From positions 1 through 51,899 of the forward strand of contig JAKSIZ010000011.1 of assembly GCA_024398515.1 (NCBI GenBank): DNA of 51,899 nt, read 5' to 3'. The translations under genes and the position numbers were made by a program. A model generated the notes under the pieces. It worked only from the letters and a program-made list of their open reading frames with translations. It searched no databases and had not been told where the DNA came from. Positions 1-51,899 of this stretch are shown here, in pieces; the first letter of the stretch is position 1; the number at the start of each line of letters is the position of its first letter. This stretch comes from Bacteroidaceae bacterium. Its GTDB lineage: Bacteria > Bacteroidota > Bacteroidia > Bacteroidales > Bacteroidaceae.

Positions 1-108
1 TCGAATATATGGGTGACAAAAGTAGATAAAAAATCGGAGATTTTGCAAATTTTCTAATAAAAAATGCTTTGTTTCTGTTTTTCTGTTGTCAAACCACTTA
101 TCACAATG

Positions 109-140
109 CAAAAGTAAGGTATGTAAACACTTTATGCAAT
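109..140 (-). promoter_or_regulatory. Possible leftward Bacteroidetes promoter
   Basis: On the minus strand TACTTTTG (109-116) matches the -7 consensus TAnnTTTG, and ATTG (137-140) lies 20 bp upstream where TTTG is expected, a 3-of-4 match. It would fire towards the window start, into a gene that lies outside. No coding sequence in 1-108 supports it, so this is only a motif-level call. Confidence 0.35.
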
Positions 141-269
141 AGGCTGACTATTGATTGTTACGATAGATAACATTCTTATAAACGATAGATAAATTTTGTG
201 CCATAATGAAGATATTGATGTTAGAATTATAGCTTCTGACTTTTGATAATGCAAAAAAACACGCAAATG

Positions 270-301
270 TTTGGAGGAAAGAAAAATAATCATTACTTTT
301 G
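270..301 (+). promoter_or_regulatory. Strong Bacteroidetes-type promoter for the structured RNA region
   Basis: TTTG at 270-273 and TACTTTTG at 294-301 are separated by 20 bp, a full match to the Bacteroidetes primary sigma consensus (TTTG, 19-21 bp, TAnnTTTG). Transcription should start near 305. There is no ORF for 400 bases downstream, only inverted repeats, which suggests that it drives a non-coding RNA or a long structured leader. Confidence 0.65.
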
Positions 302-304
302 CAA

Positions 305-632
305 CCTGACAGAAAGAGAGCTCACTGATGGGTGGGCTTGAGGTCAAACATTTTTTGGGAACAAAACGCAACGCCTACACGTTAGGTATTGCGTTTGAGA
401 GGACGTTACAGACGTTATCTTCTATCATCAGATTTCGCAAATTTGATTTTTCCACAGAAGAGACGCAATGTACGGCCGCTTTGGGATAGTTGTATCCACT
501 ATCTTGTTATTATTGTATAAATAATAAGGTGTTCTATAACTTATCTCGGCGTGGGCTCGCTATTGCTTATCTTGTGGAAATGGCAATGCGAGAGCCAGAT
601 GATGAGATAAGCTGGATGTTAGAACCCACGTC
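305..632 (+). ncRNA. Candidate structured non-coding RNA or long structured leader
   Basis: This stretch has no convincing ORF but many nested inverted repeats. The pairs I see are 325-330 with 426-431 (CTGATG/CATCAG), 364-377 with 383-396 (14 positions, one mismatch, one GU), 485-490 with 498-503, 507-514 with 520-527, 531-536 with 620-625 (GTTCTA/TAGAAC), 540-547 with 604-611 (CTTATCTC/GAGATAAG) and 554-566 with 583-596. In addition CGTGGG (550-555) can pair with CCCACG (625-630), crossing the outer stem, so a pseudoknot or an alternative fold is possible. It starts at a consensus promoter. I found no tmRNA, RNase P, SRP or familiar riboswitch signature. A 6S-like RNA or one of the Bacteroidales-restricted RNA families is possible but I cannot assign it. 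No U-tract terminator is visible, so the 3' end is uncertain and the RNA may run on into the gene at 707. Confidence 0.45.
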
Positions 633-706
633 TTTTCATTTCCATCTATTCAGTAAAACAATTTAATTGCCGACTCTGGGTTTTATAGGCGGATGGTTAG
701 TATTTT

Positions 707-1348
707 ATGGCACGTAAATATAAAGTCTGTATATGTTCTTCTTTTGTTGGCATTATTATTTTGATTTTCATCTTAACCATTGTTGTGTTTTTAGAAACAT
801 TAATTCCAGCATCAGGTTATAGAACAGTTCTTGAATATTCCTCTGCAGATAGTATATCTGCTATTTCTTCATTAATCCTTACACTAATAACCATAAGTAC
901 ATTATTCGTTGCTTTGCGTGAATACAACATGCATGTGGAACAAAATAAAAATAAAATTTTTTCGAGTTTGGACAAAGAATATCTTGAAAGCGAGGCTATA
1001 CAAAATGTCGTAAAATACCTTCAAATAATAAACCCAAGCAATGATGTTCCCACAGAATATCAAGTAGATTTATTCTTGCGTTTTTTTGAGGAGATAGGTC
1101 TTTATCTTGATGATAAAGTATTAGATACTGAGAAAGCTAATCACTTCTTTGGATATTATTTAAAACAAATATTCATGCAAGAGAAAGGTCGCAAATTATT
1201 ATTACGAAACAACGTGTTAGAGAAACGCAGCAGATATCCTCAACAATATAAAATAAAAAAAGATTTCGCAAAAGATTGGAAATACTTAGATATCTGTATT
1301 CAAGAAATGGAAATTTTGGAAAAACAAAATATAATATTAAAAAAATAA
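707..1348 (+). CDS. Hypothetical two-TM membrane protein
   Basis: This 213-aa protein has a hydrophobic segment at about residues 8-29 and a second at about 50-68. A hydrophilic, partly helical cytoplasmic-looking region rich in Lys, Glu and Asn follows. The arrangement resembles small membrane-anchored DUF families found in gut Bacteroidetes, but I do not recognise a named domain and assign no function. The gene is AT-rich compared with the genes beyond 4.8 kb. Its stop is followed after 11 bases by the LRR gene, so the two are probably co-transcribed. The long structured region upstream (305-632) may be its leader. Confidence 0.7.
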   Translation: MARKYKVCICSSFVGIIILIFILTIVVFLETLIPASGYRTVLEYSSADSISAISSLILTLITISTLFVALREYNMHVEQNKNKIFSSLDKEYLESEAIQNVVKYLQIINPSNDVPTEYQVDLFLRFFEEIGLYLDDKVLDTEKANHFFGYYLKQIFMQEKGRKLLLRNNVLEKRSRYPQQYKIKKDFAKDWKYLDICIQEMEILEKQNIILKK

Positions 1349-1359
1349 TTATTTACATT

Positions 1360-3837
1360 ATGAAGAATTTGAAACAATTGATTTTGCTCTGCTTATTCGT
1401 TATGATAAGCATAGAAGCAAATGCTATTCCAAACAACACTATTTATTACACATCATCGGATGGCAATGTTGTAAATCCTTACAGTAGATATGCATTCGGC
1501 GGTGCGACTATCGTAAGTAACGAATACTCAAATGGTCAGGGAATAATAACATTCGACAGAGATGTGACTTCGATTGAAAGAATGGCTTTTTATTTATGTA
1601 CAGACTTGACAAGTGTGGTAATCCCTAATTCCGTGACTTCGATTGGAGAAAGTGCTTTTTCTCTCTGCTCCAGTTTGACAAGTGTGACAATTCCGAATTC
1701 CGTGACTTCGATTGAAGATGCTGCTTTTTATAAATGTTCAGGTTTGACAAGTGTGACAATCCCCAATTCCGTGACCTCGATTGGTGGTTCTGCATTCCAA
1801 TACTGTTCTGGCTTGACAAGTGTGACAATCCCCAATTCCGTTACTTCGATTGGAAGTCGTGCTTTTTTAGGATGTTCAGGATTGATAAATGCAGTATATA
1901 ATAACACGATATTTGCATATATGCCAACTTCATATTCTGGTTCATTCAACATTCCAGATGGAATAACAACAATTGTAGATTATGCTTTTAAAAGTTGTTC
2001 AGGTTTGACAAGTGTGACAATCCCTAATTCCGTGACTTCGATTGGAGAATGGGCTTTTTCTGGCTGTTCAGGCTTGACAAGTGTGACAATCCCAAATTCC
2101 GTGACTTCGATTGGAAACGAAACTTTTTCAGATTGTTCCGGCTTGACAAGTGTGACAATCCCAAATTCCGTGACTTCGATTGGAAGTGATGCTTTTTTTA
2201 ATTGTTCAGGTTTGACAAGTGTGACAATTCCTAATTCCGTGACTTCGATTGGAAGTTTTGCTTTTTATAAATGTTCAGGTTTGACAAGTGTGACAATCCC
2301 AAATTCCGTGACTTCGATAGGAAGTTATGCTTTTTATTATTGTTCAGGTTTGACAAGTGTGACAATCCCAAATTCCGTGACTTCGATTGGAAGTGGTGCT
2401 TTTTCTGAGTGTTCAGGTTTATTGCAAATTTATGCTCGTATGATAACTCCTCCAGAAATTCAAGATGACATTTTTAATGGTGTTAATTATAATGAATGCA
2501 TTTTGTATGTTCCTGATGGTTGCGTTGAGAAATATAGTAGTGCTCCTGGATGGATGAATTTCAAGAATATTCAATCATTTATAAATGGCACATGTGGCGC
2601 AGAATTAACATGGGTATTTGACAGAGAGACAAAGGTACTTTCAATAACGGGAAATGGGTATATGGCTGAATACTATTATAATAAAATCCCATGGTATTCA
2701 TATAAGAATGAAATACAGACGATTGAAATTATTGGAGGAGTAAAGTCAATAAGTCAATATGCGTTTAAAGATTGTGGAAACCTAAAAAATGTAGTATTAA
2801 ACGACTCTTTAGTAAAAATAGACTATTTAGCTTTCTGCAATTGTGATAGATTGACACAGATTATATTGCCAGAATCGATTAATGAAATTAATAGCGAATC
2901 ATTCTATGGGTGTGAAGGTCTTCAAAGTTTAACAATTCCAAATACTGTCAAAAAGATAGAAAGTTCTGCTTTTGAAAGTTGTCCAAGTATGAAAGATGTT
3001 AAGATTCAAATTCTTGATTGGGAAGCAGATAATATAGCCGCAACTACAAATAATATCAGTAGCGCAAATATTTCTTATTATTATGGAGAGAATAAAGTAG
3101 AAGGAGAATATACTATCCCTGTTGGCGTTTCAAAATTGGGGAATAATGCACTCTATAAATGTATTGGCTTGACAAAACTAATAATACCAGAATCAGTTAT
3201 ATCATTAAGCGGACGTGCATTATATGCATGTTCAGGATTGAAATCAATTGTATTTCCTAATACAGTAACAGAAATTGGAAATGAAGCATTTAAATATTGT
3301 TCAAGTTTGAAAGAAGTTAATATGCCAAAGTTCTTAACAAAATTAGGATATGAGGCTTTTTGTGGTTGTTACAATTTAATTAATGTCAATCTGGGGCAGT
3401 CATTATCAACACTGAGTAGTGGACTATTTTATGGATGTTCAAAGTTAGTTAATATCTTTATGCAAAATAATATAGAATCAATAGGGGCTCAAGCGTTTTA
3501 TAATTGTTCCAGTATTCGAAATATCAGTTTGCCAAAAAAGCTGAAAACGATTGATAATTATGCTTTTTATGGTTGTACAAGCTTGGAAAAGATTAACATC
3601 CCTTCTTCTGTTACGAAAATAGGTAATGAAGTGTTCTATAATTGTTCAAAATTATCAACTGTTGTTTTGCCGGAATCTGTAACAAAGATAGGAAGTAAGG
3701 CTTTTTATAAATGTTATAATTTTGATGCTCTTTATGTAAGTTGGAACAGACCAATAAATGTTGAAAATGATTACTACGACTGTCCTTTTGAAATAAATGA
3801 AAATGATTATATTTTAAAACATTGTATGTGCCTTTAG
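1360..3837 (+). CDS. BspA-like leucine-rich repeat surface protein, frame 0 product ending early
   Basis: The start is placed at the ATG at 1360, which begins a signal peptide (MKNLKQLILLCLFV... to ANA). The frame is open upstream to 1276, but that part overlaps the preceding gene. The mature protein consists of TpLRR/BspA-type repeats: LTSVTIPNSVTSIG followed by a variable pair, then AF..CSG, 23 residues per unit. Ten units are almost identical; after residue ~360 the repeats are more divergent. One internal end-of-block motif reads LYVPDGCVEKY, near 2505-2540. BspA family proteins are usually cell-surface adhesins or binding proteins of oral and gut Bacteroidetes. In this frame the protein is 825 aa and ends with six out-of-place codons after the slippery site at 3813-3819. 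The natural continuation, including a dockerin-like tail, is in the -1 frame (3819-4133). A frameshifted gene, a sequencing indel and programmed frameshifting are all possible. Confidence 0.85.
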   Translation: MKNLKQLILLCLFVMISIEANAIPNNTIYYTSSDGNVVNPYSRYAFGGATIVSNEYSNGQGIITFDRDVTSIERMAFYLCTDLTSVVIPNSVTSIGESAFSLCSSLTSVTIPNSVTSIEDAAFYKCSGLTSVTIPNSVTSIGGSAFQYCSGLTSVTIPNSVTSIGSRAFLGCSGLINAVYNNTIFAYMPTSYSGSFNIPDGITTIVDYAFKSCSGLTSVTIPNSVTSIGEWAFSGCSGLTSVTIPNSVTSIGNETFSDCSGLTSVTIPNSVTSIGSDAFFNCSGLTSVTIPNSVTSIGSFAFYKCSGLTSVTIPNSVTSIGSYAFYYCSGLTSVTIPNSVTSIGSGAFSECSGLLQIYARMITPPEIQDDIFNGVNYNECILYVPDGCVEKYSSAPGWMNFKNIQSFINGTCGAELTWVFDRETKVLSITGNGYMAEYYYNKIPWYSYKNEIQTIEIIGGVKSISQYAFKDCGNLKNVVLNDSLVKIDYLAFCNCDRLTQIILPESINEINSESFYGCEGLQSLTIPNTVKKIESSAFESCPSMKDVKIQILDWEADNIAATTNNISSANISYYYGENKVEGEYTIPVGVSKLGNNALYKCIGLTKLIIPESVISLSGRALYACSGLKSIVFPNTVTEIGNEAFKYCSSLKEVNMPKFLTKLGYEAFCGCYNLINVNLGQSLSTLSSGLFYGCSKLVNIFMQNNIESIGAQAFYNCSSIRNISLPKKLKTIDNYAFYGCTSLEKINIPSSVTKIGNEVFYNCSKLSTVVLPESVTKIGSKAFYKCYNFDALYVSWNRPINVENDYYDCPFEINENDYILKHCMCL
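1606..2418 (+). repeat. 69-bp near-identical tandem repeats encoding LRR units
   Basis: Four 69-bp units (1606-1881) and, after an insert of a different sequence, six more (2005-2418) encode the 23-residue LRR unit. The copies are nearly identical at DNA level, including synonymous positions. Most differences fall in the two codons after SIG and the two codons after AF. Such identity allows slippage or recombination to change the copy number. Confidence 0.9.
3813..3819 (+). other. Slippery heptamer T TTA AAA at the frame switch
   Basis: In the reading frame of the LRR gene this reads T TTA AAA, the X XXY YYZ pattern of -1 ribosomal frameshift sites. After a -1 slip the next codons are ACA TTG TAT GTG CCT, giving TLYVP, the expected BspA end-of-block motif. 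Only weak GC-poor hairpins lie 9-10 bases downstream. A missing A in the A-run at 3816-3819, real or a sequencing error, would give the same picture. Confidence 0.6.
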
Positions 3838-4133
3838 GCCGTAATAAAATTTATGCCGTGGCAAATACATGGAGTAAATTCTACGATATACAAGAATGGG
3901 ACAAATCGATTAATCCAATAAGCTCAATAGGAGATGCAAATAATGACGGTAAGGTAGATGTGTCTGACATCACGGCAACAGCGTCTTACATTTTGGGTGT
4001 AATACCTGTCGAATTTAATTTTGAGGCAGCAGACGCAAACGAAGACGGTACGGTTGATGTTGCTGACATAACAGCCACAGCAAGTATAATCCTCACCGGC
4101 AAGGCAAAAGAAGAGGAAGAATTAGAAGAATAG
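3819..4133 (+). CDS. C-terminal part of the LRR protein in the -1 frame, with dockerin-like tail
   Basis: Read from the slippery site, this frame continues the LRR protein: TLYVPLGRNKIYAVANTW parallels the internal LYVPDG block of the same protein. It is followed by two dockerin-like calcium-binding segments, GDANNDGKVDVSDIT...ASYILG and ADANEDGTVDVADIT...ASIIL, then an acidic end. Aspartates stand at the positions expected for calcium ligands (D-x-N-x-D-G). Similar tails end the proteins at 12528-14420 and 19751-22303. Without frameshifting it would need its own start (TTG at 3822), which has no clear ribosome binding site. A fused product would be about 924 aa. A terminator follows at 4157. 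Confidence 0.75.
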   Translation, partial: TLYVPLGRNKIYAVANTWSKFYDIQEWDKSINPISSIGDANNDGKVDVSDITATASYILGVIPVEFNFEAADANEDGTVDVADITATASIILTGKAKEEEELEE

Positions 4134-4156
4134 TAGTGCTACTGATGTACAAAGTA

Positions 4157-4191
4157 ACGGCGAAGCTTATTGTGGGCTTCGCCATTTTTTT
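4157..4191 (+). terminator. Rho-independent terminator after the LRR gene
   Basis: GGCGAAGC (4159-4166) pairs with GCTTCGCC (4176-4183) across a short loop and is followed by seven T. It ends the transcription unit of 707-4133 and argues against the 94-codon ORF that spans it. Confidence 0.85.
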
Positions 4192-4451
4192 GTGGGAAAA
4201 GGTTTTATTACTGCTGTTTATCTCCTTGAAGAGAATGATTGCCTTCTGCAAAGAAGGTGATGCTATGAGCGCAAGAATTTTCTGGAGAACAAGCTCTCCG
4301 ATAAACAGATTATTGTCTTTTTTTAATGAAAACTATTCAGCAGTACCATTCTATGAAAAAGTGGAATTTATGGCTGTTGAAAATTATAAGCCAAATACTG
4401 AGATGAATTACCAAATATAAATCAAGAAAAGTGGAAGGAAGAGAAAAATAA
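4192..4451. other. Intergenic AT-rich stretch with a possible gene remnant
   Basis: No intact gene is supported here. The reading frame ending at 4420 contains a protein-like stretch (YSAVPFYEKVEFMAVENY, around 4335-4395) that recalls the end of GNAT acetyltransferases. Its upstream part runs through a terminator and lacks a domain start. It may be the tail of a decayed gene; I would not annotate a CDS. Confidence 0.35.
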
Positions 4452-4545
4452 TTGTCGAAAAGTGAAACTTTCGAATGTTAAAAAGTTGATACTTTGTATG
4501 CGCGCGCACGCACGCGCAATATTAATAAGGTGTAATTTGAACAAA
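4452..4545 (+). repeat. CG-tract intergenic repeat, copy 1
   Basis: GAAAAGTGAAACTTTCG... leads to TTGATACTTT, then an alternating purine-pyrimidine tract (4499-4518, GCGCGCGCACGCACGCGC), then AATATTAATAAGGTGTAA. The last motif recurs at 25450-25467, and the first part recurs at 51712-51753. It appears to be a dispersed non-coding repeat; the alternating tract could adopt Z-DNA. Confidence 0.55.
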
Positions 4546-4673
4546 ACTTGGGAATTTTTGTTTGTATTTGCTGGTGGGATTATTGCTGCAGATAAAAAAA
4601 TCACATCAAAATATAATAATCATTTGAGATTTGCGTTTGATAAGTAGAAACAAAATAAAAAAAGGAATTGCCT

Positions 4674-4805
4674 ATGGTAAATTTTACTCCAACTAATTCG
4701 TCATCACATCAGTTGTTCTTTCCTTCCGAAAGGTCTTTGGACTTTGTCCGTCAATATGCCTACGCGTGGAATAGAATGAAATACGACGACCAATTGCAGA
4801 ACTGA
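4674..4805 (+). CDS. Small Bacteroidales peptide, 43 aa
   Basis: The ORF begins MVNFTPTNSSSHQ and includes SLDFVRQYAYAW before a short polar end. Short proteins with an aromatic (I/V)RQ-(F/Y)A-x-(A/V)-(Y/W)-like core are common in Bacteroides and Prevotella and lack a known function; the resemblance is from memory. It is preceded by AAAGGAA, 6 to 8 bases before the ATG, a fair ribosome binding site. It ends 46 bases before rpe and could be its leader gene. It is too short for most gene callers. Confidence 0.55.
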   Translation: MVNFTPTNSSSHQLFFPSERSLDFVRQYAYAWNRMKYDDQLQN

Positions 4806-4851
4806 TGATTAGGTTATGGGTTATAGTTATAAACCAACAACCGTTTAAGTT

Positions 4852-5514
4852 ATGACAGAAAAGAGACAAATACTTATTGCCCCATCGCTCTTGGCGGCAG
4901 ACTTCCTGCATCTTGAAAGAGATATAGAGATGATAAACACGAGTGAAGCCGATTGGTTGCACTTGGATGTGATGGATGGTGTGTTTGTTCCGAACATATC
5001 ATTTGGTCCTCCAGTGCTCAGCCAAGTGGCAAAGGTATGCAAGAAACCTCTCGATGTTCATCTGATGGTGGTTCATCCGGAGAACTATCTTGATGCGGTG
5101 AAGGCTCTTGGGGCAATGATGATGAACGTGCACTATGAGGCTTGTACGCATCTCGACCGAATGATCCATGAGATTCATGCAAATGGGATGAAGGCTGCTG
5201 TCACACTTAATCCGTCAACACCAGTTTCAATGCTTGAAGATGTAATCAAGGATGTTGACATGGTATTGCTTATGAGTGTGAACCCAGGCTTTGGAGGGCA
5301 GAGGTTTATTGAGAACACAATCGACAAGGTAAAGGCTTTGCGGTTGATGATTGAGCGTACAGGGTCGAAGGCTTTGATAGAGGTTGACGGCGGTGTACAA
5401 AATGAAACTGCCCCACGCCTTGTTGCGGCTGGAGCAGATGTTCTGGTAAGTGGAAGCTATATTTTCGGTGCTTCTAATCCTCACGAAGTGATAAGGGAAC
5501 TACGTGGTTTATAG
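4852..5514 (+). CDS. rpe: Ribulose-phosphate 3-epimerase
   Basis: Interconverts D-ribulose 5-phosphate and D-xylulose 5-phosphate in the non-oxidative pentose phosphate pathway. The 220-aa length is normal for this TIM-barrel enzyme. Family motifs are in place: APSLLAADF near the start, LHLDVMDGVFVPNISFG around residues 36-52 with the metal-binding His and Asp, the MSVNPGFGGQ loop at about 141-150, and EVDGG near 180 followed by the phosphate-binding GS motif. Its stop codon (5512-5514) directly abuts the stop codon of the convergent sigma-factor gene (5515-5517), so there is no room for a separate terminator between the two. Confidence 0.95.
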   Translation: MTEKRQILIAPSLLAADFLHLERDIEMINTSEADWLHLDVMDGVFVPNISFGPPVLSQVAKVCKKPLDVHLMVVHPENYLDAVKALGAMMMNVHYEACTHLDRMIHEIHANGMKAAVTLNPSTPVSMLEDVIKDVDMVLLMSVNPGFGGQRFIENTIDKVKALRLMIERTGSKALIEVDGGVQNETAPRLVAAGADVLVSGSYIFGASNPHEVIRELRGL

Positions 5515-6102
5515 TTACAGATGCTGTTGGCGTGCCATGCGGCGCATGTTGAGCACTGCATAACGCATACGTCCAAGGGCTGTATTGATGCTGACATTGG
5601 TGATGTCAGCGATTTCCTTGAAACTTAAGTTCTGATAGTAACGCATGAAAACCACTTCTTTTTGTGGTGCAGGGAGATATTCCATTAATCGTTGTGCCTC
5701 GACAAGTGTTTGGTCGTACACTATTTCATTTTCCCTCGACTCGCGCAATGCTGCACTTCCCCTGTAGGTTGCAAGGTCGAAGTTCTTGTCGGTATCGATA
5801 ATCTTCGATGCTTTTTCATGGCGGAAATAATCCATGATAAGGTTGTGTGCAATGCGTGTAGCCCATGCCTGGAACTTTCCATGCTCGGTGTATTGGCCAG
5901 TCTGAAGCTTGTCGATAATCTTTACAAACGTGTCCTGAAACAAATCATCGGCAAGTGCTTGATCCTTCACCACGCACATGATATAATTAAAAACCTTGCT
6001 TTGAGTTCTCTTTAATAACTCATCAAAAGCTCTATTATCGCCACCAATATAACGTTCAGCCAATAGGTCGTCCGTCATAATTCCATAATTTACCATTACC
6101 AA
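5515..6102 (-). CDS. ECF-type RNA polymerase sigma factor
   Basis: This 195-aa protein has sigma-70 region 2 (ERYIGGDNRAFDELL, DLFQDTFVKI, and the promoter-melting WATRIAHNLIMDYFR) at about 15-97 and region 4 (LPAPQKEVVFMRYYQNLSFKEIADI and a following helix) at about 142-192. No anti-sigma gene is next to it, so how it is controlled is not visible. The start is uncertain: ATG codons at 6102, 6096 and 6078 are all in frame. The one at 6078 (MTDDLLAERY) best matches relatives, from memory, and has GGA seven bases upstream. The gene converges on rpe with abutting stops. Confidence 0.9.
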   Translation of the reverse strand: MVMVNYGIMTDDLLAERYIGGDNRAFDELLKRTQSKVFNYIMCVVKDQALADDLFQDTFVKIIDKLQTGQYTEHGKFQAWATRIAHNLIMDYFRHEKASKIIDTDKNFDLATYRGSAALRESRENEIVYDQTLVEAQRLMEYLPAPQKEVVFMRYYQNLSFKEIADITNVSINTALGRMRYAVLNMRRMARQQHL

Positions 6103-6197
6103 TATGTTTAATTTTCTTTAATTGAGTAATGTTGTTTCGATAGGCTCTTTGCTTTTGTAAATGTTATTAATGTTATAATTTTTTTGATATGTGAATG

Positions 6198-6205
6198 CAA
6201 AGATA
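6198..6205 (-). promoter_or_regulatory. -7 element of a probable promoter for the sigma factor gene
   Basis: TATCTTTG on the minus strand matches TAnnTTTG. No good TTTG is seen at the proper distance upstream. The leader would be about 90 bases. Confidence 0.4.
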
Positions 6206-6280
6206 TAAATTTATCGTGTTATAAACTGGCGTGTTGCTCCTATTTTAAAGTTTTTTAACGAAAAATCTCTGATATCGATA

Positions 6281-6325
6281 CAATAAAGAAAGGGATGCAA
6301 ACGTTTTGTTGCATCCCTTTCTGCG
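6281..6325 (-). terminator. Rho-independent terminator after the EF-G paralogue
   Basis: AAAGGGATGCAA (6289-6300) pairs with TTGCATCCCTTT (6309-6320). In minus-strand sense the stem is followed by a T-rich run (TTTCTTTATTG). It lies about 30 bases after the stop codon at 6353. Confidence 0.8.
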
Positions 6326-6352
6326 AGAATTACTATTTGTTTTTTATGAATT

Positions 6353-8512
6353 TTACTTCTCTTCTTCAGCAAGTTCTTCCTCGTGAGCCTTGATGAGTTC
6401 GTTCTGAACATCGTTAGGAACGAGTTCGTAGCTTGCAAACTTTGAACTGAAGCTTGCACGGCCACCAGTAAGGCTACTGAGTGTGATGCTATAGCTTTGC
6501 ATTTCCTTGAGAGGAACTTTTGCAATGAGTTTCTGGTAACCAGCCTCGCTGTCCATACCCATAATGATGGCGCGACGACCTTGAAGGTCACTCATTACGT
6601 CACCCATATAGTCAGATGGAACGAGAACTTCTACATCGTAGATAGGTTCAAGAATCTTAGGACCTGCATTCTTGAATGCTGCTGAGAAAGCGTTACGACC
6701 AGCGAGCATGAATGAAAGTTCGTTAGAGTCAACTGGGTGCATCTTACCATCATATACTACAACGCGTACGTCACGAGCATAACTACCAGTGAGAGGTCCA
6801 CGGTTCATACAATCCATGATACCCTTCTGAATTGCTGGCATGAAGCGTGTGTCAATAGCACCACCAACAACAGAGTTGATGAATACGAGCTTTCCACCCC
6901 AATCAAGTGGGAATTCGTCCTTACCCTTAATATTAACCTTGAACTCTTGTCCGTTGAAGTTATATACTACTGGATCAGGCATACCTTCAGTGTAAGGCTC
7001 AACGATGAGGTGTACTTCACCGAACTGACCTGCACCACCAGACTGCTTCTTGTGACGATAGTCGGCACGTGCTTGCTTCGTGATAGTCTCACGATAAGGG
7101 ATGCGTGGTTCGTCGTATGTCGTCATAATCTTGTCAACATTCTCAAGTCTCCACTTCAAAGTACGGAGGTGGAACTCGCCTTGACCGCTTACGATAGTCT
7201 GGCGCAACTCCTTGCTCTGCTCAACAATCCATGTGGGGTCTTCCTGATGCATACGGAAGATTGCTGCCATCATCTTTTCTGTCTCGGCTTCATTGTTAGC
7301 CTTGATAGCACGTGAGTACTTTGAATTAGGATACTGGATGAAGTCAAACTTGATTTCGTTGTTGCCTTCAACAAGTGTGTTGCCTGTCTTTACGTCCTTT
7401 AACTTAACTGTACAACCGATGTCACCAGCTTCGAGAGCGTCAACCTTTTCACGGTTTGCACCTGCACATGTAAAGATTTGTCCAAGGCGTTCCTTGCTGC
7501 CTCGGTCTGCGTTAGTGAGGTCCATGCCTTCCTTAAGAGTACCACTCATTACCTTGAAGTAAGAAACTTCACCAATATGTGGTTCCATAGCCGTCTTGAA
7601 GAAGAATACTGAAAGAGCACCATTTGCGTCCGGAGCAATTTCGTTACCCTTTACGTCCTTTACCTTTGGCATTTCGTCGATGTTTGGTGCACAGTTTGTG
7701 AGGAATTCCATCAAACGGTTTACGCCGATACACTTCTGTCCGCATACGCAGAATACAGGGAATGTTGAACGTGAAATCAATCCCTTGCGAATACCTTCGC
7801 GTATTTCGTCGTCAGAGAGAGCCTCTGTCTCAAAGAACTTGTCCATCAAAGCCTCGTCGTTTTCTGCTGCCATTTCTGTAAGTTCTGCACGCATTTCCTC
7901 AGCCTTGTCTTTGAACTCTGCTGGTATATCTTCAACAACAGGAGCACTTCCGTCACCCTTGAAAGTAAGTTTCTTCATAAGGATGAGGTCGATTACTGAA
8001 TTGAAATCCTGACCAGTTGATACTGGGAACTGAACAGGAACAACCTTTGAACCGTAAGCTTCCTTCATGTTTGTGAGTACAACTTCATAGTCGCACTCCT
8101 TGTCAAGCTGGTTTACTACGAACATAACTGGCTGCTTGCACTTGTCAGCATTGCGGAATGCGTTTTGTGTACCAACTTCCGGACCATACTGTGCGTTGAT
8201 TACGATAGCAGCAAGGTCTGTTACGTTCATTGCTGTGATAGAACCTCCTACGAAGTCGTCACTGCCTGGGCAGTCGATGAAGTTCAGTTTCTTGTTGTTT
8301 GCCTCAACGGCGAAAACTGTTGGGAACACTGAATATCCATACTCCTGCTCTACTGGGAAATAGTCACACACCGTGTTCTTAGCTTCTACTGTACCACGGC
8401 GCTTGATCACCCCGCCTTCGAACATAATAGACTCTGCGAGAGTCGTCTTACCAGAACCTTTAGCACCGATGAGGGCTACGTTCTTGATGTCTTTTGTTTT
8501 GAAAACTTTCAT
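6353..8512 (-). CDS. Elongation factor G paralogue, EF-G2 type, with degenerate GTPase motifs
   Basis: At 719 aa this has the full EF-G layout: G domain (about 1-270), domain II, and domains III-V ending near ALL-type EF-G_C motifs such as RRAIIMGMDSE. The GTPase motifs differ from canonical EF-G. The P-loop is GAKGSGKTT (16-24). The G3 motif is DCPGSDDF (80-87) instead of DTPGHVDF, so the catalytic histidine is Ser84. The G4 motif is NQLD (134-137) instead of NKMD. Bacteroides thetaiotaomicron has a paralogue, EF-G2, reported to support translation without GTP hydrolysis and to be needed under carbon starvation in the gut; I infer that this is its orthologue. Canonical fusA is not in the window. 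It stands alone, with its own consensus promoter (8577-8608) and a terminator. Confidence 0.9.
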   Translation of the reverse strand: MKVFKTKDIKNVALIGAKGSGKTTLAESIMFEGGVIKRRGTVEAKNTVCDYFPVEQEYGYSVFPTVFAVEANNKKLNFIDCPGSDDFVGGSITAMNVTDLAAIVINAQYGPEVGTQNAFRNADKCKQPVMFVVNQLDKECDYEVVLTNMKEAYGSKVVPVQFPVSTGQDFNSVIDLILMKKLTFKGDGSAPVVEDIPAEFKDKAEEMRAELTEMAAENDEALMDKFFETEALSDDEIREGIRKGLISRSTFPVFCVCGQKCIGVNRLMEFLTNCAPNIDEMPKVKDVKGNEIAPDANGALSVFFFKTAMEPHIGEVSYFKVMSGTLKEGMDLTNADRGSKERLGQIFTCAGANREKVDALEAGDIGCTVKLKDVKTGNTLVEGNNEIKFDFIQYPNSKYSRAIKANNEAETEKMMAAIFRMHQEDPTWIVEQSKELRQTIVSGQGEFHLRTLKWRLENVDKIMTTYDEPRIPYRETITKQARADYRHKKQSGGAGQFGEVHLIVEPYTEGMPDPVVYNFNGQEFKVNIKGKDEFPLDWGGKLVFINSVVGGAIDTRFMPAIQKGIMDCMNRGPLTGSYARDVRVVVYDGKMHPVDSNELSFMLAGRNAFSAAFKNAGPKILEPIYDVEVLVPSDYMGDVMSDLQGRRAIIMGMDSEAGYQKLIAKVPLKEMQSYSITLSSLTGGRASFSSKFASYELVPNDVQNELIKAHEEELAEEEK

Positions 8513-8576
8513 CTTGTAATTGTTTAAATAATATTATTGGTTTTAGAAAATATTCCTTATTTGCTAAAAAAGCCCC

Positions 8577-8608
8577 CAAAGTTAGTGTATTTTTGTGACA
8601 TAACCAAA
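8577..8608 (-). promoter_or_regulatory. Promoter of the EF-G paralogue
   Basis: On the minus strand TTTG (8605-8608) and TAACTTTG (8577-8584) are 20 bp apart, an exact consensus match. The leader would be about 60 bases. A site for the carbon-starvation activator known for EF-G2 in Bacteroides cannot be judged by eye. Confidence 0.65.
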
Positions 8609-8672
8609 TAAATAGTGGAAAACATACTAATATTTTAGACTTATTAGTATTTTCCCTTTGGTGCGAGTGTTT

Positions 8673-8800
8673 GCGTTTTCTGGGACGATGCTTATGCTTT
8701 CAGGAAAACTGCTACAGTTTTCAAGTCAAAACTGCTACGGTTTTCGTATGAAAACTGCTACAGTTTTTTTTCGGGTATTAAGGTCGTGTTGCAGAACGCA
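8673..8800. repeat. Triple-palindrome intergenic element A
   Basis: Three 17-bp palindromes of the word AAAACTGCTACAGTTTT start at 8705, 8728 and 8751 (23-bp period; spacers CAAGTC and CGTATG). The middle copy has CGG for CAG. The right flank TCGGGTATTAAGGTCGTGTT and the left flank GGGACGATGCTTATGCTTTC are roughly inverted copies of each other. It lies between the end of the LolE-like gene and the promoter of the EF-G paralogue. The same word is used by element E. Confidence 0.85.
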
Positions 8801-8843
8801 AGCTTTCGTCTGCGGAATTTATGTGAGATGAAATGCGTGATGC

Positions 8844-10046
8844 TTATTCGTATCTCATCGAACGTGATGGCGAAATATGGCTGATAAGCTGGCTTGGGAT
8901 TATTAGTACAAGAATGCAAATAAGCATTGTGGCAATGTTGAGCAGCAGGATGTAAGGTATATTTATTTCTATTGGCACTGTGTCAACATAATAACTGGAA
9001 GCGTCAAGGTGGATGATGCCTGTGTATTTTTGAATAAGTGCTATGCCAAGTCCGATGATGTTTCCCCATATAAGTCCTTTGCCAATGATGAAAGCTGCAA
9101 ACCAAAGGAATGTATGGCGCACACTACCATTGCGTGAACCGAGAGCTTTTAGCAAGCCTATCATCTGCGTGCGCTCAAGTATGATGATAAGTAAACCTGA
9201 TATCATCGTGATGCCAGAAACGCATATCATTAAGGCAAGTATAATCCATACGTTCACATCGAGAAGTTCAAGCCAGGCAAATATACCTGGTTGTGCTTCT
9301 TGTATGGTGCGGGTGCAGTATTGTTCGCCGTAATGGTCTGTTACGTATTTTAGTCGTGAGTTAATGAGTTGTGCCGTTTCATTAACTGCGTTTTTATCTT
9401 TAACGGCAATCTGTAAACCTGAATACTGCTTTTCTCCCCAACCACTAAGTTTTGTTGCAGTGCGCAAATCGATAAAACACAAGGCATTGTCGTACATCGA
9501 CATGTTTGTAGAGTATATGCTGTCGATAGTGAATCGCCTTGCTTTTACACTTTCGCCAATGAAATACGCAAATACCCTATCCTTGGCGTTAATGTTAAGC
9601 TTGTTGGCAATGGTTTGTGAGATTGTGACCGACGAATTACTGGTGTTTTCTTTTGAATTAGAAGGAATCGTTTCGCCTCTGAAAACTATGCCGAGAAAAT
9701 CAGAGTCGGTTTTCAATATGCCACGAACGTCAGTGTATTCCTTTATTTCCTTAATGTTTGGAACTTCTGAAATGACTTTTATTATGGAATCAGTGACTTC
9801 AATAGGCGTATTGGAACCTGTCTGGTAACTTCTGAAACTTGTGATTTGTATGTCACCACCGATACTGCTGACCTTGTCCTCTATCGTATGCTTGAATCCT
9901 AAAACTACACAAACGGTGAGAATCATGACGACAAGTCCAATAGTTACTCCCGTGATGGCAACACGTATAGCAGGCAGCGAGACTTTTTTCTTCTCGCCGC
10001 CGTCGTTGTTGTAAATTCTCTTCGCTATAAAATAGTTTAGGTTCAT
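8844..10046 (-). CDS. ABC transporter permease of the LolC/LolE (FtsX/MacB) type
   Basis: From the start at 10046 (MNLNYFIAKRIY) the protein is 400 aa. The upstream extension to 10106 overlaps the preceding gene and is unlikely. It has one N-terminal membrane segment (about 24-50), a large periplasmic domain (51-250) and three C-terminal segments within about 260-395. This is the FtsX-fold topology of lipoprotein-releasing LolC/E and MacB permeases. The loop ERTQMIGLLKALGSRNGSVR contacts the ATPase in such proteins. In LolCDE the permease extracts lipoproteins from the inner membrane for transport to the outer membrane. No ATPase gene is adjacent. It is the last gene of a six-gene operon and begins 4 bases after the aminotransferase stop. 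Confidence 0.85.
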   Translation of the reverse strand: MNLNYFIAKRIYNNDGGEKKKVSLPAIRVAITGVTIGLVVMILTVCVVLGFKHTIEDKVSSIGGDIQITSFRSYQTGSNTPIEVTDSIIKVISEVPNIKEIKEYTDVRGILKTDSDFLGIVFRGETIPSNSKENTSNSSVTISQTIANKLNINAKDRVFAYFIGESVKARRFTIDSIYSTNMSMYDNALCFIDLRTATKLSGWGEKQYSGLQIAVKDKNAVNETAQLINSRLKYVTDHYGEQYCTRTIQEAQPGIFAWLELLDVNVWIILALMICVSGITMISGLLIIILERTQMIGLLKALGSRNGSVRHTFLWFAAFIIGKGLIWGNIIGLGIALIQKYTGIIHLDASSYYVDTVPIEINIPYILLLNIATMLICILVLIIPSQLISHISPSRSMRYE

Positions 10047-10050
10047 GCTT

Positions 10051-11250
10051 TTATTCCGTTCTGCCAGGATAAGCCTCAAGGGCTTTTTGAAGAACGAACA
10101 ATGCACGTGTGAGGTCTTCTTTCTTTAGCACGTATGCTATACGAACTTGATTTCGACCGGCACCAGGTGTTGTGTAGAAGCCTGATGCAGGTGCCATCAT
10201 TACTGTTTCGTTCTCATAGTTGAACTCGTTTAAGCACCATGCGCAGAACTTCTCGCTGTCATCCACCGGTAGTTTTGCCACAGTATAGAAGGCACCCATA
10301 GGTATTGGTGAATATACACCAGGAATTCGATTAAGTCCATCAATGAGGCACTTACGTCGCTCAACATATTCGTCGTAAACGTCGCGGGAATAATCTTCTG
10401 GGGCATCAAGCGATGCTTCTGCAGCTATCTGACCTATAAGCGGCGGCGAAAGTCGTGCTTGGCAGAATTTCATCACAGCCTTGCGTACCTCTTTGTTCTT
10501 TGTAATCAATGCTCCAACACGGATGCCGCATTCAGAATATCTTTTTGATACGGAGTCAATGAGTACGACATTATCTTGAATACCTTCAAGATGACAGGCA
10601 CTGATGTATGGGCTACCGGTATATATGAACTCGCGATATACTTCGTCAGAGAACAAATAAAGGTCGTATTTCTTTACAAGATCGCGGATTTGATTCATTT
10701 CGCGGCGAGTATAAAGATAACCTGTCGGGTTGTTCGGATTACATATAAGTATCGCGCGCGTGCGTTCATTTATTAGTTCTTCGAATTTTTCAACCTTTGG
10801 CAAAGAGAATCCTTCGTCAATTGTCGTAGCAATGGTGCGGATGGTTGCTCCTGCAGAAATGGCAAATGCCATATAGTTTGCGTATGCCGGTTCGGGTACG
10901 ATAATCTCGTCACCAGGGTTGAGACAAGAAAGGAATGCAAACAATACCGCCTCGCTACCACCTGATGTGATGATAATATCATCGGCAGTTACGTTGATGT
11001 CGTACTTCTTGTAGTATTCTGTCAGGCGTTCGCGATAATGCTTATAACCTTGTGACGGACTATATTCCAATACTTTCAAGTCAATGTTGCGTATCGCATC
11101 AATGGCAACTTGTGGAGTAGGTAAGTCTGGTTGACCGATGTTGAGGTGATATACTTTAATCCCTCTCTCCTTTGCTGCGTTTGCAAGCGGTGCGAGTTTC
11201 CTGATAGGAGACTCAGGCATTTCTGTTCCGCGAATGGAAATCTTTGGCAT
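10051..11250 (-). CDS. Class I/II pyridoxal-phosphate aminotransferase, AspC-like
   Basis: This 399-aa fold-type I enzyme probably transfers an amino group between aspartate or another amino acid and 2-oxoglutarate. Visible motifs are LNIGQPDLPTP near residue 36, SGGSEAVLFAF (96-106, phosphate contact), CNPNNPTG (170-177), SDEVYREFIY (201-210) with the PLP-stacking Asp/Tyr, the Schiff-base lysine K236 in DSVSKRYSECG, and RNQVRIAYV near 370 with the carboxylate-binding Arg. Substrate range cannot be told from the sequence. It lies between DUF4494 (35 bases upstream) and the LolE-like gene (4 bases downstream), on the minus strand. Confidence 0.9.
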   Translation of the reverse strand: MPKISIRGTEMPESPIRKLAPLANAAKERGIKVYHLNIGQPDLPTPQVAIDAIRNIDLKVLEYSPSQGYKHYRERLTEYYKKYDINVTADDIIITSGGSEAVLFAFLSCLNPGDEIIVPEPAYANYMAFAISAGATIRTIATTIDEGFSLPKVEKFEELINERTRAILICNPNNPTGYLYTRREMNQIRDLVKKYDLYLFSDEVYREFIYTGSPYISACHLEGIQDNVVLIDSVSKRYSECGIRVGALITKNKEVRKAVMKFCQARLSPPLIGQIAAEASLDAPEDYSRDVYDEYVERRKCLIDGLNRIPGVYSPIPMGAFYTVAKLPVDDSEKFCAWCLNEFNYENETVMMAPASGFYTTPGAGRNQVRIAYVLKKEDLTRALFVLQKALEAYPGRTE

Positions 11251-11284
11251 ATATTTTCTCCTTTATTGTTTTCTATTTGAAAAA

Positions 11285-11824
11285 TTAGTCTAAGGGCTCA
11301 AAGCCTTCCTCACCTGAAACAGGTTCCTCTTTTTCTTCTTTTTGTTCTTCTTTCTTTGCGGTGATTTTATCCAAATCATCATACACAACGACGTCGAGGA
11401 AGTTTGTTTCCGTAATAGCGGCAATGACGTAATCTATGAGCGAACCCTTCATTATTTCTTTGGTATTGTCAAAAGCGGCTTGTGTTGATGCACCTTGAAC
11501 AAGATAATTTATGTTTGTGCGCTTTTCCTTTCCAGTCTTTTCGTCAGGAATAATCATTTGGATTTTCACCTTGTACCACTTGTCGGCAGCAGGGTCTTCG
11601 TCAAAGAAAACTTCCTTGAACGATGCAATTTTAAGAGATTCAACGCTTATCGCACCAGAATAGTATGCGCTTGCTTCTTCCAATATCCTTGTCTCTGCCT
11701 CTGTGAAAGTGAAGGCATCCACTACATAATCTTCTTTAACGGGCTTTGTCAGTCCGTCTTCCATTTGTTTCTCACTCTTAATTTTTGCTTCAAACCATGT
11801 TGAACTTTTGCAATTTAATGCCAT
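11285..11824 (-). CDS. DUF4494 family protein
   Basis: From MALNCKSSTWFEAKIK (start at 11824) this is 179 aa. The frame extends to 11872 but that part overlaps the end of yggS, and homologues begin at this motif as I recall. Family signatures are WFEAKIKSEK, YVVDAFTFTEAE and the acidic, Lys/Glu-rich tail (about 155-179). It is a soluble protein without signal peptide. Function is unknown; it is found near yggS-like genes in Bacteroidales, which fits here. A regulatory role in PLP or amino-acid metabolism would be a guess. Confidence 0.8.
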   Translation of the reverse strand: MALNCKSSTWFEAKIKSEKQMEDGLTKPVKEDYVVDAFTFTEAETRILEEASAYYSGAISVESLKIASFKEVFFDEDPAADKWYKVKIQMIIPDEKTGKEKRTNINYLVQGASTQAAFDNTKEIMKGSLIDYVIAAITETNFLDVVVYDDLDKITAKKEEQKEEKEEPVSGEEGFEPLD

Positions 11825-11852
11825 AATCTTTATTCCTTTGTTTATTTCGTTA

Positions 11853-12524
11853 TTAATAATTTCTTTTTCCAAATATGCGAGTGCCTACTCTGACAATTGT
11901 CGAGTTACACTGAGTGGCAATCATGTAATCGTCGCTCATGCCCCAACTACGTTCCTTGAAATATGGTGCATCGGCAAAATACTTTTCTTTTATTTCGTCG
12001 AAGAAGTTCGATGCGATGGTGAATTCTTTCCTTATTTGTTCTTCATCATCGGTAAACGATGCCATCATCATCAATCCACAAATGCGAACATAAGCCAGTT
12101 CCTTCCATTCCCCCATCTCAAGCATTTCCCTGCAAGCGTCAAGCGAAAAGCCATATTTGGTTGCTTCTTCTGCTATATGCAGTTCAAGCAATACATCTAT
12201 GGTGCGCCCACATTTCTCTGCCTGGCGGTTTATTTCCTTCAACAACTTGAATGTATCTACTGCTTCTATCATCGAGATAAACGGGGCAATGTATTTCACC
12301 TTGTTTGTCTGCAGGTGACCTATGAAATGCCAGACAATATCCTTTGGCAGTAAGTCAACCTTCTTGATAAGCTCCTGCTCATGACTTTCGCCAAAGATTC
12401 TATGTCCGCATTCGTATGCTTCCTTTATGTCCTCAGCGGGATGATACTTGCTGACGGCAACAAGTCTCACTTCTTTTGGAAGTGATTGCAATACTTCTGA
12501 TATGTTTTGCCCTATTTCGCTCAT
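11853..12524 (-). CDS. YggS/PLPBP family PLP-binding protein
   Basis: This 223-aa single-domain PLP-barrel protein is of the family that keeps free pyridoxal phosphate and amino/keto-acid pools in balance rather than catalysing a known reaction. The Schiff-base lysine is K26 in LVAVSKYHPAEDI. Other motifs are FGESHEQEL, WHFIGHLQTNKVK (about 65-77), GLMMMASF near 149 and the phosphate-binding WGMSDDY (about 194-200). It begins 3 bases after the stop of the protease gene and is followed by DUF4494 with a 28-base gap, so co-transcription is likely. The window also encodes a pyridoxamine kinase at 28790. Confidence 0.9.
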   Translation of the reverse strand: MSEIGQNISEVLQSLPKEVRLVAVSKYHPAEDIKEAYECGHRIFGESHEQELIKKVDLLPKDIVWHFIGHLQTNKVKYIAPFISMIEAVDTFKLLKEINRQAEKCGRTIDVLLELHIAEEATKYGFSLDACREMLEMGEWKELAYVRICGLMMMASFTDDEEQIRKEFTIASNFFDEIKEKYFADAPYFKERSWGMSDDYMIATQCNSTIVRVGTRIFGKRNY

Positions 12525-12527
12525 CGT

Positions 12528-14420
12528 TCAGTTACCCAGTATTATACTTGCTGTGCTTGTAATGTCGGCAACGTCAATACTTTCATCTTGATTAGCATCT
12601 GCTGCTTCAAGGTTGAAAGGTTCTGGTTCTTCGCCCAAGATATATGCTGCAATGGCGGTAATATCTGCCACGTCAACCGTTTTGTCGTCATTGGCATCGC
12701 CGAGAATCAACGCTGGAACAACATTCCCGAAGTCGAATGTTATCGTTGCGAAATCATCGCCTGCAACTATTTCTTCCTTGATATTTGTTATCGGCTTGCC
12801 TGTATAGCCTACCTTCGTAGAGTAGTAATACTTGTTGTCCATCACGTTTCGATACACGTCTTTCACTTCCCTGAGTACTTCAGTCACCTGATTTTTCCCT
12901 GGATATGGATCGCTGTAATGGCTGCTTGCATAGACGGAGGAATCGAAGGTTGTCTTTTTCGTTCCATTATAGATAGGTTGTCCTACCTGATACGATATGT
13001 GAACGAAGCTATCGGCTGGTACAAGTGTCATTGCTGTATTGCTCAAATAGATAGTTGCACCCGATTCATTCTTCTTTTTGTAATTATTGTTTGGTACCAT
13101 TGAGTGCCCATCGTATGTAATGTCATAGACAAGCATCCCATGCCCAAGTACAGACGAGTTGCAACCTTTATTCTGAACATTCTCAACAATGTAATAATGC
13201 TTGCCGCCCTCTTCTCCTTCTGGGTAGATGCGGTAAGCTTTTCCTCCCTCTTCAGAGAGTGGCTTGAGGGTTACAGTTTGCGAATCTGTCAGGTTTTCTA
13301 TGTCCATCCATCCCATACACTCTCTTTCCCAAGCCGAATAAGCATTAGGATAAAGACCATTCTTGGTGTATTCCCCACCATCCATAAGGTCCCAATACTC
13401 GTATGTCTGGTTCAGCATCTGTGCTGGTGTTGTGGTGGAATACAGGTCTGGCAAACCGAGAGTATGTGAAAATTCGTGGCAGAACAGCCCAATGCCAGAC
13501 ACGTGTGGAGTACGGAAAGAAGTAGGTTTCCTTAAAAGTTCACAACTAATCCCGACTCTTGAAGTCTTTACTCCTTGCCCAGTGTCGTATGTTGCGGTTG
13601 TTACCTTTGGCCACATCAAGTCTGTAAGATCTGAATTTTGGCTCTGGCTATAGCTTGCACAAATAAAATATGTAAGGTCAATATAGCCGTTACCATCCAA
13701 ATCATATTCCTTAAAGTCAACGCTGTCGGCAATTAACGGCATGGCATCTCTCACAAGATACGACACATTGTCGCTGCCACTACCGTAGTATTTGAGCTTC
13801 TGCGGAAGCTTGACTGGACCTACAAGGTCGAATTGTGGACGGTATTGACCGAAGCTCATCTCATTGAAATACTCTGCAACGCTGCAATAGTTGTCCTTGA
13901 GTGTACCGTCGGCAAGTTCCGGATTGAGTGTCTTTCCATTTAGATATGAGTCGAATATCTCCTTCGTGTTATCCCAATAGAAAGTTGAATCCTGGAACTC
14001 AACGAGCACGACAAGTGCTTTTGGTGTACCTACATGAGGGAAATAATTGGCTGGAACAGGTTCGCTCTTCTTCCTTTTTGTTACTGCCGACTCGAAATGT
14101 TGAGCAAACTTGTCTATGTCCTGCAAGTCAACGAGACCTTGTTCCCACGCTGTTCGTTGGCTTTTTTCGTGTGCCAAAACTCCAGTTGAAATCAGTTCGC
14201 CTTTGTCTGTTGTCTGTGCAACAAAGAAATTTCCACCTTCACAAACGAGCAAAGCGCCGTCGATTGTGGTAACAAAATTGCCATATTCATCACCATGAGC
14301 AACTACAGTAATCATTGTTCCATCACTTTGCCTCACTGTTTGTGGCTGTGGATCTGCCTTTCCGGCAAAGGTCGTCAATGCCGTGGCGAGGCAGATTAGC
14401 GTAAATATTATCTTTTTCAT
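12528..14420 (-). CDS. Secreted M6-family metalloprotease with dockerin-like tail
   Basis: The 630-aa protein starts with a signal peptide (MKKIIFTLICLATALTTFAG). The zinc motif is HEFSHTLGLPD at 315-325 (HExxHxxGxxD, with H315, E316, H319 and D325), typical of M6/immune-inhibitor-A-like peptidases. YDLDGNGYIDLTYF (about 239-252) is the conserved Asp-rich segment upstream of it. YEYWDLMDGGEY provides the Met-turn region. The C-terminus carries two dockerin-like segments (GDANDDKTVDVADIT and ADANQDESIDVADIT) and ends ASIILGN. It should be exported and cleave extracellular protein. Its start overlaps the stop of the flavodoxin/ferredoxin gene by 4 bases and yggS follows after 3 bases. A secreted protease thus lies within an otherwise cytoplasmic operon. 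Confidence 0.9.
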   Translation of the reverse strand: MKKIIFTLICLATALTTFAGKADPQPQTVRQSDGTMITVVAHGDEYGNFVTTIDGALLVCEGGNFFVAQTTDKGELISTGVLAHEKSQRTAWEQGLVDLQDIDKFAQHFESAVTKRKKSEPVPANYFPHVGTPKALVVLVEFQDSTFYWDNTKEIFDSYLNGKTLNPELADGTLKDNYCSVAEYFNEMSFGQYRPQFDLVGPVKLPQKLKYYGSGSDNVSYLVRDAMPLIADSVDFKEYDLDGNGYIDLTYFICASYSQSQNSDLTDLMWPKVTTATYDTGQGVKTSRVGISCELLRKPTSFRTPHVSGIGLFCHEFSHTLGLPDLYSTTTPAQMLNQTYEYWDLMDGGEYTKNGLYPNAYSAWERECMGWMDIENLTDSQTVTLKPLSEEGGKAYRIYPEGEEGGKHYYIVENVQNKGCNSSVLGHGMLVYDITYDGHSMVPNNNYKKKNESGATIYLSNTAMTLVPADSFVHISYQVGQPIYNGTKKTTFDSSVYASSHYSDPYPGKNQVTEVLREVKDVYRNVMDNKYYYSTKVGYTGKPITNIKEEIVAGDDFATITFDFGNVVPALILGDANDDKTVDVADITAIAAYILGEEPEPFNLEAADANQDESIDVADITSTASIILGN

Positions 14421-15205
14421 TCTTCTATTTTGAGCGGACAGACGTACTGCCCCTTCTTTTTTGTTGTTCTATGGTTTATTGCATGTTGCGGACAATGATG
14501 GTAACAAGCCATGCAGTTCGTACATGTGCCGTCCTTTTTCCACGAAGGAAGTTTGCCTTTTCCTCCATTTATATTCTTTACCGGACACGTTTCAACACAC
14601 TTGCCACACCTGATGCATCTCTCCTCGTCAACCTTGAAAGGCTTGTCGGAGATAAACAGTTTGTTGAACGGTATGCCAAGAACGTAGGTGAGGATATAAG
14701 GCACAGGGCCTTTTGTCAACTGTTCTATTCCTTTTCTTCGGTGTATTATGTACTCCGAAATTATCTCTACGTCGCGTTTTGCCTGCGACAGTTTCCATCT
14801 TTTCTTATTCTCATCGTCAACGTTGAAGCCTGGCAGACATACGTAACTCTCGGGCATAATGAGCGAAAATGCCGAGTCGAGATGCAGTCCTGCAGCGTTA
14901 AGGTCCTTTCTCATGACGCTCATCGCTTCGCCGATATTGTCGCCTGCTGTCATTACACAATAGATGTAACAGTGCTCAGCATTGTGTATGTTCAGGTGTT
15001 TTATGAACTGTCTTACGATTTTAGGAGGCATCCAACCGTTCACAGGGAACACAAAACCTACGACATTGTCGTTGCCTCGTTCTGCAATTTGACTGCCACC
15101 GACGGTCATAGCATCGGCAATACTTGCCAATTTATCGTTGGTTGCATTGGCAATATATTCCGCTGCCCATCGTGAATTACCCGTTCCCGAAAAGTAATAT
15201 ATCAT
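14417..15205 (-). CDS. EFR1-type flavodoxin and 2[4Fe-4S] ferredoxin protein
   Basis: This 262-aa protein joins an N-terminal flavodoxin-like domain (YYFSGTGNSRWAAEYI at 3-18, the FMN phosphate loop) to a C-terminal bacterial ferredoxin domain. The two clusters are bound by C197, C200, C203, C207 (CIRCGKCVETCP) and C228, C231, C234, C238 (CTNCMACYHHCP). Such proteins carry electrons in anaerobes; the partner enzyme is not evident. It is the first gene of a six-gene minus-strand operon with its promoter at 15229-15260, and it overlaps the protease gene by 4 bases. Confidence 0.9.
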   Translation of the reverse strand: MIYYFSGTGNSRWAAEYIANATNDKLASIADAMTVGGSQIAERGNDNVVGFVFPVNGWMPPKIVRQFIKHLNIHNAEHCYIYCVMTAGDNIGEAMSVMRKDLNAAGLHLDSAFSLIMPESYVCLPGFNVDDENKKRWKLSQAKRDVEIISEYIIHRRKGIEQLTKGPVPYILTYVLGIPFNKLFISDKPFKVDEERCIRCGKCVETCPVKNINGGKGKLPSWKKDGTCTNCMACYHHCPQHAINHRTTKKKGQYVCPLKIEE

Positions 15206-15228
15206 ACCTTAATTTCAAACTTTGGGCA

Positions 15229-15260
15229 CAAAGTTACAAAAAGTTTACGGCATACCGAAA
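15229..15260 (-). promoter_or_regulatory. Promoter of the EFR1-to-LolE operon
   Basis: TAACTTTG on the minus strand (15229-15236) with TTTC (15257-15260) 20 bp upstream, a 3-of-4 match to TTTG. Start of transcription near 15222 leaves a leader of about 17 bases. Confidence 0.55.
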
Positions 15261-15301
15261 GGTTACGGGATTAAATATTATAATTTTTTATTTTTTTAAT
15301 T

Positions 15302-16894
15302 CTATGAATACTGTGCTGCGGATGTGGCGCAACGCTCTCCGTCTATGGCGGCAGAGACGATTCCGCCGGCGTAACCGGCACCTTCGCCGCAAGGGAATAA
15401 CCCTTGTATGCGTATGTGGGCAAGGGTTTCGTTGTCGCGAACGATGCGTACTGGCGACGATGTTCTCGTCTCAACGCCTATCATCACAGCCTCATTGGTG
15501 AGGAAACCGCGGCTTGAACTGCCGAATTTTCTGAACCCTTCCTGCAGTCGGCCGACGATAAACTTTGGCATCCAGAAGTGTAGCGGCGACGAAATCAAGC
15601 CTGGTGCATAGCTGCTGCGAGGCAAATCGTAGCTGAGTTTGCCCTTTACGAAGTCGTACATTCGCTGTGCTGGTGCCGTCTGTCGCATGTTTCCCTGTTG
15701 CCAACAGTCGCCTTCGAGTCTTTCCTGGAACGCCATCATTGCGAGCGGATGGGCATTATCCTCTCCTTGCGAAGGGCATAGATTGCCCAAATCTTCGGGT
15801 CTTATTTCTACAACCATACCCGAATTGCTCCGTTGTGTGTCGCGATGCGATGGGCTCATTCCGTTTACAACTCTCTGTCTTGGACCAGTCGCAGCAGGTA
15901 TGACAAACCCTCCAGGGCACATGCAGAAGCTATAAACTCCACGTGCATCAACCTGCGTGACGAAGGAATACTCCGCTGCAGGCAGGTATTGTCCGCGTCC
16001 GTTTCGGTTATGATATTGTATCTGGTCGATGAGTTCGGCTGGATGTTCGAGCCTTACTCCCACTGCAATTCCCTTGGCTTCAAGGTCAACACCACTGTCG
16101 TTGAGCATACGATACACGTCGCGTGCCGAATGTCCTGTGGCAAGAATAACGGAACCACGGTAGGAAACCTCCTTTTTGCCCATTTCATCGGTACATTCTG
16201 CTTCGATGCCAACAACCTTTTCGCCCTCAAAAACGAGGCGTGTCATGCGTGTGGAGAAGTGAATTTCTCCGCCGCATCGTATGATTGTTTCGCGAATATT
16301 CTCGATTACCTTCGGCAACTTATCCGTTCCGATGTGCGGATGTGCATCTGAAAGTATGTTGGTGTTTGCGCCATGCTGACAGAAAATGTTGAGTATTCTC
16401 TCGATGTTTCCGCGTTTTTTGCTGCGGGTATAGAGTTTTCCGTCGCTATAAGCCCCCGCTCCGCCTTCGCCGAAACAGTAGTTGCTTTCGCTGTCAACTT
16501 TATGTGTCTTGGTGATATTGGCAAGGTCTTTCTTGCGCGAATGCACGTCTTTTCCGCGTTCAACGACGATAGGTTTCACGCCAAGTTCGATAAGCCGCAG
16601 CGCAGCAAACAGTCCTGCCGGACCGGCACCAACGACAATGACCTGCCGATTGCCGCTTACGGGATGGTAGTCGATGCGTTGGAACTCATCGTCGTGAGGC
16701 ATTTCATTGATGAAACATCGCACACGAAGGTTTACGAATATGTCGCGATGCCGTGCGTCGATACTCTTTCGCAGCACGCGAATCTTGTTTATTGTCCGTG
16801 CGTCAAACCCCTTTTCCTTTGCCACGAAAAGCCTTATGCGCTCTTCGTCGAACGCCTGCTGAGGCGTAACCCTTATGTCGTATTCGTTGATCAT
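15302..16894 (-). CDS. FAD-dependent oxidoreductase of unknown substrate
   Basis: From the ATG at 16894 (MINEYDIRVTP) the protein is 530 aa; the frame opens at 16942 but upstream codons overlap the promoter. A short N-terminal domain (about 1-80) precedes a Rossmann FAD-binding motif VIVVGAGPAGLFAALRL. Other marks are YCFGEGGAGAYSDGKLYTR, VILATGHSARD and a late GLFPCGEGAGYAGGIVSAA, all typical of a conserved family of FAD-dependent dehydrogenase-like proteins (often called FixC-like). The substrate is unknown. It stands alone, divergent from thrA. The -7 box is only 5 bases before the ATG, so the mRNA may be leaderless. Confidence 0.85.
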   Translation of the reverse strand: MINEYDIRVTPQQAFDEERIRLFVAKEKGFDARTINKIRVLRKSIDARHRDIFVNLRVRCFINEMPHDDEFQRIDYHPVSGNRQVIVVGAGPAGLFAALRLIELGVKPIVVERGKDVHSRKKDLANITKTHKVDSESNYCFGEGGAGAYSDGKLYTRSKKRGNIERILNIFCQHGANTNILSDAHPHIGTDKLPKVIENIRETIIRCGGEIHFSTRMTRLVFEGEKVVGIEAECTDEMGKKEVSYRGSVILATGHSARDVYRMLNDSGVDLEAKGIAVGVRLEHPAELIDQIQYHNRNGRGQYLPAAEYSFVTQVDARGVYSFCMCPGGFVIPAATGPRQRVVNGMSPSHRDTQRSNSGMVVEIRPEDLGNLCPSQGEDNAHPLAMMAFQERLEGDCWQQGNMRQTAPAQRMYDFVKGKLSYDLPRSSYAPGLISSPLHFWMPKFIVGRLQEGFRKFGSSSRGFLTNEAVMIGVETRTSSPVRIVRDNETLAHIRIQGLFPCGEGAGYAGGIVSAAIDGERCATSAAQYS

Positions 16895-16899
16895 GAGTG

Positions 16900-16931
16900 C
16901 AAAGTTACGAATAATAATGCAAATAAACAAG
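16900..16931 (-). promoter_or_regulatory. Promoter of the FAD oxidoreductase, probably leaderless
   Basis: TAACTTTG (16900-16907) with CTTG (16928-16931) 20 bp upstream on the minus strand. Since the ATG is at 16894, transcription would start at or within a few bases of the start codon. Confidence 0.55.
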
Positions 16932-17063
16932 CGATACGGCAATATGTTTTTTGCGACACAGGTGAAAATATCCCGTTGTGTGAAGTGATTGCCCTTTCAG
17001 GGCGTTCATTTCAACCGAATACTTTGCCTGTGCTCGTTTCCCGACTTGTGCGGATGGGTTGGG

Positions 17064-17184
17064 AAAGTTGAACGCTTAACTCGGAAAAACATTGCTGCAA
17101 TGTTGACTCCAACATTGCTCCAATGTTCGGACCAACATTGCTGCAATGTTTGGCGGAGTATAAAGGTCGTTCCGTGAAACGCTA
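17064..17184. repeat. Triple-palindrome intergenic element B
   Basis: Three 17-bp palindromes of the word AACATTGCTGCAATGTT start at 17088, 17111 and 17134 (23-bp period; spacers GACTCC and CGGACC). The middle copy has CTCC. Right flank TGGCGGAGTATAAAGGTCGT matches those of elements A and E; the left flank AACGCTTAACTCGGAAA is its rough inverse. It lies in the 400-base space between the divergent FAD oxidoreductase and thrA genes; the remainder of that space (16932-17063) shows no other feature. Confidence 0.85.
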
Positions 17185-17236
17185 ACGCTCGCATGAACAA
17201 AAAATAAGCGTGAAATGAAAAAAATAATAGCTTTTA

Positions 17237-17268
17237 TGTGAATATGTCATAGGAATTCATTACCTTTG
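17237..17268 (+). promoter_or_regulatory. Promoter of thrA
   Basis: TACCTTTG at 17261-17268 with TGTG (17237-17240) 20 bp upstream, a 3-of-4 match to TTTG. The leader of about 20 bases contains TATATATATATAGGA just before the ATG. That is too short for a classical threonine attenuator. Confidence 0.55.
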
Positions 17269-17295
17269 TAGGCTGTTATATATATATAGGAATAA

Positions 17296-19725
17296 ATGAA
17301 AGTTATGAAGTTTGGCGGAACATCCGTAGGTTCCGTAAAAAGCATTCTTGCACTAAAGAAGATTGTTGAATCCGAGAAAGGTCAGGTAATCGTAGTCGTC
17401 AGTGCCCTTGGCGGCATCACAGACAAGTTAATAGCAACATCGAATCTTGCGCTGAAGGGCGACAAGACATACAGCGATGAGTTTGCTGCAATGGTGACGC
17501 GCCACCACGAAATGATTGATACAATCATCAGCGATGAGAAAGACAAGAAAGAACTCCTGCAATATGTTGACACGCTCTTCGATGAGTTGAAGAGCATCTA
17601 TCTCGGAGTATATCTTATTCACGACCTTAGCCAGAAGACCATCGCAACCATCGTCAGCTATGGCGAACGACTGAGCAGCCGCATCGTCGCAACGCTCATC
17701 GACGGTGCCGCATGGTTTGATTCACGCGAGTTTATAAAGACAGAAACGAAGCACGGACACTACCTGCTGAACGGCGAAATGACCGAAGCGCTTGTGAAGA
17801 AAGCCTTCAAGACCATTCCGCAAAAGAGCGTAGTGCCTGGTTTTATAGCAACAGATGGCGAGACAGGCGAGACAACCAACCTCGGCAGAGGCGGCAGCGA
17901 CTACACCGCAGCCATACTTGCAGCCACACTTAATGCAAAACAATTAGAGATTTGGACCGACGTGAACGGCTTCATGACCGCCGATCCACGAGTAATATCA
18001 ACGGCATATACCATCCGCGAACTGAGCTATACCGAAGCAATGGAGCTTTGTAACTTCGGCGCAAAGGTGATATATCCGCCAACGATTTACCCTGTCTGCC
18101 AGAAGAATATACCTATATACGTTAAAAACACATTCAATGTCAAGGACAGGGGAACCGTCATAAAGCAACGCGTTGAGGCTAACGAGAAACCGATTAAAGG
18201 TATATCAAGCATATCGGGAACGAGCCTCATCACCGTCGCAGGTCTTTCAATGGTGGGCGTAATTGGCGTGAACCGACGCATCTTCTCGTGCCTTGCAGAG
18301 AACGGAATATCTGTCTTTCTCGTGTCACAAGCCTCGTCGGAGAACAATACATCAATCGGTGTACGCGACGAAGACTGCAAGACAGCGATAAAAGTATTGA
18401 ACAAAGAGTTCGCGAAAGAGATAAAGACAGGCGCAATGTTCCCTATGTCGGCTGAAAGTGGACTGGCAACTGTGGCTATCGTAGGCGAGAATATGAAGCA
18501 CACCACGGGTATTGCCGGCAAGTTGTTTGGCTCGTTGGGACGTGCCGGAATCAACGTCATAGCCTGTGCACAGGGTGCAAGCGAGACAAACATATCGTTT
18601 GTTGTTGACAGTAAATCGCTCCGAAAGGCCCTCAATACGCTCCATGACAGTTTTTTTCTCTCTGAGTACCAAGTGTTGAATTTGTTTGTCTGCGGCATTG
18701 GTACTGTAGGAGGAAACCTCTTGGAACAGATACGCAGCCAATACGACAAGTTGAAAAAGACACGCAGATTGAAACTTAACGTGGTGGGAATAGCCTCATC
18801 AAAGCATGCGATATTCAATCGCGACGGCATCAACCTCGATAATTATCGTGAGGAATTAATGACATCGCAGTCAAGCAATGTCAACAAATTGAAGGAAAAT
18901 ATACTGTCGATGAACATATTCAATAGCGTGTTCGTTGACTGTACAGCCTCAGCCGAGGTGTCAAACATGTACAAGGATTTGCTTGAACATAACATCTCGG
19001 TAGTCGCTGCAAACAAAATTGCTGCGTCGGCAGACTATGCAAGTTACAAGACTTTAAAGGAGACTGCCGTGAAGAAAAGCGTTCGTTTCCTCTTTGAAAC
19101 AAACGTGGGCGCAGGACTTCCTATCATCAATACCATAGATAATATGTGTAACTCGGGCGATAAGATACTGAAGATTGAGGCAGTGCTTAGCGGCACGCTG
19201 AACTTCATATTCAATGAAATCGCCGCCGATGTACCGTTCTCCGAGACAGTTCGTCGCGCCAAGGAACAAGGCTACAGCGAACCAGATCCACGTATCGACC
19301 TCTGTGGAAAGGACGTAATACGCAAGCTCGTGATACTTTCGCGCGAGGCTGGATACAAGGTTGAGCAGGAAGATGTGGAGAAACATCTGTTCGTTCCTGA
19401 CAAGTTGTTCAAGGGAAGTCTGGATAATTTCTGGAAACATCTGCCTGAACTTGATGCCGATTTCGAGAAAGAACGTGCACAACTTGAGAAAGAAGGCAAG
19501 CGCTGGCGCTTCATTGCAAAGCTCGAAAAGGGCAAGACATCCGTCTCGCTTCAAGCAGTTGGCAAGCAACATCCGTTCTATCCACTTGAAGGATCGAACA
19601 ACATAATACTCCTTACTACAGAACGTTACAAGAAGTATCCAATGCAGATACAAGGCTATGGAGCCGGTGCAGACGTAACGGCAGCAGGAGTTTTTGCAGA
19701 CATAATGAGTATAGCAAACATATAA
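17296..19725 (+). CDS. thrA: Bifunctional aspartokinase / homoserine dehydrogenase
   Basis: The 809-aa fusion catalyses the first and third steps from aspartate to threonine and methionine. The N-terminal kinase (about 1-290) starts with MKFGGTSVGSV and includes the FIATDGETGETTNLGRGGSD region. ACT domains follow (about 310-460, with GSLGRAGINVIACAQG). The C-terminal dehydrogenase has the NAD(P) loop FVCGIGTVGGNLLEQI near 465-480 and the family signature around EAVLSGTLNFIFNE (about 635-648). ACT domains imply feedback inhibition by threonine. GGA precedes the ATG by 5 bases. It is the first gene of a unit with a secreted protein and thrC. A homoserine kinase gene, which often lies between thrA and thrC, is not here. 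Confidence 0.95.
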   Translation: MKVMKFGGTSVGSVKSILALKKIVESEKGQVIVVVSALGGITDKLIATSNLALKGDKTYSDEFAAMVTRHHEMIDTIISDEKDKKELLQYVDTLFDELKSIYLGVYLIHDLSQKTIATIVSYGERLSSRIVATLIDGAAWFDSREFIKTETKHGHYLLNGEMTEALVKKAFKTIPQKSVVPGFIATDGETGETTNLGRGGSDYTAAILAATLNAKQLEIWTDVNGFMTADPRVISTAYTIRELSYTEAMELCNFGAKVIYPPTIYPVCQKNIPIYVKNTFNVKDRGTVIKQRVEANEKPIKGISSISGTSLITVAGLSMVGVIGVNRRIFSCLAENGISVFLVSQASSENNTSIGVRDEDCKTAIKVLNKEFAKEIKTGAMFPMSAESGLATVAIVGENMKHTTGIAGKLFGSLGRAGINVIACAQGASETNISFVVDSKSLRKALNTLHDSFFLSEYQVLNLFVCGIGTVGGNLLEQIRSQYDKLKKTRRLKLNVVGIASSKHAIFNRDGINLDNYREELMTSQSSNVNKLKENILSMNIFNSVFVDCTASAEVSNMYKDLLEHNISVVAANKIAASADYASYKTLKETAVKKSVRFLFETNVGAGLPIINTIDNMCNSGDKILKIEAVLSGTLNFIFNEIAADVPFSETVRRAKEQGYSEPDPRIDLCGKDVIRKLVILSREAGYKVEQEDVEKHLFVPDKLFKGSLDNFWKHLPELDADFEKERAQLEKEGKRWRFIAKLEKGKTSVSLQAVGKQHPFYPLEGSNNIILLTTERYKKYPMQIQGYGAGADVTAAGVFADIMSIANI

Positions 19726-19750
19726 TTTATTAACAAAAAGAACAAGATCA

Positions 19751-22303
19751 ATGAAAAATTATTACAAATTTTTTGTGCTTGCAATGGCTATGGTCTTCGC
19801 GTTGACCGCAAATGCAGGCAAGAAGAGTGGGAAACAAATCGCTCCATCATTAGTGAAAACCGCCAAGCAAATGGCTAAAAAGTCAAAGGCAACAAAGTTG
19901 GCTGCTGACTTCACAGCACACAAGGCAAAGCATCAGAAGGTAAGCCGCACGTTGAAGAAAGCCGCAATTGGCAAGACTGCAACATACACCGTGACCGCTA
20001 CAAACCTTAAATACGAGGATTGCACCGATGAGTATGATTCGTTCGGATTTGTAATGTATGCAATTGGTGCGACTCATACTGTTGAACTTTGGGTAGATAC
20101 AAAGCAGTTTGTAGGCACATATTCTACAAATCAAGTTGACCTCGAATACTCATATTTGCATGATGGAAACGATTACATCATGATAAAGTCATGTAATTTC
20201 ACTACAACAGAATCATCAGATGGCGCCAGAACACTCAAGGGAACTATCACTGGTGAGGATGGAAATACCTATAAACTTGACCTCTCATACGTGAAGCCAA
20301 TGAAGTCAAGAGAGGAAAGCATTACAATTCCTGATGCAGAGTTGTATGATGAAATGGCTTCTTACGGCTATTTTGAAGCCGCTGGATTCAACTCTGCTGG
20401 CACACGTTATGTTGATGTTTGCATAAACAGCAATAAACTTGTAGGCTCATACGTTACAAGTGACTGCGACGATTACTACACGTTTGTTGCAAGCATTGCA
20501 GGTGTTGACACAGTATATTATGACCTCGTTGATGCCGACATCACTGTTGCTATGCAAGGAACAGACAAGGCTCTTATCACAGGAAAACTGCTTTGCCAAA
20601 GCGAAGTTGACGAGAAAGATGTACCGGAATTTACAATTTCAATGACTTGCGACGTAGAAATAGCAAGCACTGGATTGGAGTTTGATGCTACTGACGACGA
20701 CTTTAACTACAACTTTACTGCAAGCGATGATATCATTGTCGATACAGAATACTTCAATGAATATGGTGTTCTCTATGTAGATGCAACTTCAGCAGACGGC
20801 TCAACCTACGTAGGACTTGAGTTCAATGTTGATAAGATTGACGACGTGATAGGCATTCCAGAAGGTACGTATGAAATCAATTCAACATGGGACGCAGGTA
20901 CAGTTACTGCTTCAGAAGGTGTAGATGAAGATGGCTATGTGATTTATTCTTTTGCCGGAACAATGGACGAAGATGGATATTTTGAAAATCCTATGTGGTT
21001 CCTTGTTGGAGGTACAGTTACTGTTAAGAATGACAATGGCAAACTTAATATCGTTGTTGATGCAGTGAACTCGTATGGTTGTGAAATTAAGGCAACGATT
21101 GTAACCGAAGCCAAAGCACCAAAACCAGACCCAGTTCCTGGTGAAAACCTAATCGCTAATGGCTCTTTCGAGACTTGGACTTCAGATACACAGCCTACAG
21201 GATGGGAAGGATGGCAGATAACCGATAAGGGTAATACTGGTGGCGCTTCCCTCTCACAGACTACAAACAGCTATGACGGAACGTATGCTTGCTACGTTGC
21301 TGGCGATACTAAGAACAAGCGACTCTCTACAGAAATGCTTACTCTTAAGGCAGGAACATACTACGTTCAGTTCTATGCAAAGGCAGCCGACGGCACAGGT
21401 GCAATCAAACCAGGATACGCAACAAAACAAGCTAATGGTGATGCTCAATACACATATATTTATGGTGATGCAACTGTTGACTTGACATCCGACTGGCAAA
21501 AGGTTCTCTATAGCTTTGAGCTTGAAGAAAAGACAGACATCGCTATGCTCATCATGAACTACAAGAACTCTGGTGCCTGCATCATCGATGCTTATCAACT
21601 TTGGCTTGAAGGCAGCACTCCAACCCCTCCAATCGAAGGCGAAGTTTACTCAATCGACTTTACACAAGGCATGGATGGTTGGACTATCGACGATGTAAAT
21701 ATGCCTACAGGACTCACATACGTTTGGAAGCAGGACAACAAATTTGGTATGAAAGCAAGTGCATACGTAAATAAAATAAACTATGCTGCCGAATCTTGGA
21801 TATTATCACCTGCAATTGACTTTACACAGAACTCCGTAACATCAGCCGAGTTGAAGATAAACCATGCAGTAAACTATACAGAAACTCCAACACAATTCCT
21901 TTCTGTACTCGCATCAACCGACCAGAGGAATTGGGAAGAACTGACACTTTCTGCTTGGCCAAAAGGCGATAGCTGGGATTATATCGACGCAACTGCTGAC
22001 CTCAGCAAGTATGCAGGAAAGAAGTTCTACATCGCATTCCGCTATGCAAGTACGACAAGTTCTGCTCCTACTTGGGAGATTAAGAGCGTGAATGTGACTG
22101 CATCTGCAACTCCTGATGTTCTAACTGGTGATGCTGACGAAGACGGTTCGGTTACTGTTTCCGACATCACAGCTATTGCAGCTTACATACTCGGTCAGAA
22201 TCCAAGTCCATTCAATATGACAAATGCCGACGTTGACGGCGACAAGGCTATTACAGTTACTGATATTACTGGAACAGCTTCAATAATCTTAGGAATAAAA
22301 TAA
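19751..22303 (+). CDS. Large secreted protein with CBM-like and choice-of-anchor-like domains and dockerin-like tail
   Basis: This 850-aa protein begins with a signal peptide (MKNYYKFFVLAMAMVFALTANA) and a Lys-rich stretch. Residues ~75-450 form Asp-rich beta repeats. About 460-620 (NLIANGSFETW ... ACIIDAYQLWLEG) resembles a carbohydrate-binding jelly roll. About 630-790 (YSIDFTQGMDGW ... WEIKSVNVTA) resembles the DUF5017/choice-of-anchor-J fold. It ends with two dockerin-like segments, GDADEDGSVTVSDIT and ADVDGDKAITVTDIT. No enzymatic motif is evident, so binding at the cell surface is the best inference. It starts 25 bases after thrA and ends 6 bases before thrC, an unusual position for a secreted protein. 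Confidence 0.85.
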   Translation: MKNYYKFFVLAMAMVFALTANAGKKSGKQIAPSLVKTAKQMAKKSKATKLAADFTAHKAKHQKVSRTLKKAAIGKTATYTVTATNLKYEDCTDEYDSFGFVMYAIGATHTVELWVDTKQFVGTYSTNQVDLEYSYLHDGNDYIMIKSCNFTTTESSDGARTLKGTITGEDGNTYKLDLSYVKPMKSREESITIPDAELYDEMASYGYFEAAGFNSAGTRYVDVCINSNKLVGSYVTSDCDDYYTFVASIAGVDTVYYDLVDADITVAMQGTDKALITGKLLCQSEVDEKDVPEFTISMTCDVEIASTGLEFDATDDDFNYNFTASDDIIVDTEYFNEYGVLYVDATSADGSTYVGLEFNVDKIDDVIGIPEGTYEINSTWDAGTVTASEGVDEDGYVIYSFAGTMDEDGYFENPMWFLVGGTVTVKNDNGKLNIVVDAVNSYGCEIKATIVTEAKAPKPDPVPGENLIANGSFETWTSDTQPTGWEGWQITDKGNTGGASLSQTTNSYDGTYACYVAGDTKNKRLSTEMLTLKAGTYYVQFYAKAADGTGAIKPGYATKQANGDAQYTYIYGDATVDLTSDWQKVLYSFELEEKTDIAMLIMNYKNSGACIIDAYQLWLEGSTPTPPIEGEVYSIDFTQGMDGWTIDDVNMPTGLTYVWKQDNKFGMKASAYVNKINYAAESWILSPAIDFTQNSVTSAELKINHAVNYTETPTQFLSVLASTDQRNWEELTLSAWPKGDSWDYIDATADLSKYAGKKFYIAFRYASTTSSAPTWEIKSVNVTASATPDVLTGDADEDGSVTVSDITAIAAYILGQNPSPFNMTNADVDGDKAITVTDITGTASIILGIK

Positions 22304-22309
22304 GACTAA

Positions 22310-23614
22310 ATGCAGTATTACAGCACAAATCAAAAAGCCCCTTTTGCCACGCTTGAAAAAGCTGTGGTAAAGGGGCTTGCCGAAGACAAAGGGTTATACA
22401 TGCCCGAGAGAATAAACGTGTTGCCGAAAGAGTTCTTCGACAATATTCAGGACATGACATTTCAGGACATAGCTTACAATGTAGCTGCTGCGTTCTTTGC
22501 CGAGGATGTTGACGAAGATGCTTTGCAGCATATTGTTTATGAAACCTTGAACTTTGATTGTCCTGTGGTAAATGTCAACGATAACATCTATTCGCTTGAA
22601 CTCTTCCACGGACCAACACTTGCCTTTAAGGATGTCGGCGCACGCTTCATGGCACGACTGCTTCAGTATTTCATCCGAATGGAAAATACCACCGAAGAAG
22701 TCAATGTGCTCGTAGCAACATCTGGCGATACAGGTTCAGCTGTGGCTAATGGATTCCTCGGAGTCGAAGGCATTCACGTTTATGTGCTTTATCCAAAAGG
22801 TAAGGTTTCGCCAATACAAGAATGCCAGTTCACTACGCTTGGGCAAAACATTACAGCAATAGAAGTTGATGGCGTGTTTGATGATTGCCAGGCTTTGGTG
22901 AAGCAAGCATTTATGGATGCAGAACTCAATGCAAAGATGAAACTCACCTCTGCCAACAGCATCAACGTAGCACGATTCCTGCCACAGGCATTCTACTACT
23001 TCAATGCCTACGCACAACTAAAGCGCATCGGAAAAGCTGACAACCTTGTTGTTTGTACTCCAAGCGGAAACTTCGGTAATATCTGTGCTGGATTGTTTGC
23101 AAAGAAAATGGGCTTGCCAGTAAAGCGATTTATTGCTGCCAACAATGCAAACGACGTATTCTATGAGTTCCTTCAAACAGGCGAATACAATCCTCGTCCT
23201 TCTATACAGACCATTGCCAATGCTATGGATGTGGGTGACCCATCGAACTTCGCACGTATATTCGACCTTTATGGCAAGAGTCATGAGGCAATATGCAGTG
23301 ATATTAGTGGTGCAACATACACCGATGCACAGATAGCCGACACTATAAAAGAGGTATATCGCAATACAAACTATCTTTGCGACCCGCATGGTGCCTGTGG
23401 TTATCGTGCGTTGAAGGAAGGATTAAATGCCGATGAAGTTGGCGTATTCCTTGAAACAGCGCACCCAGCAAAGTTCAAGGACACGGTTGAAGGTATCATT
23501 GGAAGTGAAGTCGCAATACCAGACAAACTTGCGGCATTCATGCAAGGCGAGAAGAAAAGCGTGCCACTAAGCAAGGATTTCGCTGACTTCAAAACCTATC
23601 TGATGAACCTGTAA
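22310..23614 (+). CDS. thrC: Threonine synthase
   Basis: Converts O-phosphohomoserine to threonine and phosphate with PLP. At 434 aa it is of the longer, E. coli-like class. The N-terminus MQYYSTNQKAPFATLEKAV and the PLP lysine K107 in GPTLAFKDVGARF are typical, as is ATSGDTGSAVANGF (about 143-156), which binds the cofactor phosphate. CDPHGACGYRAL is found near 358-369. It closes the thr unit. No terminator is evident, and a new promoter for bamD begins about 24 bases after its stop. Confidence 0.95.
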   Translation: MQYYSTNQKAPFATLEKAVVKGLAEDKGLYMPERINVLPKEFFDNIQDMTFQDIAYNVAAAFFAEDVDEDALQHIVYETLNFDCPVVNVNDNIYSLELFHGPTLAFKDVGARFMARLLQYFIRMENTTEEVNVLVATSGDTGSAVANGFLGVEGIHVYVLYPKGKVSPIQECQFTTLGQNITAIEVDGVFDDCQALVKQAFMDAELNAKMKLTSANSINVARFLPQAFYYFNAYAQLKRIGKADNLVVCTPSGNFGNICAGLFAKKMGLPVKRFIAANNANDVFYEFLQTGEYNPRPSIQTIANAMDVGDPSNFARIFDLYGKSHEAICSDISGATYTDAQIADTIKEVYRNTNYLCDPHGACGYRALKEGLNADEVGVFLETAHPAKFKDTVEGIIGSEVAIPDKLAAFMQGEKKSVPLSKDFADFKTYLMNL

Positions 23615-23637
23615 CCTGTGAAATAATCTTAATTTAT

Positions 23638-23668
23638 TTTGTAATCTTTGACGAAAACGCTAATTTTG
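23638..23668 (+). promoter_or_regulatory. Promoter of the bamD unit
   Basis: TTTG (23638-23641) and TAATTTTG (23661-23668) are 19 bp apart. The predicted transcript starts close to 23675, about a dozen bases before the ATG at 23687. That supports 23687 over the TTG at 23648 as the bamD start. Confidence 0.6.
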
Positions 23669-23686
23669 CACGTTCAAAACGCTGAA

Positions 23687-24523
23687 ATGAATAAGTATAA
23701 TTCAACATTATTGCTCCTATTGTCGCTGCTTTTCGTTACGAGCAGCTGCAGTAGCACGTTCAATCAACTGATGAAGACAGATGACTACGACTTCAAATAC
23801 GAAGCCGCAAAGGAGTATTTTACTGAGGGTAAATATACCAAAGCTGCCACTCTGTTGCAAGAAGTTGTGAACATGAACAAAGGCACAGACAAAGGCGAAG
23901 AGAACCTCTATATGCTTGGAATGGCAGAGTTTTGTTTGAAAGACTACGAAGCATCATCCGAGTATTTCAAAAAATACGCTTCTTCATATCCGAAGGGAAT
24001 CTATGTTGAGAATGCTTATTACTACTATGCACAGTCGCTCTATAACAGTACACCAGAGGTTGCACTTGACCAAAGCGACACATACAGCGCGATAAAAGCA
24101 TTTCAGGAATACATTGACTTGTTCCCAGAATCAAAGCTTAAGGAGACGGCTCAGCAAAAACTATTCGTTTTGCAAGACAAGTTAGTGCAGAAAGAATTGC
24201 TCAATGCAAAGTTGTATTACGACCTTGGTCCGTATTTCGGTAATTGCAGTTCTGGTACTGAAAACAACTATGAGTCCTGTATCATAACGGCACAGAACGC
24301 ATTAAAGGACTATCCATACACTTCATATCGCGAAGAGTTCAGTCTTCTAATAATGAAAAGCAAGTATGCACTTGCCAATCAGAGTGTGGAAGAAAAGAAA
24401 TTGGATCGTTATCGTGATGCTGAAGACGAATGCTATGGCTTCATCAATGAATACCCTGATTCAAAGGAAAAGGAAACTGCGCTGAAGTACATCGCACATT
24501 GCAAGAAATATCTTAAAGATTAG
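23687..24523 (+). CDS. bamD: Outer membrane protein assembly factor BamD (lipoprotein)
   Basis: From the ATG at 23687 the protein is 278 aa. It has a lipoprotein signal MNKYNSTLLLLLSLLFVTSSCS with the lipidated cysteine after TSS. TPR-like helices follow (ADDYDF-type start, YAAAKEYF-like motifs, PKGIYVENAYYYYAQSLY at about 105-125, YAFYEFIDLFPES-like motif near 150). BamD is the periplasmic outer-membrane lipoprotein that works with BamA to insert beta-barrel proteins. In Bacteroidetes it is commonly followed by the omega-like and DUF4293 genes, exactly as here (19 bases to the next gene). Confidence 0.85.
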   Translation: MNKYNSTLLLLLSLLFVTSSCSSTFNQLMKTDDYDFKYEAAKEYFTEGKYTKAATLLQEVVNMNKGTDKGEENLYMLGMAEFCLKDYEASSEYFKKYASSYPKGIYVENAYYYYAQSLYNSTPEVALDQSDTYSAIKAFQEYIDLFPESKLKETAQQKLFVLQDKLVQKELLNAKLYYDLGPYFGNCSSGTENNYESCIITAQNALKDYPYTSYREEFSLLIMKSKYALANQSVEEKKLDRYRDAEDECYGFINEYPDSKEKETALKYIAHCKKYLKD

Positions 24524-24542
24524 AATGTAATTTATAAATAAA

Positions 24543-24881
24543 ATGGTTGACTACAAAAAAGCAAAAGCACCGACAAACACTGTGACTCGTGACATCGTTG
24601 ACCTCGCTGAAGAGACAGGCAACATCTATGAGTCGGTTGCAATTATCAGTAAGCGTGCAAACCAGATTGGCGCTGACATCAAGGATGAACTAAGTAAGAA
24701 ACTCGCAGAATTTTCTGCATACAACGACTCTCTCGATGAGGTTTTCGAGAATCGTGAACAGATTGAAATCTCTCGTTACTACGAGAAATTGCCAAAGCCA
24801 TCACTTCTCGCAACTGAAGAGTTCGTTGACGGAAAGGTCTATTACCGCGACCCATCTAAGGAACAAGCTGACCAGATATGA
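24543..24881 (+). CDS. rpoZ: RNA polymerase omega/Rpb6-like subunit
   Basis: This 112-aa protein begins MVDYKKAKAPTNTVTRDI and contains GNIYESVAIISKRANQIG, the Rpb6/omega-type motif, followed by EIKDELSKKL-like helices and EQIEISRYYEKLPKP. It is the form generally annotated as the omega subunit in Bacteroidetes, which stabilises the beta-prime subunit. Its last four bases (ATGA, 24878-24881) overlap the start of the DUF4293 gene, indicating translational coupling. Confidence 0.85.
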   Translation: MVDYKKAKAPTNTVTRDIVDLAEETGNIYESVAIISKRANQIGADIKDELSKKLAEFSAYNDSLDEVFENREQIEISRYYEKLPKPSLLATEEFVDGKVYYRDPSKEQADQI

Positions 24882-25342
24882 TTCAGCGCATACAAACTAT
24901 CTTTCTTCTGCTTGCAGTATTAGCAATCATCGCAACAATGTGCTTGCCAATGGCAATGCTATACGATGAAGGCGTACTTGTAGGCAGAGTAAGTTTCCTT
25001 GGCATTAGTACGCGATTAGTGCAAAGCGATGTGTGCACGTCGTGTTTCGTCGTGTTACAAATCCTGTCATACGTCGCACTCGGAATAGCAGCAGCCATTG
25101 ACATTATCGGCATATTCTTGTTCAAGAAACGCCCGATGCAAATGACAATGTGTCGTATCAGCAATGTGTTGATAGTAATCTCCTGCTTGTTGATGGGGAA
25201 TAACCTCTATTCCTGTGGACAAGTCATCAGTCCTACAGTCTATGCAGCCTTGCCAATCATAGCCATAGTGCTCAACATCATGGCACGTGTAGCTATCAAT
25301 AAGGATGAAAAACTTGTCCGTTCTGCTGACAGACTAAGATAG
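24878..25342 (+). CDS. DUF4293 membrane protein
   Basis: This 154-aa protein has about four membrane segments (near 5-27, 55-85, 93-112 and 117-138) and begins MIQRIQTIFLLL, the usual start of the DUF4293 family. Function is unknown. Its conserved position after bamD and the omega-like gene in Bacteroidetes suggests an envelope or housekeeping role, but nothing in the sequence shows which. A terminator follows at 25377. Confidence 0.85.
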   Translation: MIQRIQTIFLLLAVLAIIATMCLPMAMLYDEGVLVGRVSFLGISTRLVQSDVCTSCFVVLQILSYVALGIAAAIDIIGIFLFKKRPMQMTMCRISNVLIVISCLLMGNNLYSCGQVISPTVYAALPIIAIVLNIMARVAINKDEKLVRSADRLR

Positions 25343-25376
25343 GAAAACAATGTCGCTTATCGTTAAGAAACAATCC

Positions 25377-25419
25377 AAAAATCTGCAATTATTGTCAAAA
25401 GGTAGTTGCAGATTTTTTG
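25377..25419 (+). terminator. Rho-independent terminator after the bamD unit
   Basis: AAAATCTGCAA pairs with TTGCAGATTTT across a loop of about 17 bases and is followed by further T. It lies 35 bases after the DUF4293 stop. Confidence 0.8.
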
Positions 25420-25434
25420 TTGAATTTTGGCTTC

Positions 25435-25470
25435 TTTACGCGCGCGCGTAAATATTAATGGTGTAAATGT
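25435..25470. repeat. CG-tract intergenic repeat, copy 2
   Basis: TTTACGCGCGCGCGTAAA (25435-25452) is a perfect 18-bp palindrome with (CG)5 at its centre. It is followed by TATTAATGGTGTAAATGTG, which matches the segment after the CG tract at 4519-4540. It lies between the terminator of the bamD unit and the promoter of the PpiD-like gene. Confidence 0.6.
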
Positions 25471-25510
25471 GAATAAATTTTTGATAAAAGCGATATTTTT
25501 ATTAAATAAA

Positions 25511-25543
25511 TTTGTTGTATGTGATTATTTTTTCGTAAATTTG
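25511..25543 (+). promoter_or_regulatory. Promoter of the PpiD-like gene
   Basis: TTTG (25511-25514) and TAAATTTG (25536-25543) are 21 bp apart. The leader is about 60 bases and A-rich. Confidence 0.65.
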
Positions 25544-25611
25544 CACGCTCTTTATGTAAAAAGGGACTAAAAAACAAAAGCAAGTTAAAAATATAAAATA
25601 AAAAAAGAATA

Positions 25612-27750
25612 ATGGCAGCATTAGGACAAATCAGAAAAAAAGGAGCATTCCTCGTAATTGTAATTGGTCTTGCTCTGTTCGCATTCGTAGCCGAAGAAGC
25701 TTTCCGCTCATGCGAGACAACACGTAATCAGTCACGTCAGCAGGTAGCTGAAATCAATGGTAAGAAAATTTCCGTTCAGGATTTCCAAGCATTGGTTGAC
25801 GAGTATTCAGAAGTAGTGAAGATGTCTTCAGGTCGCGACAATCTCAGCGACGAAGAACTCACAAGTATCAAGGACCAGATCTGGCAGACTCTTCTTCAAG
25901 AGGAGTTGCTGAAGGCCGAGACAGAAAAGCTTGGTCTTAAGGTCACGGATGAAGAGTTGCAGAATGTAATCAGCGAAGGCAAGAACCCTATGTTGATGAA
26001 TACTCCATTCGTAAACAACGAAACTGGTCGCTTTGACTACAGCGCACTCCAGAAGTTCATCTCTGAGTACAAGAAGATGGACCGCAACGTTAATCCTCAG
26101 ATGACTGAGCAGTACGACAAGATTTACAAGTACTGGCAGTTTGTTGAGAAGACTATGCGTAGTCAAATCCTCAGCGGCAAGTATCAAGGTCTCTTGGCAC
26201 ATTGCTTCATCTCAAATCCTGTATCGGCAAAGCAGAACTTCAACAACAAGAATGAGGAAAGCGACATTCAGTTGGCAGCATTCCCTTACACATCAGTATC
26301 TGAGAAGGATGCAAAGATTGACGACAGCGATATAAAGAAGAAATACACAGAACTCAAGGAAGCATTCAAGATGCCTGTTGAGACTCGTGACATCAAGTAT
26401 GTGGCTTACAAGGTAACAGCATCTGCTGCCGACCGCAAGGCTATCAAGGCTGACATCGACTCTGTAGCAAAGACTCTCGCAGCAGTAGAAGATCCATCTG
26501 AAGCAGTGCGCAAGGCAAACTCTTCAGTTGCTTATCTTGGTGTTCCTGTAACGTCAAAGGCATTCCCAACTGACATCGCTGCAAAGATTGATTCTCTCTC
26601 AACTGGCGCATTCGTTGGTCCTTTTGAGAACACAGCAGACAATACTGTTAATATTATCAAGGTGCTGTCAAAGCAGGAATTGCCTGACTCAATCGAGTAT
26701 CGTGCAATCCAAGTCGGTGCTGAAACTCTTGAGGCTTGCCGCACAAAGGCTGACTCAATAACAAAGGCATTGCGCGAAGGAGCTGACTTCGAGGCTATAG
26801 CAAAGAAGTATCAGCAGACTGGTGCAAAGAACTGGTTGTTGACAAATCAGTATGAATACTCTCCTTCAATGGACAAGGATACACGTTCATACATCAATAC
26901 ATTGAACACTTCTGCAATCAACGAAATCGTTAATCTTGAGTTCACAAGTTCTAACGTCATCCTTCAGGTAACTGATCGCAGAAACATGGTTACAAAGTAT
27001 GACGCAGCAATCGTAAAGCGTACATACGACTTCTCAAAGGAAACTTATTCGGCAGCATACAACAAGTTCTCACAGATGGTAAGCGCAAGCACAGACCTCG
27101 CTTCACTTGAAGCTAATGCAAAGAAGTTTGGTTTCACTGTTCAGACAGAGAACTCAATAGCAAATTCAAACCACGTAGTTGCTTCGCTCAAGCAGACACG
27201 CGAGACTTTGAAGTGGTTGTTCGGTGCCAAGGAAGGTCAGGTTTCACCTCTCTATGAGTGTGGTAACAACGACAATCTCCTTGTATGCGTTCTTACAAAG
27301 GTACATCCAGAAGGCTATGCTTCATTTGAGGATGTCAAGGAACAACTGAAGGTTATGGCTCTCAACGACAAGAAGGCTGAAGTTATCATGAAGAAGATTG
27401 AAGGCGTGAAGAACATCAACGAAGCTAAGGCCAAGGGTGGTGTTGTCTCTGATCTCAATCAGGTAACATTCAATGCTCCTGCATTCATCGCATCAACAGG
27501 TGCTGCAGAGCCTGCACTCAGTGGTGCTGTGGCTGGAACTGCAAAGGGTAAGTTCTCATCACACGCCGTTAAGGGTAACTCTGGCGTATATCTCTTCCAG
27601 GTAAAGAACAAGAAGCAGAACGGTGCTAAGTTCGATGCAAAGGCTGAAGAGAAAGAATGCGCACAGAAGGCAATGCAGTCTGCAGGACGTTTCATGAACG
27701 ATTTGCTCATGAATGCAAAGATTAAGGACAACAGATATTTATTCTTCTAA
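25612..27750 (+). CDS. PpiD/SurA-like periplasmic peptidyl-prolyl isomerase
   Basis: This 712-aa protein has a single N-terminal membrane anchor (about 13-29, GAFLVIVIGLALFAFVAEEAF). A SurA_N-type chaperone region follows (EINGKKISVQDFQALVDEY near 46-64), then a long periplasmic part. It is the Bacteroidetes form of PpiD: an inner-membrane-anchored foldase that helps outer membrane proteins across the periplasm. Parvulin domains are weakly conserved by eye; segments around 230-350 and 360-460 are the candidates. It has its own promoter and terminator. Its location next to bamD and a cell-wall hydrolase fits an envelope role. Confidence 0.8.
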   Translation: MAALGQIRKKGAFLVIVIGLALFAFVAEEAFRSCETTRNQSRQQVAEINGKKISVQDFQALVDEYSEVVKMSSGRDNLSDEELTSIKDQIWQTLLQEELLKAETEKLGLKVTDEELQNVISEGKNPMLMNTPFVNNETGRFDYSALQKFISEYKKMDRNVNPQMTEQYDKIYKYWQFVEKTMRSQILSGKYQGLLAHCFISNPVSAKQNFNNKNEESDIQLAAFPYTSVSEKDAKIDDSDIKKKYTELKEAFKMPVETRDIKYVAYKVTASAADRKAIKADIDSVAKTLAAVEDPSEAVRKANSSVAYLGVPVTSKAFPTDIAAKIDSLSTGAFVGPFENTADNTVNIIKVLSKQELPDSIEYRAIQVGAETLEACRTKADSITKALREGADFEAIAKKYQQTGAKNWLLTNQYEYSPSMDKDTRSYINTLNTSAINEIVNLEFTSSNVILQVTDRRNMVTKYDAAIVKRTYDFSKETYSAAYNKFSQMVSASTDLASLEANAKKFGFTVQTENSIANSNHVVASLKQTRETLKWLFGAKEGQVSPLYECGNNDNLLVCVLTKVHPEGYASFEDVKEQLKVMALNDKKAEVIMKKIEGVKNINEAKAKGGVVSDLNQVTFNAPAFIASTGAAEPALSGAVAGTAKGKFSSHAVKGNSGVYLFQVKNKKQNGAKFDAKAEEKECAQKAMQSAGRFMNDLLMNAKIKDNRYLFF

Positions 27751-27762
27751 TATACCAACAAC

Positions 27763-27803
27763 ACAATCTAAGCCTCGTAAACACGGGGCTTAAATTGTTT
27801 TTA
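27763..27803 (+). terminator. Rho-independent terminator after the PpiD-like gene
   Basis: ACAATCTAAGCC pairs, with one bulge, to GGCTTAAATTGT and is followed by TTTT. It ends only about 11 bases before the TTG start of the next gene, so that gene depends on read-through or on a promoter within the terminator. Confidence 0.7.
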
Positions 27804-27814
27804 TACGATAGGCT

Positions 27815-28726
27815 TTGAGACGGTTTCTACTCTTTTTCTGCTTGATATTGTCGCAGTTGACGGGCGTATTTGCCCAAAACATGCGGCAGAATACACGCTA
27901 CTTGGAATATATTGACAAGTATCGCAACATCGCCATTGAGCAGATGAAGAAGTACAAGATACCTGCAAGCATCACTATGGCGCAGGGTTTGCTTGAGAGT
28001 GGCGCAGGCTATAGTGAGCTGACACGAAAGGCAAACAACCATTTCGGCATCAAATGCGGCAGCGATTGGACTGGTCCTACTTCGCATCATGATGACGATG
28101 CAAAGCAAGAATGCTTCCGTTCTTACGATAATGCCCGCGAGAGTTATGAGGATCATTCACGCTTCCTGACCACCAAACGCCGCTATGCTTCGCTGTTCAA
28201 CCTCCGCACAAACGACTACAAAGGATGGGCACATGGGTTGAAAGCAGCCGGTTATGCCACCAATCCTGTCTATGCCGAGATGCTGATAAACATCATCGAA
28301 CGCTATGAATTGTATAAGCTCGACGACGAATCTGCCGATAAGTTCATTGCAAGGATAGAGGAAAACTTGCATGGAACAGCCCTTCGAACCATCTACATGA
28401 ACAACAAGAACTACTATGTTCTTGCCCGTAAAGGCGACACGTTCCGCTCTCTCGGCAAGGAACTCGGCATCTCATATCGCAAACTTGCACGCTACAACGA
28501 ACGCAACAAGAAGGATGAACTCGTCGAAAACGAGGTAATCTATCTGAAAAAGAAACAGACAAAAGCCGACAAAAAGTATAAAAAACAAGTGCATGTAGTG
28601 CGTCAAGGCGAGTCGATGTACTCCATTGCGCAGCGTTACGGCATAAGATTGAAGAGCCTATATAAGAGAAATAAACTCTCGCCAGATTACGTAATACGCC
28701 CTGGCGACAAACTTAAACTGAGATAA
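27815..28726 (+). CDS. Secreted GH73-type glucosaminidase with two LysM repeats
   Basis: This 303-aa protein should hydrolyse peptidoglycan between GlcNAc and MurNAc. A signal peptide (RRFLLFFCLILSQLTGVFA) precedes the glucosaminidase domain (about 35-170), with IPASITMAQGLLESGAGYSEL carrying the catalytic Glu, and NNHFGIKC. Two LysM segments follow (about 200-245 and 258-303, the latter HVVRQGESMYSIAQRYG...), which bind the cell wall. The start is TTG at 27815: an in-frame stop (TAG, 27809-27811) lies just upstream and the next ATG would remove the signal peptide. A terminator ends 11 bases before this TTG, which may keep expression low. Confidence 0.9.
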   Translation: MRRFLLFFCLILSQLTGVFAQNMRQNTRYLEYIDKYRNIAIEQMKKYKIPASITMAQGLLESGAGYSELTRKANNHFGIKCGSDWTGPTSHHDDDAKQECFRSYDNARESYEDHSRFLTTKRRYASLFNLRTNDYKGWAHGLKAAGYATNPVYAEMLINIIERYELYKLDDESADKFIARIEENLHGTALRTIYMNNKNYYVLARKGDTFRSLGKELGISYRKLARYNERNKKDELVENEVIYLKKKQTKADKKYKKQVHVVRQGESMYSIAQRYGIRLKSLYKRNKLSPDYVIRPGDKLKLR

Positions 28727-28789
28727 ATTAAACTATAAACGGTTATATGTTTAGGTATAGAATTGCCTAAATAATTTGAAAAAAAGATT

Positions 28790-29617
28790 ATGGACAAAAG
28801 ATTGTTGACTATTCAGGACATTTCATGTGTAGGACAATGCTCGCTTACAGTGGCATTGCCAGTTATTTCTGCTTGCGGTATTGAGACTGCAATACTGCCA
28901 AGTTCGGTGCTTTCAAACCATACAGCAAAGGGTTTCACCACGTGGACCTTCTGCGATCTCACCGAGGAAATGCCTAAGATATTAAACCAATGGATGAAAG
29001 ACGGCATCACTTTCGACGCATTCTACACGGGCTATGTATCGAAATCGCAGATACCTTATATATTAAGCATCATGGAAAAGACCGCACGTCGCGGCGCACT
29101 TCGCATTGTTGACCCTGTGATGGCAGACAATGGAATGCTCTACAAAGGCTTTGACGACGACTTCCCTCAAGAGATGCTAAAACTCTGCAAGAACGCCGAC
29201 GTTGTGCTGCCTAACATTACTGAGGCATCGCTGATGCTCGGTATGCCTTATATTGCCGAGGGTTACGACAAGGCGTATGTCGAGGAAATGTTGCATCGGC
29301 TATACGACATGGGTGCGAAGAATGTCGTGCTTACCGGTGTAAGTTTTGAGCCAGGAAAGCTTGGCGTTGCATGTTTCGATGGCGAGAAGACCGAATTCTA
29401 CTTCAACGAGCACCTCAATGCGTCGAAGCATGGCACTGGCGACTGCTACGCATCTGCCTTTGCCGGTGCACTGATGCGAGGCAAGTCGCTCATCGAGGCA
29501 GCGTCAATAGCCGCCGACTTCGTGGTCGAGGCTATCCGCCTTACACTCGACGACGAGGACCACTGGTATGGTGTGAAGTTCGAGAAGGCATTGCCATACC
29601 TCATCAGCCGCCTGTAA
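28790..29617 (+). CDS. Pyridoxamine/pyridoxal kinase
   Basis: This 275-aa ribokinase-superfamily enzyme phosphorylates B6 vitamers using ATP. Typical parts are LLTIQDISCVGQCSLTVALPV at 5-25, TGYVSKSQI near 83, IVDPVMADNGMLY near 107-119 and the anion-hole/catalytic motif KHGTGDCYASAFAG at about 211-224 with the general-base Asp. Relatives are called PdxY or pyridoxamine kinase. It is 63 bases after the glucosaminidase gene; a small hairpin (TTTAGG...CCTAAA, 28750-28771) lies between. With YggS elsewhere in the window it belongs to B6 homeostasis. Confidence 0.9.
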   Translation: MDKRLLTIQDISCVGQCSLTVALPVISACGIETAILPSSVLSNHTAKGFTTWTFCDLTEEMPKILNQWMKDGITFDAFYTGYVSKSQIPYILSIMEKTARRGALRIVDPVMADNGMLYKGFDDDFPQEMLKLCKNADVVLPNITEASLMLGMPYIAEGYDKAYVEEMLHRLYDMGAKNVVLTGVSFEPGKLGVACFDGEKTEFYFNEHLNASKHGTGDCYASAFAGALMRGKSLIEAASIAADFVVEAIRLTLDDEDHWYGVKFEKALPYLISRL

Positions 29618-29638
29618 CAACGCCCCTCCCTTACCGTT

Positions 29639-29658
29639 CCCAAGCATTCACGCTTGGG
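29639..29658 (+). other. Hairpin after the pyridoxamine kinase gene
   Basis: CCCAAGC (29639-29645) pairs with GCTTGGG (29652-29658) across a 6-base loop. No T-tract follows, so it may stabilise the 3' end rather than terminate by itself. Confidence 0.45.
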
Positions 29659-29718
29659 CATTGTCGCATGGTTTTCAACGCTCCGTTTTGCAGCATTCGA
29701 CGCTACCCCTTTTTGCAT

Positions 29719-29826
29719 CGAGCATTAAACCCTTTTGCACATTCTTAGAATGTTCACGTGAACATTCTAAGAATGTAACGCGGAACATTCTAAGAATGTT
29801 CCAAAGGCATAAGCGTACGCCTTCAG
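29719..29826. repeat. Triple-palindrome intergenic element C
   Basis: Three 17-bp units of the word AACATTCTAAGAATGTT start at 29738, 29761 and 29784 (23-bp period; spacers CACGTG and ACGCGG). The first has CACATTCTTAG, the second ends TGTA. Flanks are GCATTAAACCCTTTT on the left and CCAAAGGCATAAGCGTACGCC on the right, again rough inverses. It lies between the pyridoxamine kinase gene and argG; 29827-29890 shows nothing further. Confidence 0.85.
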
Positions 29827-29891
29827 AACCGCTACCCATCAACCCCTCGCAAAACAAGCGTCGAATACCGCCAATCTACCGTTGTAAGTTG

Positions 29892-29910
29892 AATAAAATG
29901 TAATTTTATT
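29892..29910. promoter_or_regulatory. Perfect palindrome over the argG promoter, possible ArgR box
   Basis: AATAAAAT-GTA-ATTTTATT is a perfect inverted repeat with 8-bp arms (19 bp). Its size and AT-rich composition resemble ARG boxes of E. coli and Bacillus. It overlaps the -33 position of the argG promoter, where a repressor would block polymerase. No argR gene lies in the window. Confidence 0.5.
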
Positions 29911-29940
29911 TCGCAGTATTCTTTTTTTTTGCTAACTTTG
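29909..29940 (+). promoter_or_regulatory. Promoter of the arginine operon
   Basis: TAACTTTG (29933-29940) with TTTC (29909-29912) 20 bp upstream, 3 of 4 matching TTTG. The leader is about 40 bases. Confidence 0.6.
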
Positions 29941-29986
29941 CAGAGAATTATATATCGTAACGATAAAACTTTAAGATTTTAGGATA

Positions 29987-31183
29987 ATGAAAAAGGTAGT
30001 AGTAGCTTTTAGCGGTGGATTGGATACGTCATATACGGTGATGTATCTCGCAAAGGAGAAAGGGTATGAAGTTTATGCAGCATGTGCCAACACTGGTGGC
30101 TTCTCGGCTGAGCAGTTGAAGACAAACGAGGAGAACGCCTATAAGCTTGGCGCAAAGCAATACGTAACGCTCGACGTGACGCAGGAGTACTATGAGAAGA
30201 GCCTCAAGTACATGGTTTTCGGCAATGTATTGCGCAACAATTGCTATCCTATATCAGTCAGTTCGGAACGCATATTCCAAGCCCTCGCCATTGCACGCTA
30301 TGCAAAGGAGATAGATGCTGATGCCATTGCACACGGTAGCACGGGCGCCGGCAACGACCAGATACGTTTCGACATGACATTCCTCGTGATGGCACCAGGC
30401 GTTGAAATCATCACTCTCACCCGCGATGGCAATCTAAGCCGTCAGGAAGAAGTGGATTATCTTAACAGGAATGGCTTCAATGCCGACTTCGCAAAGCTTA
30501 AATACAGCTACAACGTAGGCTTGTGGGGCACAAGTATATGCGGTGGTGAGATACTCGATTCGGCTCAGGGATTGCCTGAATCAGCCTATCTCAAGCACCC
30601 CACAAAGGAAGGTCCGGAACTCCTGAAGCTTGGTTTCAAGCATGGAGAACTGTCATCTGTCAATGGCAAAGAGTACGATGACAAGGTTGCAGCCATACAA
30701 GCCGTCGAAGAAATAGGCGCAGCTTACGGCATCGGACGCGACTGTCACGTTGGCGATACCATTATCGGCATCAAGGGAAGAGTGGGATTTGAGGCTGCTG
30801 CACCAATGCTTATCATCGGCGCACACCGTTTCCTTGAGAAATATACACTCTCGAAATGGCAGCAGTATTGGAAGGATCAAATCAGCAATTGGTATGGAAT
30901 GTTCCTGCACGAAAGCCAGTATCTGGAGCCTGTGATGCCTGATATGGAGGCAATGTTGGCAAGCAGTCAGAGGAATGTAAACGGTGTTGTAACCCTCGAA
31001 TTGCGTCCTTTGATGTTCCAGACAGTGGGAGTTGAGAGCCCTGATGACCTCGTGAAGAACAAGCTTGGCGAGTATGGTGAGACAGCAAAAGCCTGGAGTT
31101 CGGAAGATGCAAAGGGCTTCATCAAGGTAACATCCACTGCTCTCCGCGCATACTACCTCGCCCATCCCGATGAGGAAAGGTAA
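29987..31183 (+). CDS. argG: Argininosuccinate synthase
   Basis: Joins citrulline and aspartate with ATP to give argininosuccinate. The 398-aa length is standard. The ATP pyrophosphatase loop is AFSGGLDTSYTV at 7-18; other motifs are AHGSTGAGNDQIRF at about 114-127 and a YVVGIKGR-like IGIKGRVGFEAAAP near 260. It is the first of seven arginine genes on the plus strand, with the promoter and palindrome at 29892-29940. In the Bacteroides-type pathway its citrulline substrate comes from deacylation of N-acylcitrulline (see argE). Confidence 0.95.
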   Translation: MKKVVVAFSGGLDTSYTVMYLAKEKGYEVYAACANTGGFSAEQLKTNEENAYKLGAKQYVTLDVTQEYYEKSLKYMVFGNVLRNNCYPISVSSERIFQALAIARYAKEIDADAIAHGSTGAGNDQIRFDMTFLVMAPGVEIITLTRDGNLSRQEEVDYLNRNGFNADFAKLKYSYNVGLWGTSICGGEILDSAQGLPESAYLKHPTKEGPELLKLGFKHGELSSVNGKEYDDKVAAIQAVEEIGAAYGIGRDCHVGDTIIGIKGRVGFEAAAPMLIIGAHRFLEKYTLSKWQQYWKDQISNWYGMFLHESQYLEPVMPDMEAMLASSQRNVNGVVTLELRPLMFQTVGVESPDDLVKNKLGEYGETAKAWSSEDAKGFIKVTSTALRAYYLAHPDEER

Positions 31184-31220
31184 GTTTTAATTGAAAATTA
31201 ACGATTGATAATTGATAATA

Positions 31221-32207
31221 ATGCTTGGAAATAAAGAAAATGCAGGGGGCTTCTCTGTCGGCATTATAGGCGCTGCGGGATATACAGCGGGGGAATTGAT
31301 GAGAATCTTACTCAATCATCCGATGGCAAATATCGTGTGGGCACAAAGCGAAAGCCAAGCCGGACTGCCTGTATGGCAGATACATCACGACCTTTTAGGC
31401 GAGACTGACCTCTGCTTTACCGATAAAGGCGGCGATGCCGACGTGGTGTTTATATGCTCCGGACATGGCAAATCGAAGGCTGTAGTCGAAGGACAACTCA
31501 AGGATTTCAAGGGAAAAATCATCGATCTGAGCAATGATTTCCGTCTCGACAAGGATGCCGACGGCTTCGTCTATGGCTTGCCAGAAGCATTCAGAAACGA
31601 TATTATCGGTGCCGATAGGATAGCAAATCCAGGTTGTTTTGCCACGTCAATACAGATGGCATTGCTTCCTTTGGCAAAGGCAGGACTGCTGAATGAGGTG
31701 CACGTAACGGGCATCACAGGCTCGACAGGCGCAGGACAGAAACCGCAGGAAACGACACATTTCAGTTGGCGTGCGAACAATATGAGCGTCTATAAGGCTT
31801 TCACCCATCAACATTTAGGCGAGATTTGCCAGACTTTACACAAGATGGACACCAACTGGGAGGGAAAAATCAACTTCGTTCCAGTGAGAGGCGACTTCCC
31901 ACGAGGCATCATGGCATCGGTTTATATGGATTGCGACCTTACGGAAGACGAGGCAGTTGAACTCTACAAAACGTACTACAAAGACGAACCATTTGTGTGG
32001 GTTTGCGACTTTAATCCAGACATGAAGATGGTTGTAGGCACTAATAAGTGCGTGGTTTATGTAAGGAAATACGGCGAGAAGATACACATCATCAGCATGA
32101 TTGACAACCTTTGCAAGGGAGCATCAGGGCAAGCCGTGCAGAATATGAACCTCATTCTCGGACTTGATGAGACTATGGGACTGAAACTTAAAGCCAACAG
32201 GTTTTAG
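31221..32207 (+). CDS. argC: N-acyl-gamma-glutamyl-phosphate reductase
   Basis: Reduces N-acetyl- or N-succinyl-glutamyl phosphate to the semialdehyde with NADPH. From the ATG at 31221 it is 328 aa; the TTG at 31212 gives only three more residues. The NADP loop is VGIIGAAGYTAGELMRIL near 14-31 and the active-site cysteine lies in NPGCFATS at about 140-147. GSTGAGQKP and FVPVRGDFPRGI are also family marks. In this operon the acyl group may be succinyl, judged from the downstream carbamoyltransferase. Confidence 0.95.
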   Translation: MLGNKENAGGFSVGIIGAAGYTAGELMRILLNHPMANIVWAQSESQAGLPVWQIHHDLLGETDLCFTDKGGDADVVFICSGHGKSKAVVEGQLKDFKGKIIDLSNDFRLDKDADGFVYGLPEAFRNDIIGADRIANPGCFATSIQMALLPLAKAGLLNEVHVTGITGSTGAGQKPQETTHFSWRANNMSVYKAFTHQHLGEICQTLHKMDTNWEGKINFVPVRGDFPRGIMASVYMDCDLTEDEAVELYKTYYKDEPFVWVCDFNPDMKMVVGTNKCVVYVRKYGEKIHIISMIDNLCKGASGQAVQNMNLILGLDETMGLKLKANRF

Positions 32208-32234
32208 GAAGAAAACGATAAAAATGAGAAATAT

Positions 32235-33401
32235 ATGAAACTATTTGATGTTTATTCATTGTTCGACGTGATTCCAGAACGTGCAAAAGGATGCAGGATT
32301 TGGGATGTCGATGGTAAGGAATACCTTGACCTTTATGGTGGTCATGCAGTAATTTCGGTTGGTCATGCGCATCCTCACTACGTTGAGTCGCTTACTGACC
32401 AGTTGAACAAAATAGGATTTTATTCAAACAGCGTGGTCAATCTCTTGCAGGAAGAACTTGCTCAGAAGCTTGGAAAGCTTTGCGGTTATGCCGATTATTC
32501 GCTCTTCCTCGACAATTCTGGCGCAGAATCCAACGAAAATGCACTGAAGTTGGCGTCGTTCCATACAGGCAAGGACAGAGTTATTGCGTTTCATAAAAGT
32601 TTTCATGGCCGCACATCAGGAGCCGTTGCAGTGACCGATAACCCTAAGATTCAATCGCCTTTCAACTCAAATCATAAGGTAACTTTCTGTAATCTTAACG
32701 ATGCACAGGCTGTAGAAGACGAACTGAAGAAGGGCGATGTAGCCGCAATAATAATTGAAGGTATTCAGGGATGTGGCGGCATAAACGTGCCTCAGACGTA
32801 TTTCATGCAGCAGTTAAGAAAACTTTGCGACGTGTATAATGCGGTGTTTATCGTAGATGAAGTGCAGAGTGGATATGGTCGTAGCGGTAAGTTCTTCGCT
32901 CATCAGTGGTACGATGTAAAGCCAGACATCATCACCACAGCGAAGGGAATGGGCAATGGTTTCCCTATTGGCGGAGTACTTATTTCGCCAAAGTTCACGG
33001 CAGTAAAGGGTATGCTCGGTACAACATTCGGTGGAAACTACCTCGCAATGGCTGCTGCTATTGCAGTTGTTGACATTATCGGCGAGGCAGGACTCGTTGA
33101 TAATGCGCTGAAAGTGGGCCAATATCTGATGGACAATATGCCGAAGTCACCACTTATTAAAGAGGTGCGAGGCAAGGGATTGATGATCGGACTTGAATTT
33201 CACAAGAGCATTGCAGAGATAAGAAAGACGCTTCTCTTCAGGGAACACATATTTACTGGTGTAGCAGGACAGAACATGATTCGCCTTCTGCCACCGCTCA
33301 CACTCACTCTCGACGAGGCTGACATCTTCCTCGATGCATTCAGGGAAGTGCTGGCAGAGTTCGAGGAAAAGGAAGAAACAAAACAACCAACTCTATTTTA
33401 A
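32235..33401 (+). CDS. argD: N-acylornithine aminotransferase
   Basis: This 388-aa class III PLP aminotransferase makes N-acylornithine from the semialdehyde with glutamate as donor. Motifs: YLDLYGGHAVISVGHAHP at about 30-47, NSGAESNENALKLA near 94-107, FHGRTSGAVAVT, FIVDEVQSGYGRSG near 210-223, and the PLP lysine in TTAKGMGNGFPIGG near 237-250. It ends three bases before the carbamoyltransferase gene. Acetyl versus succinyl preference cannot be told from this sequence alone. Confidence 0.9.
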   Translation: MKLFDVYSLFDVIPERAKGCRIWDVDGKEYLDLYGGHAVISVGHAHPHYVESLTDQLNKIGFYSNSVVNLLQEELAQKLGKLCGYADYSLFLDNSGAESNENALKLASFHTGKDRVIAFHKSFHGRTSGAVAVTDNPKIQSPFNSNHKVTFCNLNDAQAVEDELKKGDVAAIIIEGIQGCGGINVPQTYFMQQLRKLCDVYNAVFIVDEVQSGYGRSGKFFAHQWYDVKPDIITTAKGMGNGFPIGGVLISPKFTAVKGMLGTTFGGNYLAMAAAIAVVDIIGEAGLVDNALKVGQYLMDNMPKSPLIKEVRGKGLMIGLEFHKSIAEIRKTLLFREHIFTGVAGQNMIRLLPPLTLTLDEADIFLDAFREVLAEFEEKEETKQPTLF

Positions 33402-33404
33402 GTA

Positions 33405-34400
33405 ATGAAGACATTTTTCCACGTACAGGATATCGGCGATCTTAAGGTCGCTTTGAAGGAAGCACTTGAAGTAAAAAACACTCCATTTGCATGGCAACAC
33501 TTGGGGAAAAACAAGACTATTATACTTGTGTTCTTTAATAGTAGCCTCCGAACACGCTTGAGTAGCCAAAAGGCAGCACTCAATCTCGGCATGAATCCTA
33601 TCGTTCTCAATGTTAATGGAGACAGTTGGAAGCTCGAAACAGAGATGGGAGTGGTCATGGATGGCGATAAGACAGAACATTTGCGTGAGGCGATTCCAGT
33701 CATTGGAAGTTATTGCGACATCATCGGAGTGCGCTCGTTTGCAGGGCTTACTGATAGGGATTATGACTATCAGGAGTCTGTCTTGAAGCAGTTTATCGAC
33801 TATTCTGGCAAACCAGTGATAAGCCTTGAGTCGGCAACGGTGCATCCTTGTCAGGCGTTTGCTGACTTGATTACGATAGAGGAGTATTGGAATAAACCTG
33901 AAAATGCCGCTCGTCGTGCGAAGAAAGACCGCCCAAAGGTTGTCATGACATGGGCACCTCATCCAAAGTCTTTGCCACAAGCCGTGCCAAATTCTTTCGC
34001 AGAATGGATGAATGCTGCTGATGTGGATTTCGTCATAACTCAGCCTGAAGGTTACGAACTTGACCCACGTTTCGTTGGCAATGCACGTGTGGAATATGAC
34101 CAGATGAAGGCTCTCGAAGGTGCCGACTTCGTTTATGCAAAGAATTGGAGTTGCCCTGGAGTGAAGGATTTGTCGCAATATGGCAAGATAATCAACAAGG
34201 ATCTTGGCTGGACAGTAGATGCAAAACACATGGCGGTGACCGATAATGCTTACTTCATGCACTGTCTGCCAGTGCGCAGGAATATGATTGTGAGCGACGA
34301 GGTCATTGATTCTCCGCAGAGCATTGTGATACCTGAAGCAGCAAACCGAGTTGTTTCAGCACAGGTAGTAATGAAACGTATGCTTGAAGATTTGGCGTAA
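33405..34400 (+). CDS. argF': N-acylornithine carbamoyltransferase, SOTCase/AOTCase family, with Thr90
   Basis: This 331-aa transcarbamylase of the Bacteroides/Xanthomonas branch carbamoylates N-succinyl- or N-acetylornithine, not ornithine. The carbamoyl-phosphate loop is FFNSSLRTRLSSQKAALNLG at 43-62. NVNGDSWKLETEMGVVMDGDK spans 69-89, and HCLPVRRNM is near 279. In B. fragilis SOTCase residue 90 is Pro, and in Xanthomonas AOTCase the equivalent is Glu92, the switch for specificity. Here position 90 is Thr (DGDKTEHLREA), which argues against AOTCase. A succinyl substrate is likely but unproven. The TAA overlaps the ATG of argB by one base. Confidence 0.9.
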   Translation: MKTFFHVQDIGDLKVALKEALEVKNTPFAWQHLGKNKTIILVFFNSSLRTRLSSQKAALNLGMNPIVLNVNGDSWKLETEMGVVMDGDKTEHLREAIPVIGSYCDIIGVRSFAGLTDRDYDYQESVLKQFIDYSGKPVISLESATVHPCQAFADLITIEEYWNKPENAARRAKKDRPKVVMTWAPHPKSLPQAVPNSFAEWMNAADVDFVITQPEGYELDPRFVGNARVEYDQMKALEGADFVYAKNWSCPGVKDLSQYGKIINKDLGWTVDAKHMAVTDNAYFMHCLPVRRNMIVSDEVIDSPQSIVIPEAANRVVSAQVVMKRMLEDLA

Positions 34401-35161
34401 TGGACAAGATAACTGTCATAAAAGTCGGTGGTCAGGTGGTTGAAAACCCCGAGACACTTGCAGAACTTCTTGATGGATTTGCCGCTATCGAGGGCAAAAA
34501 GGTGCTTGTTCATGGCGGAGGAAAGTCGGCAACGAAGATTGCAACGCAGCTTGGCATTGAGACAAAGATGGTTGATGGCCGTCGCATCACTGATGCAGAA
34601 ATGCTGAAAGTAGTCACTATGGTATATGGTGGACTGGTTAACAAGAACGTAGTAGCACAGCTTCAGTCGCGCGGAATCAACGCTCTCGGACTTACAGGTG
34701 CCGATATGAATGTGATGAAATCACACAAACGCACAGGTACGACCATTGATTATGGCTTTGTCGGTGACGTTGATAAAGCCGATGGAAAGATGCTTTCTAC
34801 CTTGATAGAAGCTGGTGTCGTGCCAATCATGGCACCATTGACGCACGACGGAAACGGCCAACTTCTGAATACAAATGCCGATACTATTGCTGCCGAAACT
34901 GCCAAAGCCCTTACACCTTATTATAATGTAACGCTGATTTATTGCTTTGAGAAGAAGGGCGTGTTGAGTAATCCTGACGATGACGACAGTGTAATTTCGC
35001 AAATCTCGCGCGCAGATTTCGACCGGATGGTCAACGACGGCAGTGTAAACAGCGGCATGATTCCCAAACTTCAAAACTCATTCCAATCGTTGGAGGCTGG
35101 TGTAAAAGAGGTGATTATTTGTGATTATCACATAAAAGGCGGCACATCAATCTGCAATTAA
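34400..35161 (+). CDS. argB: N-acylglutamate kinase
   Basis: Phosphorylates the gamma-carboxyl of N-acylglutamate, the second step of the pathway. At 253 aa it is near the short end for the family. Motifs: IKVGGQVVENPE at 6-17, LVHGGGKSATKIA near 36-48 and NTNADTIAAETAKAL near 157-171, all amino-acid kinase fold elements for ATP and substrate. Its start overlaps the carbamoyltransferase stop, implying coupled translation. No long N-terminal helix of the arginine-sensitive hexameric class is present, so feedback inhibition by arginine is doubtful. Confidence 0.92.
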   Translation: MDKITVIKVGGQVVENPETLAELLDGFAAIEGKKVLVHGGGKSATKIATQLGIETKMVDGRRITDAEMLKVVTMVYGGLVNKNVVAQLQSRGINALGLTGADMNVMKSHKRTGTTIDYGFVGDVDKADGKMLSTLIEAGVVPIMAPLTHDGNGQLLNTNADTIAAETAKALTPYYNVTLIYCFEKKGVLSNPDDDDSVISQISRADFDRMVNDGSVNSGMIPKLQNSFQSLEAGVKEVIICDYHIKGGTSICN

Positions 35162-35253
35162 AAACGAAAAGTCTATAATGATAAAATCGAGAACTCGAAA
35201 TATCGAAGTCTCGAGAATTCGAAAATGACGAAAAACTCCCAATAAAAAACAAT
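35162..35253 (+). other. argB-argE spacer with TCGA-rich inverted repeats
   Basis: This 92-base spacer is long for the operon and contains ATCGAGAACTCGA, ATATCGAAG and TCTCGAGAATTCGA, a set of overlapping partial palindromes able to form an imperfect hairpin. It may be a processing or attenuation site within the operon; no promoter consensus was seen. Confidence 0.35.
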
Positions 35254-36333
35254 ATGCTCCAATCTCTCTCCAACGAATCAATAGACCTACTCAGGCGCAT
35301 GATTGCCGTGCCTTCAAAGTCGTTTGAGGAGCAAGCGGTGTGTCAACTCATCAGCAATCAACTGACAGGGTGGGGGATAGAACACAAAGTCTATGGCTGC
35401 AACATCGTTGCTTTCAACAAGAACTACGACTCAAAGTTGCCAACTCTTGCGCTCGATGCGCATATCGACACCGTTCCACCTGCTGAAAGTTACACGCGAA
35501 ACCCTTACGATGCAGGCAATGACGAGGCCGTAATCTATGGTCTTGGGGCAAACGACGACGGTGGAAGTGTGGTTGCACTGACGGCTGTGTTCCGTTACTT
35601 CTATGAAAAGACTCTCCCAATCAACCTCTGCCTCGTGCTTACGGCAGAGGAAGAACGCAGTGGACCGAACGGTGCAAAATGGATATACAGTGCTGAGGGA
35701 CCGTTTGGAGCAAAGCAACCTGACTGGATTATCATCGGTGAACCGACCAATATGAACGCTGCAACGAGCGAGCGAGGACTGCTTGTCGTTGACGGCGAAG
35801 CCACTGGAGTCAGCGGTCATGCCGCAAGAAATGAAGGAGTGAATGCGCTTTACATTGCTCTCGACGACATACAAAACCTGCGAAATCACCGTTTCGCGAA
35901 GGTGTCGCCAACGATGGGCGAGGTGAAAATGAACGTTACGCAAATCAATTGCGGCACTGCTCACAACGTGATACCAGACAAATGCACGTTTGTCATCGAT
36001 GTTCGTCCGACCGAGATGTACGATAATGAAGAGCTGTTGCGTGAGCTTCAATCGCTCTGCAAGAGCCGTCTCACGCCGCGAAACCTCACTAATCGTTCGT
36101 CGGCAACAAGCATCGATTCGCCGCTGATAAAGGCTGCCGAGGCACAAAACATCGCTACTTTCTCATCGCCGACAACGTCAAACTGGATGCGGATACACTC
36201 TGATGCAATCAAGATGGGACCAGGAGATTCGTCGCGATCGCACCATGCCGACGAGTTCATCATGCGCTCGGAAATAGAGGAAGCAATAGAAAAATATATA
36301 GAATTCATCAATCAGATAATCCTGGATATCTAA
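35254..36333 (+). CDS. argE: M20-family deacylase, probable N-acylcitrulline deacylase
   Basis: This 359-aa dinuclear-zinc peptidase-family enzyme has DAHIDTVPP at 68-76 (H70 and D72), GLGANDDGGS near 97-106 with the bridging Asp, and the general-base pair in LTAEEERSGPNG. It ends with a late metal ligand in SRSHHADEF near 336. In the N-acylated branch carbamoylation precedes deacylation, so the substrate is probably N-succinyl- or N-acetylcitrulline and the product citrulline for ArgG. The position between argB and argH supports this. Confidence 0.85.
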   Translation: MLQSLSNESIDLLRRMIAVPSKSFEEQAVCQLISNQLTGWGIEHKVYGCNIVAFNKNYDSKLPTLALDAHIDTVPPAESYTRNPYDAGNDEAVIYGLGANDDGGSVVALTAVFRYFYEKTLPINLCLVLTAEEERSGPNGAKWIYSAEGPFGAKQPDWIIIGEPTNMNAATSERGLLVVDGEATGVSGHAARNEGVNALYIALDDIQNLRNHRFAKVSPTMGEVKMNVTQINCGTAHNVIPDKCTFVIDVRPTEMYDNEELLRELQSLCKSRLTPRNLTNRSSATSIDSPLIKAAEAQNIATFSSPTTSNWMRIHSDAIKMGPGDSSRSHHADEFIMRSEIEEAIEKYIEFINQIILDI

Positions 36334-36363
36334 ATGTCTGGATACATATAAGGCAAATAAATT

Positions 36364-37668
36364 ATGGCAAAGCTATGGGATAAAGGCTTCTCCGTCGATG
36401 AGAAGATAGAGAAATTCACGGTTGGAAAGGACAGGGAGCTTGATATTTTCCTCGCACCCTACGATATTGAGGGCACGATGGCACACATCACGATGCTCGA
36501 AAGCGTAGGTCTGCTTGCGAAAGATGAACTTGATCCACTGCTGAAAGAACTTGAATCGTTGCACGAAATGGCGCTCCGAGGCGAGTTTGTCATCGAAGAT
36601 GGAGTGGAGGATGTACACTCACAAGTGGAGTTCATGCTCACTAAAAAACTCGGTGAAATGGGCAAAAAAGTGCATACCGGACGCTCACGCAACGACCAAG
36701 TGCTCGTTGACATGAAGCTCTATGCACGTGCAGAAATCAAGAAAACAGCGGAAAAGGTGCGCCAACTCTTCGATATACTTCAGCAGAAGAGCGAACAATA
36801 CAAGGACCTTCTCATGCCAGGCTACACACATCTACAGGTAGCAATGCCGTCATCGTTCGGTCTTTGGTTCGGTGCCTACGCTGAAAGTCTGTGCGATGAT
36901 ATGCAGATGATGCTCGCAGCATACAAGATTGTGAACCAAAATCCGCTTGGTTCTGCTGCCGGATATGGCTCAACGGCACCGCTGAACCGCACTATGACAA
37001 CCCAACTCCTGCACTTCGACGACATGAACTATAACTCAGTCTATGCCCAAATGACGCGTGGAAAGATGGAGCGCAGCGTTGCTTTTGCATACGCTTCAGT
37101 TGCTGAAACGCTGGCACGACTGGCATTCGACTGCTGCCTCTACAATAGCCAGAACTTCCGTTTCATTACTCTGCCAGACAATCTTACGACTGGGTCGAGC
37201 ATCATGCCGCATAAGAAAAATCCAGACGTCTTTGAACTCATCCGTGCGCATTGCAACAAACTCAACGCAATGCCCGAAACCATACGCATGATAACCACAA
37301 ATCTGCCGTCCGGCTACTTCCGCGACATGCAACTGACAAAGGAAGTGTTCATGCCAATGTTTGCCGAGATGGACGACTGTCTCGACATCTGCATCTATGC
37401 ACTTGAGAACATCTCCGTTGCCGAGGGACTTATGGATCAGCCAATCTACCAGCAGGCATTCAGCGTTGACGTGGTAAACCGCATGGTGGCTGAGGGTGTA
37501 CCTTTCCGCGATGCATACAAGCAAGTCGGCATGGCACTGCACAACCACGACTACTCGATACTCGACAATCACAGCACCATCAGCGACTACACCCATGAAG
37601 GTTCGATAGGCAACCTCTGCAACGAGGCAATCCGCCGCAAGATGGAACGCGTGATGTCGGGCTTCTGA
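36364..37668 (+). CDS. argH: Argininosuccinate lyase
   Basis: Splits argininosuccinate into arginine and fumarate, the last step. The 434-aa length is slightly short of the usual ~460. Motifs: DVHSQVEFMLTKKLG near 83-97, HTGRSRNDQVLVD near 102-114, MPGYTHLQVAMPSSFG near 149-164, NPLGSAAGYG and the catalytic-serine signature TTGSSIMPHKKNPD near 276-289. It closes the seven-gene arginine operon. The acyltransferase for the first step and argR are not in this window. Confidence 0.95.
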   Translation: MAKLWDKGFSVDEKIEKFTVGKDRELDIFLAPYDIEGTMAHITMLESVGLLAKDELDPLLKELESLHEMALRGEFVIEDGVEDVHSQVEFMLTKKLGEMGKKVHTGRSRNDQVLVDMKLYARAEIKKTAEKVRQLFDILQQKSEQYKDLLMPGYTHLQVAMPSSFGLWFGAYAESLCDDMQMMLAAYKIVNQNPLGSAAGYGSTAPLNRTMTTQLLHFDDMNYNSVYAQMTRGKMERSVAFAYASVAETLARLAFDCCLYNSQNFRFITLPDNLTTGSSIMPHKKNPDVFELIRAHCNKLNAMPETIRMITTNLPSGYFRDMQLTKEVFMPMFAEMDDCLDICIYALENISVAEGLMDQPIYQQAFSVDVVNRMVAEGVPFRDAYKQVGMALHNHDYSILDNHSTISDYTHEGSIGNLCNEAIRRKMERVMSGF

Positions 37669-37712
37669 AGCATCTGTTTGCGTCACGTCTTCATATTATT
37701 TTCATGACTCGA

Positions 37713-37835
37713 CGCATACCCTCTACAGTATGCTCTGTTGAGGGTGGAAAAAAGTTGTACAACTTTCGCGCGAAAGTTGTACGACTTTCAGTTGAAAGTT
37801 GTACAACTTTTTTCCGAGTTAAACGCTCGTCCTTC
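37713..37835. repeat. Triple-palindrome intergenic element D
   Basis: Three 16-bp perfect or near-perfect palindromes of AAAGTTGTACAACTTT start at 37751, 37773 and 37795 (22-bp period; spacers CGCGCG and CAGTTG); the second has TACGACTTT. The left side contains a hairpin (ACCCTC...ACAG...CTGT...GAGGGT, 37718-37745). The right flank is TTTCCGAGTTAAACGCTCGTCC. The same word and left hairpin occur in element F. It follows argH. Confidence 0.85.
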
Positions 37836-37843
37836 GCAATACA

Positions 37844-37890
37844 CTATGAGGTTTAGGGAAAATCCTATGTTTGTTTAGGGAAAAGCTATG
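37844..37890 (+). promoter_or_regulatory. 21-bp direct repeats upstream of a promoter
   Basis: CTATG starts at 37844, 37865 and 37886, exactly 21 bp apart. The first two are each followed by GTTTAGGGAAAA. Two helical turns of spacing just upstream of a -7 element suggests side-by-side binding of an activator on one face of the DNA. Confidence 0.5.
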
Positions 37891-37919
37891 GTTTTTCTCA
37901 TCGAAACTGCATACCTTTG
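37887..37919 (+). promoter_or_regulatory. Promoter of the small secreted Pro/His-rich protein
   Basis: TACCTTTG (37912-37919) with TATG (37887-37890) 21 bp upstream, a 3-of-4 match. The weak -33 region fits dependence on an activator at the direct repeats. Confidence 0.5.
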
Positions 37920-37966
37920 CATCGTGAACAATAAACAAGATGTATAACTCTAAAAAAATTACAGTC

Positions 37967-38278
37967 ATGAAAAAGTTTGCAGTTTTAATGGTAACAATGC
38001 TGACAATGACAGCTGTACCAACGTTCGGAGGAAATCTTTCAATAAGCGTAACCAACAACGGAGTTCACGTCAACGTAACAAACCATGATGGTCCTGCAAT
38101 GGGACGTCCGCTGCCACCACCGGCACCAGATGTAAGGAAGCCATTGCCACCAGAACCACCACGCGACATGAGGAAACCTTTGCCGCCGCGCCACAACAAC
38201 CACAACGCCAAGGCATTGAATCATCTCAACAAGGTGAACCACACCCCATCAGGCACCCACAATCACAGTCGTTATTGA
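37967..38278 (+). CDS. Small secreted Pro- and His/Asn-rich protein
   Basis: From MKKFAVLMVTMLTMTAVPTFGG (ATG at 37967) the protein is 103 aa; an ATG at 37940 would add nine residues before the signal peptide. The mature part has a short beta-like segment (LSISVTNNGVHVNVTN), then Pro-rich repeats with R(K)PLPP cores (about 52-80), then a His/Asn-rich tail with several His (RHNNHN ... THNHSRY). I recognise no family. The tail could bind metal and the proline part could span or bind the wall, but this is inference. It is monocistronic with a terminator after it. Confidence 0.7.
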   Translation: MKKFAVLMVTMLTMTAVPTFGGNLSISVTNNGVHVNVTNHDGPAMGRPLPPPAPDVRKPLPPEPPRDMRKPLPPRHNNHNAKALNHLNKVNHTPSGTHNHSRY

Positions 38279-38319
38279 TTACAAGTGTTTTCTGTTTAAC
38301 TAATAATATATGATTTTCC

Positions 38320-38371
38320 GACGGTGCATCAACGTCCCCCCCCGACCGCGATGCACCGTTTCTTTCTTTGA
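38320..38371. terminator. Terminator between convergent genes
   Basis: ACGGTGCATC (38321-38330) pairs with GATGCACCGT (38350-38359), followed on the plus strand by TTCTTTCTTT. The loop contains a run of eight C. It can serve the small secreted protein (plus) and, less well, the tricorn-like gene (minus, stop at 38374). Confidence 0.75.
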
Positions 38372-38373
38372 AT

Positions 38374-41300
38374 TTACTTCCCTACCTCTTTAAGCAGTTC
38401 TTCTACTGCGGTGCGGAGTTGGGTGTCCTCGCCTTTGACTATGGTCTCTGGGGCATTGAGCACGTGAATGTCAGGCTCAAGTTGTGTGCCTTCAAGATAG
38501 TTTCCATCGTCTGTGCGGTAACCGATTACTGGTACTCCGAAGATTACACTCTTGTCCTGCATCGTTATCCAATTGACGCTACTCATGGTTCCTGGCACTG
38601 GTGCACCGACAAGTTTTCCTATCTTCTGATGGCTATATACCCAAGGTGTGCCGTGCGCATTGCTGTAGTTTGATTCGCATTGAAGCATGATGCTCGGTTT
38701 GTTCCAGCGTCGGCTCGGCATCTCGCAACTCTCACGCCCACGGATTACTTGCGTCAGATACTTCTTTCCACTGAATAGAACTTCGATGTCCTCGTGCATA
38801 CGACCACCACCGTTAAAGCGTGTGTCGATGACGATGCCGTCACATTTGTTGTATTTTCCAAGCACATCAGAGTACATCGGACGGAAACTGTCGTCGTTCA
38901 TCTGCTTTATGTGAACATAACCCAAACGGCCATTCGACCATTTTTCAACGTCGGCAGCACGCTGCTTAACCCAACGATCGTATAGAAGATTATTCATAAC
39001 TGTGTTGGTTACAGGCAGCACGACTGCATCTTCAGCGCCTTTTATGCTGACGAGAGTCTTCTTTCCAGCCTGCCCCATAAGCAAGATGCTGATGTCCTGT
39101 TCGGTTGTAATCTCCACACCATTGATGTGAGTAATCACGTCGCCAGCCTTGAGCTTGAGGTTTGCATGGTCAAAAGGTCCGCCCTTCAATACTTCAGCAA
39201 CCTTCAGTCCTTTGCCTGTGTAAGTCAAATCGTAGAGAAGTCCGAGCTGTGCTGTTGCTTGAACTGCACTGCGACCACCGTATCTACCACCGCTATGCGA
39301 CACATTAAGTTCGCCCAACCACTCGCTGAGTAGTTCGGCAAAGTCGTAGTTGTTGTCAATGTGAGGCAGGAATTTGCGGTAAGTTTTGGTCATTGCTTCC
39401 CAATCAACACCGTTCATGTCCTCGCGGAAGAAACGTTCTTTTGCCTCACGATAAACATAGTTGAACATATATTCACGCTCTGCAGCATGGTCGAGTTTCA
39501 GTTCTGCACTATAAGTTATAGGTGTAAGTTTGTCGCCTTCAAGCTTCTTCATGCCAGCCGAACCCAAAAGGAATATCGTCTTTCCCTCTTTGTCGGTAGT
39601 GAAGATTCCGCTGCCGGCACTCTTTGAGAGCAGTTTGGTTTCATGTTTTCGAAGGTCCATCTTCCAAAGATCTTTATCCTTTTCGAACGTTGAGAGGTAA
39701 TAAAGTGTCTCGCCATCCTTGCTGAGTATAGCGTCGCCAAGGTCGCTGCTGTTAGGTGTGAGGCGTACTATGCGGTCGCGTATGCCGTCAAGTTCAATGT
39801 TGATGTCCTTTGAGGTTGGTTTTTCTTCTTTTTTGTCCGACGAAGAATCATCGGAAGAAGTCGATTTTTTTGACTTTGAAGTCTTTGCTTTCTTGTCTGT
39901 TGCGGGCTTTTCCTCGTCTTTCTTTGCTTTCTTTTCAAGCTCTTTGCGCAGTTCGTAATCCTCTTTCGAGAGGCAATACTTGTCGTATGCATCTTGGTTT
40001 ACAAAGCAAAGGAACGCATCGTCCTGCGATCCCCACGATGCTTGTGCACGCATTCCATATATTTCGCTTTCAAACAGAATGGCGTTGCCGTCCATTACCC
40101 AACGTGGAGAATGCGACATATATCCGCTGGCGGTAAGGTTTGTTATCTCGCCACCATTGGCACTAACCAGCCCAAGGTCGTTGTAAGGTTCGTGTCCATT
40201 AGCGGTATATTCCACTACAAACCACTTTCCGTCTGGGCTCCAGGTGTATTCAAATCCGCTGGAATGACTGTACCAGGTGCTTCCGTCGGTCACTTGTCTT
40301 ACGGCTTTTGTCTTCAGGTTTACCACCATCAGACGTGTACGGTCCTCGATGAAAGCCACTTCCTTACCGTCGGGCGAGAACGAAGGATGACTGCGTTCTA
40401 TGTTCAAGTCAGGCAACAGAGGCTCTTCCTTTATCGTAGTTGCGTTAGGAAAATTCGGATCTTCTTTGCGTGAGATGCGTGCGATATATAGTTGTGACAG
40501 CCCATCACGCTCACTTGCATAGACAAGACTACGGTTATCGCTGCCGAAGTCAACGCTACGTTCTGCCGCAGCCGTGTGTGTGATTTGCTTTGTAGTAGGG
40601 TATTCAACCGATGTTACATACACTTCGCCACGCACGATGAACGCTACTTGTTTGCCGTCAGGACTCACACTTGCGCTCGATGCACCCGATGAAATCTTCA
40701 GTAATTCGAGTTTATTTTCCTCGTCGAGAGTCACGTCGATGGCCACTTTCTGCGGTTTGCTGTCTGGTTTCATGGTGTAGATCTCGCCGTCGTAAGTGAA
40801 GCAAAGCATGTCGCCACCGCGTGAAAGGAAGCGAACTGGGTGTGTTGTGAACTGCGTTACAGGCTTCCAACCTGTAGGAACACTGAGTGAAGCCACTGCC
40901 GATGCCCCTTTTTTATCCAATGGCATAGACCAAACGTTCATCGAACCGCCTGCAACTTCTGCCAAAAGATACACGCTCTTTCCGTCGGCACTAAGCACTG
41001 GATTACGGTCCTCGCCTGCACGATTTGTCAGGTTTGTATGCTTTTTCGTCTTCGTGTCATAGCACCAGATGTCGCGTGTGATGGATGAAGTGTGATGTTT
41101 TCTCCATTCATCTTCGCCGCCTTTCTTGTCCTGATAGAGGAAAAAGTCGCCTTTCGCACTGTAACTCAACATCTCTGCCGGTGTGCCAAGAACCTGTTGA
41201 GTCTGTCCGCCAACCACTGGAACGGCATACAACTCAGTCATTGACGAGGCTGGGAAAAGTGCACTCTCGGCTGGGTCTTGTATATGAGAACTGAACATCA

Positions 41301-41661
41301 CTTGCTTGCCGTCGGGCGTGAAAGCCCATGGAATCTCCGATGCCGAGTTAAACGTCAGGCGTTTTGCGCTGCCGCCAGTCGCTGGCATAACGTAGATGTC
41401 GTAGCCACCGTTGCGGTCGGATGCGAAAGCTATCTGTTTGCTGTCGGGGCTCCAAACTGGAAAAGCCTCGTAACTGTCCTGTGTGGTCAGCCGTTTTGCC
41501 GTGCCACCCACGACTGGAACAGCCCAGATGTCACCCTTATAACAGAATGCAATCTGCTGTCCGTCGGGCGAAATCTTCACGTCGCGAAGCCAAAGAGGAG
41601 TCACTGCGCTCACTGTAAGTGATGCGAAAAGTACAATCGAAGTAAGGAAAATCTTTTTCAT
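38374..41661 (-). CDS. Tricorn-like S41 peptidase with beta-propeller and PDZ
   Basis: The 1095-aa protein has a signal peptide (MKKIFLTSIVLFASLTVSA). A beta-propeller of PD40/TolB-like blades follows (repeated SPDGKQ/SPDSKQIAF motifs, about 30-480). Then come a Lys/Ser-rich charged linker (about 570-620), a second beta region, a PDZ domain (about 800-870, GPFDHANLKLKAGDVITHINGVEI) and the S41 core (IVIDTRFNGGG near 945). The probable nucleophile is Ser near residue 1000 in ESNYSNAHGTPWV. Tricorn-type enzymes degrade peptides; in Bacteroidetes this form is periplasmic or secreted. It is monocistronic with a -7 element at 41709. Confidence 0.9.
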   Translation of the reverse strand: MKKIFLTSIVLFASLTVSAVTPLWLRDVKISPDGQQIAFCYKGDIWAVPVVGGTAKRLTTQDSYEAFPVWSPDSKQIAFASDRNGGYDIYVMPATGGSAKRLTFNSASEIPWAFTPDGKQVMFSSHIQDPAESALFPASSMTELYAVPVVGGQTQQVLGTPAEMLSYSAKGDFFLYQDKKGGEDEWRKHHTSSITRDIWCYDTKTKKHTNLTNRAGEDRNPVLSADGKSVYLLAEVAGGSMNVWSMPLDKKGASAVASLSVPTGWKPVTQFTTHPVRFLSRGGDMLCFTYDGEIYTMKPDSKPQKVAIDVTLDEENKLELLKISSGASSASVSPDGKQVAFIVRGEVYVTSVEYPTTKQITHTAAAERSVDFGSDNRSLVYASERDGLSQLYIARISRKEDPNFPNATTIKEEPLLPDLNIERSHPSFSPDGKEVAFIEDRTRLMVVNLKTKAVRQVTDGSTWYSHSSGFEYTWSPDGKWFVVEYTANGHEPYNDLGLVSANGGEITNLTASGYMSHSPRWVMDGNAILFESEIYGMRAQASWGSQDDAFLCFVNQDAYDKYCLSKEDYELRKELEKKAKKDEEKPATDKKAKTSKSKKSTSSDDSSSDKKEEKPTSKDINIELDGIRDRIVRLTPNSSDLGDAILSKDGETLYYLSTFEKDKDLWKMDLRKHETKLLSKSAGSGIFTTDKEGKTIFLLGSAGMKKLEGDKLTPITYSAELKLDHAAEREYMFNYVYREAKERFFREDMNGVDWEAMTKTYRKFLPHIDNNYDFAELLSEWLGELNVSHSGGRYGGRSAVQATAQLGLLYDLTYTGKGLKVAEVLKGGPFDHANLKLKAGDVITHINGVEITTEQDISILLMGQAGKKTLVSIKGAEDAVVLPVTNTVMNNLLYDRWVKQRAADVEKWSNGRLGYVHIKQMNDDSFRPMYSDVLGKYNKCDGIVIDTRFNGGGRMHEDIEVLFSGKKYLTQVIRGRESCEMPSRRWNKPSIMLQCESNYSNAHGTPWVYSHQKIGKLVGAPVPGTMSSVNWITMQDKSVIFGVPVIGYRTDDGNYLEGTQLEPDIHVLNAPETIVKGEDTQLRTAVEELLKEVGK

Positions 41662-41708
41662 ATTCTGTAATTCTTTTATGTAAATTCTGCTTTTGAAACT
41701 CTATTGCA

Positions 41709-41716
41709 CAAAGATA
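41709..41716 (-). promoter_or_regulatory. -7 element before the tricorn-like gene
   Basis: TATCTTTG on the minus strand, about 48 bases before the ATG. No TTTG is found at the right spacing, so only half of the promoter is supported. Confidence 0.4.
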
Positions 41717-41834
41717 CTTAAACTTTGCGAAACACACGGGAAAAGCATCGTTTTTTTTTATTTATTTAAGTAAATCCCTCGCTTCAGCCTTTCCCTTGGC
41801 AGCGTTTGAGCGGTTGGCTTTCGGGGCATGAACG

Positions 41835-41965
41835 TTATGCTTTCCAAGGACGACCTTTATAGTTGAACGAAAACTGCTACAGTTTTCACCATGAAACTGC
41901 TACAGTTTTGACTTGAAAACTGCTACAGTTTTTTTCCGAGTATTAGGCTCGTCCCATGAAACGAT
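41835..41965. repeat. Triple-palindrome intergenic element E
   Basis: Three 17-bp units of AAAACTGCTACAGTTTT start at 41870, 41893 and 41916 (23-bp period; spacers CACCAT and GACTTG); the second begins with G. Left flank GGACGACCTTTATAGTTGAACG and right flank CCGAGTATTAGGCTCGTCC are clear inverses. Same word as element A, 33 kb away. It lies between the tricorn-like gene and the terminator of the Sel1 gene; 41717-41834 shows nothing else. Confidence 0.87.
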
Positions 41966-41980
41966 TACGTTGATATACGA

Positions 41981-42030
41981 CAAAAGACTCGAACATTCGG
42001 GATTTCGAAAACGTTCGAGTCTTTTGTTTT
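41981..42030 (-). terminator. Hairpin terminator after the Sel1-repeat gene
   Basis: CAAAAGACTCGAAC (41981-41994) pairs perfectly with GTTCGAGTCTTTTG (42013-42026). It lies 22 bases after the stop codon of the Sel1 gene. The T-rich end of the stem serves as tail on either strand. Confidence 0.65.
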
Positions 42031-42051
42031 AAGTCATCCTAAAGCGTTGGA

Positions 42052-42537
42052 CTAATACTTCTTTATGTCCTCCTTAAGTTTCAAGAGTCGCTTTAGTTTC
42101 TCTTCAGCACTCTTGTCGCCTTTGTCGGCTGCTTTCTGGTACCACTTGATTGCCTGCGAATAGTTGCGCTTCGTACCGTTGCCTTCGTAGTAGCAGTCGC
42201 CAAGCAGTGCCTCTGCCGTTGCGTCGCCTTGGCTTGCTGCTTTCTGCAACCACTTGAAGGCTTTGTCGTAGTCTTTTGCTACGCCTTCGCCGTTGTAGTA
42301 TAGTCCGCCGAGAATTGTCTGTGCGTCCATGCAACCTTGCGATGCTGCCTTCTCAAACCAATAGGCAGCCTGAGTGATGTTCTTCGAGGTGCCGTTGCCG
42401 TTGTAGTAGCATAAGGCGAGCAGCAGTTGGCAATCCTGATCGCCATTCTGTGCGCAGACTTTGTAGTCGTTTATGTTCAGTGCCGATGCTTGCAGCGCAA
42501 GAGTTGCTGCGAATGCTAATGCGATAATCTTTTTCAT
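42052..42537 (-). CDS. Small secreted Sel1-repeat protein
   Basis: This 161-aa protein has a signal peptide (MKKIIALAFAATLALQASA) and about three Sel1-like TPR repeats (LLLALCYYNGNG, ILGGLYYNGEGVAKDYDKAFKWLQKAA, LLGDCYYEGNGTKRNYSQAIKWYQKAA), then a basic helix. Sel1 repeats mediate protein contacts. The partner is unknown. It follows nrdD by 79 bases on the minus strand and may be co-transcribed, but a functional link is not evident. A terminator comes after it. Confidence 0.85.
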   Translation of the reverse strand: MKKIIALAFAATLALQASALNINDYKVCAQNGDQDCQLLLALCYYNGNGTSKNITQAAYWFEKAASQGCMDAQTILGGLYYNGEGVAKDYDKAFKWLQKAASQGDATAEALLGDCYYEGNGTKRNYSQAIKWYQKAADKGDKSAEEKLKRLLKLKEDIKKY

Positions 42538-42616
42538 ATCTGTCGTTTTTGTCTGTTACACTTATTATAACGAATCAGACAGGCAGAAGTTTCACGCGTT
42601 TTACAATCTTTAACCG

Positions 42617-44728
42617 CTATCGTTCTACTTTAACTTTCTTTTGCGAATAGTAATAACGGCGGTGAGCTTCCTCTTGTCGTGCCTGTGAGAAATTGCTTAT
42701 TCGCTTCAGGTAACCGATTATTCGCGTCATGTAATCAACGTCCTCACTGCCACAGACAGGGCACTTCTTGAGGTTGTGTTTGTCTATATGTCCGCACTTG
42801 TTGCAGATGGTGTTCGGTATGTTGAACGTGAAATAGTTGCATCCTTCGATTGCTGCAACCTTCAGCAAGTGCTTGTATTGCTCCTTTGAAAGGTGCTCTT
42901 CGAGGTTCATGTGCAGTGCACTGCCGCCTGTAAGGTGCTCAATATAAGGGCGACCATGAAGCTTGAACTTGTCGATAATGTTTAGACTGTCGTCCTCAAC
43001 AACGTAGAAATAGCTGTTGTAACAGTCGCGTGGAACGAAGTATCCGTCTTCTTTGTCCCACTTTGCATGCTTGACGCCGACGTTTTCAGCAGGTATCATC
43101 TCGCAGTTGAACATTAGTTCTTTTGTGCGATAAAGCTTGTTGTACTTCTCCACTTCGCCCAAAATGGTCTGCACATACTCGCGATATTCCTTGTTGTCAG
43201 AGATTTCCATGCCGAGGAATTCAGCGCTCTCGACCAATCCATTCACTCCGATTGTGAGGTATTGGCGGTTGATATTGATGTAACCAGCGTCGAAGAGTGG
43301 CAACATTCCGTGCTCTTGCAGTTCCTTAAGGTTCTCGTTGTAGGCTATCTGAACCTTGTGGCAGAGGTCGATAACGTCATCTAAGAAGGCAATGTAATCC
43401 ATCTCATGCTTCACGGCATACTGTATGCAGCGGTTCAGATTGATTGTCAGCACGCTCTTTGAACCGGTGGAAACGCCTCCGGCACCGAGCGTGTAGCTGA
43501 ATCCATTGTCTGTAATCTCGTTGCGCAAACGGCAGCAACTCGACAGGGAATCGGCGTTGTCGCTCATGTAAGTGAAGAAACTGTGACCTTCAGCATACAT
43601 CTCGGCGGTGAAATCACCCCACTCTTGGTCGCGGCATTCGCCATTTTCTGTCAACAATGCCATTGTTTCTACTGGGAATGTAAGCACGGTCTTGGTGCGT
43701 TCTTTGTTGAACCATTTCATGAATCTCTTTTGCAACCACGAGAGAGACGCCCAGTCAGGACGACTTCCATCAGGGAAGAAGAACTCGCCAAACAGACTTT
43801 CAAAGTAATACTTATCGTAGTAGGCGATGTTCCAGAACACTGCCTGATAGTTTCTTGCGCCTGTAGGTTGGTTAAGAGTATAGACGATTTGCTCAAAGCA
43901 ATCGGTGATAATCTTGTCGATAGTGCGTTGTTTTGCGCTGAGGTCAACCACCTTTTCTGGTTCTTTCCAGTAGTCTTCGCCGTATTCTTTGCCTATGAAA
44001 TAGTTTAGATACATGAGAAACTCTGGCGTTGCACAGGCTCCTGACAGCATCGAACTGACCATAAATACCATATTAACAAAGCCACCGCAGAAGGATTTAA
44101 GGTTTGTCGGAGCGGTTGAGTTGCCTCCAATCGACGCAGTTCCGCTGAGGAGCCACGGGTACATAGTGATGCTCGCGCAATAGTTTGCCAGCGAAGTTTC
44201 GTCGTTCTTATATATATAATGTGTCTTCAGCAGTTGGATATATTTGTCGGCAAGCTCTTTTCCATAGAGTTTCTTGATGCGATCGGTCAGCAATCGGCGG
44301 TTCAAACGGATGAAACTTGCCTTTGGAAGTTCGCCAATCAGCGTGGCGATGTTCTTGTGTTCAACGTTGGCGTTAGCATCGTATTTGCTACCTGTTGCGG
44401 CATTTGCTGCCTGACAGTAGTCAACCAAAAAGTTCAACTTCTCCATCGTCTCACGATCTTCGGTGTGTTTCTGTCGGTAGAGCATGAACGACTTAGCCAC
44501 CTTGTAGTATCCCTCTTTCATAAGAGCCACCTCAACTTGGTTTTGAATGTCCTCAACCTTAATGTTGTTGTGGATGTCGAGATGCGTAAGGATTTTGCTA
44601 ATTTTCTCAAGGTCAACAGGTTCGTTAACTGATTGGAATGCTTTGATGATGGCATTCATAATTTTATCCAACGAGAAGCGCACGTTCTGACCATCGCGCT
44701 TCATGATGCTGAAGGGCACGTTTTCCAT
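42617..44728 (-). CDS. nrdD: Anaerobic ribonucleoside-triphosphate reductase, class III
   Basis: This 703-aa glycyl-radical enzyme makes deoxynucleotides without oxygen, a mark of an anaerobe. An ATP-cone allosteric domain (about 4-92, starting FSIMKRDGQNVRFSLDKI) precedes the ten-stranded barrel. The C-terminal zinc site is C642, C645, C656, C659 and the glycyl radical is Gly672 in TRIIGYL. The enzyme needs the radical-SAM activase NrdG; no nrdG lies next to it, in contrast to the usual arrangement. It has its own promoter and a leader of about 120 bases with a perfect 12-bp inverted repeat. Confidence 0.95.
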   Translation of the reverse strand: MENVPFSIMKRDGQNVRFSLDKIMNAIIKAFQSVNEPVDLEKISKILTHLDIHNNIKVEDIQNQVEVALMKEGYYKVAKSFMLYRQKHTEDRETMEKLNFLVDYCQAANAATGSKYDANANVEHKNIATLIGELPKASFIRLNRRLLTDRIKKLYGKELADKYIQLLKTHYIYKNDETSLANYCASITMYPWLLSGTASIGGNSTAPTNLKSFCGGFVNMVFMVSSMLSGACATPEFLMYLNYFIGKEYGEDYWKEPEKVVDLSAKQRTIDKIITDCFEQIVYTLNQPTGARNYQAVFWNIAYYDKYYFESLFGEFFFPDGSRPDWASLSWLQKRFMKWFNKERTKTVLTFPVETMALLTENGECRDQEWGDFTAEMYAEGHSFFTYMSDNADSLSSCCRLRNEITDNGFSYTLGAGGVSTGSKSVLTINLNRCIQYAVKHEMDYIAFLDDVIDLCHKVQIAYNENLKELQEHGMLPLFDAGYININRQYLTIGVNGLVESAEFLGMEISDNKEYREYVQTILGEVEKYNKLYRTKELMFNCEMIPAENVGVKHAKWDKEDGYFVPRDCYNSYFYVVEDDSLNIIDKFKLHGRPYIEHLTGGSALHMNLEEHLSKEQYKHLLKVAAIEGCNYFTFNIPNTICNKCGHIDKHNLKKCPVCGSEDVDYMTRIIGYLKRISNFSQARQEEAHRRYYYSQKKVKVER

Positions 44729-44792
44729 CTTGTTATTTAATTGGTTTTAGCGAATTTAAGTATATTTTATGTTTTAATTTATAGCTCTTTTT

Positions 44793-44830
44793 GGAAAACT
44801 TTTTAGTTTTTCCGAATGAAAAAGTTTTCC
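44793..44830 (-). promoter_or_regulatory. Perfect 12-bp inverted repeat in the nrdD leader
   Basis: GGAAAACTTTTT (44793-44804) and AAAAAGTTTTCC (44819-44830) flank 14 bases, about 65-100 bases before the nrdD start and within the predicted leader RNA. There is no T-tract after the stem in the nrdD sense. It does not resemble the NrdR box as I remember it (ACACwATATAGTGT). It could be an operator or a regulatory hairpin. Confidence 0.5.
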
Positions 44831-44853
44831 ATTTTGTCAAACTTTCTCGTGTG

Positions 44854-44884
44854 CAAAGTTACAATAATTTTTCATTTTCGCAAA
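44854..44884 (-). promoter_or_regulatory. Promoter of nrdD
   Basis: On the minus strand TTTG (44881-44884) and TAACTTTG (44854-44861) are 19 bp apart. Divergent from the rluA-type gene promoter at 44977. Confidence 0.65.
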
Positions 44885-44976
44885 GCAAAAAGGCAAAATT
44901 TTTCAACATTTTTTTCAATAAATTTGTGAGCGATTACGGCAAAGAAAAGCAAAAAACATGGAAATCATTGTTTTTC

Positions 44977-45008
44977 TTTGGAAAGTTGAATGCTTTTGAT
45001 TAACTTTG
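44977..45008 (+). promoter_or_regulatory. Promoter of the pseudouridine synthase gene
   Basis: TTTG (44977-44980) and TAACTTTG (45001-45008) are 20 bp apart, full consensus. Because it lies over the TTG start of the longer ORF (44990), it supports the ATG at 45035 as the true start. Confidence 0.7.
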
Positions 45009-45034
45009 TGGCGAATTTGAAAAACGTAGCAACT

Positions 45035-45910
45035 ATGTATAACAGAAAAGCAGATGAGATTTACACAGTGCAGCACGATGCGCCACTGCTGGAATATCTC
45101 CTTGAAAACGTAAAGAACACAAGGAATAAAATAAAGGCAACTTTGAAGAACCGTGGCATAAAGGTAAACGGAAAAGTTGTGACGCAATTCGATTTCCCTT
45201 TGCGTAAAGGGATGAAGATTGCCGTTTCACAGGACAAGCACAACGACACTTTCAAGAGCAGATACGTAAAGATTGTGTATGAGGACAAGTGTATTGTTGT
45301 GGTTGAGAAAGCCATTGGAATACTTTCTATGGCTGCTGGACATAGTTCGCTTAACGTTAAGTCTGTGCTCGACGATTACTTCAAGAAGACTCGACAGACG
45401 TGTAGGGCACACGTCGTGCATCGTCTTGACCGCGATACTTCGGGCTTGATGGTCTATGCAAAGGACATTGAAACGGAGCAAATACTTGAACATGAATGGC
45501 ACGACATAGTGTGTGACCGCCGATATGTTGCCGTTGTTTCGGGTGAGATGGAGGATGATTTCGGTACTGTTGAGAACTGGCTCAAGGACAACAAAGCCTA
45601 TATAACTTACTCTTCGCCTACTGACAATGGTGGGAAATATGCTGTCACTCACTATCAGACTCTTGCCAGGACAACCGACCATTCGCTTGTTGAGTTCCGC
45701 CTTGAGACTGGTCGCAAGAACCAGATTCGCGTTCATTGCCAGGACTTGGGGCATCCTGTCTGTGGTGATGTCAAGTATGGTGATGGCAATGATCCGCTTC
45801 ATCGGCTTTGCCTACACGCATACAAACTTTGTTTCTACCACCCATACACCAATGAACGTATGGAGTTTGAAACGCCAATCCCAACAAACTTCCGCCAACT
45901 GTTCAAGTAA
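45035..45910 (+). CDS. RluA-family 23S/tRNA pseudouridine synthase
   Basis: From MYNRKADEIYTVQ the protein is 291 aa. An S4 RNA-binding domain (about 15-75, with LKNRGIKVNGKVVTQ) precedes the catalytic domain. The catalytic Asp lies in the signature HRLDRDTSGLMVYAKD (about 128-143). RKNQIRVHCQDLGHPVCGDVKYG near 222-244 is also typical. It isomerises uridine to pseudouridine in ribosomal RNA or tRNA; the exact site cannot be told. A small membrane protein gene follows 47 bases later. Confidence 0.92.
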   Translation: MYNRKADEIYTVQHDAPLLEYLLENVKNTRNKIKATLKNRGIKVNGKVVTQFDFPLRKGMKIAVSQDKHNDTFKSRYVKIVYEDKCIVVVEKAIGILSMAAGHSSLNVKSVLDDYFKKTRQTCRAHVVHRLDRDTSGLMVYAKDIETEQILEHEWHDIVCDRRYVAVVSGEMEDDFGTVENWLKDNKAYITYSSPTDNGGKYAVTHYQTLARTTDHSLVEFRLETGRKNQIRVHCQDLGHPVCGDVKYGDGNDPLHRLCLHAYKLCFYHPYTNERMEFETPIPTNFRQLFK

Positions 45911-45957
45911 TCTTTTTGGCAAAGTTAAATCTATTCCTTAATATTATAATGTAAGTC

Positions 45958-46149
45958 ATGGATATTAGTCAAATAATTATCAGCGTTATCATCTTTCTCG
46001 CTGCACTTTATTATATAAAAAAAATGGCAGGATGCCTTGTAAAGATTCTCCTTACCATCGCAGTTCTTGCTGCACTCGTGTGGTTATACTTTACAATGCA
46101 CCCTGCTTCGTGGGATGCTGTGTTGGCTTCTGTTTTGCCGTCAGTGTAA
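45958..46149 (+). CDS. Small membrane protein, unknown function
   Basis: This 63-aa protein has two hydrophobic stretches: about 5-21 (IIISVIIFLAALYYIKK) and 26-47 (CLVKILLTIAVLAALVWLYF). I recognise no family. It is probably co-transcribed with the pseudouridine synthase gene. The gene is convergent with the LUD gene, whose stop is at 46187; the 37-base gap has a small CGGAT/ATCCG hairpin without T-tract. Confidence 0.6.
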   Translation: MDISQIIISVIIFLAALYYIKKMAGCLVKILLTIAVLAALVWLYFTMHPASWDAVLASVLPSV

Positions 46150-46186
46150 AACTGGCGGATGAATCCGTCGGAACAATGACTGATTT

Positions 46187-46822
46187 TTAGTATCCGAGGG
46201 ACTCATCTACAAGCACAACGGCATGGCGATGCTCCGGAAAAGAGTTGCGCATTATCTCTATATAGTTGCAGATGCAAGTCGGTGTGTTGCAGTTGTGGCA
46301 CGCTCCGTCAATCTTGCATGGGTTTAAGTTGTTGAAGCGTTGATTGTTTATCGGGGCAGCAGTGTTGCGTGCACGGAGCATTGCTTCGTCTATATTTTTC
46401 ACAACCTTATTCATTCCGACAACGAAAATGACCTTTTCCGGTCCGTAGGTTATCGCTGCAACTCGGTTTCCACGACCGTCAATGTTGACAATAAGTCCAT
46501 CTTCTGTGATTGCGTTCACGCTTGAAAGGAAGTAGTCGGCAGACAATGCCTGATGATACATGTCCTTTATTTCCTCTGGCGATGTCGCAAGGTCGCGGTC
46601 GATAACACGATAGTTTCCTTCGTGCAGGGCCTTAGTTATGCCAAGATCACGCACTGTCATGCTTCCTCCCCATGATATGCTGCTACCTTCAGGGATGAGT
46701 TCAAGCACCTTTGCCTTTGCCTCGTCGGCTGTTTTGCAATAGAATGCGTCATAGTGTCGGCGCGTAAGTTCCTTCACTAACTTCGCCCCAAGCTTCTCGT
46801 TTCTTTCTTTAATTACGTCCAT
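46187..46822 (-). CDS. LUD-domain (LutC/YkgG-like) protein
   Basis: This 211-aa protein has the LUD fold: SSISWGGSMTVRDLG near 48-62, YHQALSADYFLSSVNAITEDG near 89-109, and VIFVVGMNKVVKNIDEA near 130-146. A C-terminal cysteine-rich part (CKIDGACHNCNTPTCIC, about 169-185) could bind a metal or Fe-S cluster. Relatives act in lactate oxidation (LutC) or are uncharacterised; lutA and lutB are not adjacent here, so a lactate role is not supported by context. It follows htpG's terminator on the other side and reads on the minus strand. Confidence 0.85.
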   Translation of the reverse strand: MDVIKERNEKLGAKLVKELTRRHYDAFYCKTADEAKAKVLELIPEGSSISWGGSMTVRDLGITKALHEGNYRVIDRDLATSPEEIKDMYHQALSADYFLSSVNAITEDGLIVNIDGRGNRVAAITYGPEKVIFVVGMNKVVKNIDEAMLRARNTAAPINNQRFNNLNPCKIDGACHNCNTPTCICNYIEIMRNSFPEHRHAVVLVDESLGY

Positions 46823-46830
46823 AGTCTCTT

Positions 46831-46859
46831 AAAAAAGCCTGCCGTACACTCGACAGGCA
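46831..46859 (-). terminator. Rho-independent terminator of htpG
   Basis: In minus-strand sense GCCTGTCG pairs with CGGCAGGC, followed by six T (46831-46836). It lies 14 bases after the htpG stop and just before the LUD gene. Confidence 0.82.
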
Positions 46860-46872
46860 CATAAAAAATCTC

Positions 46873-48732
46873 TTATTTCAATATCTCGAATGAGCGTTTG
46901 AGGAACTCGTTTAGAGCGGCACCTTTTAGGAGACCGTTCTGAAGAAGTGCCAAATCTATGAGCTGTGCTATCTGCTTTTCATCGGTTTGAGAGGTGAGCG
47001 ACTTGATTACTTCGTTGTCAGAGTTCAATACGATTGAGTACATGTCAGGCATCTCGCCATAGAAATTCATGCCACTCTGGAAGCGACTCATGTCTTTCAT
47101 GCGGCGCATGTATTCGCTCTGAGTCATGATGATAGGCTGTACACCTTCGCCCATCGGCTGCAACTCTACGTTGAATTCTATCTTGTCGAGCTTTGGCAGG
47201 GCGTCTTTGAATGCCTTGACTATCGGCTCATCCTCTTTCTTTTCGTCCTTCTTGTCGTCTTTCTTCTCTTCCTTTTCCTTTTGGATCAGGCGTGAAAGTA
47301 TGTCGGCATCAACGCGATTGAAGCGCGATTTCTCCATTTTGCGCTCAAGAAGCGACACAAGTGCCACGTCAAGATCACCGTCCATGATGAGCACACTATA
47401 CCCTTTTGCCTTTGCTGCCTCTATGTAAGAGTACTGTTCATCCTTGTTTGTGGCGTAGAGATAAACGAGATTGCCATCTACATCGGTCTGTTCCGTGGTG
47501 ATGAGTGTCTTATATTCTTCGTAAGTAAAATACTTTCCTTCCGAATCCTTGAACAGTGCATAGTCCTTCGCCTTCTCGTAGAAGTCCTCTTGTGAAAGCA
47601 TTCCGTAGTCGATGAAGAGCTTAAGACTATCCCATTTCTCCTCGAAATCCTTGCGGTTTTCCTTGAATATTGAGTTCAGACGGTCCGAAACTTTCTTCGT
47701 GATATACGTTGAAATCTTCTTCACGTTGGCGTCGCTTTGCAGATATGAACGGCTTACGTTGAGCGGAATGTCGGGTGAATCTACCACACCATGCAGCAAT
47801 GAGAGGAAGTCAGGCATGATTCCCTCTACCTGATCGGTAACAAAAACATTGTTGCAATAGAGCTGAACCTTGTTGCGTTGCAGGTCAATGTTGCTGTTTA
47901 CGCGTGGGAAATAGAGGATACCCGTGAGGTTGAATGGGAAGTCAACATTGAGATGAATCCAGAAGAGAGGCTCATCGCTCATTGGATACAAGTAGCGATA
48001 GAACTCCTTATAATCCTCATCCTTCAGCTGCGAAGGCGTTTTTGTCCACAGTGCCTCCTTTGCATTTATCACGTTGTCTTCGTCTGTCTCAACGCTCTTG
48101 CCGTCTTTCCATTCCGTTTTCTTGCCACATGCTACCGGCACAGGAAGGAATTTGCAGTATTTGCCGAGCAGTTGGAGTATCGTGCCCTTCTGCAGGAATT
48201 CCTTGCAATCATCGTCGATGTAGAGCACGATGTCCGTTCCGCGAGAGTCGCGTGAGGCTTCTTCTATTTCAAATTCAGGACTTCCGTCGCACGACCACTT
48301 CACTGCCTTTGCTCCGTCCTTGTAGCTGAGTGTGATGATTTCAACCTTCTTGCTTACCATGAAAGCCGAATAGAATCCGAGGCCGAAGTGTCCGATTATT
48401 CCGTTTGCAGTGTCTTTGTACTTGTCGAGGAAGTCGTTTGCGCCCGAGAATGCTATTTGGTTTATGTACTTGTCAATCTCTTCTTCGGTCATGCCGATGC
48501 CTGAGTCTGAGATGGCCAGCGTGCCTTTCTTCTCGTCGATTGCGACGTGGATGGTCAGGTCGCCCAGTTCGCCCTTCACCTCACCATTGTTTGCGAGGGT
48601 TTTGAGTTTCTGTGTTGCATCGACTGCGTTCGACACCATTTCACGAAGGAAGATTTCGTGGTCTGAATAGAGAAACTTTTTTATTACGGGGAAGATGTTC
48701 TCTGTCGTAACCCCAATGTTACCTTTTGCCAT
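46873..48732 (-). CDS. htpG: Hsp90 chaperone HtpG
   Basis: From MAKGNIGVTTENIFPVIKKF (ATG at 48732) the protein is 619 aa, normal for HtpG; the extension to 48921 runs through element F and is not real. The ATPase N-domain has the Hsp90 signatures LREMVSNAVDATQKL, DSGIGMTEEEI and IGHFGLGFYSAFMV. The middle domain carries NVSRSYLQSD near 320. A charged insertion (EKEEKKDDKKDEKKE) lies around 505-520. It folds client proteins in the cytoplasm with ATP. No clear promoter consensus was found upstream; it may use another sigma factor. Confidence 0.95.
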   Translation of the reverse strand: MAKGNIGVTTENIFPVIKKFLYSDHEIFLREMVSNAVDATQKLKTLANNGEVKGELGDLTIHVAIDEKKGTLAISDSGIGMTEEEIDKYINQIAFSGANDFLDKYKDTANGIIGHFGLGFYSAFMVSKKVEIITLSYKDGAKAVKWSCDGSPEFEIEEASRDSRGTDIVLYIDDDCKEFLQKGTILQLLGKYCKFLPVPVACGKKTEWKDGKSVETDEDNVINAKEALWTKTPSQLKDEDYKEFYRYLYPMSDEPLFWIHLNVDFPFNLTGILYFPRVNSNIDLQRNKVQLYCNNVFVTDQVEGIMPDFLSLLHGVVDSPDIPLNVSRSYLQSDANVKKISTYITKKVSDRLNSIFKENRKDFEEKWDSLKLFIDYGMLSQEDFYEKAKDYALFKDSEGKYFTYEEYKTLITTEQTDVDGNLVYLYATNKDEQYSYIEAAKAKGYSVLIMDGDLDVALVSLLERKMEKSRFNRVDADILSRLIQKEKEEKKDDKKDEKKEDEPIVKAFKDALPKLDKIEFNVELQPMGEGVQPIIMTQSEYMRRMKDMSRFQSGMNFYGEMPDMYSIVLNSDNEVIKSLTSQTDEKQIAQLIDLALLQNGLLKGAALNEFLKRSFEILK

Positions 48733-48828
48733 AGTATTTATATTTATTCTGTCAATGTTGTATGGATAATCTTTACCTCTCGAAGCAACAAACTGTGTGC
48801 CAAAAGCGCATGTGTTTCTTAGGTTCTT

Positions 48829-48948
48829 CGGTACCCCTCTACAGGGTGTTCTGTTGGGGGTAAAAAAAGTTGTACAACTTTCGCGCGAAAGTTGTACAAC
48901 TTTCAACTGAAAGTTGTACAACTTTTTTTCGACTCAAGCGTTCGTCCC
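48829..48948. repeat. Triple-palindrome intergenic element F
   Basis: Three perfect 16-bp palindromes AAAGTTGTACAACTTT start at 48868, 48890 and 48912 (22-bp period; spacers CGCGCG and CAACTG). The left side has a hairpin like that of element D but with different paired bases (ACCCC...ACAG...CTGT..GGGGGT). The right flank is TCGACTCAAGCGTTCGTCCC. It lies between the end of maf and the start of htpG. Confidence 0.87.
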
Positions 48949-48994
48949 TTTCAACGCATCCGTTCAAGTGTGCTCTTGTTTACACCATATAGTT

Positions 48995-49576
48995 TTACAT
49001 GTGGGCGATGAAATCGTTCAATTCGCGGTAAACCCTTTGCACTGGGAAGCCCATCACATTGAAGTAACTGCCTTCGAGGCGCGTCACTCCTATGTAACCT
49101 ATCCACTCCTGAATACCGTAGGCACCTGCCTTGTCGAAAGGCTTGTAGTGCGTGATGTAGTGCTCTATCTCGTCGTCGCTGAGGTTGTCGAAGGTCACGT
49201 CGGTGCTCACCGAGAACTGCCGTTGCGCTGTTTTCGTGGTCAGGCACACGCCAGTGACAACCTGATGAGTGCGGCCGCTGAGCATTCTTAGCATCATGCG
49301 GGCATCTTCTGCGTCGCATGGTTTGCCGAGCACATGGTCGTCGCAGATAACTATAGTGTCGGCAGTGATGACGAGTTCGTCCGTTGCAATGACTTTTCTG
49401 TAGGCGTCTGCCTTCTTCGAAGCGATGAATTGTGCTATTTCTGCTGTTGGCAGAGTGTCGGGATACGACTCGTCGATGCCTGGCACGACCTTCACCGTGA
49501 ACTCAATATCCAGTCCACGCAGCAGTTCCTTGCGCCGTGGCGAGTTACTTGCAAGTATTATCTTATATGTTTTCAT
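48995..49576 (-). CDS. maf: Maf-family nucleotide pyrophosphatase
   Basis: From MKTYKIILASNSPRRKELL the protein is 193 aa; the ATG at 49576 overlaps the stop of the protease gene (ATGA, 49573-49576), which decides this start over the one at 49600. The Maf motif SNSPRRKELLRGL, the catalytic ADTIV (near 70) and LGKPCDAEDARMMLRMLSG are present. Maf proteins hydrolyse dTTP, UTP or modified nucleotides to monophosphates, for house-cleaning or cell-division control. No terminator is seen; element F follows. Confidence 0.92.
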   Translation of the reverse strand: MKTYKIILASNSPRRKELLRGLDIEFTVKVVPGIDESYPDTLPTAEIAQFIASKKADAYRKVIATDELVITADTIVICDDHVLGKPCDAEDARMMLRMLSGRTHQVVTGVCLTTKTAQRQFSVSTDVTFDNLSDDEIEHYITHYKPFDKAGAYGIQEWIGYIGVTRLEGSYFNVMGFPVQRVYRELNDFIAHM

Positions 49577-51582
49577 TTCCTTATCAGCATTGAACCGCAA
49601 CGCGATGGGTCGGGGCTTTTTAGTTGGATGGCGTAGATACCACGGTCCATACGGTCAACTTTTTTACCGTCGATGGTGTATATATCCATTGTCTCGCCCT
49701 CACGCAAAGGGAACAACGGACCACTTATCAGCCTTGGCGAAACGATTCCTTCAAGTCCGAGAATGTAAACCAGACCAGCGTATGCGTCGATTTCGCCATA
49801 GCCGTAGAGGTTGTTTGGGTATGAAAGCGACTCGTCGTTGTGCTTGGCTGTGTGCATGAACACGTCAATGATGTCGTCCTTTGTCAGTGTTGGCTTGGCT
49901 TGCAACCATAGGGCAATGATGCCGGCAACGATAGGTGTTGACATTGATGTGCCTGTGTTCGAGTTCCATGCATACGTGCGTCCGCCGTGATCGAAGTGCT
50001 TTACGTCCCATTTTATGTCGCCCATGTCGGGATTATTTTCAAGATAGAAACTGCTGTAAGAGGATATAATGTTGTTTCCAGGCGCAACAATTTCGGGTTT
50101 TATATCGCCTCGGAGCGACGGTCCTCGTGAACTATATTGGGAAATCATACCGTCGGTTTCCTTCTTGTCGCGCTTCGTCTCGCCCAAGTAATTCGTTATG
50201 AAGTCGCGGTAACCAGTGGCGCCGACGGCAATCACCGACGGCATTGAGGCTGGGCGTTGCATACTGTGAGAGCGTTCTGCAGGGCTTGTTATAGCGTCGA
50301 AAATGCCTGAGTAGGGGAATATCTCTGCCTCGACATCGGGCGCGATGATGCTGAATGAGAGCCTGTCGGTCTTTGCCGAAACCTCATACACATAGTCGTC
50401 GGCATCCCAGCATGAAGGGTAGAGCGCCAGGGTGACGGGTATTCTCGTGCCTCCGTTTTCGATAGTGTCGCGCAAGATGCTGTCCGTGCAGGCAATGATT
50501 TGCTCCGTGGTATAGGTGCGGGAGATGAAGCCGACGCCTATTTTATTGTCAATCTTGCCACGGCATCTCACGAAGTATAGCACCTGTTTAGCGCCCGAAA
50601 TGACGCCGCTGACCGTTGTATCTTCGGCAGCCTTGTGTATGTAGCAATGGTATTCACCCTTGTTTCCTGCCGATGTAACGAGGATTTTCCCTGGACCGGT
50701 GATGTTGGCGATAGCCTCTTCCATAAGCCTCGAATCGTATAAATCGTCGTTTCCACCCTCGCTGAACGACACGACACATGGCTTTCCTTGGCTCTCGGCA
50801 TAGTCGAAAATGTATTTGAAACCGAGAATGTCAAGGGCGTCGGTGTATTTGTAGAGGTCGGTAGAGTCGATCAGGTTGGCATTGTTGCTGCAAGCGTTTG
50901 CCACGAGAACGATGTCGCTTTCGGGTGCCATGCCGCGGTATTCGCCTTCAAATCCCTCACCGGCAGCCGATCCGGCGGTGTGGGTACCGTGCGTTTCCTG
51001 CAATCCGTCGAAGGTATGTTGCACCGTTGACAGTTCGTCGGAGGCATATTCCCTGCCCACAGGAAGCGACGAACCCACTGTGTCGCGTGAAAGCATGTCC
51101 CAGACTTTGCGTATTCTTGAGCCGAAGGTAGGGTGGGTGAAGTCAAATCCTATGTCCTGTATGCCCACGACTACGCCACTGCCAGTGAACGCCTGCGGCA
51201 GTTTTTCGCCTTGCCACACCTGTCTTGTGCCAAGGATTTGTGAGCAGGTATCGTTTGTCAGCGTCAGCGGATGGCTTGCCTCGATGCGCATCACAGCCTT
51301 GTCGGCGGCAAGTCGATTGATGTTTTGCAACGGTATGGAGGCAATGTAAAGGTCGTTCCATCGTGCAAGCACCTTGCAGTCGGCGTCGTTCAAGGGTGCG
51401 ATGTCGGTCGATTTCACGAATGCCGTGATTGTCCTCGGCGCACCATTGGCAGCCTTCATCCTCGGGTTATGGTTAGCACTCATTACTGCTTCGCGTACAA
51501 ACGGCGAAAGCTTTGCTCGCTGCGCACTGACCATGTCAGCGAAAAATGCAAACAAAATGCAAAATATCACAAATTTCTTCAT
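49573..51582 (-). CDS. Secreted subtilisin-like (S8) protease with possible T9SS-type tail
   Basis: The 669-aa protein begins with a signal peptide (MKKFVIFCILFAFFADMVSA). The catalytic triad is D143 (GIQDIGFDFTHP), H198 (HGTHTAG) and S546 (GTSMSTPIVAG). A propeptide-like part lies at 21-115, and an insert between His and Ser (about 300-430) forms a beta region. The C-terminus (MDIYTIDGKKVDRMDRGIY ... LIRK) resembles the short T9SS sorting domain of Bacteroidetes. It should be exported and degrade protein outside. It overlaps maf by 4 bases, so both are probably made from one mRNA. Its -7 box lies just 7 bases before the ATG. Confidence 0.92.
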   Translation of the reverse strand: MKKFVIFCILFAFFADMVSAQRAKLSPFVREAVMSANHNPRMKAANGAPRTITAFVKSTDIAPLNDADCKVLARWNDLYIASIPLQNINRLAADKAVMRIEASHPLTLTNDTCSQILGTRQVWQGEKLPQAFTGSGVVVGIQDIGFDFTHPTFGSRIRKVWDMLSRDTVGSSLPVGREYASDELSTVQHTFDGLQETHGTHTAGSAAGEGFEGEYRGMAPESDIVLVANACSNNANLIDSTDLYKYTDALDILGFKYIFDYAESQGKPCVVSFSEGGNDDLYDSRLMEEAIANITGPGKILVTSAGNKGEYHCYIHKAAEDTTVSGVISGAKQVLYFVRCRGKIDNKIGVGFISRTYTTEQIIACTDSILRDTIENGGTRIPVTLALYPSCWDADDYVYEVSAKTDRLSFSIIAPDVEAEIFPYSGIFDAITSPAERSHSMQRPASMPSVIAVGATGYRDFITNYLGETKRDKKETDGMISQYSSRGPSLRGDIKPEIVAPGNNIISSYSSFYLENNPDMGDIKWDVKHFDHGGRTYAWNSNTGTSMSTPIVAGIIALWLQAKPTLTKDDIIDVFMHTAKHNDESLSYPNNLYGYGEIDAYAGLVYILGLEGIVSPRLISGPLFPLREGETMDIYTIDGKKVDRMDRGIYAIQLKSPDPSRCGSMLIRK

Positions 51583-51589
51583 AGCAATG

Positions 51590-51597
51590 CAAAGGTA
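51590..51597 (-). promoter_or_regulatory. -7 element of the S8 protease gene, near-leaderless
   Basis: TACCTTTG on the minus strand ends 7 bases before the ATG at 51582. No good TTTG is seen 19-21 bp upstream. If used, the transcript would begin within a few bases of the start codon. Confidence 0.45.
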
Positions 51598-51704
51598 ACA
51601 ATAATTTGCAACTTACGATTTAGATTTTGAAATTTATTTGCGATTTTGTTCGTTTGCGCCTGTCGTTTGCCTGACTTTTGCACTTTTTTTGAGTCGAATT
51701 GAAA

Positions 51705-51755
51705 AGTGTTAGCTGAAAAGTGAGACTTTTTACACGAAAAGATATGATACTTCGC
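51705..51755 (+). repeat. CG-tract intergenic repeat, copy 3, cut at the contig joint
   Basis: GAAAAGTGAGACTTTTT...GAAAAGATATGATACTTCG matches the first half of copy 1 (4456-4500) in order and wording. At the point where the alternating CG tract should begin, the sequence changes to high-GC foreign DNA. Confidence 0.5.
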
Positions 51756-51899
51756 GACCCCGCGAGCCCGCGCGCGTAGTTGGTGTTCGGTCGACCCATC
51801 AGGTCGAGTCGACGCAGAAGTGCAGTCACGCTCGCCGGGTCCTCCGACTCGATCGCCATGCTCCTGATCGAGGAGCCGCCGACGCGCACGTCGGTCAGC
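51755..51899 (-). other. High-GC foreign segment, actinobacterial-like partial coding sequence
   Basis: About 69% GC by count, against the clearly AT-richer sequence just before it. On the minus strand one frame is open from the window end and reads LTDVRVGGSSIRSMAIESEDPASV, then ...LRRLDLMGRPNTNYARGL, with G or C at nearly all third codon positions, as in Actinobacteria. The frame runs into AT-rich DNA with no sensible end. I cannot name the protein. A chimeric contig end is the simplest explanation. Confidence 0.75.

Follow-up and report, generated by a model that had tools for sequence, protein, structure and literature searches.

Evenly spaced intergenic triple-palindrome elements, putative protein-binding arrays, in the genome of a Bacteroidaceae bacterium

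The window (the whole stretch of 51,899 nucleotides of contig JAKSIZ010000011.1 that was analysed) holds six elements, each consisting of three 16-17-bp near-palindromes with 6-bp spacers, which an earlier note on this DNA had described as triplets of one design. A strict palindrome-triplet scan recovered five of the six and found none in three first-order Markov copies of the window; slightly looser scans listed all six, and we regard the triplets as real. The coordinates first given for them held for five elements, while the sixth lies at 48866-48925 instead of 48868-48927. In the list below, 66 bp was taken on each side of the core for the extent of an element, the flank having no sharp end, and the repeated word is named W1 to W4.

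Element 1, core 8705..8767 (8639..8833 including the flank lattice), no strand assigned: W1, AAAACTGCTACAGTTTT, three times, with a single change in the middle unit; spacers CAAGTC and CGTATG.
Element 2, core 17088..17150 (17022..17216 including the flank lattice), no strand assigned: W2, AACATTGNNNCAATGTT, three times; spacers GACTCC and CGGACC.
Element 3, core 29738..29800 (29672..29866 including the flank lattice), no strand assigned: W3, AACATTCTNAGAATGTT, three times, its outermost bases variable; spacers CACGTG and ACGCGG.
Element 4, core 37751..37810 (37685..37876 including the flank lattice), no strand assigned: W4, AAAGTTGTACAACTTT, three times, with a single change in the middle unit; spacers CGCGCG and CAGTTG.
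Element 5, core 41870..41932 (41804..41998 including the flank lattice), no strand assigned: W1; spacers CACCAT and GACTTG.
Element 6, core 48866..48925 (48800..48991 including the flank lattice), no strand assigned: W4; spacers CGCGCG and CAACTG.

The core of element 6 reaches into an open reading frame with a TTG start and an uncertain true start, but only at the far upstream end of that frame. The word had been called constant within an element, which is correct mainly for the arms; centres and single bases differ (GCTGC and GCTCC in element 2, a first unit starting CACATT in element 3, and CGGTTTT in one unit of element 1). Similarly, the right flank said to be shared is exact in the window only in element 5 (CCGAGTATTAGGCTCGTCC at 41936-41954), whereas the other elements carry a looser motif with a 22-bp period. 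The left flanks of elements 4 and 6 are of an alternative type, reading outward as CACCCTCAACAGAGCATACTGTAGAGGG and ACCCCCAACAGA..., respectively. An Rfam search of the whole window gave no match, and at six loci searched in the same way the sole matches were to a cobalamin riboswitch and to a tRNA, both away from the elements.

The genome from which the window derives is a 2.65-Mb draft (88% complete), and in a census sample of 1,163,749 bp we counted 108 triples, which extrapolates to ~246 for the draft. All 108 had 6-bp spacers and used one of the four words, and no array in the 1.16 Mb exceeded three units; 34 of the 108 came from 340 kb taken later as an independent set. Within the first 823 kb, 174 of 176 exact word units lay inside triples, the remaining two being in a two-unit element and in an element cut near a contig end. 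A search of the whole draft for W4 found 51 places, and the 50 listed all had two or fewer mismatches in 48 positions (three were allowed), compared with none for a reversed control; a flank search gave 75 matches vs 4 for its reversed control. Thus the proposal of one family with a nearly fixed design and four words was borne out genome-wide. The further claim of exactly three copies needs slight amendment, since 125 of the 128 complete elements in all the DNA of this genome that we examined are triple, while two have two units and one has a single unit. The earlier note would have taken the elements for coincidental hairpins had there been no further copies, or had period and number varied freely; the opposite was seen in this genome.

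The arms of the palindromes differ from their class consensus by 2.1, 0.0, 1.9 and 1.8% for W1 to W4, respectively (no change in 1260 cells for W2), compared with 36, 29, 9 and 16% for the spacers and 26-33% for the first flank block. Since the arms are nearly invariant while spacers and flanks drift, their letters look selected. Of the two explanations offered for the matching units, this agrees with selection for units that match one another, and copying within the element is unlikely as the main cause because the spacers drift (9-36% off consensus) and the arms hardly do (0-2%). The statement that both arms change together applies when one word class is compared with another. Inside a class, the changes seen in the arms of 74 elements were one-sided in 37 cases and two-sided in none. 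The left and right halves of an element avoid complementarity (0.304 in the spacers vs 0.487 when permuted), and likeness in the first flank block is lower between the two sides of one element (0.491) than between sides taken from different elements (0.563), a difference not seen in the outer blocks. Elements are mosaics with respect to spacer order, spacer orientation and asymmetric centres (CTA/TAG), and flank types are interchangeable between words.

Outward from the core, the information in 146 family flanks falls from 14.6 to 8.5, 4.9, 1.8 and 0.8 bits per 22-bp block, so that it fades over ~90 bp, or about four blocks, with no sharp end. Autocorrelation of the flanks over lags 5-49 was highest at lag 22. 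The same lag-22 self-similarity was absent from the genome's own contigs that were tested, because spacers and flanks drift. Intrinsic curvature, estimated with a wedge model, was not unusual.

Copies are dispersed and almost strictly intergenic in this genome, and the triples are over-dispersed: the 92 triple-to-triple gaps had a minimum of 4,120 bp, a median of 9.3 kb and a 5-95% range of 5.5-15.9 kb, and none was below 4 kb vs a Poisson expectation of 28.5. In the first set, too, there were no gaps below 4 kb, while 5,000 random intergenic placements never gave fewer than five. Spacing was also kept between different words, with a minimum gap of 4.1 kb between different classes and 5.8 kb within a class. 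Neighbours with the same word were neither favoured nor avoided (16 of 66 vs a shuffled mean of 18.5). A prophage that has no sites lies in the largest gap, of 48.8 kb. One W1 element, with both flanks but a single unit, is placed ~430 bp away from a W3 triple (contig C26, about 10,924 and 11,355), so the spacing rule is valid for triples and not for every remnant. Slots between convergent genes were not significantly enriched (12 of 67 vs 8 of 85, P=0.15). W2 polarity was associated with local GC skew (Fisher P=0.027, 33 polar elements), which we treat as a lead only since the test was post hoc and uncorrected (P=0.087 for the first 25 elements and 0.49 for the next 8 alone).

Genomes of the same genus have palindrome arrays with other words, clear in G028 and G026, where the period is mostly 21-23 bp. 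In G026 we kept 38 sites, selected for a period of 21-23; none overlaps a predicted gene, they are likewise over-dispersed (minimum gap P=0.0006), and each merged site has 2-13 units. Their slots are convergent more often than empty slots are (17 of 38 sites vs 24 of 117) and divergent less often (2 of 38 vs 32 of 117), a preference that points to avoidance of promoters or to a role at 3' ends in G026. Positions are not shared with orthologous places in G026, where an array was present at 1 of 14 element-facing gene sides vs a background of 9 of 126. Scans for exact doublets covered W1 and W2 in GTDB species contigs and, in IMG/VR viral contigs, W1, W2 and the W4 variant that has a single AATG arm; none was found, and records of this or a very near genome may be absent from these collections. 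No description of such elements was found in the open-access (PMC) literature searched.

Among the roles that had been proposed, an array for DNA-binding proteins is the best fit. The nearly fixed design, the invariant arms, the even spacing of triples, the fading 22-bp lattice, the unlike halves and the same-period arrays in relatives are observed. Judging from these sequence features, we give about even odds to the best reading, in which the elements are nucleation sites and the sequence-specific DNA-binding proteins nucleated there tile the chromosome, in the manner of the triple operators of lambda. Three protein dimers would sit side by side on the three identical palindromes, 22-23 bp (about two helical turns) apart, and bound dimers would then reach outward by some further 22-bp steps, into the degenerate flank at either end. 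The ~250 sites, mostly 5-16 kb apart whatever the word, could then divide or bridge the chromosome into loops or domains, or serve as marks. With its four words, this species would have four related binding specificities, and the same lattice would carry different words elsewhere in the genus. Inference begins with the proteins and extends to how they oligomerise and to a role at the scale of the chromosome. The spaced, non-random distribution expected of chromosome-architecture sites is present for the triples and also in the second species, G026. Searches for S24-type (CI/LexA-like) and RAYT proteins gave no candidate for the binding protein: there are two S24-type proteins in the genome, neither linked to the words, and none in the array-bearing G026 and G010. 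Points against protein sites are the non-orthologous positions, the convergent bias and variable unit number in G026, the close single-unit W1 element, the unremarkable curvature and the lack of lag-22 self-similarity in the contigs tested; even spacing is also explicable by insertion immunity. A broader and more tentative proposal, which we think may be right although the balance is against it, is that multi-dimer operator arrays are set every 5-15 kb along the chromosomes of Prevotella-like bacteria in general. Their geometry (a 21-23-bp distance between palindromes and a fading 22-bp lattice) would be kept while the words are replaced between species, as a previously unseen chromosome-organising or self-marking system in which proteins and sites would co-evolve as private dialects.

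The elements could instead be old non-autonomous MITE- or REP-like elements, with transposase target immunity having kept insertions at least 4 kb apart and the core being kept for transposase recognition. We regard this as unlikely, even though dispersed intergenic copies, inverted flanks, positions that differ between species and words absent elsewhere in the scans made are all as it would predict, and the BrickBuilt report offers a precedent in tandem 23-nt units in a Porphyromonas MITE (PMC4596501). The tests went against a recent MITE, as there was no enriched target duplication, no sharp end to the flank information and no near-identical copy. Direct repeats of 3-10 bp were counted for offset pairs between 15 and 149 from the core. 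Their highest count was 13 of 74 at 3 bp, at offsets 39/38, which falls inside the conserved flank, and longer repeats reached at most 6 of 74. No pair of flanks was more than 59% identical over 88 bp, which together with the lack of duplications indicates no recent copies in the sample; the relatives compared for empty sites were too distant. Furthermore, the lower likeness of first-block sides within an element is opposite to what terminal inverted repeats would show, the arms of W2 stay unchanged while flanks drift, and spacing is kept across unlike words. The suggested search for a Y1/RAYT gene found no intact frame in this 88% complete draft, only one 133-aa frame with a stop; there was no match in the array-bearing G003, G026 and G027, and intact frames were present in some other genomes. 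A REP/RAYT element is disfavoured by the lack of an intact RAYT, the near-fixed triplet and the even spacing, and a BrickBuilt-type element by three palindromic units in 125 of 128 elements, 6-bp spacers (108 triples) and no variable direct repeats.

A self-marking sequence like DNA uptake sequences, labelling the bacterium's own DNA for transformation, recombination or protection, would account for even spacing and species-specific words, and it is in keeping with the absence of sites from the one prophage examined and of exact doublets from the viral contigs scanned. Known uptake words, however, are short, single and of much higher density, and do not predict a triplet with a 22-bp flank lattice; we find this reading quite improbable. 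Hairpins acting in RNA, as bidirectional terminators or transcript stabilisers, are very unlikely. The six stretches that were folded come from four elements, two of which were folded on both strands, and they form much more stable structures than their shuffles (z -4.5 to -8.2); the convergent bias in G026 points the same way, but the arm changes include no compensated pair, the halves avoid complementarity, and neither the window nor the elements of the six loci had an Rfam match. Terminator orientation did not follow transcription either: in tandem cases the strand of one-sided T-tracts agreed with the gene strand in 8 and opposed it in 15. Intrinsic terminators are disfavoured on that count and by the non-significant convergent enrichment in this genome, yet G026 arrays are enriched in convergent slots. 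Finally, a recombinase acting at the palindromes could shuffle spacers and flanks within and between elements, consistent with the mosaic combinations, the flank types interchangeable between words and the few one- and two-unit elements. Other array lengths would then be expected often, but only 3 of 128 elements deviate, none with more than three units, and no recombinase is linked to them, which makes this reading highly improbable.

If the sites bind proteins, as in the reading we prefer, the chromosome domains of a large group of gut bacteria could be mapped from them at once, and questions about how large domains are and where they end could be tested directly. Should they prove selfish, they would preserve insertion immunity in a natural record of a rare kind. 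In both cases they are a species-specific signature for assigning metagenome fragments.

We know of no bacterial intergenic repeat class in which a near-fixed triplet and near-invariant arms occur together with even chromosomal spacing and species-specific words. OL and OR of lambda each have three ~17-bp near-palindromic operators, ~23 bp centre to centre, and three adjacent ~17-bp near-palindromes ~23 bp apart are also what we found; a cognate HTH/S24 repressor was not found. According to PMC5880393, lambda CI uses two sets of three operators to secure loops and nucleate adjacent binding. Here, unlike in lambda, there are ~250 chromosomal sites with near-identical arms, four words and no known repressor. 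The host of BrickBuilt belongs, like our bacterium, to the Bacteroidales, and both repeats are intergenic with a tandem unit of about this length (23 nt in BrickBuilt). As its description states, BrickBuilt is an intergenic Porphyromonas gingivalis MITE with 19 copies, 1 to 22.8 direct repeats and IS-like TIRs (PMC4596501). Its repeats, as described there, lack spacers and are accompanied by TIRs, whereas our elements almost always consist of three palindromes, separated by variable 6-bp spacers, and their ends are not sharp. The many intergenic palindromes in mosaic arrangement recall REP/BIME sequences, from which our elements differ in having no intact RAYT, a near-fixed triplet and even spacing. 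REP/BIMEs number in the hundreds and are short, intergenic, palindromic and mosaic in arrangement. DNA uptake sequences of Neisseriaceae and Pasteurellaceae are species-specific words, reportedly evenly spaced in the case of the Haemophilus USS, but they are single, short and dense, in contrast to a ~190-bp composite element every 10 kb. The parS, matS and Noc-binding sites are, as here, short palindromes, and their bound proteins spread or bridge; they are confined to one macrodomain or are far fewer, whereas our triplets, with their several words, recur all over the sampled chromosome.

Looser palindrome-array scans of the window recovered all six triplets, and a strict scan, which found no triplets in three first-order Markov copies of the window, recovered five of the six. 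Their presence and places agreed with the earlier note, except that the sixth begins 2 bases earlier than it had stated, and the 6-bp spacing it described was exact in every gap. The palindromic units belong to four word classes (arm, centre, arm):

W1: AAAACTG-NNN-CAGTTTT
W2: AACATTG-NNN-CAATGTT
W3: AACATTC-TNA-GAATGTT
W4: AAAGTTGTACAACTTT

Further copies, sought genome-wide by pattern and by covariance model, revealed a large family in our draft genome (2.65 Mb in 90 contigs, 88% complete; the window is contig C3). The flank pattern had 75 matches, against 4 with the pattern reversed, and a covariance model trained on 21 elements gave at least 150 matches (150 of 991 candidates scored; E-values 5e-30 to 1e-17), many of them one element counted on both strands. 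In a first sample of 823,381 bp (further stretches plus the window) there were 74 three-unit and 10 two-unit arrays, compared with 0 and 2 in one Markov copy, and none with more than three units; the periods were 23 (122 gaps) and 22 (26 gaps). A later independent sample (340,368 bp) contributed 34 further arrays, all 34 being triples with the same four words and 6-bp spacers, so that the pooled samples hold 108 triples in 1,163,749 bp, or about 246 per genome by extrapolation. A search of the whole genome for W4 found 51 places and none in the control; among the 50 listed, 16 had no mismatch in 48 positions, 31 had one and 3 had two. All the own-genome DNA examined held 125 distinct triples, two 2-unit elements and one 1-unit element, the shorter ones being (C, contig; L, stretch examined):

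C1:108542-108581, two-unit element
L019 on C4, two-unit element
L004:1523 (C26, about 10,924), single-unit W1 element with both flanks present

A third apparent pair is a triple interrupted by a stretch boundary and was left out of the two-unit count. A W3 triple (C26:11355) is about 430 bp away from the single-unit element, and these shorter elements may show how an array gains or loses units. Close to contig starts, two more W1 elements are truncated (L005 on C27, L010 on C12); there a sequence that forms a hairpin, GAGGATGTGCC..GACACACCCTC, perhaps the end of an insertion sequence, adjoins GACTTG-AAAACTGTAGCAGTTTT, as if both had been insertion targets. Similar extra stretches of about 44 bp (TCATCGACGCTTGCGTCG...AAGCGCAGCGACTAAAA), each forming a hairpin by itself, lie between flank and core in L011 (C17, about 5,303-5,457) and L051 (C31, about 2,214-2,342). 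Of the 50 W4 copies listed, at least 10 are found about 700 bp or less from the end of a contig, which exceeds expectation for 90 contigs, and their CACCCCCAACAG-type flank may be part of a longer repeat. At C1:107065 and C1:125474 a different palindrome, near TTCGAGATCTCGAA, is paired at a 24-bp period.

The earlier note had held that both arms of a palindrome change together and had offered copying within the element as one source of matched units; the first holds only between word classes, and the second is unlikely to be the main cause. Within classes we counted 37 one-sided arm changes and no two-sided ones, and therefore it is the letters of the half-site, not base-pairing, that are preserved. 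Over 74 elements, arms differed from the class consensus by 2.1% (W1), 0 of 1260 cells (W2), 1.9% (W3) and 1.8% (W4), spacers by 36, 29, 9 and 16% for W1 to W4, and flanks by 26-33% in the first block and 41-54% in outer blocks; in the later sample 1 of 378 W2 arm cells differed. Conserved units thus stand apart across drifting spacer letters, and whole-unit tandem copying would have brought the spacers too, yet the spacers drift.

Read outward, the flanks carry a motif common to all classes that repeats every 22 bp (GAgTtaAaCG.TCgtc, AAag.caAaCG.tCga, gaAA..aaaac) and fades over successive 22-bp blocks (14.6, 8.5, 4.9, 1.8 and 0.8 bits; 146 flanks). We found no sharp flank end, no enrichment of target duplications around the elements and no flank pairs above 59% identity across 88 bp. 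Among 73 elements, left and right first blocks were less alike within an element (0.491) than between elements of the same class (0.563), the next three blocks showed no such difference, and an element's two spacers were also less alike (0.304, against 0.487 between elements); 25 of 30 W2 elements had one TG side and one TT side. The two halves are therefore kept different, which counts against both terminal inverted repeats and selection for a single long hairpin. Four elements folded as RNA fold well. Long perfect palindromes are unstable, and the asymmetry may be an avoidance of them. W2 polarity tends to track local GC skew (post hoc Fisher test on 33 polar elements in 1.16 Mb, P=0.027), a hint of a connection with replication direction. 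W3 and W4 elements often have, on one side only, an alternative flank with its own hairpin:

Window 37713-37750 and 48828-48865, and other W3/W4 elements: CACCCCCAACAGA...TACTGTAGAGGGG

The triples are evenly spaced. The 66 gaps of the first sample had a minimum of 4,120 bp, and none was below 4 kb, where placing the triples at random 5,000 times in predicted intergenic slots gave an expectation of 14.9 and never fewer than 5. In the second sample 25 gaps had a mean of 8.7 kb and a minimum of 5.0 kb, their CV being biased low because short contigs hide long gaps. The pooled 92 gaps had a median of 9.3 kb (5-95% range 5.5-15.9 kb), with about 28.5 expected below 4 kb under Poisson. The minimum neighbour distance was 4.1 kb for unlike word classes and 5.8 kb for like ones; the spacing rule is independent of the word. 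The longest element-free gap (48.8 kb, C56:4700-53400) contains a prophage with matches to tape measure, tail, head maturation protease and DnaG-like primase, and in the second longest, on C12 (about 28 kb), the genes are ordinary ones for TonB receptors and glycosidases. With genes predicted by a purpose-written codon-usage script, 2 of the 69 elements having predicted genes on both sides overlapped one. Among own-genome slots of 150 bp or more, those occupied by an element did not differ significantly in gene orientation from empty ones (convergent, 12/67 vs 8/85, P=0.15; divergent, 14/67 vs 23/85, P=0.45).

Model R1 had no match in 59 relatives (35 of the same genus, 24 of the same order; stricter filters), and exact doublets of W1 and W2 were absent from the GTDB r220 contigs scanned. 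The IMG/VR contigs scanned likewise had no exact doublets of W1, W2 or one W4 variant. A word-agnostic scan of relatives did find palindrome arrays with different words. Of 14 arrays listed for G028 (244 kb), 13 had a period of 21-22 bp (Markov control 0), with mainly AAAATAGSCTATTTT and ACAAAGTTAWTAACTTTGT as words, and on contig 1 of G026 (555 kb) all periods were 21-23 in 41 of 47 arrays of at least three units. Self-similarity windows on that contig numbered 2595 at lag 22, 482 at lag 23 and 0 at lags 18-20, 25, 26, 30 and 33; on own contigs C34 and C1 lag 21 gave 87, lag 23 gave 63, lag 33 gave 107 and lag 22 gave 0, a measure that misses our family because its spacers drift. A 22-bp core is flanked by 23-bp arrays at two G026 sites clearly and at a third less clearly. 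When arrays outside periods 21-23 were dropped and neighbouring ones merged, 38 G026 sites were left; none overlapped a predicted gene, and they were over-dispersed (minimum gap P=0.0006, CV P=0.0008), favoured convergent slots (17/38 vs 24/117 empty slots) and avoided divergent ones (2/38 vs 32/117). Nine of 14 further same-genus genomes (19-40 kb sampled each) had one or more candidate arrays whose period stayed at 21-22 bp; the 15 candidate arrays listed comprised 10 of period 21-22, 3 of period 18 and 2 irregular, several being weak, with as many as 1.8 arm mismatches per unit, and the Markov control gave a single array in three 563-kb copies. Five other-genus genomes had no arrays in 20 kb each, a sample too small to claim restriction to the genus. 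Array positions are not common to our genome and G026: where an element-facing gene side had a G026 ortholog, an array was present at 1/14 (background 9/126). One orthologous gene with 71% identity between G010 (C1, about 69526; L125:9526) and our genome (C23:102606) has a palindrome array upstream in both, with differing words, a single case and possibly chance.

Half-sites under constraint, spacers that drift, units two turns apart, a lattice that has this same period and fades, and intervals that stay even whatever the word all point to putative sequence-specific dimers. Such dimers would bind three abreast at the palindromes and nucleate further binding outward into the flanks, and the bound sites, we infer, would act at chromosome scale. 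Intrinsic curvature at the elements is not unusual, so their role does not lie in sequence-driven bending by itself. It is possible instead that old elements spread under insertion immunity, as positions that differ between species would allow, but they lack ends, duplications and, in the sample, recent copies, and their halves are unlike, all of which weighs against this reading. A self-marking role similar to DNA uptake dialects would explain the even spacing, the private words and the absence from the one prophage examined, but leaves the triplet unexplained. Terminators or RNA elements are disfavoured in our genome, where in tandem cases a one-sided T-tract runs on the strand of the genes 8 times and on the opposite strand 15 times; in G026, with its bias towards convergent slots, a 3'-end role is possible. 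Recombination at the palindromes is possible, since spacer orientations and centres are combined as a mosaic and a few elements are shorter.

The associated Y1/RAYT-type gene proposed for searching did not materialize: G003, G026 and G027 had no match, and our 88%-complete draft genome had only a broken frame, on which grounds we rejected a REP/RAYT system.

C18:22396-22599, RAYT-like Y1 transposase frame broken by one stop

Searches of open-access PMC papers listed no description of such a triple-palindrome family. Dispersed intergenic palindromes per se are an old category; the triple-palindrome system, its binding protein being putative, appears to be new on present evidence. Among named elements BrickBuilt of P. 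gingivalis comes nearest, a 23-nt direct-repeat MITE of variable copy number (PMC4596501). A 12-unit array of AAAAGGTCAACCCTTT in G026 (C1:216453-216709; L154:16453-16709), between similar GAGGATGTGTC..GACACACCCTC copies, is like BrickBuilt in being a repeat within a bounded element. The lambda CI operators are the closest mechanical parallel to the triple palindromes (three operators of about 17 bp, about 23 bp centre to centre), although membership of the CI family was rejected, with two S24-type repressors in our genome and none in G026 or G010. In lambda, bound CI dimers promote binding next to them, and three-operator sets secure a 2.3-kb loop better than two-operator sets (PMC5880393).
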